Position numbers and translations under genes: made by a program. From assembly GCA_002189035.1 (NCBI GenBank), contig NEEC01000018.1, positions 1,178,001 to 1,242,000 on the forward strand: DNA of 64,000 nucleotides, read 5' to 3'. Shown in pieces: positions 1 to 64,000 of the stretch. Numbering within the stretch: the first letter of the stretch is position 1; each line of letters starts with the position of its first letter. The stretch comes from Utricularia gibba. Lineage: Eukaryota > Streptophyta > Magnoliopsida > Lamiales > Lentibulariaceae. The notes under the pieces are model-generated. The model did no database searches. It saw nothing but the letters and a program-made list of their open reading frames with translations, and had not been told where the DNA came from.

Positions 1-884
1 TGCATTGATAGTTTTTTTATATGTATATAATTATTAAAATTTCATAATATTACCGGTAATAATATTTTTTTAATTAAATACATTCTAATTATAAAACTTC
101 ACATCATCCAAAGGCATACCATTGTATATGATTAAATATTAATTTGTTTGATAATTTATTATGTTTTGAAACCGTCATTATAATATTAATTAAAATTTTA
201 TTAATTAAGATTTTACATAATTTCTTAATAATACTTTTAATTTTAATTTTATAAAAAATAAGTTTATAATCATTATGAATCTAACCCACAACCATTAAAC
301 ATAAATATCAAAATATAAATATTTAAGTTATGGACATAGTTTACGTATAAACCATACTCATAAATAATTTGGTATACGACACAGGCACTGCTTATGTATA
401 AATCATGACTGTATTGTATACAAAACATCATATGGGCACTATTTATATATAAACCATGCGCGTATTTTATATAAAACACTATATAAGTATGAATTATGCA
501 TAAAACAAGTACATAGTATATATATATATCACCGTAGCTTAACTGTAAGTATTTTGATATTTACATTTGATGGTAGAAGGCTTGATTCGTATTCATTGCA
601 GATTTTATTTTTTACAAGTTTAAAATTAAAATATATATATTTATATGAATTCATATTTCTATATGGAATCATCACTTTAATAAAAATTACAAATAAATAA
701 CATTAATTACACTTTTAACAATATTTTGAAACATGATAATGTATGCGAATGCAAATATATTCCAGTTTAATGCATATCACAATTATCACGAAATCAGTTA
801 CACAAACGAAATAAAAAATATGAGCACGTTAATCTGAATTTCATACCCGAAACCTAAATGACATACCCGAAACAGCCCGGAAAC
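1..884. other. AT-rich intergenic DNA at window start
   Basis: Very AT-rich sequence with no ORF that looks coding on either strand. The only structure I see is a degenerate tandem repeat at about 332-510, listed separately. The short minus-strand ORF over 273-479 is open only because the 51-bp repeat unit is a multiple of three. Confidence 0.7.
332..510. repeat. Degenerate 51-bp minisatellite, about 3.5 units
   Basis: Units begin near 332, 385, 436 and 487. They share the core 'gcactnntttatntataaacc' in diverged form, followed by a variable stretch containing 'tatacaaaacat' or 'tatataaaacac'. The period of about 51 bases was judged by eye. Confidence 0.5.
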
Positions 885-1069
885 CGGCGATGGCGAAGCA
901 TTTGGCTGAAGAAATCTGAGAAGAAGAAACCTTACTAGAGAATGGAGAGCACGAGCATCCAGATGGAGATGAATAGCAGGTTAATCAACAATTGTTTCTA
1001 AACCACCATGATCTTATCTTGATAATGCTTTACCCCAATAACCTATTGCATATCAGCACCCCATTATTG
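885..1069 (-). pseudogene. Duplicated relic 3' of SCPL-1, broken copy
   Basis: This stretch closely matches 13385-13560, which lies in the same position downstream of SCPL-3. There the minus strand has a 25-residue hydrophobic ORF; here the fourth codon of that ORF is TAG. I do not recognise the source gene. It was part of the segment duplicated together with SCPL-1/SCPL-3. It ends at the TRIM insertion. Confidence 0.45.
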
Positions 1070-1244
1070 TGTTAGAATATACAATTCCATGTCGAAAAAT
1101 GAAAGTGGAATAATCTAGTATATAAGAAATTATAGATCACAATTAATTAATTGAGTCTAATCTTTTCTATTGTGATCCACGCTTTTTGTGCACTTGGGCT
1201 TCATGTGTGCGGTTGCCCGACCCATCGGATCCTGAATTTCAACA
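1070..1244 (+). repeat. 5' LTR of TRIM element
   Basis: 175 bp, TG...CA termini, followed immediately by the primer binding site. Confidence 0.88.
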
Positions 1245-1432
1245 TGGTATCAAAGCGTTTGCCTCATGGCACGACGTGGGTGGCCAAAATAAGTTTCGTT
1301 TTGGTCTGAGTTCTGGTTAAAAAAAAAAAAGGGATGTATTGAGCTTAGGCGACAAAAAATTAGATCGATCTATGATCCGAGCACTACCTACAATCATAAA
1401 AAAAACAAGTCATCACCAGACTTGAGGGTGGG

Positions 1433-1607
1433 TGTTAGAATACATAATCCCACATTGGAAAATGAAAATGGAATAATTTAATATATAAGAAACTACATAT
1501 TACAAGTAATCGATTGGGTCTAATCTTTTTTAATGTGATTCACGTTTCTTGTGTACTTGGACTTCACGTGTGTGCTCGCCCAACTCATAGGATACTCAAT
1601 TTCAACA
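1433..1607 (+). repeat. 3' LTR of TRIM element
   Basis: 175 bp, the same length as the left LTR, preceded by a purine tract and followed by the second TATTG target duplication. Confidence 0.88.
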
Positions 1608-1642
1608 TATTGAACATACATCAACCACACCAGATAAGCTCT

Positions 1643-4600
1643 TTACACAGGGGACTTGGAAAGCCATCTCTCAAGCATCGCGTAGCATTCTTCCGCCTTG
1701 TGCTCCGGAGCCGTATGCCCCGCACCCTATGGGGAAAGCCCATTCCTTTACTTGTATGTGTTGGAAAAAGAGATTTTGATTTTTGTTGTGCGTTGTCAGA
1801 TCTTGCCTTAACAGTGGCAAAGGTGAGTATAGCTTCATCGTTCTTGTAACTCATGGTGTATCTAAACATTCATAGAGGATAGACTTTAGGTTAGATGGGA
1901 TATGAGTTGAGTTTATAAACAAAGAGAGTACTTGCCCTGCAACTTGGTTTTTCACCATCCATGGCCTCCACTCCTCACTTAGACTGAGATTTAGTTGCTG
2001 AATCCAAAGCAAAGTGGATCTAAACGGCATTTCCAGGTCATGATCTCCACTGTGTATGTCACATGAGTTGCACTAACTCTCTGCACTTGAAATTCATTGA
2101 ACAAAGATAGAGACTCAACATTACCTGTAGACCAAGGCTTTGTAACCTTGGTCACTAAGGTAGCGATGTATGTTGTTGGGGTGTGACACATCTTCTATGT
2201 GGGCATTCGCTATATTGCGTTGGCGTCCTGCCCATCTACTTGAGTCCCCTGGGGTTGTTCCATCGAGCATCAGCACCAAGGGAGGGAAATAATGAAACCA
2301 GAGAGAAGCCATGATACCTTCCTAACACCAAGTGCTTCTTGAACTGTAGGATCATTGGCCCAAGCATTCATTGGGATATAATTCACTTCCTGAAAAAGAT
2401 TTCGATCACACATATAGTAGAGTTTTGGACCTCAAAGGGGTTAGTGGGCAACACTAGCACAAATCGATTACCCTGCACCAAGTTTGCTCTCCGGGCATGG
2501 AAATGAAGTTGAGAGAAGTGTCATCATCATCCAAGAAAGTGCTCCATCTTGCATTCTCTCCCAGTTTTTTGATAGTCGCTGTTGAGTGGCATTTTGGCTC
2601 CAATATATGCACAATGTTTATCTGATCTAGCAACTACAACAATGACAAGCGTATAGAGTCCAGTTTCACATTCTCAATCTGATATCTGAGCAACACCTTT
2701 TCACACCTCATACATACTAGCAACTGCTTGGACGCATTCACTGTTACTAGATTCTTTGTTAACGTAGTCTCGATTGTAGGCCGTTTTCACGTGCTGAAAA
2801 AAATGATGGAATGATTAGATATGTATCAGGATAAGAGCCAGTTTGTTAGCAAGCAAACCTCATAATGCTGGTAAGATACAATTCCCATTCCATGAGCATA
2901 TGCGATTCTCTCTTTGAATTCCTTTCCTGCTGCATTGATCCCATTGCCGGATATGTGTCCCTAAAAACGCATAAAATGTGATGAGTTGAAGGTAAACAAC
3001 TCCAACTTGCCTTAGAATCATGTACCTGCAAAGCCATGGGAGGGTAGTGTCCTTGTGCCACACCTGCATAAAATGAAAAGTGAAACTTTCATATATCCAT
3101 TCTCTCTGACATGGCAATAACTGGTCTAAAGAATGAGATGTTTCTGCTAGTTGAATGCAGAGGTCTTCCTCTTCAACTGCACTCATCCATCTAAGTAACA
3201 AATACCAACCTTTGGCAATTTCATAGGCAACCAATGCGGCAATTTTGCCTCCATAGGAATCACCCGCGATGTACAGAGGATTGCCCAGAAACTTGGGGTG
3301 ATTCAACATCCACTGCATCAAAAACAACAGATCAGCTACAGGAGGCATTGTGCATCATCTACCAATATCATCATCCTACGTTTTAAGAGCACCTTTCTTA
3401 TGAACTCGTAATTCTGTTTCATGATCACGGTGTCAGACGTGTTTCCGACTTTGGCCCTGGAGTTGTACGCGAATCCAGTTCCAGGGGGATAGTCGATGAA
3501 GATTATGCTTGCAAACTAGAAACCAAAGAAACCTTCAATTTAACAGAAGTTGATCTGATTAATGGGAGAGAAGTAGAAGACACACATTGGACTGGTTACC
3601 TTCGTCCACGCCTTCTCCCTCCTGATAAGAGATGTCTTGGAGCTTCCATAGAAACGCTCTAAATCGAACGCCAAAGGACCTGCAAAACTTTCCAACTTTT
3701 TAGTTCAATATCATCGTTGCAAAAGCAATAACGGTTTTAATTTTGGCAGAAAATAGTAAAAACAAATAGTAGGATATGAATTTATTTTGAGAAAGAAATT
3801 ATCATTTCAAGTTAGAAGTATAAATAATTATTGTAATTATAATTTTCAATTTTTATAAATTAGAATGTTCTAGAATGTTTCTGGCCACTTGGCGTCATTG
3901 ATCTCCACGATTTGTTACATTTACAAAAATGATGTTCACTGTCTTAAAGTTATCACCACTGTTTATAATTTGGTATAATTAATTCTCAATATTTCAAAAT
4001 GATGGTAAATTTATTACCATTGTTTACAAAATTAATCCTAAATAATATAGTGTTCATTATTTTGGCATAATTAATCCTCAATAGTTAAAATAATTGATAT
4101 TAATAGTCCCAATTGCTTAAAACATTTGATAAAATTAATCGCCAAATAATCATGTCTAATTTATTAAATAATGCAAACTAATTATACATGATGTTCAATA
4201 TTAATGCAAATTAAAATAATCATGTCTGATATGAGTGCTAATTATGCACGATATCCAAAATATTGAGTATTAATTTTATTTTATCATGTTTTTACTATTT
4301 TTAATATTTTGAGTAACATGCTGACTTGTTGGAATCAATGTTTTAAATTCAGAAATTTTGTCGAAATTTCAGATTTCATATTTTTTTCGATATGAAATAT
4401 TTTGAAATCTGTTCTAAGATTGGTTGGAATTCGATTAAAGCTGCTTTGGTGGTGGTTTTGGGCAAAGGTGGATATAATAAAAGAAGTTTTAAGTAAAGGT
4501 TTTAATACAGAATTGTTTGGTAGAGTGTTTTATATGAAATTGATAAATTATATGGTAATTTATGTATATAGATGAAATAACAATTGTATCCATGGTTGGG

Positions 4601-5449
4601 TGCGTAAAATAACATTCGGATAGGGGTATAATGGTAATTATTTTTAACCTTAAGGATAAATAATGTCAATACAGGAAATTACACTACTTTATATAACTAA
4701 AGCCACTTATCCACTGTGTTATCCAAAGACAATTACTGGCTATAAAGTAACTTTCAGTTTAAAGCATATTACCAAATATTTGGCTGAAGTGTCCACTCTC
4801 ATAACCGTATGTCCAATTTTCAAATTTATTCCCATATTTTTATGTGAAAAATAACTAAATTCATCTAACAAACTGTTCCTTAAAGATTGAGATGATTTTG
4901 AAAATTAACCATCTCGTTGTTACTGTATATGAAAAATAGCCATCATATGGGTAAAATTTTAATTTTAATGTGAGATAAAATAATAGGATGATTAGTTTTC
5001 AAAACTCGATTATTTGACGGAGAGTGTTGTTATTGTTGTAAACGGTAAAAGGTTGGATGGAGTAGTCCTTTTGAAGAAGGAGAACAACTCACCGAATTGA
5101 TATATCAGAGCGAAGAGACTGGAGCATCCCGGCCGCGCGGTGTGCCAGAGCAATAACGGGTCGACCCGTGGGGTCTCCCTGCGACTCCACGAAGTAGTAG
5201 AACAAGTGGGTCTCTTCCTTCTCTCCCACGCTCACGTACCTGGGTGTGCGGCAGATGAGAAGAAGCACGCAGTTGGAAGAAGAGAACAGCAGCAACTCAC
5301 CCAGTTTCCAGTTTGAAGGGGAGAGCTCCAGAGAAACCCGGAAGCGTCCTCACGATTTTCTGCGCAGAGGAAGGAGCTGCAAGTGGCAGCAGGAGCAGCA
5401 GCAGGAGGAGCAGAGGGAACATGGAGACAACCGCGACGACGAGTTTCAT
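1643..5449 (-). pseudogene. SCPL-1: serine carboxypeptidase-like acyltransferase-type gene, 14 exons, two frameshifts
   Basis: All 14 exons of the family are present in order: exon 1 at 5301-5449 (signal peptide with a leucine run), exon 2 at 5093-5239, exon 3 near 3600-3680, exon 4 near 3392-3520, exon 5 with the nucleophile motif GDSYGG near 3214-3315, exon 11 at 2125-2248, exon 12 with the catalytic Asp (SGDHD) at 1936-2049, exon 13 at 1807-1861, and exon 14 with the catalytic His (GAGHTA) at 1643-1726. Exon 2 is 147 nt instead of 146 because of an extra G in the run 5170-5173, and the oxyanion-hole motif GGPG is also changed (HTARPG even in the corrected frame). Exon 11 has a one-base deletion near 2240. 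Intron 13 begins GC (1806-1805 on the minus strand) where sister copy SCPL-3 has GT. Both frameshifts are fatal to a full-length product. Closest relative in the window is SCPL-3. Confidence 0.88.
3950..4300. repeat. Dispersed AT-rich repeat, copy 1
   Basis: Lies inside intron 2 of SCPL-1. It shares a recurring pattern (ataattaatcctcaatagt, aattgatattaatagtccc, aatcatgtctaatttatt) with 15950-16250, 31690-32060 and 43430-43870. No coding capacity or clear termini seen. Confidence 0.5.
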
Positions 5450-5799
5450 GATTTCAGTTCTCACAAGAAAGCCTTCGGATCATTCTCATTAAATAGTTGA
5501 AGTAGGATGGATGTATTGCATTGCATGCATTTGAATGAATAAATGCCCTGACGTTAGCATCGAGTTTTTTAAACGAGAACGACAAAAACTACACGTATAA
5601 TTATTTTATTTCAGAATATTATTTAGTTTTTCGATCAAATTCAATTTTTTTTCTAGATTTCGACCATTGGGTATATGGTATATATATATTGATAAAAACT
5701 GGTAGGTTTGGTTGGAGCACATGCGAGTGGGGGTGGTTGAGGCCGAAGAAGGTGCTGAAAAAAGACCGTTTGATTTCTTTTGCTGATTGCCACATATTA
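5450..5799. other. 5' flank of SCPL-1
   Basis: This region matches the flank upstream of SCPL-3 (about 16760-16860 and 17330-17510), including a shared block ending 'ggttgaggccgaagaa'. It shows that the SCPL-1/SCPL-3 duplication included upstream sequence. No independent gene seen. Confidence 0.5.
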
Positions 5800-6043
5800 G
5801 CTTCTCAGTGGAAAAGATGAGGACAGTTTAATCATTCTTATATCTCATGGTATACCTGAACATTAGCAGAGGAAAGAATTTGGGGTCGAGTTGCTATGGA
5901 TTAGGTTTACAGACAAAGAGATTGCTTGCCCTAAAACTTGGTCGTTCACAATCCATGGTCTCCTCGCCTCCATGAGACTGAGATTCAGTTGACGGATCCA
6001 AAGCAAAGTGGCTGTAAACGGCATCTTTAGGTCTTGATCTTCA
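5800..6043 (-). pseudogene. SCPL fragment f1 (exons 12-13 only)
   Basis: Exon 12 is recognisable at 5930-6043 and a degraded exon 13 at about 5800-5855. The remaining exons are missing. The Gly before the catalytic Asp is changed (GGA to GAA), and the exon 12 donor keeps the GC form (ttttagg/gcaagc). It is a leftover of another unit, between the start of SCPL-1 and the end of SCPL-2, in the same orientation. Confidence 0.75.
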
Positions 6044-6593
6044 TTGTTAATTATTAATAAATATGAATAAATATGCTATTTACTTATTAAATTCATTCTT
6101 ACTATTTACACTCTAAACATGAACTCTTTCTATGATAAAATTCCAAACATATATGAATTATTAATTCTATCAGAATTTTTAATTCTTTTAAAATCAATTT
6201 TAAATTGTTTTTTTTTTCAAACGTAACTTACAATTCACGATACAACATGAAAAATTTAGGGTTCAATAGGAGCACGCTCACTCTCCATCAAGGGATGATC
6301 AATGCCAAATATTCATAAAAAATTTGCATTTCGAATTTCCATGCTAAACCCTTAAGGCTCATTTCCTATATATTTCTTGAATTAACACAATTATATACTT
6401 TACTGTAGATTTCACATGGATCTCTAGTTTTTCATGCTCATTTAAATAAAAATTGTAGTGTTATCGCATGTTCATACAAATATGTATCATTTTCGACAAG
6501 AAATTGTTCATGTAGAGTGGATGGATACCGCTACTTTTACTTGGGTTGCTTTTTTACATTATTGCACAAGTAGTGCAGAGAAGATAAGCTCTT
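6044..6593. other. 3' flank of SCPL-2 with repeat shared with 28.3-28.9 kb
   Basis: On the minus strand this matches the sequence after SCPL fragment f4 (28315-28860) and in part that after f3 (21480-21700), including 'gagcgtgctcc...cgaaccctaaatttttcatgtt'. It is part of the duplicated unit; no gene seen. Confidence 0.5.
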
Positions 6594-9500
6594 TTATAGT
6601 GGGGTATTGGAAAGCCATCTATCCACCATTGCGTAGCATTCCTCAGGCTTGTGCTCCGATGCCGTATGCCCGGCACCCTACATGAGAGCGCATTCCTTCA
6701 CTTGAGTGTATTGGGAAAAGAAGTTTAATTTATGTTGTGGGTTGCCAAATCCTACCTTCACTGTAGCAAAGGTGAGGACAGCTTCATCGTTCTTGTAGCT
6801 CATAGTATACCTGAATATTAGCAGAGTAAAGAAATTGGGGTCGACAGGATATGGATTAAGTTTGCAACAAAAGAGAATACTTGCCCTGCAACTTGGTCGT
6901 TTACAATCCATGGCCTCCACTCCTCGATTAGACTGAGATTCAATTGTCGAATCCAAAGCAACGTGCCTCTAAATGGCATCTTTAGGTCTTGATCTCCGCT
7001 GTGTGTACGCTATGCATGTTGGCATTTTGAATTCATTGAACACAGAAATAGCCTCGACCTTACCTGTAGACCAAGGCTTTGTAACCTTGATCGCTAAGGG
7101 ATCGGTGGATGTCGTTGGGGCGCACATCTTTGATGTTCGCATTCTTGATCTTCTCATGGCATTTTGTCCATTCACTTGCAGTTCCCTAGAGTTGTTCCAT
7201 CAAATATCAGCATGAAGTGAGGTAAACAATGTGAAAGAAAGTAGATATTATACCTTCCTAACACCAAGTGCATCTTGAACTATAGGATCGTTGGCCCAAG
7301 CAATCATCGGGAGATAGTTTAGCGGCTGTAAAGAACCAAGAAATCGTCATGTGGAAAGTTGTGGACCTTGACGACGTTAGTGGACGAGACATGCACATCT
7401 TAACTACCCGACACCAAGACTTCTCTCCGGGCATGGAAATGAAGTTGAGAGAAGGGTCGCAAGCCGGTTCCATTATATGCGGCATGTTTATCCGATCGAG
7501 CAGCTACAACAATGACAAGTGTATCATGTCCAGTTTCACATTCTCAATGTGATATCTGAGCAAAATCTTTTCGCACCAATTGTATACCAGCAACTGCCTG
7601 GATGCATTCACTATTACTGGATTCTGTGTTGACATAGTCCCCATTGCAAGCTCTTCTCGCATGCTGAAAAAATGATGGAATAATTTCAGATATGTAACAG
7701 GAAGACAATCAGTTTGTTAGCAAGTAAACCTCATAATGCTCATCAGATACAAGTCCCATTCCATGAGCGTATGGGATTCTCTCGTTGAATTCCTTTTCGG
7801 GTACGTTGATCGCATTGCCGGATATATATCCCTATGAATGTATAAAATGTGATGAGTTGAAGGTATGCAACTCCAACTTGCCTTAGAATCATGTACCTGC
7901 AAAGCCATGGGAGGGTAGTGTCCTTGTGCCACACCTGCATAAAATGAAAAGTGAAACTTTCATATATCCATTCTCTCTGACATGGCAATAACTGGTCTAA
8001 AGAATGAGATGTTTCTGCTAGTTGAATGCAGAGGTCTTCCTCTTCAACTGCACTCATCCATCTAAGTAACAAATACCAACCTTTGGCAATTTCATAGGCA
8101 ACCAATGCAGCAATTTTGCCTCCATAGGAATCACCCCCGATGTACAGAGGATTGCCCATAAACTTGGGGTGATTCAACATCCACTGCATCAAAAACAACA
8201 GATCAACTATCATGCATATTCAGAGTATTCAAAAACACGCACCTCAGCAACCAAATACAAGTATACAAATAATTGAGTTGTTAAGCCTAATCTCTCCAAC
8301 TATCCTATACCTTTCTCATGAACTCGTAGTTCTCCTCCATGATCATGGTGTCAGATGAGTTGCCACCTCTGGCCGCAGACTGGTACGCGAATCCAGTTCC
8401 AGCGGGATAGTCGATGAAGATTATGCTTGCAAACTAGAAACCAGAGGAACCTCAAGTTTGAAAGGAGTTGAGGTGATTGATTAATAGGAGGGAATCAAAA
8501 GTTTGGATTGCTTTCATTACCTTCGTCCATGCCTTGTCTCTTGTGACAAGAGATATCTCAGAGCTCCCATAATAACGCTCTAAATCAAAGGCCAAGGGAC
8601 CTGCAAAACCTTCCAACTTCTCAGCATAGGTTGATAATACGTATTACATATGTTTGATAGAAAATATTTATAAGAAATTTATATGTTATATTACTAAAAC
8701 ATAGTCATATTTAAATATACATAATTATTTATTGTGTATTTGAAAATAAAAATTATTTAATAGATAGATATATATGTTTTACTATTTTATAAACTCTTTT
8801 TCCATAAAAAAGAACGTAAAATTGTAATAATTATATGCTAAAAATGAACAATATCCTAAATGATAACATGAGTCATGACATTGATTGGGCAGCACGCGCT
8901 CCAGGGTTGTTGGTCCGTCTCATTCCAAAGTCTTTCAATTAGACATATCATTCATTTTCTTTGTACCAAAGAATGGATCATGTTTATCTTTCATACTCTA
9001 TTCGTCAATCTTATCAACATGATCAAGATTTAGAAATTTAAAATCCTGATTTTTTGTAGATTATTTAAAATGATGTGAATGTTAAAAATACTGATTGATA
9101 TATAAAAATTTGAAGATGAAAAATAAGTTGATTTCGGAGAAATCATATTGAAATCAATACATCTCAAAGAATTTAAATCACAAGTATAATGTGAAATTAA
9201 AAATGGATCATGTGTTGTATGGATTATTAAAAAAACCTAATTCGATCTGTTTTCATACTTTGGTGAGCCCCGGACAGAGATCCAAATGGAGTAGTCCTTG
9301 GGAAGAAGGAGAACAACTCACCGATTTCATATAAGAGAGCGAAGAGACTGGAGCATCCCGGCCCGCCGCTGTGCCAAAGCAATAGCGGGTCGACCCGTGG
9401 GTTTCCCTGCGACTCCACGAAGTAGTAGAACAAGTGGGTCTCTTCCTTCTCTCCCACGCTCACGTACCTGGGAGTGCGGCAGATGAGAAGAAGCACGCAG

Positions 9501-9677
9501 TTGGAAGAAGAGAACAGCAGCAGCTCACCCGGTTTCCAGTTTGAAGGGGAGAGCTCCAGAGAAACCCGGAAGCGTCCTCACGATTTTCTGCGAAGAGGAG
9601 GAAGCTGTAAATGGCAGCAGCAGCAGGAGGAGGAGGAGCAGAGGGAAGAAGGGCACGACCGCGACGGCGAGTTTCAT
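6594..9677 (-). CDS. SCPL-2: serine carboxypeptidase-like protein, acyltransferase-type, 456 aa, 14 exons
   Basis: Exons: 9529-9677, 9322-9467, 8521-8600, 8311-8433, 8081-8183, 7897-7934, 7730-7831, 7577-7663, 7408-7503, 7254-7325, 7064-7185, 6885-6998, 6756-6810, 6594-6677; they sum to 457 codons with no internal stop. The protein starts with a secretory signal peptide (residues about 1-29, leucine run), then [11 protein letters not shown] (oxyanion region), GDSYGG (nucleophile Ser), SGDQD (Asp) and GAGHTA (His), the catalytic triad of peptidase family S10. The G-D-S-Y form instead of G-E-S-Y is typical of SCPL acyltransferases, which use glucose esters in the vacuole; the substrate cannot be read from sequence. 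Exon 9 is 96 nt against 159-162 in the paralogs: an in-frame loss of about 21 residues after the Cys of the HIMEPAC motif. Intron 12 is GC-AG. Likely vacuolar or secreted. Confidence 0.85.
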
Positions 9678-9839
9678 GCTTTCAGATCTGGCACGAAAGC
9701 CTTTGGTTCATCATTAAATTATTGTAGTAGGATGGATGCACTCTATTTGAATGAATGATCGTAGTCATGGATGATGTGGGTTTTGGGTGTTCCGTTCTTC
9801 TTGTAAGTATACACAGTGTTTATAGACAAAAAAGTGACC

Positions 9840-9962
9840 AAAATTTGTGGTCTCAATTATTTTTTTATAAAGACATTATCTTTAATCACTTTCAGTTGGT
9901 CATAATCACATTACCAAATGATATTAATTTTAAATTGTCAATAATTTCATAATATTTATCTA
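9840..9962 (-). promoter_or_regulatory. Conserved block upstream of SCPL-2
   Basis: A block containing 'cactttcagttggtcataat' lies about 160-285 bp before the ATG of SCPL-2. It recurs upstream of SCPL fragment f2 (12115-12262, plus), SCPL-4 (23278-23425, plus) and, without a gene, at 19915-19990. Conservation next to exon 1 in each case suggests promoter sequence, but recent duplication alone could explain it. Confidence 0.4.
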
Positions 9963-10019
9963 CTTAACATGACCGGCAATTATTTAAAACAATAAAATTA
10001 ATTGGGTTTTGGGTGTCCC

Positions 10020-10440
10020 ACCTACACGTTTTTTGACAGGTACCGACGGACAGGCTGGCACGACCGGCAATTCATTTAAAGCAATAACTTACTTAAATTA
10101 GCCTAACAACACATGTAAAAGCAAAGATGCTTGGTTGATGTTCTATGCACTCTATATGAATAATTTTTATGCAAAACAAACAAAAAAAATGTTATCAAAT
10201 CTTAAATATGAGATTATGCAAAGTTATAACTCATTAGCATGACAAGAAAATAAAGTTACAAAATTTATTTCAATGAGCATGAAAAACTAGAGAACCATGA
10301 GAAAATCTATTGAAAAGTACATAACTGTATTAACTCAAGAAATCCACAATAAACTTTAAATTTAGGGTAGAAAATAAAAAAAAAATGCAAAATTTTAGTG
10401 GGATGGCTACAGCGAATAGATCTGATTTGATCATGCTTTT
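10020..10440. other. Duplicated spacer matching the SCPL-4 3' flank
   Basis: From about 10115 this closely matches 27515-27930 downstream of SCPL-4 (shared: 'gataatttttatgcaaaa', 'aatgttatca', 'ttgatcatgctttt'). The start (ctacacgttttttgac...) also matches 19023-19085. It links an SCPL 3' end to a CYSTM copy, as at 27.5-28.0 kb. Confidence 0.5.
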
Positions 10441-10767
10441 TGAAAAGTGTTTTTTTGTCAACTTGGTTCAATGTATTCTTAGATTTAATTATAAGGCGTA
10501 TACATGTGCCTCACGTGCGTTTCGTTGCCAGTTCGAAAAGGTTGCAAAAAGATTTGTATGATTCAGTCCAATCAACCTCGGTGAGCCGGTGGCCGTTCCT
10601 CCGCCTCATGAATATGCGGCTTTCAACTTTCTTAATTGGGTTTCAGTGATTACCCCTTAATTTTCTTGATGCCATCGGAGGAGTTGTTCCACAAGGACGC
10701 CGCCTACGCCCTGCCGGCGTTTCCGCCGACAGGCTATCGTTAGGAGTACCCTTCCCAGGGATATCAT

Positions 10768-11053
10768 CCGCGGTAGTTATTTTGGAAAATATATACTGTC
10801 ATCCCACTGTATTAGAAAAATACATTGTGTTGGAAAAATATACATAACATGTGAAAAAAAAAAAAATAGATTTAGTGTGTGAAAGATAAAGTTATAATAT
10901 ATACTTTAATAAAAGACACTTATCTCCCGGGCTTATTTTGAAAAATACACTCTGTAAAATTATTATGTGAAAAAACTATCATCCTATGTGTGATGTTTTG
11001 TGTTGAGTGTGTGTCAGAGAAATGGAGGGTTGGTAGATTTATAAAACAACTAT
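10768..11053. repeat. AT-rich insertion within CYSTM pseudogene 1 exon 2
   Basis: About 286 bp absent from the homologous positions of the other CYSTM copies. It contains internal near-repeats (tattagaaaaatacattgtg / ttggaaaaatatacataaca). I cannot define termini or a family. Confidence 0.45.
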
Positions 11054-11129
11054 ACCCCTCCGCCACAGCATAAATAAACCGCGAGTGACCACGTCCTTGT
11101 AAGGATGGTATGGTTACCTACGCACTAAA

Positions 11130-11333
11130 TGGGAAACAATAAGCAAAATACATATTTTATAAAAGTTTATTAGCAAAATACTCAATGTTATGAAAACGTT
11201 TGCTAAATACATGTTTGCAGAATACATGCTTTTTAATGACAATTGTGAACAACAATTGTGTAATGTACGGTAAACTAGTAACAAACTTCATAAAACTAGA
11301 GGTAAGTGTATTAGAAAATTAATAAAATATATA

Positions 11334-11369
<36 letters not shown>

Positions 11370-11711
11370 TTATTTATTTACAAAATAAGTAAAGTTGAAA
11401 TTATTTGAAAATTTTTTTAAAAAGTCATTTAGCAAAATCTTTGCTACACAATCGATTGGTGGGTTTGCATCAATAAGATCAATCAAGTCGGCCAGCGTTG
11501 TTTTAATTGAAGATACAAAAGGAATCCATTACTCTCTTCTCTGACTTTTTCAAGACAGTAATTAGGGTTGAATAGCATGGGTGCATATCTGCATAGGTGC
11601 ATAGGTGTATAGGTGTATAGTTGCAGAAAACATGTATTTTGTTTATGTTTTATTGAATTTATGTATTTTGCTAATTCATATTTTCTACATATGTATTTTA
11701 CTAACGGAACC
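11130..11711. mobile_element. MITE-like foldback element
   Basis: A 582-bp insertion in intron 2 of CYSTM pseudogene 1. Candidate 7-bp target duplications CACTAAA lie at 11123-11129 and 11712-11718; the empty form (cactaaaccgtcggatcc) is seen near 22874. The first and last 80-90 bp are imperfect inverted repeats built of subrepeats such as 'agcaaaatacat' and 'aaatacatgtttgcag' (right arm read in reverse: taaaatacat, agcaaaatacat, aaatacatgttttctgca). No transposase. A (TA)n run lies at about 11337-11364. A hAT-like or Mutator-like origin is possible but not shown. Confidence 0.65.
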
Positions 11712-12114
11712 CACTAAACGGTCGGATCCCAAAACACACGGTCCAGTAGATTTGACCTCATTTTCTCAAGATGGATTGATTACTTTGTTCATGTTCTTAC
11801 AGTTTGGCTGCACTGTGCTGCTATTCCCTCCATGTCGTGTATGATTCAAGTATTATAACAAATAATTCTGTATCAATATTTGAAATTGAAATAAACAAAT
11901 ATATAATAAATTAAAAATAACTATTAATTGATTGAAATTAATTTTTTCTAAAATGATTCATGTTTTTTATATACTTAATGTATATTCTTGTAATCCATAA
12001 AATCATTAAAAGACTAGTTAAAGGTATCCTGCAATGTTTGCTTGACCTAAATGAAATGGAGATAAGTCTAACCTTTGACATCATGAATAATGTTAAATAA
12101 ATGCACATTATGAA

Positions 12115-12262
12115 ATTATTGACAATTTAAAATTAATATCAGTTGCAAGGTTTTGAACAGTAATGTGATTATGACCAACTGAAAGTTATTAAAGATAATG
12201 TGTTTAAAAAGAATAATTGAGACCAAAAATTTTGGCCAGTTTTTTGTCGATATCCACTCTCT
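12115..12262 (+). promoter_or_regulatory. Conserved block upstream of SCPL fragment f2
   Basis: Homologous to 23278-23425 upstream of SCPL-4 and, inverted, to 9840-9962 upstream of SCPL-2. Here the gene it served is truncated. Confidence 0.35.
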
Positions 12263-12356
12263 AGACTTAGAATATTAAAGGGAGGCCCAGAACCCATTCA
12301 TTCAAATGCAGTCCATCCATCCTTTTTCACTTATTGTTCGTGTTAGATCTGAAAGC

Positions 12357-12708
12357 ATGAAACTCGCCGTCGCGCGGTCGTGCCCATGTTCTCTCTGCTC
12401 CTCCTCCTGCAGCTGCTGCTATTTGCAGCTTCCTCCTCTTCGCAGAAAATCGTGAGGACGCTTCCGGGTTTCCCTGGAGCTCTCCCCTTCAAACTAGAAA
12501 CTGGGTGAGTTGCTGTTCTCTTCTTCCAACTACGCACTTCTTCTCATCTGCAAGACTCCCAGGTACGTGAGCGTGGAAGAGAAGGAAGAGACCCATTTGT
12601 TCTACTACTTCGTGGAGTCGCAGGGAGACCCACGGGTCGACCCGTTATTGCTCTGGCACACCGGCGGGCCGGGATGCTCCAGTCTCTTCGCTCTGATATA
12701 TGAATTCG
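12357..12708 (+). pseudogene. SCPL fragment f2 (exons 1-2)
   Basis: Exon 1 has the original ATG at 12357, but two extra bases near 12375 (gtcgcgcggtcg against gtcgcggtcg in SCPL-2) shift the frame within the signal peptide. Exon 2 (about 12563-12708) is well preserved and includes [11 protein letters not shown]. Homology to the SCPL-4 intron 2 start stops near 12800, and no further exons follow. It is divergent (head to head) with SCPL-2, with CYSTM pseudogene 1 between them. Confidence 0.85.
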
Positions 12709-12799
12709 GTGAGTTGTTCTCCTTCTTCCCAAGGACTAACTACCCCATTTGGATCTCTGCCCGAAAAAAAAAAGTCTGACATCACCGACATAAAAACAG

Positions 12800-13384
12800 A
12801 TCGAACAGGTTGTTTTATAAATGAAAAACTTCAAAATGTGGTATTGTATCAATATAAAAAAAAACTTGTGGTATTTTATAAAACAAAATGCATAATCAAT
12901 AGCATTCTACTCATTTCACCGTAAATTAAATTTGATTCCTCTACTTTTGACCTCTGGATCAATTTGAATGTATTTGTAGTTAAGAAAATCATGTGCTAAT
13001 ACCTGTATTAAAAACTCATTGCTTCTAAGGTAGGGTGTTTCATAATGTATGCTTCTACATGCTTTGATTAATCCACACTTGAGAAAAATTGAATACTTAT
13101 TCTTTTTTTGTTTAAACTTTTATTTGTAATTTACTCTATTTTTATCAACACTTAGTAAAATACCTATCTAAATTCATATTTATATTTTACCCTATTTGAT
13201 AATAATGCTTTTAAATCGGAAAAGCCAGGCTACCGTTGAATGTGGCCGCCATAATCAACTGAGAAGCAGAAGGCATCCGATCGGCAGCAGCACAGCGTCA
13301 GATGGGTGGAAATGTGTTCACACGTCCGTGTGCTTGGCTGCTGCACAGAAACACTCCATTCCCATTCCGACCGGTGATCACCGG
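12800..13384. other. Intergenic, no gene seen
   Basis: AT-rich DNA up to about 13190, then a more GC-rich stretch (13210-13390, for example 'gaagcagaaggcatccgatc') that looks like a gene remnant on an unknown strand. I cannot identify it. Confidence 0.5.
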
Positions 13385-13428
13385 CGATGGCGAATCATTT
13401 GGCTGAAGAAATCTAAGAAGAAGAAACC

Positions 13429-13506
13429 CTACTCGAGAATGGAGAGCGCGAGCATCAAGATCGAGATGAACAGCAGGTTGATCAACAATTGTTTCTGAAC
13501 CACCAT
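13429..13506 (-). other. Short hydrophobic ORF (25 codons) downstream of SCPL-3
   Basis: On the minus strand an ATG at 13506 opens 25 codons dominated by Leu and Ile (for example LLINLLFISILMLALSI), then TAG. This resembles a signal peptide or signal anchor, perhaps the first exon of a lost secreted-protein gene. The paralogous stretch at 885-1069 has a stop at codon 4. No function can be assigned. Confidence 0.3.
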
Positions 13507-15532
13507 TATCTTATCTTGATAATGCTTTACCCCTATAACCTATTACATATCAGCACCCCATTATTGAACATACATCCAATACAGCAGATAAGATCTTTAC
13601 AGGGGGGACTTGGAAAGCCATCTCTCAAGCATCGCGTAGCATTCCTCCGGCTTGTGCTCTGGAGCCGTATGCCCCGCACCCTATGGGGAAAGTCAATTCC
13701 TTTACTTGAATGTGTGGGAAAAAGAGAGCTTGATTTTTGTTGTGCGTTGCCAGATCTTACCTTAACAGTGGCAAAGGTGAGTACAGCTTCATCGTTCTTG
13801 TAATTCATGGTATATCTGAACATTCACATAGGATAGAGTTTAGGTTGGATGTGATATGAGTGGAGTTTATAAACAAAGAGAGTACTTGCCCTGCAATTTG
13901 GTTATTCACCATCCATGGCCTCCACTTCTCACTTAGACTGAGATTTAGTTGCCGAATCCAAAGCAAAGTGGATCTAAACGGCATTTCCAGGTCATGATCT
14001 CCACTGTGTGTGTTACATAAGTTACAATAAGTCTCTACACTTTAAATTCATTGAACCAAGATAGAGACTCAACATTACCTATAGACCAAGGCTTTGTAAC
14101 CTTGGTCGCTAAGGTAGCGGTGGATGTTTTTGGGGTGCACATCTTCTATGAGGGAATTCGCTATACTGCGTTGGCATCCTGCCCATCTACTTAGAGTCCC
14201 CTGGGGTTGTTCCATCAAGCATCAGCACCAAGAGAGGGAAATAATGAAACCAGAGAAAAGCTACCATACCTTTCTAACACCAAGTGCTTCTTGAACTGTA
14301 GGATCATTGGCCCAAATATTCATTGGGGCATAATTTACTTCCTGAAAAAGATGTCAATCACACATATAGTAGAGTTTTGGACCTCAAAGGGGTTAGTGGA
14401 GAACATTAGCACAAATTGATTACCCTGCACCAAGTTTTCTCTCCGGGCATGGAAATGAAATTGAGAGAAGGGTCATCATCCAAGAAAGTGCTCCATCTTG
14501 CATTCTCTCCCAGTTGTTGGATAGTTGCTGTTGAAGGGCATTTTGGCTCCAATATATGCACCATGTTTATCTCATCTAGCAACTGCAACAATGACAAGCG
14601 TATAGAGTTCAGTTTCACATTCTCAATCTGATATCTGAGCAACAACTTTTCCAACCTCATGTATATTAGCAACTGCTTGGATGCATTCACTGTTACTGGA
14701 TTCTGTGTTGATATAGTTCCCATTGCAAGCTGTTTTCGCGTGCTGAAAAAAATGATGGTATGATTGTCGATATGTAACAGGGAGTCAGTCAGTTTGTTAG
14801 CAACCAAACCTCATAATGCTCGTAAGATATAAGTCCCATTCCATGAGCATATGGGATTCTCTCGTTGAATTCCTTTCCGGCTGCGTTGATCCCATTGCCG
14901 GATATGTATCCCTAAAAACGCATGAAATGTGATGATTTGAAGGTAAAGAACTCCAACTTGCATTAGGACCATGTACCTGCAAGGACAAGGGAGGGTAATG
15001 TCCTTGTTCCACACCTGCAAGTAGCTGTTTCTGTAAGCATAAAAAACTAAAACGCAGGTTTCATATCTCTTCGGTTTGACACGATAGTAACCGATCCAAA
15101 GAACCAGATTTTGTGCTGGTTGAATGTATACAAACCTTTGGCAATTTCATAGGCAAGCAATGCAGCAATTTTGCCTCCATAGGAATCACCCGCGATGTAC
15201 AGAGGATTGCCCAGAAACTTCGGGTGATTCAACATCCACTGCATCAAAAACAACAGATCAGCTACAGGAGGCACTGTTCATCATCTTCCAATATCATCCT
15301 ACGTTTCAAGATCACCTTTCTGATGAACTCATAATTCTGTTTCATCATCATGGTGTCTGACGTGTTTCTGACTTTGGCCCGAGAGTTGTACGCAAATCCA
15401 GTTCCAGGGGGATAGTCGATGAAGATTATGCTTGCAAACTAGAAACAGAGAAACCTTCAATTTAACAGAAGTTGAGTTGATTAATGGGGAGGTGGGCAGA
15501 CTCGGAAGAGGGGGCGAAACTGGGAGAAGTGA

Positions 15533-15552
15533 CCCCCCCCCCCCCCCGGGGG
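15533..15552. repeat. C15G5 homopolymer tract in intron 3 of SCPL-3
   Basis: Fifteen C followed by five G, inside about 60 bp that SCPL-1 lacks at the same place. It could be a real insertion or a sequencing or assembly artefact. Confidence 0.6.
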
Positions 15553-15949
15553 CCGCCCCTACACCCATTGGACTGGTTACCTTCGTCCACGCCTTGTCGC
15601 TCGTGATAAGAGATATCTTCGAGCTTGCATAGAAACTCTCTAAATCGAACGCCGAAGGACCTGCAAAACTTTCCAACTTTTTAGTTTAATATCATCGTTG
15701 CACTAAAGGTTTTTAACATAAAAAACTTTTAAAACCAATTTTCGCTGAAAATAATAATAAAAAAAATAATAGGATGTGAATTTATTTTGAGAAAGAAATT
15801 AACTTTTCAAGTTAGCAGTAGAAATAATTATTGTAACTACAATTTTCAATTTTTATAAATTAGAATGTTCTAGAATGTTTCTGGCCACATGGCCTCATTG
15901 ATCTCCACTATTTGTGGCATTTACAAAAATGATGTTCACTGTCTTAGAG

Positions 15950-16250
15950 TTATACCCACTGTTTATAGTTTAGTATAATTAATTCTCAATATTTCAAAAT
16001 AACGGTAAAATTTGTTATCATTAATTAAAAAATTAATCCTAAATAATATAGTAGTATTCACTTTTTGGCATAATTAATCCTCAATAGTTAAAATAATTGA
16101 TATTAGTAGTCCCAATTGCTTAAAATATTTGATTAAATTAACCACCAACTAATCATGTCTAATTTATTGAATAATGAAAATTAATTATGCATTGTGTTCA
16201 AAGTAAAAAAAAAAATTAAAATAAAAAAATTGGAGAATTAATTTTAACAA
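15950..16250. repeat. Dispersed AT-rich repeat, copy 2
   Basis: Inside intron 2 of SCPL-3, collinear with the copy at 3950-4300 in SCPL-1, so it predates their duplication. Confidence 0.5.
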
Positions 16251-16730
16251 TGAAGATAAAATAGGTAATTTATATTAAAAAGTGATGGCTAATTTTATCA
16301 AAATATTAAAAATTAGGGATTTTTAATGCAATTTCCTTTCCTACCATAATCAACTTGTAAGTTCAAAAACAACTCACCGATTTCATACAAGAGAGCGAAG
16401 AGACTGGAGCATCCCGGCCCGCCGTTGTGCCAGAGCAATACCGGGTCGACCCGTGGGTCTCCCTGCGACTCCACGAAGTAGTAGAACAAATGGGTCTCTT
16501 CCTTCTCTCCCACGCTCACGTACCTGGGAGTGCGGCAGATGAGAAGAAGCACGCAGTCGGAAGAAGAGAAGAGCAACTCACCCAGTTTCCAGTTTGAAGG
16601 GGAGAGCTCCAGAGAAACCCGGAAGCGTCCTCACGATTTTCTGCGCAGAGGAAGGAGCTGCAAGTGGCAGCAGGAGCAGCAGCAGGAGGAGCAGAGGGAA
16701 CATGGAGACAACCGCGACGACGAGTTTCGT

Positions 16731-19700
16731 GATTTCAGTTCTCACAAGAAAGCCTTCGGATCATTTTCATTTAAATAATCGTAGGACGGATGTATTCATT
16801 GCATGCATTTTAATGAATAAATGCCCTGACATTAGCATCGAGTTTTTTAAACAAGAACGACAAAAATTTAGTGTTGTTCATGACCCATACAGACTTTTCA
16901 ATTGCATTATATCAAATCACTGTTTGCTTAATCGTAAATTTTTCAAAATGCTAGTCACAAATTGGCAGATGATATTGATCTTAATCTGTAAATAATTTTG
17001 TCATAAATATCTGTTTAGCCATAAGGTTTACTCACATAAACTTAGAAGTTGTTTAGTAGGTTTGTTTAACTGTTTAGATATAAAAAATATATGTTTGGTA
17101 GATTACTTTAACATTACACAAATGTTTTACAAAATTACTGCAAAAAACACTACGAACAAAGTATTTCAAAACTCACGTTCTATGCAGTTTTTGTTAAACA
17201 ACCTAATTTATAAAATATTTAATACAAATACATATTTTATCTAAATACAAATAAATTCGATATATTATTAAATACATGTTGAAGTACAACTAATTTGACA
17301 TTGAAGCAAGGCTTTAAATTTTAGGGAAAGTTTAAGAATATTTTTTTCAGAAAATTATTTGATTTTTCGATCAAATTCAATTTTTTTGAGATTTCGACAT
17401 TGTGTTTATAGGGGTGGGTTTAGGTAAATATATGGTATTTTTTGTCTTTTTGATAAAAACTGGTAGGTTGGGTTGGAGCACATGGGAGCGGGGGTAGTTG
17501 AGGCCGAGGAGTTTATAATATAATATATACTCCAATTATCTTTGCAAGTATATTATTTAAATCGACATTGCAACTCAAATAAGAGCAACTAAATTCACTT
17601 AGACATGTGCACCTCATGCTGAAATATATATCGTAATTTTGCAGTTACACAGAAATCCTAGAACTCATCACTAGGAAATTTAAGTATTCCTTTTATAATT
17701 AAATTTTACACTTTCATGTGCATCTCATGCTGAAATAAAAAAGTGGGAAGATTCCACAAGTACTGCAACATGAGTTCATATTTATTTATTTTTTTGAGTA
17801 ATGTATACTATAATTTTGATTTGGTAAAAGTCTACAATGTGCACATTATACTATAGCGGTTGCGTTTATTATATCTATCTTAAAATCAATGTTGAAAATT
17901 TTATAATGTTTATGTTTATATTATATTTATATATTATAATCCCTGGTCTCTTCTTAAAAAAATTGAATAATAGTTGGAGGTTTGATGTTTACTGACAGAA
18001 TTGATTGTTATTTTTCCAAGTCCAATGATTGTTGTTTTGTCTCTTAGGAATTGAAGAACTACCTGCCATTATTTTATGAAAAATGGAATTATAATTTATA
18101 ATTCTTTTGCATCCTTCTATCAATTGAGGTGTGTTTGATTGCAAGATTTACATATATTTGAAAATATTTTGATATGAATATATAAATATGATAAATATGG
18201 ACAATCGGCGGCATAATTCCTAAATTTTTTTTAAAATTGGCACGATTAGTTTCCACTCTTTAATGAAAATATTATAATTAGTTCTTTATTGACATATTTA
18301 GTCCTCAAAATCCACTAGTGATAATATAATTTCATGAAGATAATGCCCTTGTTGAGCTCTTTATGGTTTCGTTAATGCTTATCAAGGTTTTCAGTAATAC
18401 TTATTTATTAGTCAAACACTGGACACTGTTGCCATACCCCTTGTTGGGCATCTTTTCTATTCTTAATTTGCTATGTAGACCTCTTATCCAAGGTTTATGG
18501 GGCCTTTTTCATCTAACACCATAACCCAATACACTTTATTGATGATTTCATTATGATTATAAAAACTGTCATCTATGATATAAATACACATGTTAATAGT
18601 ATGATCATGTACACTTCTTCAACTGTGCCCAGGTGCAGAATAAAAAGTAAGACACTTTTAAACAATCATAATCCATCATACCAGGAAGCAGATTATGAAA
18701 AGAAGCAAAGTTATACACTTTACAATGGCAAACTGCAATGTTGAAATTCAGAAACCGATGAATTGGATTAATATACATTTGAAATCTAAATACATAAAAA
18801 ATGTGAATCACATTTAAAAACTGTCATCTATGATATAAATACGTTAATATTTTACTTTCAAACACTAGCGTAGGAAAGTTTTTTGTTCTAATATACAAGA
18901 GGAGCTCGCCCACCTCAAAAATGTCTGACCAAACTTGATGCTTCAGTAGCGCAGAGGAACTGCTTCGGCGAGGGAAGAGAAAGAAATGCTGTCGGTAGCT
19001 AGGTTGGGGATCCAGAAAAATTCTACACGTTTTTTGACCGGGTACCGGACGGACAGGTTGGCACGATCGGCAATTAATTTAAAGCAATTAAAGTGATGGT
19101 TTTTCTTTTTTTTTTTTTTGTAGAATATAATAAAATCAAAGACACGGTTTTGGTGGTGGGGTTTGGGCTAGGTCAAGAACGTAGGTAGGTAGATGGGTGC
19201 AGCAACGTGGTTAGGTAAAAGTAGAAAGGGAGTATTTTAGTTTTTATAAAATAATTAAATGATGAATAATAATATATATTTATTGAAAAAAACACTTTAA
19301 ATTTATCATTTTATAAATTTAAATCGAACCACTTAAGTAGTAAACCCAAATAAATTACAAGTTACGTGTTATTTTTTAAATACTCAAAATTCATTTATAT
19401 AAATTTAAATTAACATCACACACTAATCATGGTTCTCCAATTTTTCAGGCTCATTAAAAATATTTTTTTAATGTTATGGTCTTTTCATGCAAATAATTTA
19501 TATAATAATCATTGACTAGAATTAATTCGATTTTCAACAATAACAAATGTATACAATAATTTTATTAAACATGTCAAACTTTGAGAAAATTACAAAAAAA
19601 AAACATTAAGTTTCGTTCAGTATAAATAATTTAATCAAAATTATCAAAAAATTTCTCAAATTGACAAAATTGTGCAACAAAGACCTATTTTCAAAATTTT

Positions 19701-20615
19701 TAAAAAGTGAAATTCACAACACCATGAATCTACTCTAGTTTCAAATCAAATAAAATTACATTATAGTATTTAGAAAAATGATTATTTGTATACTCTATCT
19801 CATACATTATAAAAAATTTATATGATGGATAGTTATTTTTATCACACAATATTTTACACATCGCCAAATTTCTAATTCATCCATATTACACCAAGCCCGA
19901 TAAAAAGTGACAAAAAATTGTGCTCTTAATTATTGTTTTTATCACATTATCTTTAATCATTTTCAGTTAGGCATAATCGTCTTAAAATACTATATTTTGA
20001 ATCCACAGACTTTTGTTGATGTAACATGATTCAATATACGAGCGCAGTTTATGTGTTTCCGAATCCATTTGGTTGGACAGGGCAATGAAGAGGCGAATGG
20101 CGATGATTAAACTGTGCCATATATCAATGGATAAAATAATTTATTGTATACATTATATCAATGGGCCAATCCCAACCTCCCATGCAAGTAGGCGAGGGAG
20201 CGCCGGTGATGTACAGACTGGGCTGCATGGATAGAAAAAAACGCAGTAATTTACTTAAATACATGTATCAGAAAATTATCTTGTCAAGATACGTGTTGTT
20301 TTTTTGATTTCATCATAATATATGCGATTCAATTTTTTTCTTTTAAAAATACCTGTCATTTCGAAATTAATGTTTTAATACGCATTTTTATTTTTATTGA
20401 AATGCATACTACTATATATTAAGACAAATTAGTTTATTTCAAAGTTATTTTAATCAATAAATTATTTTGATGGATTACTCTTAATGACAACAAGAATAAT
20501 AATTAAAAAATAGAAAACAAAACATTGTAATATTAAACATAAATAAAGCACAGGGGCATGATCAGAGCCTTCCAATTTCACATTTCTTGCCTTCATAATA
20601 TGCCTGGAATTATTG
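16731..20615. other. AT-rich intergenic region with relics
   Basis: 3.9 kb without a gene. It contains the SCPL-3 upstream flank shared with SCPL-1 (to about 17510) and a 26-base direct repeat of 'aaaactgtcatctatgatat' type at about 18565 and 18820. A TRIM LTR fragment lies at about 18737-18815. A block at 19023-19085 matches 10022-10085, and an orphan SCPL promoter-like block lies at 19915-19990. The stretch 18900-19010 is more GC-rich but has no sustained ORF. Confidence 0.55.
18737..18815 (-). repeat. TRIM-family LTR fragment
   Basis: Starts 'tgttgaaattcag', the reverse complement of the LTR end at 1070-1607, and continues with 'aaaaaatgtgaatcacattt'. Partial and diverged. Confidence 0.45.
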
Positions 20616-21120
20616 CACCGATCCCTTAGCGATCAAGGTTACAAAGCCTTGGTCTACAGGTAAGGTCGAGGCTATTTCTGTGTTCAATGAATTCAAAATG
20701 CCAACATGCATAGCGTACACACAGCGGAGATCAAGACCTGCTGATGCCTTTTAGAGGCACGTTGCTTTGGATTCGACAACTGAATCTCAGTGTAATCGAG
20801 GAGTGGAGGCCATGGATAGTGAACGAACAAGTTGCAGGGCAAGTATTCTCTTCAGTTGCAAAGTTATCCATCGACCCTGTTTCTATCCTCTGCTAATGTT
20901 CAGGTATACTATGAGATACAAGAACGATGAAGCTGTCCTCACCTTTGCTACTGTGAAGGTAGGATTTGGCAACCCACTACATAAATCGAACTTCTTTTTC
21001 CAACACACTCAAGCCAATGAATGGGCTCTCATTTAGGGTGCTGGTCATACAGCATGCGAGTACAAGCCTGAGGAATGCTACGCGATGGTTGATAGATGGC
21101 TTTCCAATACCCCACTGTAA
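20616..21120 (+). pseudogene. SCPL fragment f3 (part of exon 11 to exon 14)
   Basis: Starts inside exon 11 (cgatcccttagcgatcaagg), then exon 12 from 20725 with SGDQD, the GC donor (gttgcagg/gcaagt), exon 13, and exon 14 ending at the TAA at 21118-21120, with GAGHTA kept. Reading frames of these exons are open, but the first ten exons are missing, so it cannot make an S10 enzyme. Confidence 0.85.
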
Positions 21121-22315
21121 ACAGTTTATCTTCTCTGCACTCCTTGTGCAATCATGTGAAAAAGCAACCCAAGTAAAAGTGGTGGTACCCTCCACTCTGG
21201 TTGAAAATGATACCCATTTGATATGGTTGAAAATCGAATTAATTCTAATTAAAGATTATCATATTGTTGAAATTAAAAATCCAATGAGTTGAAGTAATGT
21301 GTATGAAAATCTAGTGCATAATAAACATAAATCATATTAAAAAATTTCAATACAATCGATTATTAATAAGTTATAATTTTTTATATATATTTAATTATTT
21401 CACTTTAAATTCTTGATATGAAATTATTTATTTTAATGCATATAAGTTATTTGCATGAACATACGATAACACTACGAATTTTATTTAAATGAGCATGAAA
21501 CGCTAGAGAACTATTAGAAAATCTAAAGTATATAATTGTATTAATTCAAGAAATCTATAAAAAATGAGGCTTAAGGTTTAACATGGAAATACGAAATGCG
21601 AAATTTTTTGGAATATTGAGCATTGATCATCCCTTGATGGAGAGCGAGCGTGCTCCTGTCGAACCCTAAATTTTTCATGTTGTGTGGTGAATTGTAGGCT
21701 CTCAATCAAGGGTAAAATCAGATATTCAGATTTTTTGATTAATTTTGAAATTATTGAATTTCTTAAATCTTGAGTTTAGTAATTAAATAATAGATTATTT
21801 AAAAAATGATATTATTCAATTTTTATCATTCTAAACATATAGTTATATCATATCATATATATATATATATATATATTATTTTATTTTATTAAATTTATAA
21901 TACAATTTAACACTATACTACATATTTACATAATTTTAAAACTGATTCTATTTCACATAATTTAATTCACAACTTCCAATTACATAACGTGTCCTTTAGC
22001 TACGGGTTGAATCGAATGTAACAGATTATAGGTTCGGATTGTGGAAACCTAAACAATTATGACATTTTCCATAACAATCAATGTTAAATGTGATATTTTT
22101 TTATTATTTTCGTGAAAAAAAAAAGAGAATGTTTAATTGGAACATGAAAAATAAATCAGCCCAAAATGTGTGAATTGGAAAAAATCTTCTTAAACATGAG
22201 ACAAGAAAATATTTTTTTTAAATATAAAGAGAATGAGTCAATTAGCTTGTAATAGAGATACATGTTCCACCACCCGGGTTTCTTTGTCAGTTGTTGAAGA
22301 TTACAGAAGATTTCT
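21121..22315. other. Spacer between SCPL f3 and CYSTM pseudogene 2
   Basis: Contains a diverged TRIM-family LTR at about 21266-21436, a stretch shared with the 3' flanks of SCPL-2 and f4 (21480-21700), a (TA)n run near 21856, and a block (21995-22260) shared with 29245-29520 immediately upstream of the CYSTM gene. No independent gene. Confidence 0.5.
21266..21436 (-). repeat. TRIM-family solo LTR, diverged
   Basis: Begins 'tgttgaaattaaaaatccaa' and continues with the order of motifs found in the reverse complement of the LTRs at 1070-1607 (ataaacataaatcatatt, aatcgattattaataagtt). Identified by eye; no clean target duplication seen. Confidence 0.45.
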
Positions 22316-23010
22316 ACGAGTTTTTACAATCAACCTCCGGTGGCCGTCCCGCGCCACAAGGCAAATGCGGGTGTTTATTTTTCTTCATTGGGTTTCAATG
22401 ATTAGCCCTAATTTTGTTGATGCCATTCACAGAGTATCCGGCGGAGGGGTTCCCCAAGGACGCCCCCTACGCCCAACCGGCGTAGCCGCAGCCATGGTAT
22501 CCGCACGGCTACCCTCCCCAGGGATATCCGCCGCCGTATTTGTTGGAATAAAATAAGGTTTTTGGAGAAGGGGGTGGCAATACCACATTACTAGTTGAAA
22601 ATCATTTCAACTAATTTGTATGTAAGTCCAACCCAATAACTTTGATGAGTTTGAGAGAGAATTGAGATTCACGTGCATATAGGATTTTAATTTATTGAAT
22701 CGGGTTGGGTTTTCGAAGGGTACTGAAACCCAGAAATGGTTACGCGCAGGGGTGCAAACCCACCCCAAAATGCTTTCGCGTGTGTGCTGCGTTCCTTGGA
22801 AGGATGGTACGGTTACCGACAGCAAAATCTGTTTGCTTGCCTAGAATCACTCGCCATCTCAGATGTGTCTACGCACTAAACCGTCGGATCCGAAAACACA
22901 CGGTCCAGTAGATTTGACCTAATTTTCTCAAGATGGGTTGATTACTTTGTTCGTGGTCCAACAGTTTGGCTGCACTGTACTGCTATTCCCTTCATGCCCG
23001 GTACGTGTGT
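22316..23010 (+). pseudogene. CYSTM pseudogene 2
   Basis: The start is ACG (22316-22318) where the gene at 29575 has ATG. Exon 2 has a TAG within the Pro-Tyr-rich region (gcgtagccg, about 22483) and is cut at about 22538 by foreign sequence. Homology resumes at about 22795 (ttggaaggatggtacggtta). Exon 3 follows 'caacag' at 22965 with LAAL but a lost cysteine run. It sits about 0.55 kb upstream of SCPL-4. Confidence 0.75.
22538..22795. repeat. Insertion in CYSTM pseudogene 2
   Basis: About 258 bp beginning 'tgttggaataaaataagg', LTR-like at its start, replacing about 75 bp of exon 2. I cannot find a matching CA end or target duplication, so its class is unknown. Confidence 0.4.
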
Positions 23011-23277
23011 ATCATTCAAGTATTACATGAAGCAATTCAATATCAGGATTTGAAATTGAAATTGCAAAGAATTATTAATTTATTATATCTAATTTTCTTT
23101 AAAGTAATTCACATTTTTTTATATACTTGAAGTTCATGTATATTCGTCTAACCTATAACATCCTTAAGGGACTAGTTAAAGGCATCCTACAATGTTTGCT
23201 TGACCTAAATGAAATGAAGCTAAGTCTAACCTTTGACATCATGAATAATGTTAAATAAATACACATTATGAAATTAT

Positions 23278-23425
23278 TGATAATTTATTATTAATATCAT
23301 TTGCAAGGTTTTCAACAGTAATGTGATTATGACCAACTGAAAGTGATTAAAGATAATGTATTCAAAAAGAATAATTGAAACCACAAATTTTGGTCACTTT
23401 TCTGTCGATATACACTGTATAGACT
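23278..23425 (+). promoter_or_regulatory. Conserved block upstream of SCPL-4
   Basis: Lies about 130-280 bp before the ATG and is shared with 12115-12262 and, inverted, with 9840-9962. Contains 'atgaccaactgaaagtgatt'. I do not see a convincing TATA box. Confidence 0.4.
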
Positions 23426-23557
23426 TGTAAGATTAAAGGGACACCCAAAATGCACATCATCCATCACTATGATCATTCATTCAAATGGAGTGCATCCATC
23501 CTACTTCAATTATTTAACGAAGATGATCCATGACGTTTCCTTGTTAGATCTGAAAGC

Positions 23558-26500
23558 ATGAAACTCGCCGTCGCCGTCGTGCCCATGTTCCCTCTGCTCC
23601 TCCTCCTGCTGCTGCTGCTATTTGCAGCTCCTTCCTCTTCGCAGAAAATCGTGAGGACGCTTCCGGGTTTCTCTGGAGCTCTCCCCTTCAAACTGGAAAC
23701 TGGGTGAGTTGCTGCTGTTCTCTTCTTCCAACTGCGTGCTTCTTCTCATCTGCAACACTCCCAGGTACGTGAGCGTGGGGGAGAAGGAAGAGACCCACTT
23801 GTTCTACTACTTCGTGGAGTCGCAGGGAAACCCACGGGTCGACCCGTTATTGCTCTGGCACAGCGGCGGGCCGGGATGCTCCAGTCTCTTCGCTCTTCTA
23901 TATGAATTCGGTGAGCTCTTCTCCTTCTTCCAGAGGACTAACTACCCAATTTGGATCTCTGTGCGAAAAAAAATCTGACCTCACCGACAGAGCGAACAGG
24001 TTTTTTTAATAATCCATACAGCACATCACGTACAATAAAACATTATCTATTTTTTAATCTCATATTAGACTTCTGATTTAAATTCTTTGAGATATATTGA
24101 TTTTAATAAACTTTCTCCGAAATCAACTTGTTTTTTATGTTCATTTTTATATATCTATCGATATTTTGAACATTCACGGCATTTTAAACAATCTACAAAA
24201 AATCAAGATTTTAAATTTCTAGATCTTGATCATATTGATAAGATTGACGAATAGATCATGAAAGATGAACATGATCCCATTCTTTGGTACAAAGACAATG
24301 AAATTACAGTAAATAAGTAAGGTAATCATTCATATATTAAAATATAGATTTATAATATGACTAATTGAGAGACATTCGAATCCGACGGCAAACAACCCTG
24401 GAGTGCCGCCCAATCAATGGCGGATGTTCATCCTAAAGTTGGGGTCTTTTTAGTAAAATAAATGTGCAGATTGTTTGTCTTTTTCTAATTTCTTGTGAGG
24501 AAAAGAAACTTGTTTTTTCTAACATGAGAAAATTGTTTTATTGATCTTACAAAACATGTTTTCTTTTTCAAAATAAATTCACATCCTATAATTTGTTTTT
24601 ACTATTTTCAGAATAAATTGGTTTTTAAAGTTTTTCAAGTTTAATCCTTTACTTCAACAATGATATTAAATTTAAAAACATGAAAAGTTTTTTTATATTG
24701 AATAATATATTTTAATTATAAGTATTTTCTCTCAAATACGTGATAAAATAATATCATATTTTGTTTTTCAAATTAATTCCAACCACATTTAATACCTATG
24801 GTGACAAGTTGGAAGGCGTTGCAGGTCCCTTGGCCTTTGATTTAAAGCGTTATTATGCGAGCTCTGAGGTATCTCTTATCACCAGAGACAAAACATGGAC
24901 AAAGGTAAGGAAAGCAATCCAATGGGCATCTTTTGATTCCCTCCCTGTAATCAACCAGCTCAACTCCTTTCATATTGGAGGTTTCTCTGGTTTCTAGTTT
25001 GCAAGCATAATCTTCATCGACTATCCCCCTGGAACTGGATTCGCGTACCAGTCCGCGGCGGCCAGAGGTGGCAACACATCCGACACCATGGTCATGGAGC
25101 AGAATTACGAGTTCATGAGAAAGGTAGTTTTAAGGCATAGGATAGTTGGAGATATTAGGGTTTCACATTTTAGAATGCTATGAAGATAGCAAAATGCCTG
25201 TTTAGTTGATCTGCTCTTATCATGCAGTGGTTGTCGAGTCACCCCAACTTCGTGGGCAATCCTTTGTACATCGGGGGTGATTCCTATGGAGGTAAAATTG
25301 CTGCGTTGGTTGCTCATGCAATTGCCAAAGGTCGGTATATGTTAATTGAATTGATCCATTTTGGAAATAACAATTCGATAGATAACGTATGCTTGAAGCT
25401 ATAGTACATAATTAACGTAAATTATATTCGAAAAAATTAGGTACAATTAATTACTAATTCATAATATGTTATATATTTAATTATATAATTTTAATTTTTT
25501 AATATAATATTATTTGTTAGTATACTGTACTACAGTCAAACTGGTTTTGATTCAATTAACACTTATTATTTTTATTTATGATTGTAAATATTGTTTTTAT
25601 CATATGTTCATCTAATTTATGTCAATTAACACACATGCATCTTATTGTTTTTTTTCAATCAAAACCTAGACAAGAGACCTATCTTAACTACCCAAGGCAT
25701 ACTATAAGCCAAATACTTAGATATCATATTCAAATTAAGGATCCAATTGGTTGAGGAAGGACATGTGTGAAATTCTAATACATAAAAAACCATGGATCAT
25801 ATTTTAAAAGATTGGACTTAATCAATTACTAGCAACCCACAATCTCTTATATATTTAATCATATCATTTTAATCTTCAGATTTGGAATTGTTTGCTTAAT
25901 AATGAATATATAAGTGTCATTGAATAGTAAGACCTATGCAGTCAACAAGCACAGACATCTTATTTTTTTGTAATAGTTATGGTGTATTAGAGAGAACATA
26001 TGTGAAAGTTGCACTACAGTCTTTATGCTTACATAAGCAGCTTGCAGGTGTGACACAAGGACACCATCCTCGCATGGCATTGAAGGTACGCGAGCCCAAT
26101 GCAATTTACACCTGTTTATCTTTGACACATCAAGCTTTATGCGTTTACAGGGATACATCTCCGGCAATGCAATCAACGCCGGTGGGAAGGAATTCAACGA
26201 GAGATTCCGAAGCGCTCATGCAATGGGACTTATATCTGACGAGCATTATGAGGTCTGTTAGCTAACAAACGGATCATCCTCCTGTTACATATTTGAACCC
26301 ACTCCACCTCTTTCAGCATGCAAAAGCAGCATGCAATGGGAACTACTTCGACACAGAAACTAGCAACGGTGATTGCATCGAGGCAGTTGACAGGATGGGT
26401 AAGGTGAGGAAGGTATTATTCAGATATGTGGTTGAGATTGTGGAACTGGACTCCATACATTTGTCACTGTTCTAGCTGCTTGATCGGGTAAATATGGAGC

Positions 26501-27468
26501 ATATAATGGAACCGAGATGCCTCTCACCAGTGGCTATCAAAAAGCCGAGAGAGAATGCAGGATGGGGCGCTTTTTTGGCAGATGACTCTTCTTTCAACTT
26601 CATTACCATGCCTGGAGAGAAGACTTGGTGGTGTAGGGTAACCAATATGCACAAGTGTTTTCCAGTAATCCCTTCAGGGTTCAGAACTCTGCTACATACA
26701 TACATAACTGATGATTTTTTGGTTATTTGCAGGATCTAACCTATCTCCTAATGATTGATTGGGCCAATGATCCTATAGTTCAAGATGCACTCGGTGTTAG
26801 AAAAGTAAGTATCTTCTCTCTAATTTGCTTATTTCCCTCATTCGATGCTGATGTTTGATGGAACAACTCCAGGGAACTACAAGTGAATGGCTAAGATGCC
26901 ATCGCGAAATGATGTATACACACACTGTAGATGTGCAATGCCCCAATGACATCCACCGCTCCCTTAATGATCAAGGTTACAAAGCCTTGGTCTATAGGTA
27001 AGGTCGAGGCCATTTATGTGTGCAATGAATACAAAATACTAACTTGCATAGCATGCATACAGTGGAGATCAAGACCTGCAGATGCCTTTCAGAGGCACAT
27101 TGCTTTGGATTCGACAACTGAATCTCAGTCTAATCGAGGAGTGGAGGCCATGGATTGTGAAGGACCAAGTTGCAGGGCAAGTATTCTCTTTAGTTGCAAA
27201 CTTAATCCATATCCCATCAACCCCAATTTCTATCATCTGTTAATTTACAGGTATACCATGAGATACAAGAACAATGAAGCTGTCCTCACCTTCGCTACTG
27301 TGAAGGTAGGATTTGGAAACCTACAACATAAATGGAGCAGTCTTTTTCCAATACACTCAAGTGAAGGAATGTGGTCTCATGTAGGGTGCTGGCCATACGG
27401 CTTGGGAGCACAAGCCTGAGGAATGCTACACGATGGTGAATAGATGGCTTTCCAATACCCCACTCTAA
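23558..27468 (+). CDS. SCPL-4: serine carboxypeptidase-like protein, acyltransferase-type, 479 aa, 14 exons
   Basis: Exons: 23558-23703, 23765-23910, 24825-24904, 24998-25123, 25228-25330, 26048-26085, 26151-26252, 26317-26403, 26476-26637, 26733-26804, 26873-26997, 27063-27176, 27251-27305, 27385-27468; 480 codons including the stop, all phases consistent. Signal peptide at residues about 1-29, [11 protein letters not shown] (oxyanion), GDSYGG (nucleophile Ser), SGDQD (Asp), GAGHTA (His). Length fits family S10. Carboxypeptidases have W-L-N-G-G and G-E-S-Y; here these are W-H-S-G-G and G-D-S-Y, so acyl transfer (glucose-ester dependent, vacuolar, as in the SCPL acyltransferase clade) is likelier than peptide hydrolysis. 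The substrate is unknown. Intron 8 is only 72 nt, intron 12 is GC-AG, and intron 5 holds TRIM LTR relics. Exon 9 has one extra Trp codon (TWWCR) relative to its paralogs. Confidence 0.9.
25385..25520 (-). repeat. TRIM-family LTR relic in SCPL-4 intron 5
   Basis: Carries the LTR motif order in reverse orientation (acgtaaattatat, caattaattactaattcata, atatatttaattat). Diverged. Confidence 0.4.
25728..25905 (-). repeat. TRIM-family LTR relic, second copy in SCPL-4 intron 5
   Basis: Matches the reverse complement of the LTR at 1070-1244: 'aaaccatggatcatatttta', 'atcaattactagcaaccc', 'tcatttta'. Better preserved than the copy at 25385. Confidence 0.5.
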
Positions 27469-28011
27469 AGAGCTTATCTTCTCTGCACTACTTGTACAGT
27501 TGAAGAAACAACCCATGTAAAAGTAAAGATTCTTGATCTATATCCAGTGCACTCTATATGGATAATTTTTATGCAAAATAAACAAAAAAATGTTATCATA
27601 TGTTTAATATGGGATTATGTAAAATTTAATAACATGAATACAGGATGAAATTTTAACGTGGTTTAATCATTACATACATTTGATATGCTTGAAACTCGAA
27701 TTAATTCCAATTATCGATTATCGTATAAATTATTTGCATGACAAGACAATAACATTATAAAATTTATTTCAATAAGCATGAAAAACTCGAGAACCATTAG
27801 AAAATCTAATGAAAAGTTCGTAATTGTATTATATCAAGAAATCCAGAATACACTTTATCTTTAGGGTAGAAATAAAAAAGACAACATTTTAGTGGGCTGG
27901 CTACTGGGAATAGGTCTGATTTGATCATGCTTTTCGGAAAAGTGTTTCTTTGTCCATCCCTTCACCCACCGCGTTTCGTTGTCGGTTCGAAAAAGGTTAC
28001 ACAAGATTTCT
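27469..28011. other. Spacer SCPL-4 to CYSTM pseudogene 3
   Basis: Matches 10115-10440. No gene. It documents the SCPL 3' end to CYSTM order of the duplicated unit. Confidence 0.5.
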
Positions 28012-28180
28012 ATGAGTCACTACAATGAACCTCGGTGGCCGTTCCTCCGCCTCATGGAATGCGTGGCTGTCTATTTTCTTAATTGGGTTTCAGTGATTAC
28101 CCCTAATCTTCTTGATGCCATCGGAGGAGGGGTTCCACTAGGACGCTGCCGACGCCCAGCCGGCGTTTCCGCCGCCAGGT
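28012..28180 (+). pseudogene. CYSTM pseudogene 3, 5' part only
   Basis: ATG at 28012 gives MSHYNEP, as expected for a CYSTM start, then a one-base deletion (cctcgg for cctccgg) shifts the frame. Intron 1 and the beginning of exon 2 follow, with homology ending at about 28180, where the sequence switches directly into SCPL intron 13. Confidence 0.75.
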
Positions 28181-28314
28181 TATCTTTCTTTTTCCAATAC
28201 ATTGAAGTGAAGGAATGTGGTCTCATGTAGGGTGCTGGGCATACGGCATGGGAGCACAAGCCTGAGGAATGCTACGCAATGGTGGATAGATGGCTTTCCA
28301 ATACCCCACTATAA
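28181..28314 (+). pseudogene. SCPL fragment f4 (end of intron 13 and exon 14)
   Basis: Exon 14 is intact at 28231-28314 ([20 protein letters not shown], then stop TAA), preceded by 50 bp of intron 13. All other exons are absent. The junction with CYSTM pseudogene 3 marks an unequal or illegitimate recombination point. Confidence 0.85.
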
Positions 28315-29574
28315 AAGAGCTTATCTTCTCTGCACTACTTGTGCAATAATGTAAAAAAGCAACCCAAGTAAAAGTAGCGGTATCCATCCACTCTACATGA
28401 AAAATTTCTTGTTGAAAATGAGCATGAACATATGATAACACTACAAATTTTATTTAAATGAGCATGCAAAACTAGAGAACCATGTGAAAATCTATAGTAA
28501 AGTATATTGTTGTATTAGTTCAAGAAATCTATAGAAAATGAGCCTTAAGGATTTAGCATGGAAATACAAAATGCTAAATTTTTTTGAATATCGAGCATTG
28601 ATCATCCCTTGATGGAGAGTGAGCGTGCTCCCGTCGAACCCTAAATTTTTCATGTTATATGGTGAATTGTAAGTTACGTTTGGAAAAAATAATTTTGAAA
28701 TTATTTTAAAAGTATTAAAATTTTGATAGAATAAAAATTAATATGTGTTTGGAATTATTTTTTTATTATAGAAAGAATTCATGTTTAGAGTGTAAAAAGT
28801 GAGAATTGATCTAATAAGTAAATGACATATTTATTCATACTTATATTTTATAAATTTACAACTTTGAAAAATATGTTTCGTATACTATTTATATTTAAAA
28901 ACTATTATATGATTTTTGAATTATATTTTAAATAATTATTTTAATCTAAAAATATTAATATTAAAAATATTTTTAATATTAAAATAACTAAATTATTTAT
29001 AATAGTTTCAATTACAATTATTTATAAAAATGTTTATGATTATAATTTCCATCTTAGAATCAATTCCCAAAGCTCAATTTTTATAGAGAAGCCACCATAT
29101 AATACTTCTTATAGAATTGAATTGATTTCAAAAAATGAATTCTTGTAAAATAAAATTTGATATACACTTGGAAGATGAAAATAATTTTATCAGAATATAA
29201 TTAATTCTAAAGGAAGTTGCTCGCGGGCGCTGCCTGAGAATTAAATACTTTAGCTACCGGTTGAATCGAATTTAACAGATTATAGGTTCGGATTGTGGCA
29301 CCCTAAAAAATTATGACACTTTACATAACAATCAATGTTAATGTGATTTATTTTTTATTATTTCGTGAAAAAAAAAGAATGTTTAATGGGAACATGAAAA
29401 ATAAATCAGCCTAAAATGTGTGAATTGGATAATATTTTCTTAAACTAGAGACAAAAATTTTTATTTTTTGTTAAATACAAAGAGAATGAGTCAATTAGCT
29501 TGTAATATAGATACATGTCCATTGTCCACCACCCGGGTTTCGTTGTCAGTTGTTGAAGATTACAGAAGATTTCT
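28315..29574. other. Spacer upstream of the CYSTM gene
   Basis: The first 550 bp match the 3' flanks of SCPL-2 and f3. The last 330 bp match 21995-22310 upstream of CYSTM pseudogene 2 and should hold the CYSTM promoter; I see no clear TATA box near the start. Confidence 0.5.
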
Positions 29575-30092
29575 ATGAGTTTTTACAATCTACCTCCGGT
29601 GGCCGCTCCTCCGCCACAAGGCAAATGCGGCTGTTTATTTTCTTCATTGGGTTTCAATGATTAGCCCTAATTTTGTTGATGCCATTCACAGGCTATCCGG
29701 CGGAGGGGTTCCCCAAGGACGCCGCCCCCTACGCCCAGCCGGCGTACCCGCAGCCAGGGTATCCGCAGGGCTACCCTCCCCAGGGATATCCGCCGCCGTA
29801 TCCACCGATGCCGTACCCCTACCCCCGCCGCCTTATGCCCCTCCGCCACAGCAGCAACAGACCGCGAGTGGCAGCGGTTGCTTGGAAGGATGGTACGGTT
29901 ACCGCACGACGCCTTTCTTTTTTTCACGAATCGCAGATCTGAGATGTGTCTGTGTACTAAACCGGCGGATCCCAAAACACACAGTGCAGTAGATTTGCCC
30001 TAATTTTCTCAAGATGGATTTGATTGATTTGTTCATGGTTTTGCAGTTTGGCTGCGCTGTGCTGCTGCTGCCTCCTCGACGCCTGCTTCTAG
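29575..30092 (+). CDS. Cysteine-rich transmembrane (CYSTM) protein, with apparent one-base deletion
   Basis: Exons 29575-29620, 29692-29892 and 30047-30092. The product starts MSFYNLPPVAAPPP, then has a Tyr-Pro-Pro/Gln-Gly repeat region, and should end with the CYSTM tail G-C-L-E-G-C-L-A-A-L followed by CCCC-LLDACF, the membrane-associated module of small plant stress-related proteins. The exons sum to 293 nt, one short of a multiple of three. The reading frame changes inside the run of five C at 29822-29826, and one more C would restore agreement between the Pro-rich part and the Cys-rich tail. This is either a sequencing error in a homopolymer or a recent frameshift; as written the product lacks the CYSTM tail. 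Intron 1 has a GC donor (cacaag/gcaaat), also kept in pseudogene 2. Confidence 0.7.
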
Positions 30093-30980
30093 AAGCTGCG
30101 TATGATCCAGGGTTCCAATTTGCAAATAAATATGAATGAGTTTCCGCTCTTATTTATGCATTAATTAGCCTGGATCCTCTGTTTCACAGTCCATCAAAAA
30201 ATGGTACCATTTCCTATTGTTACATCGGAATCACAATTTAATTTAACAAAAAAAGCAATTTAATTTAACTATTTATTACACAGCATTGAAAAGGTAAAAA
30301 GTATACTTTATATATTAATATGCATGATTTATCTTTCATTCTACTTTTGCATCAATTTATTTTAAAAGTTGTAGAGTATAGCGAAAGGCTCGGTGAACAA
30401 TCCATATGGCACACTTTTTTGTTCTATTCTATCACATTTGTAAGAGTTCGTTTTAGTAGATTATTAATACGTTTAAGTATAATATAATTAAATACGTATA
30501 TCCTTCTCTTCATTTATATATATCATTCATATACTCAAAAAATGAGTATGTGTATGGTATAATTATAAAAAACTTATGTATATATATTAATTAATCAAAT
30601 AATAATATATATGTAAATTTCAATGTAAACATTTTATACCCAACTCCACCATCTACAGAGAAATTAGCTCCTCATCTACACACCAAACTCCAAAGCCTCC
30701 GGCAAATACCCACACCAAACGTAAATCTTTAGAGTGTATACAAATGCGGTACATGTAACGCAGCTCCGCCAGTCGCGAGTTCCGGTTAAAGCTTGCCGTC
30801 ACGCCTCGTCATTGGGTACGTGTCGGCCCCATGAAATGGGGTTAGGTTGGCCGTCGCTGAAGTTTCCTCACTTTATTCACCGGCCTTTGTTTGATAATGC
30901 GTGACTAGTGACCATGTAGAACTTACACAACTCCGCCACCGTCGTTTCCCACGCAACTCCCAACCTCAACACTCAGTCTC
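30093..30980. other. Intergenic between CYSTM and ZAT-type gene
   Basis: AT-rich without an ORF; the last 300 bp are more GC-rich and probably contain the promoter of the zinc finger gene. Confidence 0.5.
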
Positions 30981-30983
30981 TGT

Positions 30984-30991
30984 GTATATAG
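30984..30991 (+). promoter_or_regulatory. Probable TATA box of ZAT-type gene
   Basis: 'gtatatag' about 43-50 bp before the ATG at 31034. The distance implies a very short 5' UTR. Confidence 0.45.
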
Positions 30992-31033
30992 ACCCCCCCA
31001 CTCGTTCCCGGCACTCAACACAGATACACACAC

Positions 31034-31543
31034 ATGGCCCTCGACGCGCTCGATTTTGAGGATGCCTCCATGGCGGACGAGGAGTATCTCGCTTTCTGCC
31101 TCCTCATGCTCTCCGGCGGCGAACGACGAGACCCTACCTTTCATCCGTCTGTTTCTCCTGCGCCGCTGATGGACGGTGGGGGTTACAAGTGCAGCGTGTG
31201 TGATAAGGCGTTTTCTTCGTATCAGGCGCTGGGCGGACACAAAGCCAGCCACCGACACAAGCTTCCCCCGCCGCCGCCGTCTTCGTCAATTGGTGAATCA
31301 AGGAGGCCGAATTCGATAAGGAGAGTCCATGAATGCTCTGTCTGCCAGAAGAGTTTCCCCACCGGTCAAGCCCTCGGTGGCCACAAGCGTAAACACTACG
31401 AAGGCGTAATCGGCGGTCCGAAAAGCCGAACCAGTTCGTCAACCGGGAACCACACCCCGGTGCCCAGAAGCTTCGATTTGAATACACCGGCGTCGCCGGA
31501 GTACGAAGAAGTCGAAAGCCGCGTCGTATTGAGTAAACCCTAG
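31034..31543 (+). CDS. C1-2i (ZAT10/ZAT12-like) two-finger C2H2 transcriptional repressor, 169 aa
   Basis: A single-exon gene, as is usual in this family. Residues 17-26 ([10 protein letters not shown]) match the L-box near the N-terminus. Zinc finger 1 is at 51-73 and finger 2 at 99-121, each with the plant-specific QALGGH. An EAR-type repression motif (FDLNTP) lies at about 147-152. Such proteins bind A(G/C)T-type DNA sites in the nucleus and repress genes in abiotic stress responses; this is family knowledge. The protein is shorter than ZAT10 because the basic B-box segment before the L-box is missing, so it lies between ZAT10-like and ZAT12-like in form. The start is the first ATG after the TATA box. 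No introns, frame intact. Confidence 0.93.
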
Positions 31544-34500
31544 TTTGTCATGAATCCATTCCCATTAACACCTCATTATACAACGCAATTCTTTCATTCA
31601 TTCTCATCGTGATCCATATCCATCAAAACGGGGCGGGGCACCCGAATTCGGATTAGGGTGTGAAATTTATAAAAAAAAAAGGTTCTTATTATTTTACTGT
31701 TAATTAAACCTCAATATTTCAAAATAATAGCAAAATTAATTCCTATAATTTAGAAAATTGGTCAACAATAATTCAGTATCTATTATTTTGGTATAATTCA
31801 TTTTTTCATATATAAAATTATTGATATTATTGGTCTCGAATTGTTTAAAAATTTTAACATTATCAGTCTTCAACTAATTGCACTTACTTTATTAAATAAT
31901 AGATATTAATTATGATGGGTATTCAAATAGTACGAAATCAATTAACATATAAAAGTTTTGAAAACTAGTTATACTGATCTATTAAATTTTAATAATTAAC
32001 TATATCAGATACGTAAAATTTTGAGGATCAATTTTACCGGTGGGGATGAAATAGCCGTGGTGAGTTGTACGTTGAGAAATTGGGATTCTGGGTGCACGCT
32101 ATCTAGTTGGGCTTCGTTGATGAAATGGGCCTCCTGGACGGCTCGCGTGTACAGTGGGCCTGGATCAGACTAGAGAAGGAGAGGGTCGAATAAAAAAGAT
32201 GACAAGGAAGATTAAAAAATATTTTTAAAAAAGGGGATTTTATTTATTATTTTAGGGTTCGATTTAGGGGGTTCGTTGGATCGTGGGAACACTCCCGTAG
32301 GCTGCTGCGGCCTCTGCGATCATAGCCTTTTTAATTAATGATCCCTGCACCACGCCCACCTCCTTAAATGCACCCCGAACTGTTTCATTTTATTTATTTA
32401 AAAACATTTATTAATATAAAAAAGTATATCTAAAATTCTTTTATTTTTAAATCTGTCTGTATTAATAAAACTATTTTTGAAAACAAACCTCTAAATTTAT
32501 ATATTACTTGTGAGTCACGTTTGGTATTTGATCAATTGCCATTTGGACCCTATCAACTTAATTCCAATCCAATTCCAAATGATTGATTATTAGATCAACG
32601 TCTAATCCATCTTATTTAATTTTGACCCATCGAAATATCGTATTTTTGTTTTTTTTAAATCCAGTTTTTTATACCCTTGTATACGAATATCGTATTTCTA
32701 CTAATTTCTTTTAGTATTCAAGTTTTTTTACTCTTTATGCAAATATCGTATTTCTGTTATTTTATTTTAGTACTCGAATTTTACCTACTTTGATATGAAT
32801 ATCGTATTTCTATTGTTATCTAACATAAAAAGAAATTTCCCGACAATCTTATCGTATTAAAACAATAGAAACATTTGTAAAACAAAAAAAGAGACATATT
32901 GGGGAGAGTTTATGTAAAATGACAATTGCTGTAGGCAGAGCAAATTGGCACATGGGCATCCTCCTAAAAGTAGTATTTACTGATTTATAAAAATATGAGG
33001 AATTTTGTATTTGTCCAAAAAAGAACGCGTTAATTATGCGTCGGCAGTGTGACATGACTGGTGCTAATAAAATATTTCTTGATATTTAATGATGGAAATG
33101 GAGGAGGACAAGTGTCCTTGTAAATGACGTGGACCTGGTGCCAGCTCATTAATACACAATCCAATATTATTATTATTATTTTTCTATAAATTGGTTTGTC
33201 TTCTCTCGATTTCATTAAAATCAAGCATATATTATTAAAAAATGCATCAAATTCTAAAATAGTGACTCAAGTTTTTAATCCCCAGTCTCCTGATCCAACA
33301 AATCCCAAACCGCCGAATTTGATCGATTATCATCATCATATTTTTTCTTATCACAAAATATAACATAAGAAAATAAGAAATAACGATCATTAATAATAAA
33401 AAATTTAGATATGAAATTATTTATAAGGAATGAATTTAAAAATGTATATACATCAAATATTATGTGAAAAAAATAATTATACTATTTGTAAATTTTTTAT
33501 CTGAAAATATGAGAGAGAAATTAACACTGATTAAATTTTCTAAATGATAATTCTATGTCATTTTCTTGCTTATTAATTAGATAATTTTCCAAGTGAGGGG
33601 TGGTTGCTTGGTCCTCAATTTGAAAATTTTGATAAGTCATTTTTATATTTGGAATATGAGAACATAAGGGGGTCCTCTGATTTGATTTATTAAAATAATA
33701 ATGATAATGTGGGTGAAAGTTGGAAAGCAAAGTGTGATTATTATTTTCACTATCAGTGCCTTGATTTCCCACCTGGTAATTAAATCCAAAATATAATCAT
33801 AATAATAATAATAAAATAAAAAGGATGTAATAAATGCAAGTCCTTTCCAGCAATCATATCGCGTTTCTTTTCTAGCGGGCAGAGGGCTGGATGGAATAAT
33901 TAATATTTATTGCAAATTGTGTTTTTAATTTATAAAAATTAGCTGTAACACCAAAATTGGATTGACACTTGACTTATCATCATAAAATAATAATAATAAT
34001 AATAAAGCGCTGGATTTGAGACTTTAATGTGTTTTTGAATGCCCTTTTTCCTACTAAATTTTGTCTCATGTTAACATCTAACATATTATGACATTTTGAT
34101 TTAGGATTAAATGTAGGTGAAATTCATTTGCATTCAAATAAAATATTATGAAAATTTTAAGTATTTTATAAAAGTTTTTGTAAGTGAATGTATATTAAAA
34201 AAATCCTATATAATTTTTTCTAGATAAAATTGACAATTAGGAAAAAAAAAATTGAATCAAAAGGGTTAACCAATTAGTTTGTAATGCATCATGGATCATA
34301 CATTAAATAATAACATTATTATGATACCTAATTTATTGTATTCTATATCACTTTTTATCAAATTCATTATTAGCATATATTTGAATAATCAATTTTAAGT
34401 AAGTATTTTAAGTTAGTACGAATGATCAAGTTGTTCATTCAAATAAATCCATATATATGTAGCTCTTTTTATTGTCAAAAAATTAAAAAAAAATAATTAC

Positions 34501-36228
34501 TGATAAAAAGTATTACAATGTATTATTTAATATAAATTTAACTACTCATGTTCTAACCAAACATATCATTGATCCTACAATTAGTTTAGATTTTTATGGA
34601 ATTAATTTTGTCCTATCTTTTTTATCATAGAGTATTAGTTCACATTCATGGTGGAACTCAATTTGAGTTAGCTTGCATTTAATTATTTGAAATTGTGTTG
34701 AATTTGAATTTCTAGAAGATGATCCATTTTTTTGTTACAATGTATACTAATGATATCATGTCTATTCATGTAATATATTAGCTTTAACAAATATATTAAA
34801 ATAATTTTAAAAAATATATCTATTAAATAGATATAATTTAACAATCTCACCATTGTTCCCTTTCAAAATTGCAATCTTTTACTGTATTTTGTAGAGTTTA
34901 AAAGAGTGGCTTTTTTTGCATGTTGGGGTGGGTGGTTTTCTATGAAATTCACTCGCTCCCACTTGTATTTTGTATTGGATAGCGGCACTGGGAAACGAGT
35001 CTAGTCTCATTTGGGGTAACAAGAAAGGATTCGGTGGGTGCCTTCACTTTTGTTCATTTCTTCGAAATTGCTGGGCATATGACAGACAGGGAGCAAGAAA
35101 GCTGAGCATCAGCGGGCGTGCTTCACATCTGTAAATCAAGCTTGTCTTACACAACGACGAGCAAATCCAAAGTTGTCTAGTACGGTTTCTTTCTCGCTTG
35201 CCTCTGCTTTCCCAACGGATTCTCGAACCCGGGTCCCAGAATCACTGGAAAAGGGAATGAGATGCAGACAGGGTATGATGTTTGCTTCTTGTTAATGCTT
35301 GAAAGGAAGAAAGAAGGCATTTTTATGGGTGCTTTCACCTCTTTTCTTTGACCCATTTGCATGCTTCCTTTGCTTTGATTCTCTCTCGTTTCGTTATCAG
35401 ATCGCTCTTACAAGGGTAAAGTAAAATGGAACTGATTTTTTTTGTGGTTCCTGGATTTGCTTATGCAAATAGCAGTAGTCGCAGCTCTTGACGTTTCTTG
35501 AGGTTACATGTGCAGCCGCTCGTGGGTTTTTGGGCGTTTCGCCCTTGTATATCTTTTGCACGTTAACGCACATGGCGATTGCTGGTGCCTTAGTTTTTCT
35601 TTTCTTTTTTTTTTTTATTACTGAGGAAGGAAGATGATGCTGTTTGCTGCTGGTTCTCGAACCTCCATCTTGTTTCTTTTATGCCAGCATTTATAATTGT
35701 TGAAATAGTATGCTTCAAGATCTTCTCTTTTATTTTTACAGCCTAATTATTTGGAACTTGAAGATCTCAAGGGCTGTTGGTTCTCTCTTATTGTCGTAGG
35801 CAGATCTTTCAAGGAACAGAAAATCATAGGGAACAATTTCTTCTCTGGTCTTCTTCCTACGCAGCCCGGAGGATTATCTCCTCAAAGGTTCAGTTTTTAT
35901 AAACTCTGCGTCTCAGCTCTATAACCCATCTGCTTCTCTTAGCTCTCAAAGAAACCCGCTTTCTATCCTAATTGCTCCGGGGATTCGGTTCATTTTCTCC
36001 GTCCCACATTGGGATCTCTATGTTTCCAGTGAAAATTGCCCATACTGAGAAAGAAATCTGGTCCCCACCACTGTAAAGTACAGCTTGTAGAACTTGCCAT
36101 TTTCATGCTTGTTGGTGATTTGAACGGGAGTTGTTTAGTTGGGAATGTTTGAAAAACCAGCCGCGTGTTTTGCTGTAAAACAAAGAGTTGAAGCTTTACA
36201 CGAGTGCAGAGATCTCTGAGTCAGCAGG
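31544..36228. other. Long AT-rich intergenic region with NPY 5' region
   Basis: 4.7 kb. It contains a copy of the dispersed AT-rich repeat (31690-32060), (AAT)n microsatellites at about 33797-33820 and 33986-34005, and no credible coding sequence. From about 34900 the sequence becomes less AT-rich with pyrimidine-rich stretches and possible splice sites, consistent with the promoter and 5' UTR (perhaps with a leader intron) of the gene at 36229. Confidence 0.5.
31690..32060. repeat. Dispersed AT-rich repeat, copy 3
   Basis: Shares ordered motifs with 3950-4300 (cctcaatatttcaaaat, ttggtataattcat, aattattgatattattgg, ctaattgcacttac). Confidence 0.45.
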
Positions 36229-38348
36229 ATGAAGTTCATGAAGCTTGGTTCCAAAGCTGATACATTTCAGACTGATGGAAATAACACAAGGTTAGATCTT
36301 CGTTACCAAGTTCAGTTACATATCATGATGGTGATAAGTTTTTTACATGAACTGAAACCCTCACTTCTCTGCAGATATGTGGCTAGTGATTTGGCAACAG
36401 ATTTGGTTGTTCAAGTCGGTAACGTGAAGTTTTATCTTCACAAGGTAATTCTGATGACCTAAACTGATTTCCCCTTAATTTTCCAGGTGCATAAGCTTTG
36501 CAACATTTATAGCTTTGTGTCTTGTAACGATGGTTGTGCAGTTTCCCCTTCTTTCAAAGAGTTCTCGCCTTCAGAAGTTGGTGTCTTCAGCTAATGAAGG
36601 GAATGGATATGAGATCAACATAGATGAGATCCCGGGCGGTCCAAATGCTTTCGAGTTATGTGCAAAGTTCTGTTATGGGATGATATTCACACTTGATGCA
36701 TATAATGTTGTAGCAGTACGGTGTGCAGCTGAGTATCTTGAAATGTATGAAGCAATGGAGAAGGGAAATCTTGTCTACAAAATTGATGTATTCCTCAACT
36801 ACAGCATTTTCAGAAGTTGGAAGGATTCTATCATCGTTCTTCAGACCACCAAAGCTTTCTTGCCACTGTCCGAGGAGCTGAAAGTAATCAGTAACTGCAC
36901 TGATTCCATTGCATCTAAAGCATGCACAGATGTTTCAAAAGTGGATTGGTCGTATACGTATAACCGGAAGAAGACTTCTGAGGAAGGTGGTGCTGATTCT
37001 GGATGGAATGCTGTTAGATGCCGCACAATACCAAGGGATTGGTGGGTTGAAGATTTGTGTGATCTTGAAATAGATTTATACGCTCGTGTCATTGTTGCAA
37101 TCAAGAACAGGGGAATCATGTCCAATGATCTCCTTGGCAAGGCGTTGAAAGGTTATGCTTATCACAGATTCCCTCCCTCAGGCAAGAGTGCAATCCCAAA
37201 GAATGAACTCTCCAAGTTACGAGTTGTTTTGGAGACAATCATCCAGTTGTTGCCCCCTGAGAAAGGCACTGTCTCTTGTAGCTTCTTGCTTAAGATGCTT
37301 AAAGTTTCAATGTTGGTGGAGGCCGGGGACTCACTGAAATCGGAGCTGGTGAAGCGAATCAGACGGCAGCTCGAGGAGGCGAATGTCGATGACCTGCTGA
37401 TCTCTTCATCAGAAGGGGATGCTATGATGTATAATGTGCAACTGGTTCAGCAGTTGATACAAGAATTCATGACAAGGTATCAGGGTGTGGAGGAGTCCAA
37501 GGAAGTCAATGGTGAAATACAAGAGATCAGTAATTCGAATCCAGGGATCTTATCTGAAGCTTCAAAGCTGATAGTGGCGAAGCTTGTTGATGGTTACCTG
37601 AGTGAAATCGCAAAGGATCCTCACCTCCCCATTTCACTCTTCATCTCTGTTGCAGAGATGGCTTCTACCATGCCCCGGCCGGCACACGACGGTCTTTATG
37701 GTGCCATCGATACTTATCTTCGGGTAACATCTCTGATATGTTATTGTAAACTTCATCATCTCTTCGCCATGAAACTTTTCTGAATTCCAGTTTTCCTGGC
37801 AGGAGCATCCATGGGTCAGCAAGAGTGAAAGGAAGAGAATATGCAGGCTGATGGACTGCAAGAAACTTTCATCAGAAGCATGTGTGCATGCTGTGCAAAA
37901 TGAGCGTCTCCCTCTTCGTATAGTGGTGCAAGTTCTCTTCTTTGAGCAAGTTCGTGCAGCTGCATCGTCGGGAAGCACCACACCGGATCTCCCCAAAGCC
38001 ATCAAGGACCTCAACCGTGGCTCCTGCGGCAGCTCACGCTTAGGAACCACAAATACTGATGAGGATTGGGATGCTGTGGCTTCTGCTGAGGAGCTCCGAG
38101 ATCTAAGAAGCGAGCTTACTGCCTTGAGAGTCTCAAAGCACGGATCCAACAGTGGGGAATACCGCAACAGCAATGCGGATACTGCCCCCATCAGCAAGGT
38201 TAGAGGGCTAATCATGTCCAGAAGGATTTTGTCCAAGATATGGAGCAGCAAGGGCGCCCAGCTGACTGAGAACACCGGTTCTGATTCATCAGGGAGCCTT
38301 GAAGCCAAATCCACTCCAGTTCGACGAGGGAGACACTCAGTTTCTTAG
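36229..38348 (+). CDS. NPY-type BTB/POZ-NPH3 domain protein, 619 aa
   Basis: Four exons: 36229-36290, 36375-36444, 36542-37723, 37803-38348, giving 620 codons including the stop. It starts [17 protein letters not shown], the conserved beginning of NPY (NAKED PINS IN YUC MUTANTS) proteins. The BTB domain covers about residues 20-130 ([36 protein letters not shown]). The NPH3 domain runs from about 195 to 460 ([21 protein letters not shown]), with the conserved Tyr motif [13 protein letters not shown]. The C-terminus is Ser-rich with a short coiled segment ([16 protein letters not shown]). These proteins are thought to be CUL3 ligase adaptors at the plasma membrane that act with AGC kinases in PIN-dependent auxin transport and organ formation (family knowledge). 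Converges with the minus-strand gene at 38813. All phases fit; no lesion. Confidence 0.93.
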
Positions 38349-38812
38349 ATCCATCCTAGGTTGTTCATCTTGCCCAGGATTAGATGTTGCTCTTTGTTTT
38401 TGAACAAATGTAGTCCATTCCAGACAGGTAGGCTGCTTGTAGTCCAAGTTTGGCTCTGTTCGTATTCACATTCCAGAAGATTCACATCTTCTGGAGTAAC
38501 GAAGAGCAGATTCTGGATAACAACCATCCTTACAGTTAAACTACAAGTACTATGCGTTATCGAATTGAGTTGTAAGGAAGAAATGATAAACTGGTAAGAA
38601 TGCTGAAGACATTACGAGCTTTTATGGATCAAATCTTTTACAAAAGTCTATCTACTTTCAAATTCAGTTAGGTTAGCAAAATGAACCTGTGTGAGTGAAT
38701 CATGACACAAACATGAATGTACTTGTTGGAAGGATGCATGAAATTTTACAAGGGAGAAAAAAGAGGGTGTTTCTGCCTTCTGTTATAACACACGCATCAA
38801 AAACTTATCTAC

Positions 38813-41344
38813 CTACTCTTTTTCTAAAGCTCTGTTTCTTCTCTCTTCTTCTTCTGCTTCTATCCAAGCAGCCTGAATGTAAAACCAGACATCAGCAATT
38901 TGAGTAAAATTAAACTTCATGGTAAAAATGCAACATATCTTGCCTTATCTTTCTCGAGTCTAGAGACATGGCGCTGCATTGAGTTTCCTAAGCTTAAGCC
39001 TCCCCATGCTGCCTGTAACTCTCTCTCTCTAGCTTCTTTGCGAGAGGCAAATCGCCGAGCTGCAGCATCGGCACCATCTTGCTGCTCCGCAGCAGCTATC
39101 TTTTCCTTCTCTAGCCTTGACGTATGCTTCACAAGAAGTTGATCCAAGCTTCCCTCATGTTTATTCACATCTTTTTTACGCGGTTTCCACTCGGAGGCTG
39201 CTGCTTCTTTTTCCTTCTCCAGCCTTGAAACATGCTTTACTAGAACCTTGTCTAGGCTTTCATGGTTATTTTCTTCTTCCCTTGTGATGCCACCGCTACT
39301 TCTTGATGGTGGTGCCTTCTCTTTCACTTCGGTTTTTTCCTTTGAGCTCTTGGCTTCTAGAACCTCTCTCTCAAGCCTTGACAAATGTTTCACCAAAAAC
39401 TTATCTAAACTTGGAAGGTCTGAGATATCTTGTTTTGCGCATTTTACTCTATCAGTCTTCGGCAGTTGTTCATCCACTTTCTCTATCCCTTGAGAAAGTT
39501 TAACTTGATCACTTCCCAAATCAGAAACATCTTCAGGTTGCATTCGTGGACTTTTTATCCCTGAGGATGGAATCTTTTCATCTGTTATATCAAGCTTCCT
39601 CTTATTTCCATTTCTGGATTCATCTTCTTGTTGTCTACGGTTCTTAGCCTCAAGAACCTCCCTTTCAAGCCTTGTCAGCCGCTTTACTAGAAATTTGTCC
39701 AAGCTGGGAAGTTCAGTATCAGCTGTGTTCCTGGCTATAGTGGCGTTTCTCCTTGAAACATTCCCTCCTAAAGAAAATCTTCTACTGTTACTATTACCTC
39801 CAGCTTGAGAATTGGTATTACTGCTACCCTCGAGACTACTTTTCTTTGCTGTTCCCATTTCGGAAAGAGCAGCATTTAGACCACTCGTTGCAACAATACT
39901 TGCAAGAGATGCAAGCTCATCATCTTTCAAGCATTGCAGCCTACCAAGCATCATATCAACCATATAGTCCATGGAAAACTTTTCTGAATCCTGCTTTTTC
40001 TTTGCCTTTCTCATCATTCTCTCATCGGAAACCAGGTTTCCCTCGCCGGATTTGGCTACCTCCGGTGCAGCATCGGAGTCACATTCAGAGTTCAAGAGAC
40101 GATCTTCATCTTTGTCAGGGTTCTCACTTATTTTACGTAACACCTCTTTGAAATCTTCTTTGCTTGTCGATGAGGAACTAGCAAGCTTGATAAAAGCAGC
40201 TTTCACGGCCGCTGCTACTTGCTTGTCTACGTCAAATGCAGTCTCAAAATCTGCTGAAATGCTATGGTTCATGGATCCTCCGCCCTTGCCTGAAGCTGCT
40301 GTGTCTATCTTGTAGTGGTTTTGTGCACAATCAGGTATGTCATTCATGATAACCCCAGCCCTTTGTGCCTCTTCAAATGCTTCAGCTGCATCTTTTTCAG
40401 CCTTAGAACGACGAGCTTCCGCTTCTTTACACTCAATCCTGAATAGGTCACGCAATGGAAATGGAATTAAACGACAATCCAGTCAGCAGAAAGAGCCTTG
40501 CTTACTAACCTGGCAGCTTGAAGTATGCGGCACCAAGAAGCTTCCACCATTGCAGCTTTCCCAGATTCCATCGCTTTCTCTGCGGCTTCTCTGATAGCAA
40601 TCTTTTCTCGAAGTACCCTACAGTAATGTGGGTTCGAATCACCCAGAGTCTCGTCAAGAGTCGAATGCATTCCATCGACTTCCTGCATTAACGATCACCA
40701 TGAGAACCACTCCCTGTTTTAGATTAAACTTGAGAGCACAATGATCCATCCATATACCTGAAGCATTTTAATTTTCCTCTTCAAATAAGGCTCCACCTTC
40801 TTCCTTGGAAACCAGTTGATTGGTGAAGGTTTACGATGAGGTGGCTTAGAGATTTGTGATGTGAGCCTGTTTAAAGCAGTCAAGCTAGAACGAAGAGCAT
40901 CCTTGGCTCTAATGTTCTGTCATGTGAACAACAACAAATCAGGACCTTGCACAGAAGAATGCCCACTCAAATCCCAATCGCTGTACGTAAGATTTCGACA
41001 CCAACAGGACCAGGACAAAGACCCAGTTCTTGAAATTGTAAATCTATCGAACACCTTATACCCCATTTGCTAATGTCACATGCATTCAACAGATGAATCA
41101 AGTTTATCACTACACGACATACGTAAATCATGTTTCATCACGAGTAAAACAAAGAGATGAAGAAATGGATCAACCAGAAACACGAAAGAAACCAGATTAC
41201 TCTGCAAGGAGTGAATTCAGGAGCCACCTTTCCAAGTTTACTAGCAGATGCCTCAGAAAACTCTCTCTGAATGTTTTCTTTCTCATCAGAACCTCCCGTG
41301 GACGCTTTTTCAACGCATCCCAGATCAATACAGCCCAGATCCAT
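38813..41344 (-). CDS. Coiled-coil protein with repeated SLDKxLVKHxSRLEKE motifs
   Basis: Exons: 41228-41344, 40758-40916, 40510-40682, 38944-40438, 38813-38872; phases agree throughout, about 667 aa. Start: MDLGCIDLGCVEK at 41344; the frame is open further upstream but has no ATG. The middle is helical and charged (EAEARRSKAEKDAAEAFEEAQ). The C-terminal half carries at least four repeats of the type S-L-D-K-F-L-V-K-H-L-S-R-L-E-R-E separated by Lys/Glu-rich linkers, and ends SRLEKDK then AAWIEAEEEERR. I believe this is the family of Arabidopsis At5g13260 (annotated 'myosin' only for its coiled coil), but that is from memory. The function is unknown; a cytoskeletal or membrane scaffold role would be a guess. 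The last intron appears to be GC-AG (gataag/gcaaga). Confidence 0.85.
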
Positions 41345-41548
41345 TCCACTCTCCGGCGTAGAGACAAACTTTCCAAACAAACACCTTCAAAACCCAGAAA
41401 CGATGAATAATCAGAAGTCGGAGAAGGCGAATTCCCAGAGTCCTAGCAAATAAAGTGCGATTACTCTTTTCAAAATTTTCAAACAAATTAGATCCGTTGA
41501 AAATAACGGTCAGTTGAGAAATACTATCCTGTTACGTGGTGCACCATA

Positions 41549-41564
41549 AGGTCTGTACAGACCT
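41549..41564. promoter_or_regulatory. Perfect 16-bp palindrome upstream of coiled-coil gene
   Basis: AGGTCTGTACAGACCT is its own reverse complement. It lies about 205 bp before the ATG of the minus-strand gene. It may be a dimeric factor site or chance; no family assigned. Confidence 0.3.
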
Positions 41565-43429
41565 CGGGTTTGTTTACCGTGCGGTCGATACCCACCGTAT
41601 ACCGTAGCCCAGACCCCCCCCCTGTTGCTCACGTCACTGTGTACGTCATTAATGAGGCCAGTTGCCATTAAAAAAATGATATTCGCATGCTTTATTTGGG
41701 TTGACAAAAGTAAGCAGACAATTGTTGGCATTCAAGTCATACAATCGAGGTTCCATGCGTGTGCGGAGTTACAGGATCCATTGAATGGGAATCAATATTT
41801 GAAATTACAAAAATGGACATCATGTGGTATGTATTGTATAACAAAAGTAATCATCCTACCTACACATAATGATACTATCCCTCATAAAATACACATGAAG
41901 ATCACTTTTATAATGTCAAATTTTGATAGTTATCAGCTATAGACTTAACCACTTTGATCATTTACAAAACTTATCAATATCAAAATTCAAGATCACCAAA
42001 ATGATCACTCTGAGGAAATTGATCCACCATGTTTCTCATAGAACAAATCATGTCTATTTTAGAAATGCAAGTTTTTGAAATAATAAAAAGAGGTTAGAAG
42101 ATAGTAAAGAAAAATCAAACAAGTCAAATATTCCTTTTTGGGGTGGAGTTTGTTGACGACGCTCCAAGTTATAGTTAATATCAAAAGTTTTAATCTGCAG
42201 ATTTTAAAGTTACGTTATAGATTCATTAACTTATTTTTTTATAAATAATTTGCCATCTAATTTATGAAATTATATATTCAATTTTTCGTGTTATCAAAAC
42301 TAATCAATTTTTACTCTAACATCATTATAATGATATATCATACAAGATGAGAACGTAATTAATTATTTTCATTTTGAATTACATAAGACGTAAATGCAAT
42401 ATAATCTTAACAAAAGTATCATTCGATTTATCAAACTTAAGACGTAAATGTAAAAAACTCTAATATTAAATTTTGGGAATTTGAAATTAGAATCAATTCA
42501 TTTTTAAAAAACTTTTAAATCTGTTTAGGTATATGTTGCACGACTTTGACAACTTTTTTTTTTTTTTGCAATTTTGAAACTTAAGTATTAAACTTTTTAT
42601 ACTAATCAAAATTTGAGATGATTTTTGTATAATTCTTCTTTTTTTATAGAATATAAAAGAAAGCATAATTGATATTCATCTTAAACTACCAATCCATAAG
42701 TCTAGTTGAAATATATTACAATATTATCATAAAGATGTTAACAAATAGATAAAGACCAATTATTGATAGAGTACTCATCATTTGCGTAACACTCGTTATC
42801 CTAATGGCTACCCAATGGTCAAAGTGGACTTGGTCACGTTTATTCTATGCATATTGTTTCAATAATAATAGATCGATCACTTCGAGCTCATTTTTTATAA
42901 ATGAAAGTTTTTCAATTTAATCTTTTTCTATATTTAAAATTAAATCTTAAAAAAATAATTGACGTGGTATACAAAATTGTTGCACCGGCCCCTGTGTTGA
43001 TGGCATTCACACTGGGGGGATAACAACTACTAGTCCTCCTCTCAATCAAGTCCACAAACATCACATCCTTTTAATACCATTGAAGCAATCAAAGAGCACA
43101 CCATCCTATTTACACCTCCCATCTATTTTGACTATAAATCAAAGGTGACGAACAGAAGTGATTTTGAGATTTAGAAAGTTTTCATTTCCTCGAAAATTTC
43201 GAAAGCCAGGTCCTATGTGATTTCCATAATGAGAAAGCAGGCTGGGTGATGCTCGTTAATGGTCGGGTGTATGTACAAAAATCGTTATCACTTCTTGACT
43301 ATGTGAGAAAAATAAACATCGTATATATAAAAAATTGTTTATAGTATATGAGAGAGAAAAATAGGATGAACGCTAATGTAAATGTTTAATAATGGTTTCT
43401 AATATTTGTAAAAATTGCAGCAATGATTT

Positions 43430-43870
43430 TCTGTTTTTAATGTTATCTCCATTATTTTAAGATCATGATAAAATTGATCTCCAATTTTTTCAATACAATT
43501 ATAAAATTGATTTCTAATATTAACAAATAGTTACCAATATTTTAATATTCATTTGCTTGGCATAAATAAATCATTTCAAAATTATCTAAAATTTTAATTT
43601 CCAACTAATCATGTCTAGTTTTTGAGTAATTGAGGATTAATTATACTCAATATTCAAATAGTCGAGGTTTAAAGATATATAAAATATAAGATTTTGCGGA
43701 CTAATTATGTAAGATACGTCAAATTTTATGAACTAATAATGTGGATATATGAATTTTTGATGATTGATTTTGCAACAGGGAGACCAATTGCATAATTTCT
43801 AGTAAAAGTGTGGGCTGGGCTAATTTTTCCAAAATGTTAAAACCTGAGATTTTTTTATGTAATTTTTTTA
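43430..43870. repeat. Dispersed AT-rich repeat, copy 4
   Basis: Carries the same ordered motifs as copies 1-3 (ctaatcatgtctagttttt, gaggattaattatactcaat) and an end similar to 16290-16330 (caaaatgttaaaacctgaga). Confidence 0.4.
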
Positions 43871-44884
43871 TTTATAGAAATTAGCGGAAAATGATGTAAA
43901 TATAAAATGTATATTACAATCAAATGAAAATATAATTTATTTAGTTTTTTAAAAATCACTATTGAATCATTTAAAATAGCAATTGAATTAAACTCAAATC
44001 ATTTTAAAATATACAAACAAAAATTACAATCAAATCATGATTTAATTATGATTCAATAGTGGTTCAATCATGATTTAATATTTTTTCATAATAAAAATAT
44101 TTAAAGAGTTTTTAGTAAAAAACGAGCCATTCAAGTGTATCATTTTTAATTGAAATTTAAAATAAAAGAAACCTAACATCGAAAAAATGGGAGATGGGAA
44201 GGTTTTAGCCTTTAGGACAGCACGGCCTCCAAGTTAGAATTTAGATGGGCCCTAATTAATAAATACCTTTATATACATGCAAATTAATTCATTTTAAATT
44301 ATTCATTAATGAGTGTGGGATTGTATTTACACGTATTTTCTGTGTTTAAAAAAATTAGATTCAATCCATTTTTGATTTATTTAATCTATTATAAATAGAT
44401 TATGAAAATTAATTATGTAAATTTGATATTTCTTTTTAATTTTATAAAAATTATTATGAAATTGAATCCAAATCTTGGGGTTTTTTTAATACACGCGTTT
44501 AAAATGAGTTCCATTTAAATGCAACGTGGTAAATTTGAATTCGTAATTAAGAAAGATTAGGATATAATTGGCGGTCATTTATGAGTGAAATATCTGATAA
44601 TAAATTGTGTAATAATAATAATCGCGTGGAGTCAGCTTTTCGCGCACCGCCTCTTCATTTCAACGCGGAGTTTGTGCTTGACATTTATACACTGCTTTCC
44701 GGGGAACCAGTCTGCAGAGGGCGTCGTCAGTCATTCGAAATCTTCCGGATCCCGAGCATGCTTTGATCCTACTGCAGTAGGAGTCAGTTGTGGGAGTGGG
44801 TTGCAGCACAACCCACATCGGGATTCCGGCCGGCGTGGGTTTTGGTGAACGGTTTTTGGGGGGTAGGAGAAGGGGGGATTCGGG

Positions 44885-46583
44885 ATGTTGCGATCTTGCT
44901 GTTGTCGGTGGTTTGGAGGGAGGAATGGTGATCGTTTGATGTGGCATATGGACTTGAAGCCGCACGCGACCGGTGATTTTTCGATTGCAGTGGTGCAAGC
45001 GAATTCTAACCTTGAGGATCAGAGTCAGGTTTATACGTCGCCGACGGCTACTTACGTGGGTGTGTATGATGGTCACGGTGGCCCGGAAGCCTCTCGATTT
45101 GTCAATCGTCAACTCTTCCCCTACTTGCAGAGTACTTTTCTTTTTCGCCCTCCGGATTGTTCATTCTAGAAACCGTGGCCAAAGCTTCTTTTTACTTGTT
45201 ACAAACTGCAACTTCGTAGTCAGTTGCTTCTTTTTTTCTATTTGATTTTAGCAACTGTCGAATTTATGAATTCATCTAATGGTTTGTTATAGAATTTTCG
45301 AAGGAGCAAGGGGGTATGTCAGCAGACGTTGTGAAGAAGGCTTTCAATGCAACAGAAGAGGATTTTACTCGTTTAGTGAAAAGGACAATGGCATTCAAAC
45401 CACAGATCACATCTGCAGGATCATGTTGTCTTGTTGGTGCCATTTCTGATGGCAAGCTGTATGTGGCTAATTTAGGGGACTCAAGGGCTGTTCTTGGAAG
45501 AAGAGGTTTCGATGGAGAAAAGAGTCTGGTAGCTGAAAGACTGTCTACAGACCACAACGTTTCATATGAAAATATCCGAAGAGAGGTTGAAGCCCTTCAT
45601 CCTGATGATGCAGCAGTTGTTGTCTATTGTCGAGGAGCTTGGAGAATCAAGGGAATAATCCAGGTACTTCATGCTCTTTGTGTAGAAGGGTGTTAGTCAA
45701 ATCAAGTTTCATTTTTTTAATCATAGAACCTGGATTCGTGGTAGAGTAATTATGTTAGAATTATGAGATGAGGGAGGTGGCTTTGGCAGGCCTGTGTTTA
45801 TTCTAATGCTTCATTAAAGATACTCTACGAGCCAACAGGTTTTGACTTTTTTAGAAGCATTACAGTGTCTTTGTTTTGCATTTGGAGCTCGCGGTTTATT
45901 CACATCATCCAGAAGGAAAGTAGACTAAACACATCTTCTTGCTTCTTGCTTCTTTTCCCTTTAGGTGTCCAGATCTATTGGTGATGTTTATCTGAAGAAA
46001 AATGATCTTCACAGAGACCCCATTTTCCGGCAACATGCAAATATTGTTCCCATGAAGAGGTCCTTGTTGTCTGCTGAACCTTCCATCCGAACCAGAGCAC
46101 TCACACCTCGAGATTTATTTGTTATATTTGCCTCTGATGGTCTCTGGGAACACCTCACTGATGATGCAGCTGTTCAAATAGTATCAAAGCATCCAAGAGC
46201 TGTAAGCCTCCCAACAGTTGCATACTTCGGCATACTCCTCTTTTGTTTGTTTACAATCTAAACTTTGGCAGGGAATTGCCAAGAGGTTAATATCAGCAGC
46301 ACTCGAGGAAGCTGCTAGGAAAAGGCAGTTGGGGTCAAAAGACTTCCAGAAGATTGAAAAGGGAATCCGGCGGCATTTCCATGATGACATCACGGTTATC
46401 GTGGTCTATCTTGATCATCAGTCGCCTCTGTCCAGCCGTACTCAGAAGCCTAATGTGGGGTGCATTGTGTCCCCTCCAGCTGACATTTTCTCACACAATT
46501 CCAGTGAAGCTGTGAGTAATTCAACTGACAGGATCCTACCCAATGACCAATCCAATCTGAACAACATTTTCTGCAGAACTTAG
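44885..46583 (+). CDS. Protein phosphatase 2C, clade D type, 388 aa
   Basis: Four exons: 44885-45131, 45293-45663, 45965-46201, 46272-46583; 389 codons including the stop. PP2C motifs: [13 protein letters not shown] (metal-binding Asp), [57 protein letters not shown] and HDDITVIVV; metal-coordinating Asp residues are all present. The N-terminus [10 protein letters not shown] could be S-acylated. Clade D PP2Cs dephosphorylate the penultimate Thr of plasma-membrane H+-ATPases and are inhibited by SAUR proteins (family knowledge). The spacer between LEDQSQV and the first Asp motif is short for the clade, and the segment [13 protein letters not shown] departs from the common VVLKHxVWRVKG; whether this matters is unknown. 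Convergent with the gene at 47024. Confidence 0.93.
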
Positions 46584-47023
46584 TCTATTAAGTTACACTA
46601 CAAAATGTCTGTACACAGCACAGTAGAAATGCAAAGGAGTTCTCCTCCATGGCCTTGTTGTTACATCTTTGTGTAAACGTTACCTTTTTAGTTAGATGGA
46701 TCATGGCAGTTTAGGATTCCAAAAGAAGATGTATTTTTGTTGTTGTCGTCACAATGCCAACGTATGTTCCATCGCCTGTCTTCCTGGTTGTAACCAGATG
46801 CATGTTTGGCAGTTGAAGAATATCGAACAAGCAGAATGTTAGACCAGAAGCAATCTGCCTTGGTTTATTAGGAAGTTCCAAATGAGAAAAAGCCACAACT
46901 TCAGACTGCAACAAGCTACATGAAACATATTGACCAACAAAAAAAAGCAGATTCATGATGTTTCCCCTTTATTTCCACGGCCATAAAAAGAAACATGAAA
47001 CCAAGCCAAGTACCGAAAGCCAA

Positions 47024-48283
<1,260 letters not shown>

Positions 48284-48959
48284 TGTCACACTCAAAGATC
48301 CCAACTTTCAAGTATACGAACCTGGCTTTCACAAGCCCAACTCCAGCAGATTCAGAATGATCTCAAGTTGGAACGAAAACCCCACGAATTGTCTTCTGTC
48401 CAGAATTGCAGTTTGCGTGATAAAAGTATCTAACTTGGATAAAAACATCCAGACAATCGAATGTAAAAACGATGGTCCACATACACCTTCGTTGAGGTCC
48501 ACATATACCTTGGTCGATCGAACTGTTAAAGGACTAAAAGCGGTTTAACTAATTGACATAATCAACATTTCAATTCCAATCTAATTACCACAAAGATGGA
48601 TCAACCCAACATTCTCGCTTATATTCATTGATGAATGAAAACTGCCCATATTTTTTTATTCTGGCAAAACAGTCTTGCCCCTTTATTTCCAAGGCCATAT
48701 ATGCTTTGCCGAGAGAAGAGGACATGGAGAAATGAGAATAGGTTACCAAAGTGGAAAGAAACCTACAGTCATTGCACATTAGAGCTTGATAAAATGGATC
48801 CAAAAGGGCATCATGAACAGATGCTGCTGCTGCTGCTGCCACGAACTTCATATCTAAACAGAGTTAACTCGACTACCAGGTAGAGTTGAGTGGATAGTAC
48901 ATGCCGAAGATACCAAGGTTACTCCAAAATCAGTGCGTGCAACCCATCAGTCGAAAGAC
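48284..48959. other. Promoter of P5BR and 3' region of SWIB gene
   Basis: No gene. Both flanking genes are on the minus strand, so this holds the 5' flank of P5BR and, from about 48580, the probable 3' UTR of the SWIB gene. Confidence 0.5.
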
Positions 48960-49828
48960 TCACTTCAGGAAATGTGGATTGAGAAGCCCAGCAATCTCAA
49001 GAAATCCAACCTGATCCTTGCCTCCGAAAATTTTCTTTAGCTTCTCGTCGCAGAGAATGATCTTTCTGTTGGTCGGATCCTGCGAAAAGCCAAATAAGTG
49101 AACTTGATGCACAAGAAGACAGACAGCTTGTATGAGATGGGTGGAGGATGACAACTCAAAAGCCATGAATCAAGAGCACTCCATATTGACTTTGAAAGTA
49201 AGGCCTCAACCTTGGTTACATCTACATAGGATCCCACATCATATATGCTGATGATTTGCTTTGCTGATCAATACAGAAAAAAAAATATATAACACTTTTA
49301 ATCCAGAACATGGTGCAGCAGTCGACATCGCAGAAAATGCGTGCATAGGATGCAAATACCAAAAGAAATGCAGGCGAAAGCAGCAGTCTATCGAAATTTT
49401 ACAAAGAAATGAAAGCGCACAAAGCGGCATAACACGCGCAATACATTTCTGAACTCTCCAGCCACTTCAGAAATCCATGATACACAAGCAGGTAGGTAAC
49501 ATTCACAATAACCACATAAATCGTACACCTGAAGATTATGCAGCTTAATGTGAGCCCAAATCTCTTTGAGCGCTTGAGTGCGGGAGATCTCCGAGACGCC
49601 GCCAAGGAACGCCTGCATCTCCGGCGAGACATGGCGCGGTTTCATTATCCCTTTCGGCCCCCTCTTCACGGTCTCCGTATCCGGCTTGGAAACCGCAGAA
49701 ATCGGCGCCGACAGTAGAGCGCGATGGTTCGAAGTAAGAGTCCGGACCGGAGCTGAACCCTGGAAGACGCCGAACGACGCCGTCAGCGGCGGACTGAAAG
49801 ACGAAACGAGACCGAAAGAAATCGCCAT
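48960..49828 (-). CDS. SWIB/MDM2-domain protein with probable plastid transit peptide, 139 aa
   Basis: Two exons: 49529-49828 (100 codons) and 48960-49079 (39 codons plus stop), both phase 0. The first 45-50 residues are rich in Ser, Ala and Leu with almost no acidic residues (MAISFGLVSSFSPPLTASFG), like a chloroplast or dual transit peptide. The SWIB domain covers about 60-139: GGVSEISRTQALKEIWAHIK, HNLQDPTNRKIILCDEKLKKIFG, FLEIAGLLNPHF. Small plant SWIB proteins of this kind are linked to organelle nucleoids or chromatin (family knowledge). The intron sits exactly between HNLQ and DPTNR. Intact. Confidence 0.92.
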
Positions 49829-50797
49829 TTTCTATTCCCCGAAAGGTTTCTCTCCAAGTCGAATACAAATGAGCTGCTTTGTTCGTAAACCCTCCCGCCC
49901 TTTTTACCTCTTTCCAATTCTACCCTTATATTTTGGACTGGGCCGTAATTTGGGCTTTTGTGAACAGCATGGAAGCTCCGACCTCCGTACGATCAGCAGC
50001 TCGGCCCAACATTAATCGTACTCTGTGTAATAACTCTTCTTGAACCGTTTACCACATCGCTTGCTGATGATTGTTTTGAAGCGAATTCTATGTGTGGTGT
50101 ATTTTAGGACATAACCCAACATTAGAATCTTAGAAGCGCCAAATTTCTGATATCAAAATATCATGGAACAAACGAAGAATTCGCAAGGTAAAATGGCATA
50201 GTTCTTGTTACACTGCTATCTTAATGTTTCTGATCATGATGAATGCATACATACAGTGATTCTCATTGTCTTCTCAAATCAACTGTTTAGACTTTATCCT
50301 CAGAATGGACATTGGGATTTGTTGAAATTCAGTATCTAATGTATCGGGCAATTACATGTGAAATCTAAGTATGTAAAAAACGTAAATTACATTAGAAAAA
50401 ATTAGATTTAATCAATTATTTATAATTTATAATTTATTATATATTTGACTATTTCAATTTCATTGTACCATATTAGATTGTATATTATAATAATTGAGTT
50501 TTTAGGTGACTCCCTTTCTCACAACTTGTGAGTTTTCGAGTAAAAACGCTGATATATGATCAAGATATATGTGCAAGGCCTCTGAGAGTGATCAATGTTA
50601 GGGCATGGTATGCAAGGGATGTATCAGAATTTGGGGTTTGTTTTTCTTGAAATCTGGTCACTGCTCACCCATGCTGCCGGTGGTTGATGGCTCATTATTA
50701 ACGAGGAAGATGCCGGGCTGCAGCCAGCTGGCGGTGGCGGGCCTGGAAGCTTCCTTTCAGACAACTAAGCTCCATTTAATGGTGGTTCCCCCACCTC
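49829..50797. other. Intergenic between SWIB and GASA genes
   Basis: No gene seen. Contains a TRIM-family LTR relic (50317-50485) and the promoter of the GASA gene. Confidence 0.5.
50317..50485 (-). repeat. TRIM-family solo LTR, diverged
   Basis: Begins 'tgttgaaattcagtatctaa' and includes 'aaaaaacgtaaattacatt' and 'tttaatcaattatttataa', in the order found in the reverse complement of the LTRs at 1070-1607. Ends near 'attgtatattataa'. Confidence 0.5.
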
Positions 50798-50805
50798 TAT
50801 AAATA
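50798..50805 (+). promoter_or_regulatory. TATA box of GASA gene
   Basis: TATAAATA, 45 bp before the ATG; GC-rich Pro-like CC tract just before it. Confidence 0.65.
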
Positions 50806-50849
50806 ATCACCATCATCATTTACCTTACCTCCACTAGCTCACGTTGAAG

Positions 50850-51201
50850 ATGGTTAAAAGCAATATCGGCCTCTCCGTCCTCTTCCTCCTCATCCTGCTC
50901 AGCGATGTCTCCCTCGAGCCGGCCGCCGCTGGCCCATGTAAGCGCCACCGCATTCCTCACTACTGCTAATTCAGTCTTTGCCGCCTTTTTTGCTCAACAT
51001 TCCTGTAATTTGGCAGCACTGTGCGGGAACAGCTGCGCCGCGCGGTGCGCAAGGGCCGGCGTGGCCGACCGGTGCCTGAAGTACTGCGGGATCTGCTGTG
51101 AGAAATGCAGGTGCGTGCCATCGGGGACGTACGGAAACAAGCACGAATGCCCCTGCTACAGAGACTGGCGCAACTCCAAAGGCACATCCAAGTGCCCTTA
51201 A
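50850..51201 (+). CDS. Snakin/GASA cysteine-rich secreted peptide, 90 aa
   Basis: Exons 50850-50937 and 51017-51201, joined in phase 1. Signal peptide at about residues 1-27 ([21 protein letters not shown]). The mature C-terminal GASA domain has exactly 12 cysteines in the standard spacing (C3C3C8C3C2CC2C1C11C1C12C), ending CP. The region between signal and domain is almost absent, so it is a short Snakin-1-like form. Such peptides are gibberellin- or stress-regulated, apoplastic, and act in growth or defence against microbes (family knowledge). The published-style longest ORF in exon 2 starts in the intron and should not be used. Confidence 0.95.
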
Positions 51202-51776
51202 ATCATCCATGCCTCAGACCTACCGGACCGGAAACTTCTTCCTCCATGTTGCTGCTTCTGTAATTCTGATGTTGAATCAAAACTTCCTGAGCCTACTCCT
51301 TGCAAAATACACGTAATGGGTGTAAATGGGCCATGGGCCGCCGTGAAGGGCCCAACAGGCTATTAAAGTATTAGATGATTGTGGGCCCTTCATCCACGTT
51401 GCTATCTGCGGGCCCACGTATCCATAATGTGCTCCAATCGTATAATATTTTTAGTGTTTGGATTAGTGACGTAATGTTGTCATACGTGGGGCGACTGATA
51501 ACTAATTCTTGCATGTTGTACGACATTAATGTTGATCAACGTAAGACAAAAAGAGGTGGGCACGACAGTTCATGCAATGGCGACTTGTAATCCAGGTGAT
51601 TAATATACAATGGTCCATCCCAAGATACGCGCTTGTCTCATTTGATCCATAAGCGTGATATGATCATCACACTTCGTATTCCACGGATCTTGTATTACTA
51701 AATAAAACGGGTGAAAAAACAGCAAAATGGTAACTGATGATGATGATAACGATGATGCCGCGCCGTCGCTCGTGCT
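51202..51776. other. 3' regions of convergent GASA and GH3 genes
   Basis: No gene seen. A short (GAT)n run lies near 51733-51755. Confidence 0.5.
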
Positions 51777-53728
51777 TCAGACGCGCCGCTCCGGCGACCA
51801 TTTGGGCAGGGTGGGGCTGAAATGCCTCGACATGACTCGTGCATCCAGAAGCTCGAGGATGGGCGCGAAGGTGACGCATCTGGGCACCTTGTACTGATTA
51901 ATCGAGGCTCCTCTGGAGATGGCGTAATCCATCACCTCCTCAAAAGTCCCGCGTCTCACGACGCGTATCTCCAGCGGCCCGATCGAGCCGTCTGCGACAC
52001 GGCACTGGCGGTAGACGGAGTTCAGCGACTCTTCCATCGCCAGGCAACACTTCTGGAGGACGGCATCGGAAGGCGCACTTGTCGCTTCCTTGTCCAGCAA
52101 TTCCCAGTAAATGACGTAATGCCCGGGGATAGTTTTCGTATCCGCGTAACTGGTGTACTCCACCACGGAGACGTTGGATTCCTGGAGGAAGACGGAAGCA
52201 TTCTCTACAGCGGATTGCAGCTCCGCCTCGTCGGTTTTATCGGAATCGATGCTGAGGAGGACGTTCTTGCGGCGGACAAACTGGAACCGCGGGGCCGAAT
52301 TGTGGAAACCGGCGACTCTGAGAATATCCCCTACTCTGTAACGGCAAAGACCAGAATACGTTGTGATGACGAGCTCGTACTCCTTCCCGATCTCGACATC
52401 CGCGAGGTCCACAAGCGACAGCGGCGCGTGGGAGTTACCCGAGCTCTCAATGGGGAGAAACTCAAAGTAACCCATATTCGGCATGATGGTGTACGTAACT
52501 TCAGAGGGGCTGCACATTGGGTTGAGATTCAGACCAAAATAGCACTCGGAGGAAGCGTACATCGTGCACGCTTTCGGCAAACCACCGCTGTAATAATCCA
52601 GAGTAGGAATATACTGCGCCATGGCGCCGGTGACGATCACATCAAGATACTTGGTATTGGGCCACATCCTGGTGATGATTCCTTCCCAGTTATCAGTACT
52701 GCACTCTTTGACAACGATATCCGCTAGATCTGGATCGGGTCGGAGAATCCGGGCCATGCATTCGCGGATCCCAGAGTCCGTGATCTGACTACAGAGCGTC
52801 CCAGTTCGGATATCGTGGGACAGTTGCCGCCAGTTGAGCTGGAGGAAGCGTATCGCGCGGAGGAGTCCGGATGCGAACACGGCTCCGACACGGAGGACGC
52901 TGACACGGTCTATGAGGCCGCAGAGCATTTGAGTATACATGCTCTGGAAGGAGTCGGGGCAGAGTATGGCCTCGTTGGGACTGGTGTAGACGTTGTAGGC
53001 ATCGTATGGACGTGCCTTGAAATGCTCGCTTTTGTAGTAGCTTGTGAGGACTGGCCTTGCGAGGAGGCCGCTAGGGGTACGAGTCTCGGACTTGATGAAG
53101 AGAAAGTAAAGGCCCTTGCCTTTGTCCAGGCCCTTCACGTATCTGTTTTTTTTTTCAGGAAAACTTTATCAGGATCCAATATTTTTTTTATGAAAAAAGC
53201 TTGAAAGGTGAATCTGATAAGCATCAACTCACAGGTTCATTACTGGTTGAAGAAGGCTGTAAAGGAACTGGCGACGGTCGAGTTCATCTTTTATCGTCGG
53301 CATCAGTTTTCGTTCGCCGGCGGAAGTTCCAGAACTGGAGGTCAATTATACCATTAGAATCCTTGCAAAAACAGCATAAGAGAAATTGCTTAACAAAATT
53401 GAGTTTACCTAGTTAGGAATTCAGAAATCGGTTGAGACGAGAGAATCGGAGAGCGATCTCCATTTGCGATTCTCTGAATCAGAGGCTGGAGATCTTCGTA
53501 CGTGGCCATCGGAATTCTCGATTTGAAAGTTTCACGGTCAACAGCGCCGTGGAGGTTGAATCTCCGGAGATATTCGGTGTCTGCATTTTGAGCGAGGATT
53601 TCCGCTAAAACCTGCCTTTGAACGGTGTCGGTGTTCCGAGTCAGATCCTCGATCAGTTGAAGTGCCTTTGCATCCCGGTCGCTCGCCGGAGAAGAGAACG
53701 GAGAAATGGAGTCGGATTCAACCGCCAT
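51777..53728 (-). CDS. GH3 group II indole-3-acetic acid-amido synthetase, 595 aa
   Basis: Three exons: 53409-53728, 53233-53334, 51777-53142; 596 codons including the stop, phases 2 and 2. It begins [10 protein letters not shown]. Adenylation motifs: [10 protein letters not shown] across the first junction (I), [14 protein letters not shown] (II) and YRVGDIL (III), as in GH3 acyl-acid-amido synthetases. Overall similarity ([44 protein letters not shown]) fits group II, which conjugates auxin to amino acids such as Asp in the cytosol and lowers free auxin. Group II genes are commonly auxin-induced. The acceptor before exon 3 is preceded by a run of A rather than pyrimidines, which is unusual. 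The long antisense ORF at 51822-52727 is a shadow. Intact. Confidence 0.95.
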
Positions 53729-53824
53729 TTCAGAAGCAGGATTAGTATCGTAAAAGAGGAGGAGAATTTCAAACTGAAACTCAAGTATGAGGATGATGAT
53801 AAGAAAGGGGAGTTCATGGGGAAG

Positions 53825-53832
53825 TATTTATA
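53825..53832 (-). promoter_or_regulatory. TATA box of GH3 gene
   Basis: TATAAATA read on the minus strand, about 97 bp before the ATG at 53728. Confidence 0.65.
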
Positions 53833-53866
53833 GAGGGGGACAACGCGCGCGACACAAATGCCACAT

Positions 53867-53872
53867 CACGTG
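53867..53872. promoter_or_regulatory. G-box in GH3 promoter
   Basis: CACGTG within atCACGTGgtgc, about 35 bp upstream of the TATA box. G-boxes bind bZIP and bHLH (PIF) factors. I did not find the classic TGTCTC auxin element; two TGTCCC sites (minus strand) occur near 53838 and 54022. Confidence 0.45.
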
Positions 53873-56800
53873 GTGCGTCATGGTGGGGACCACAGTTTTT
53901 TTCTTTTTTTAGTGGAAGCAGAACAGAATGCGAGCGAAATTTGTTGGAAGTAGTAGTAGAAACAATCCAATTGGGGGGGTTGATGGGCAATCTCGTAAAT
54001 ACACGATGTAGGGCACGCAGGGGACATTCTGGGTCCCATACGTCTATATCCTGCCACGAATATGGGCAACCTGTGGGCCCCAGTCATGGAACGCCACGGG
54101 CATGGGCCCGCTTTGCCCAAGAGATGGACCCGTACCGGCTGGCCGGTTCACCTAACTTACCCACACCCCCCATTTTTCTTTTCAACCAAATTTGGCATAT
54201 AAAAAGTGATTTGAATCTTCTTATACTTCAAATTCAATTCTAAAGCATTCAATTTAAATAATTATTTATATTTTATAAATATTAGAAAATATAATTATAA
54301 ATTATTGAATCCATAGGATTTCAATTTAAATTTTTTATTAAAGAGATTTTCTAAAACACAGTTTCAATGAATTGAATGAAATGATTGAATTAACTTCAAT
54401 TGAAAAATGTGATAGCATGAAGTATTCAACACATCCTCACTTCTATTTTCATGTCAAACTTAACTTAAAATAAATAGAATAAAATACTCTTCTAAATTTA
54501 GGGTTTGAATATGAGTACTTACATTAAAATTTGGCTAAGTTAAATGTTATATTATTAACTTTTAAATTGTCTACTTAAATTTAAAATAAAATAAGTTATA
54601 TTTTTATTTAAGTATGATTGTTTTGAAACTCATCAAAACGAGTAGATCGTGTTGAACCATAAAAAATTGGGCATCTGATGAAAGTTTGATGTTCAAAAAA
54701 TAGACTTATATTAGTTTTCATCAGAGACGAAGTGATAGGAACAATTAAAATGTTGCGATTCCAACTCTCATTTTGATATAAAGTTGATTTTCAGTTTTTA
54801 AAACACACAAGTATGATAGAATGATACAAATTTTGTGTTTTAGATACAATATTGTGCACTACTCCTGATGTATTTGAACTCGAGAGATGTTCTAAGAGCA
54901 AATTGTGCATTCATATGTCATTTATTTTTTATGCGATATCTTTCAAATCATGAGAATTCATAATATCCACAATATATCTTTTCGAATTGTTAACATTGAG
55001 ACATAAAAGTCAGTTGCACCGATCATTCGTGAGAAACAACCAATAATACAATAAAATCATGCCCAAGCGTGTGCTTCATCGAGTACGGACGATAATATCT
55101 GGACGATCGTGTGCAATTTTCATTGACGGAATATCCAGTATTAATTGCCACGTTGCGGTTGAAAAATTAATGAGGGTGCCCAGTTATATTGAGTTATAAT
55201 AAATTGACCCCTGCAGTTTCAGAAATCTCATTGTGGGGATAACTCTACACGCTCTCGGTGTAAATCCCACGTGTCATCCTCAATAAACAAATATCCAATT
55301 ACCATGCGTCAACGGAGGTGCCTAAAACTTTGTTGACAGTCCAAGAAAATAAATTCATAAGTAATTATATTATTAATACATGAACAACTCTTATCTTAAA
55401 TAAAATCAAAAAAATTAAATACAATTTTTATGTATAATATAAATCTGAATCCCTATTTTGCAAATGTTCTGTTTTATTAATTTCTTGAAGTTATTTATTA
55501 TATTCAATTTTAAAAAATTCTAATATTTAATAGGAATAGGTTTGTAGTAAAATCAAAAATTTAGATTTTGTGATTAATTTCAAAATTATTGAATTTATTA
55601 AATTTTTATTTTGAAGACTAAATAAGAAATTAATTAAAAATTTTATATTAAAAATACATTATATTATAATATTAAATTATATAATAATTTAATATATTAG
55701 ACTTCACAATATTTATTTTATTTTATTAAATTTTATAATATAATTTTATATCATGCCACAAAATAGTTTTATAGTCTCAAATTGATTTTATTTATATAGT
55801 TTTAAAATTAATTTTATTTTACATAATTTAATCACAGTTTGAAATTACATAACAGATATATTACGTAGCAAAAATCTGGATTTCGGATTTTCCTGTTATA
55901 AAATATTTGTAAAATATCCCTGAAATTTATCCGAAATTTCTTTGAAATTCAAACATGGATGTTTGAGGACGCAACGGCAATACACCACGGGGGTCAAAAG
56001 TCCAAATGCCCGAATTCACACGAATTAGAATAATTAGCGTGTTAACAACTATCAAGGGAACAGGCTCCATTATTATATTATATAATAACTCATGTCCACA
56101 CTTTTAGTTCAGAAACACGACCAAACGTGCGTCTTGTGAAGACTTTGGATCCAATCATTCTTCACTTCACGGGCGCCCGAACAATAATTGAATGGCCACT
56201 TTGAAATTATTCTAAAAATAACATTCTTCTGCATTATTAGGTAGGCCTATGTTTTAAAACGCAGCCCCCCCTCCCCTTAAAATATCTTGATCATAATGAT
56301 ATATAACAAATTTTAATATTTAATTGTTTTTGTATATTAAAAATTGAAATTCATATTATGTGATTAATTTTAGAAATTATTAAATTCCTGTTTTCATGAG
56401 TAATTAAGAGATTAATTAAAAAATTATATAAATACAATGAAATTTGAAAAATAAATGGTTGAACTATTTACATTTTATTTATATCATTCACTACTTGTAT
56501 CCATTTTTTCTGTTTTTTTACAATTTCCACGTAAAAATTCTTGTGTCTTTTTATTTTTTTCGTCCTTAACACTAAATCCAAAATTGCTATTTTTCAAATC
56601 AGATTCTTCAAAACCTAATTTACAACCCCAAAATTGGTCGAATCCAATTGGATAGATTTTCAATCACAACAATAATATATAATTTATTTTACTTAATTGT
56701 ATAATATTATTTGATATTATCCTAAAATAATTTATAATATTAAATTTATTATATTTATATGATTCAAAATTAATTTAATTCTATATAATATGAATCATCG

Positions 56801-59597
56801 ATTCAACCTATTGAACATAACCTATATAGGTAATAAGATGGATCATCATCAATATTCATAATTTATATTAATATTTCAAAGACAAATTGATATTTATACA
56901 AGGCGAGTTGATATTTTTGTAATGACGGCAGTGAGAGTTGAATTGGGTGGTAATAGTTTATACCATGAGTGACAATAATGTAGGGAGGCCGAGCAGACAA
57001 GAATAGGCCCTATTAAAGAAACCTAGGGGCTAGGCTTCATTATATGATTGCTTTTTTCTTTCCTTCCACGGAAAAGCGAGCAACAAAATGTCAACTATTT
57101 GATTTATAAATAAATAAATAATAATTACATGATTATCGTTCATGCATAGACATATATTAAATATAGATAAATTTTAATTTTGAATAGGTAAATAATGTTT
57201 TATATTTTATTAAATTGGGGGGAAAGGAAAAGAAAAGAAAAGAATTTATGTAACCAACCTATAGAGAGATTGGGACCATTTGAAGTGTGCACGTGTTGGG
57301 GGATGGGTGTTGCTGCTAAAAACTAAACATGGTTTTGAAAGTATTTGCAATGCATAGCTATCGCTTTGGCGTGTGCCCCCATGCCACAGCATCGTCGCTT
57401 TCGCCTTAAAGACTTGTGTCCAAACAATACTCGGCACTGCGGGACCCACAACCCGCACATTTCTCCACGTATTTATCCTCTGCATTTTCATCATTGGAAT
57501 AACTATTATTTTTAAATATTTTTTTCCTAAAAAAACTATGAAATATTAGATATAATGAACAGGGTTAGAAATTCGAAAGTTTTCTGAAATGTAAAAATAA
57601 GTGTAATAACATTGACAATGATTGGTTTATTGTTTATTTGTAACTTCTTTTCAGTAAAAAAAATAGATGTATCTAATTATAGTTACGAAATTGAAAACAA
57701 AAATTATAAATTTTTTAAAACATTTCCAAAAATTATAGTCATATTAACTTAATCCATTATTGTCAGTCTATAAATTAATTACTCACAATTATATTTATTG
57801 TCAGTCGATAAATTGTACTTTTTTGAATTGTGATAATGAATATCATTCAGTTTATCTTAAAAGATTCTCATTTCTTCGATTCTAAATACTGATATTTTAC
57901 AGTTCTTTTATTTTTGTTGATATTGGTTTATTAAACTATAAGACTCAACTTTCGATCGAAATCGTTTGGTTTTGAAATAGTATCAAGAATTTGGAGGACA
58001 TAAAAAAAAATTATGAAAATTGAAACGAGTTATTTTAAATGAAATCATTTAAATTTCAATCAAAATTGTTTTTTATTTAAAACATTGCAACCAGCAATAT
58101 TTTTTTACTATTAAAAAAGTCTGAATTGGTCCACAAATGTTATTTGGAGTACGGCCGCCAGCAGGCAGATTAATCGACAGTACTTTTTTTTTTACTGGCT
58201 GTCTTTCTCCGTCAGCGTAGCTGAAGGCCGCGCCTAGTTACCCTCCTCCCCGCCACACTCACACACGTAGACTGAAGAGCAGTAAAAAAATGGCAAGTCC
58301 GCGGTAATTTTGAGCACAAGTAACTGAACATTAACGGGGTAAAAACTAGGAAGGAAGGGCGTAGGTAACTTTTTGCACGTGGAGAGTTGTCAAGGCAGTG
58401 ACTATTCAATGGATGCAGCACGATTTCAGGGAACAAGCCTCTTAATTCTGTTGCCCTCTATCCTTTTCTGTTGTAATTTAAATATATTATTTGGGAAAAC
58501 AAAAAGTGGTCCTTTATTCCAAAATAATAATCATTTTTAAATTCCCCTTGTTTTCAAAAATTCCGGCACGTGGACCCACACACGTCAAGTCTCTGAACCC
58601 ACCATCACCAACATGGATGCATACTCTTGTTATGCTACACCAAAACTGTCGCCTTTTCCCTCAGACACTTACAAAAGGTTACTTTCCACCTTTTTTATTT
58701 ATTTAAATATGTGAAAACTTAATTTAAAGCTCTCCAAGGGCTAAATATTTCAATTATTTCTTACTATGGATTATTTTTTTTAAAAAGTTCAGAAGCAGTT
58801 TTAGATCAGGGTGTTTTAGATGTGCAATTACAGAAATAGCCCTCGCGTGTTTAACGTGCCCAAATGAAGTTGCCGAAAAGGGGATAGAACATTGCCCTGG
58901 GGCCGGATAAGGCTCAGGCGTACCGACCATGCCTATAAATAGAAAGCAATCCAGCCCTTTCCTCCACCATACTTTTTCCTTTGTAATAAAGGAAGATAGG
59001 TCATCAGTTATCGATTTAGTATGTGCGGTATATTAAAAAAGTGCTTGGTGTATTTTGAATGTGTGAGAAAATTAAACACCTTATGTGTAAAAATTTATTT
59101 TTAATGGGTGAGAAAGAAAATGAATAATTAATAGTGTATTTAAATTATTTATATTTAGATAAATATGTATTATATAATTAAGACTAAAGTTTGTTTAATA
59201 TATAAGATTTGAATATATTTCTAACACGTATGTAATAAACTTGATATGTTGTTGTCTGGAGTTTTACTAAATTAAGTAGCAGGGCTCAGTCTTTTGATAG
59301 CAAAATTAGTTCAGGGTTGGAAGCTTCGGACATGGAACATTTCCCGGAATAGAAACTAGAAACCAATATGTAACGGAAGGAAAGTGAAAACGTGTTCTTA
59401 ATGTTATGGGGTTTAGGGAAAAATCAGTTAACCATATTTTAATTTATATAAAATTAATATAAAATAAAATAAGAAATTAAGGAATAAATATTGTGTAAGA
59501 AAAAGAAGCAGCTTTTCATCAAGTCCAATAAGGATGACCTAGCCAACCCCAAAGTAATTAAGTATGGGCCAAAGAGGGCCTACTATTTTATGCAAGC
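53873..59597. other. Long AT-rich intergenic region
   Basis: 5.7 kb. Apart from the GH3 promoter I see no gene. The stretches 55540-55860 and 56340-56800 resemble each other and 21720-21990 in motif order, probably an old AT-rich repeat. A moderately GC-rich stretch at 58140-58440 and 58560-58700 has no sustained ORF. Confidence 0.5.
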
Positions 59598-59807
59598 CTA
59601 TTGGGCTTTAGGCCCAACCCGTTGTTTTTCTAGGATAAAATTAATCGTTAATTGCAAGTAATATTCATCGAGGGAACGACGCTGCTTCTGCTTCGCTTTA
59701 CTGGACGCCACGCGCTCGCGCATAGTTCGAACTTCGAACATACGTTGATCCTGCTTCGCCATCCTCGTACGATTGGACGTGACCAGCACAAAAATTTCCA
59801 TACGCAT
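59598..59807 (-). other. Doubtful short ORF next to site II motifs
   Basis: Minus-strand ORF of 69 codons, basic and Gln/Arg-rich (MRERVASSKAKQKQRRSL), with balanced codon use unlike the AT-rich surroundings. It ends within a cluster of TGGGCY (site II) motifs at 59575-59580, 59602-59607 and 59611-59616. Those motifs normally mark promoters of housekeeping genes, so a plus-strand first exon starting at about 59640 is the alternative; there a 30-codon ORF starts at 59806. I recognise neither. Confidence 0.25.
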
Positions 59808-60460
59808 GGGTGGTAGGTCAGACGCCAGTGCTGGGGAAGGCAGAGTCCATGGGATTCCTCACAAAGCTCGAAAAGCGACCGATAAAATGATCGTTTAGAA
59901 GAAATAATCTTTGCGGCTATTCTCAGGCAAACCTCTCAGACACAGTACAAGGACCCTTCAAGGTTTTCTGGAAATGTATGCGCTCAAAACCTTGATATGA
60001 ACAGCACCAGACTGGTGTCGTTAACTGAGTCCTATACAGAATTCCACCGTCTTGTTTTTGAATTCCGTTGTTGTGAATAGATGTGGGATCTTCCCCTAGT
60101 TTTTTTCTGAGTTAATTGATCACTCCTATCGGATTCTTAAGTTGGGCATTTTGGTGTTAGAATCCTGCATTTGTATATTGAAAGTCGGGAGATGTATGTT
60201 GGCTTATCACATGAGTGTTTCTGTGAAGAAACATAGTTCTGAAATAATGGTCACTGAAACTGAGCTTGTTTGGCAGCCATGTGTTTTTCCAGCTAAACGT
60301 TATGAAGTGTAAGCAGGAGATGAGGTGAAGCATGCTTTCATTTTCATATGCAGAAACTCGCCACAACAGTTTTGCAATCTTCCAGATGATGACCTACCCT
60401 ACAAACACTAGAAGTCTAGAGAAAACTAACACAATTATCTAACCTTGAACATTGCGGTTT
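59808..60460. other. Intergenic, possibly transcribed; 3' side of zinc finger gene
   Basis: The stretch 59820-60110 has gene-like base composition but stops in all frames. 60130-60460 probably holds the 3' UTR of the minus-strand gene. Confidence 0.4.
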
Positions 60461-60940
60461 CTACAGTTTCAGATTTAGATCAAGGGTGCTAAACTTGAGT
60501 GGCTTCTGCCCTGGTTCTTCTTGCATGTCAAACAGGAAAGTTGCTGGCCGCTTCATATTTGTTGCCTCGTCAAGTTTTCCTGATTCAGATGGTATTCCAG
60601 GTCTGGGATTCGAAGCAGCAAACCTGGTGTCCCTTCTGACTGGTTTCTGAACCAATGAATGAGGTTGAACCCTTGATCTCATCATCATGGTTGTTTGTAG
60701 TGGTTGGGGCATCATCGACATCATGTTGTGGTGCTGCATTGCTGCTTTCCTTTCCTTTTTGTGGGCGTTTTGATGTCCACCGAGAGCCTGGGAGCTGTAG
60801 AACTTCTGAAAGCAGAAATTACATGTGAAAAGTTTAGGTCTTGCTTCATGTTTCTCCAAATCCGATGGTTCCCTTCTCAGGCTCAGAGACAACCACTCTC
60901 TTGAGTTTTGCGGCCATGTTCTCTGATCTTCACTAGCCAT
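60461..60940 (-). CDS. Single C2H2 zinc finger protein with EAR motifs (C1-1i, ZFP1/4/7-like), 159 aa
   Basis: A single exon starting at the ATG at 60940 ([12 protein letters not shown]). The frame is open a few codons further upstream but without an ATG. One zinc finger, residues 38-60 (C40, C43, H56, H60), with QALGGH. An LxLxL motif (EWLSLSL, 17-21) lies near the N-terminus and a C-terminal EAR motif LDLNLKL at 153-159, so it very likely recruits TOPLESS-type corepressors. The middle is Met/Gln-rich. Relatives of this type (ZFP1, ZFP4, ZFP7, KNUCKLES) act in trichome, root or flower development and ABA responses (family knowledge); I cannot place it more exactly. Intact. Confidence 0.92.
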
Positions 60941-62659
60941 GTTTTTTTTCCAAACTCCCTCCAAGTTCGCTGGTTTTCTCCTTGTGGCGATTCCTAGTTC
61001 GTTTGTTCTCTGAAAGATGCTCCAAAAAACAGGAAGGGCACAAATTATTCAGATGATGAGGCACCATAAATACAACTTTCTTTGATGACCCCTCACTGCC
61101 CCCACACGGTGATGCTGACCACATAATTCGTTGTTTTCCACAGATTCTCCACTAGCTCTCTTTTTTCTTTATGATGAGTCACAGAAGCTTTACGTTGTTT
61201 ACAGTAAAATATGAAAAGAAAGACCTCAACAGAAGTTGCACTCCACTCAAACCACAAACTTTCCCCATCAATATGGGCTTCGTTTTATGTAAAACTTACT
61301 GGCTTTTATGCTCGGAGTTTCAGCTACTTTTCTTTTCTTCTTTAGAAGTTGTTCTTCATTGCCTAAGCTTCCAGACCCTGCAGTTAAGAGCCATACTTGG
61401 TAAGCTTGGGCCTGCAAAAACACTTATCCCTTTTTCTTCTCTTTTTTCTTAAAGAAGAAAAGGGAGTGAGTCAACACAAGCTTTTATCTAGAATACAGAT
61501 GCTAGAACTAGTGGTTGCAGAATCATCGCACTACGGCTACCCTAAACCGCAGAAAGGGTAGCACTTACATATTCCTTGACCAGATGAAGGGTAGATCAAC
61601 TCCGGAGATAAAATGTAAGGATTGAGTAGTTGTTCATCGCCCAACTGTACTTAAACGAATACTGGCAGCTCCCGATGTGTTGACCAAACAATATGCTCAA
61701 GTGCCTGTCAATTAATAGCGACACCATTCAGAAATAAACTCAATCAGATGACTGCAAACAGCACTGGTGATAATGGTGAACAAAATTATGAATGAATACG
61801 TGCTCAATGAGTTGACAGCCACTTCCAAAATAGTGCAAGTCCACCCACTTGATAATCTAGTGGAAGATGAATAGAGACACGATCTAAAAGCGAAGACAGA
61901 GCAAAACATGAACAGCTGACGCGTAAAGGAACCGGCCACCTACATATTCAATGGGAAAATTCTAAGACACAACATGCACGAGCAAAGACAAAAAAATGAA
62001 GATGCAAAAAGAACTCCAGAGTTTCATATAATCCACAACCGTCTCCATCAGCACACAAAGAAGCCGCATTTTTTTCAGCAGTACAATTCACACCAGCCCA
62101 CTTTAATTCCGGAAACTTACATCAACAACTCCTGCAATCCCCGTTTCACTACACATAATTGATGGATCCAATTCTCCGAATTCCAAAACGGCTTACTGTA
62201 TTGGGAGCATTGAACGGATAGCTCCATTGATGCATGCGATCATCCCAATCGGTGTCGATGAAGAATCAAAACCAAGGGATTGGTAAAATCCCAGCCACTG
62301 AAGAATTGGTTTTCGGGGTTTTAATTAATTTAATATATTCAATTTACAACCAATTTTATAAAAAAATCTCTTCCGTGGTAAATCAAAAATTGACTTTTAT
62401 ATGTTTATTTTAAATAATAACATGAAACTATTTTTTAAATGAAAATTTATATCGGAGTATTTTTTCAATGAACGTCTCATTAAAAAAAAAAACTTTATAA
62501 TAGACAAGTTTTGATACAAACTATTTAGATTTCATAAAATAGATCATTAAAATACAATCTTAATTTTAGAATCAAAATAGATTTTCATTAAATAATACCA
62601 TTTTATATAAAAAAAATACCAAAATCATATGTCAAATACATTTTTAAAATTTAAAACTC
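60941..62659. other. 5' region of zinc finger gene and intergenic DNA
   Basis: 1.7 kb without a convincing ORF. 60960-61190 is probably the 5' UTR. 61200-62300 has a less AT-biased composition and could hold a non-coding exon or leader intron, but no splice pair is certain. Confidence 0.45.
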
Positions 62660-63450
62660 ATATTTAATTTTAAATCACAAGTTTTACTTATTTTTATTTT
62701 ACAGTCAAACACTTTAATTTATGCAAAATACAGTCAATAAGTTTATCAATAAATTTAATTTATGCCAGGTTAAAAACTATTTTAAAAATTTTAAAAATTT
62801 GAGATAAATATTTTTAAAGAGAATTAAAATTTAATATACATTTTTAAAAAATATTGTAAATTTTTAAAAAATTATTCAAAAAATACTAAAAAATTATGAA
62901 AAATTATTACACTTTTTTCTAGTTTCATTTCTTATAATTTTCTACAAAATGGTATTATAGAAATAATATCTATACACAAAATTTCCTTTATCTTTTCATA
63001 TTTCAATTTTAATCAAAGACATTTATGTAAATTCAATTATCAAAATGAAATCATTGTTAGTATGTGTGATACAGTTGGTGTAATCGAAAAAAACATACAA
63101 GGATGACATAGTACTTTGAAGAAATGATAAGAAAGCATTATTTATGTTCATGAATTACTATTAAGATGTTTTAATATCAAAAAAAATTGGATAATGGAAG
63201 TATCATAGAAGAAATATTAAAAATTGAGAAAAATAATTTTAAAAAATTTAAAATATTTTAAAAAATATATATTGAATTTTAGCTCTATTTAAAAATATAT
63301 ATATCTCAAATTTTAAAATATTTTTTGACCGAAATGGCATAAATTGAATTTATTTGTAAATTTGTTGACTGAATTTTAAACAATTTAAAGTATTTGACTG
63401 TAAAATGAAAATGATTGAAAAATTATAACTTAAAAAATGATTTTTACTTA
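62660..63450. repeat. Long AT-rich inverted repeat (foldback), arms about 230 bp
   Basis: Left arm about 62660-62900, right arm about 63215-63450. Matching landmarks: 'attttacagtcaaacacttt' (left) against 'cattttacagtcaaatactt' (right, reversed), 'aaatttaatttatgcca' against 'aaattcaatttatgcca', and 'aatttgagataaatattttt' against 'aatttgagatatatatattt'. About 315 bp of loop lies between. It codes for nothing. It is probably a foldback or MITE-like element; target duplications were not found. Confidence 0.65.
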
Positions 63451-64000
63451 AATTCTATTTTATAATCTCCATTCCATGAAGCCCAAATCTGTTTTGGATC
63501 AAGACTACTCCAAGTAAATCGGATCCGGGCCGGCCCCATGATTCAAACTCTCACAAGAATTTCATGGGGAATAAGTCAATGCTATTTGACTGTTATTTGC
63601 AAATATGACCATTTTTCATTATTTATCACATTCATAAAAAAAAAATTAATTTTATCACACATTGAAAAGAGAATGACCATATTTACAATATATCCACTAT
63701 TTGACGATGGTGTGATTCTTTAAACATTATTTTTTGAGTAGTGTTTTATTTTTTATAAAATACTTTTAATTGCTATTTCTTAGAAAATTAAAAGTGTTAA
63801 TATTTTATAATAAAATTATTTATAAAATATTTTTTTATAAAAAGATGATACATTTTTAACAATTTTTTAAATGAAAAGGTTATATTATAATATATATTTT
63901 TGATTTAGTGGTTCAAAGTCTTTGGAACCAAATTTGAAGGCTTTTCAGATGAGCTCCACCATCTTTTCTTTATTGCAGTCGAGTCCAGTCAAAAGACAAC
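63451..64000. other. AT-rich end of window
   Basis: Nothing definite. The last 100 bp (from about 63900) are less AT-rich and contain 'tttctttattgcag', a possible splice acceptor, so an exon might begin just outside the window. Confidence 0.35.

Follow-up and report, generated by a model that had tools for sequence, protein, structure and literature searches.

A partly inverted SCPL array in Utricularia gibba, with a decaying CYSTM neighbour very probably copied as a passenger

The repeat at the Rhg1 locus of soybean is 31 kb long. Three unrelated genes act at this locus (PMC6637870). Tandem clusters of clade I SCPL genes are known from angiosperms, among them the FPT cluster, which is positionally conserved and holds 4 to 12 paralogs (PMC11449225). 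In this work, we describe a locus of Utricularia gibba that can be likened to both. As in the clade I clusters, tandem SCPL paralogs are found in varying copy number, but the array is partly inverted, largely decayed and carries an unrelated gene, CYSTM, and the likeness to the FPT cluster concerns the tandem layout. As in Rhg1, unrelated neighbours have been copied together as a single repeat unit; however, the co-duplicated genes of Rhg1 are intact and act together, whereas the CYSTM partner is broken here. Our literature searches found no report of this SCPL-CYSTM pair.

The window, that is, the whole stretch of 64,000 nucleotides that was analysed, corresponds to positions 1178001-1242000 of contig NEEC01000018.1 (C409 in the genome searches), a contig of 2.5 Mb in an assembly of ~100.1 Mb and 516 contigs. 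Self-comparison of the window gave dense direct and inverted matches over 1.6-30.1 kb, and the SCPL array occupies ~28 kb. The copies are partly inverted, as had been read from the letters, with SCPL A, B and C on the minus strand and D on the plus strand (Table 1). All the SCPL copies were modelled with a purpose-written spliced protein-to-DNA aligner, and CYSTM was located genome-wide by DNA and motif searches, since the Pfam CYSTM search misses the window copy, whose exons are split. The comparisons were made within one genome, and proof of the ancestral order would take related genomes.

An earlier sequence-only reading had counted four full-length SCPL loci and four SCPL fragments. The fragments were all recovered, and so were the four loci, but only D (one of the four) is undamaged. 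Four functional SCPL genes were considered and rejected, as A has two frameshifts, C lacks the initial ATG and B carries a deletion of 22 residues. The motif altered in A is that of the oxyanion hole, and in C a later Met is present ahead of a hydrophobic leader. A stop and a frameshift in the model of gene B were discarded as an artefact of the aligner around the in-frame deletion. SCPL D matches the Pfam S10 family (PF00450) with 356 bits over profile positions 1-420 of 420, and wheat carboxypeptidase II and sorghum hydroxynitrile lyase are among its relatives of known structure. The motifs GDSYGG, SGDQD and GAGHTA, which are taken to hold the catalytic Ser-Asp-His triad of the family, can be read in D and B, while C has SGDHD in place of SGDQD. 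The nucleophile motif is GDSY rather than GESY, which agrees with SCPL acyltransferases, and D may be an acyltransferase rather than a peptidase. Intron 12 is of the GC-AG type, with the donor GG|GCAAGT, a feature common to A, B, C, D and fragment F2 (at 27176 in D and at 20.8 kb in F2).

Table 1. Positions of SCPL, CYSTM and spacer copies in the window
Feature	Positions	Strand	Remarks
SCPL A	1645..5449	-	14 exons; reading frame shifted near 5175 and near 2242; ARPGCSS in place of GGPGCSS; pseudogene
SCPL fragment F3, exon 12 region	5764..6054	-	spliced model
Spacer 1, beta type, downstream of SCPL B	6057..6532	-	matches 28360-28844 at 89%
SCPL B	6596..9677	-	ATG-to-stop frame open; exon 9 shortened in frame by 22 aa; D-like and A-like segments alternate
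Spacer 1, alpha type, U1 unit	10105..10480	+	DNA alignment
CYSTM relic U1	10490..11831	+	remains of exons 1-2 at 10.5-10.78 kb and of exon 3 at 11.71-11.83 kb
Spacer 2 of U1	11832..12340	+	matches 22985-23545 at 85%
SCPL fragment, exons 1-2 only	12357..12725	+	frameshift near 12369
SCPL C	13599..16727	-	14 exons, neither frameshift nor stop; first ATG changed to ACG
SCPL fragment F2, end of exon 11 to exon 14	20577..21117	+	spliced model
Spacer 1, beta type, after F2	21190..21700	+	block-wise comparison
CYSTM relic U2	22250..22995	+	start ACG; in-frame stop in exon 2; insertion 22545-22777; exon 3 ruined
Spacer 2 upstream of SCPL D	22985..23545	+	contains dispersed repeat 23059-23168
SCPL D	23558..27466	+	intact; 14 exons; about 478 aa; GC-AG intron 12
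Spacer 1, alpha type, after D	27507..27960	+	self-comparison
CYSTM relic after D, 5' part only	27963..28186	+	cut at 28186
SCPL fragment F4	28187..28403	+	exon 14 with its 3' flank; coding part 28231-28311
Spacer 1, beta type, after F4	28360..28844	+	block-wise comparison
CYSTM copy E	29574..30092	+	best preserved; exons 1-3 recognisable; exon 2 frameshift near 29815-29830; GC donor of exon 1

Within the array, one order recurs: an SCPL 3' end is followed by spacer 1, CYSTM, spacer 2 and then SCPL exons 1-2. This order had been proposed for 9.6-12.7, 22.3-23.6 and 27.4-28.2 kb; the recurrence stands, but the third occurrence is truncated inside CYSTM at ~28186 and fused there to another SCPL 3' end (F4), and a fourth unit had not been listed (28.19-30.09 kb), composed of F4, its own spacer 1 and CYSTM copy E. 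The order is complete through SCPL exon 1 in two units only, U1 (10.1-12.8 kb) and U2 (20.6-24.0 kb). Of the SCPL 3' region, U1 keeps only the sequence immediately past the stop, and the 3' end that had been placed at ~9.6 kb was a misreading, the sequence at 9.3-9.7 kb being the first two exons of gene B, which lies on the minus strand. Beyond the end of CYSTM E, self-comparison gave no match to any other unit, and this copy is consistent with being the right-hand edge of the array. In both U1 and U2, the CYSTM end passes straight into spacer 2, a junction that may be the joint of the duplication.

Two pairs of spacers had been named as the test of this pattern, and both align far above background. 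The first pair (10.1-10.4 and 27.5-27.9 kb) shows 83.6% identity between 10105-10230 and 27507-27633 (E 1e-30) and 77% between 10225-10741 and 27724-28187 (E 1e-114) in the self-comparison. The second pair (12.0-12.3 and 23.1-23.5 kb) aligns inside a single collinear stretch, 11709-12817 against 22871-24008 (83%, E 0), which comprises CYSTM exon 3, spacer 2 and SCPL exons 1-2. The best spacer scores are 258 and 456 bits; among 100 unrelated segments taken from the window, the maximum is 25.6 bits.

That SCPL and CYSTM were duplicated together, as had been suggested, is upheld by these collinear blocks across gene boundaries and by the way in which the spacer 1 and CYSTM copies split. For spacer 1, the four comparable copies separate into those of U1 and D, on the one hand, and those of F2 and F4, on the other (1000 of 1000 bootstraps; informative sites 37:1:2). 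The 5' half of CYSTM gives the same two groups, U1 with D and F2 with F4/E (1000 of 1000 bootstraps; 21:0:0), and hence the SCPL flank was copied with CYSTM in a single block. For the 5' half of CYSTM in U1 and U2, we used block-wise comparison instead of global alignment; there, U1 is alpha-like and U2 beta-like. The 3' half of the U2 copy groups instead with U1 (K2P 0.10 versus 0.22), so that this CYSTM is a chimera of a beta 5' half, a U1-like 3' half and unrelated sequence. Since the two halves are discordant, at least one later recombination took place inside CYSTM, and with such chimeric blocks the history is more complex than a simple series of duplications.

None of the four CYSTM copies is intact as assembled. 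Three are relics, as the sequence-only reading had it, but the one that it took for a gene (29.57-30.09 kb, copy E) is frameshifted in exon 2 and carries GC in place of a GT donor. Copy E is related to the CYSTM genes (PF12734): the end of exon 2 together with exon 3 scores 49.6 bits against this profile (cut-off 25.2), and its exon structure and its C-terminal cysteine-rich TM module match those of an intact paralog on contig C412, which has a GT donor and is free of frameshifts. Most of the reading frame of copy E survives, with no intact frame joining exons 1-3; the frameshift, located in a C-rich stretch, could be an assembly error. Two lesions are common to several copies: those at 10.5 and 28.0 kb have both lost 12 bp, and with them the splice acceptor of exon 2, and those at 11.7 and 22.9 kb have the same rewritten end of exon 3, replacing the CCCC-LDACF coding sequence. 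Because other CYSTM genes of the genome, the intact C412 paralog among them, are undamaged at these sites, the lesions are derived, and because they are common to copies, CYSTM was already damaged when the blocks were copied.

A paralogous segment, C98:1870747-1896788, contains an SCPL pair of the same subfamily (synonymous divergence of 0.11 between its members) followed by a C2H2 and an NPH3-like gene, arranged and oriented as at C409, with protein identities to C409 of 70% (C2H2) and 79% (NPH3-like). By eye, genes resembling those for a Y-family DNA polymerase, a DUF936 protein and a vacuolar sorting receptor lie between SCPL and C2H2 at C98; they are missing at C409. DNA and protein searches found no CYSTM between or near the SCPL, C2H2 and NPH3-like genes of C98. 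None was found in a second SCPL cluster, on C2, and the further CYSTM genes that were found, on C375, C412, C480 and C505, have no SCPL match less than 0.5 Mb away. At C98:1865185, upstream of the SCPL pair, tblastn pointed to a possible CYSTM remnant (E 0.005); this candidate was rejected, as it has neither adjoining CYSTM exons nor a DNA match to the CYSTM copies of the window.

Synonymous divergence among the array copies is ~0.13-0.44, against ~1.1-1.4 to C98, values that are approximate given the pseudogene A and the deletion in B; since the copies differ less from each other than from C98, the array expanded once the C98 segment had split off. Over exons 1-2 of A, B, C, D and the 12.36-12.73 kb fragment, synonymous divergence is about one third of that in the remaining gene. 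Between A/C and B/D it amounts to 0.13-0.17 in exons 1-2 and 0.45-0.55 in exons 3-14, and the contrast is weaker against C98 (0.80 versus 1.30). The low divergence of exons 1-2 suggests that the 5' end was homogenised. Gene B also changes its nearest relative along its length, being D-like at 9980-8440, A-like at 8307-7692 and D-like again from about 7458, in the stretch where its 22-residue deletion sits. Over 8057-7842, B is 98-100% identical to A, in a region where A and C differ by 17-26%. The simplest reading of these alignments is that gene conversion or unequal exchange may have made B a mosaic. Two direct copies of a 177-bp sequence, probably a small mobile element, break the homology between A and C within 1069-1608, and it has relatives at 50320-50490 and 25726-25889.

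We propose that the locus is very probably the product of segmental tandem duplication together with gene conversion and decay, in which CYSTM was a passenger. Ancestrally, a small CYSTM gene would have adjoined an SCPL gene, an adjacency that we infer, and the segment from the SCPL upstream region to the CYSTM end would have been duplicated head to tail, possibly by unequal crossing-over. The CYSTM end of one copy would thereby have come to abut the sequence upstream of the following SCPL. Block lineages alpha and beta would then have formed and been recopied, some parts being inverted and trimmed, and the SCPL copies would have traded sequence through gene conversion. CYSTM would have been carried along, decaying in part before the later rounds of copying, while at least one SCPL enzyme gene (D) is still intact. 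The two features looked for under such a history, collinear homology across the gene boundaries and a concordant history of adjacent blocks, are both found.

A co-regulated two-gene cassette, in which SCPL and CYSTM were kept and copied together since they work together, could also explain why the pair was copied more than once along with its intergenic sequence, and the largely preserved reading frame of CYSTM E would agree with it. Such a cassette, however, would have both genes intact and together at independent loci, and there is no intact CYSTM here as assembled, some of the lesions are older than later copying, the C98 sister segment and the C2 cluster have SCPL genes and no CYSTM, and the CYSTM genes found elsewhere stand more than 0.5 Mb from any SCPL match. 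We therefore consider the cassette highly improbable; the functional link offered as an inference in the sequence-only reading is not borne out, and the two families would lack a joint function. We give equally scant credence to a small, lineage-specific functional cassette made of a translated CYSTM E, its frameshift being an assembly error, co-expressed with SCPL D.

The order could instead stem mainly from mobile elements inserted beside the SCPL copies, the spacers matching by independent insertion. Indeed, ~110 bp of spacer 2 (23059-23168) belong to a repeat that is dispersed over the genome, with some 25 hits elsewhere, and because of this they are weak evidence alone; 23210-23442 is a short element that recurs only around the locus, at 9.8 kb, 12052-12283, 19900-20020 and C409:1171524-1171768 (6.5 kb before the window). 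These repeats weaken those portions of spacer 2 as evidence and leave the collinear block unaffected. The unbroken match that links CYSTM exon 3, spacer 2 and SCPL exons 1-2, with collinear single-copy flanks, and the near absence of spacer 1 matches outside the cluster in the genome search make independent insertion distinctly unlikely. An assembly artefact, with haplotype copies or misjoined reads producing the repeats and inversions, would fit the clustering of all the copies within 28 kb. It is barely credible, however, for copies that differ by 5-25% with independent indels, far past allelic error, and that sit on a 2.5-Mb contig.

What is the meaning of this array? The repeated two-gene pattern is real, but it is very probably an ordinary tandem duplication and not a working gene pair. 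At a single locus, the array shows plainly how tandem copies multiply, mix and decay, covering the copying of blocks of more than one gene, conversion between enzyme copies and the loss of a hitchhiking neighbour. It also gives a caution, in that recurrent gene adjacency within a tandem array is not evidence for joint function.
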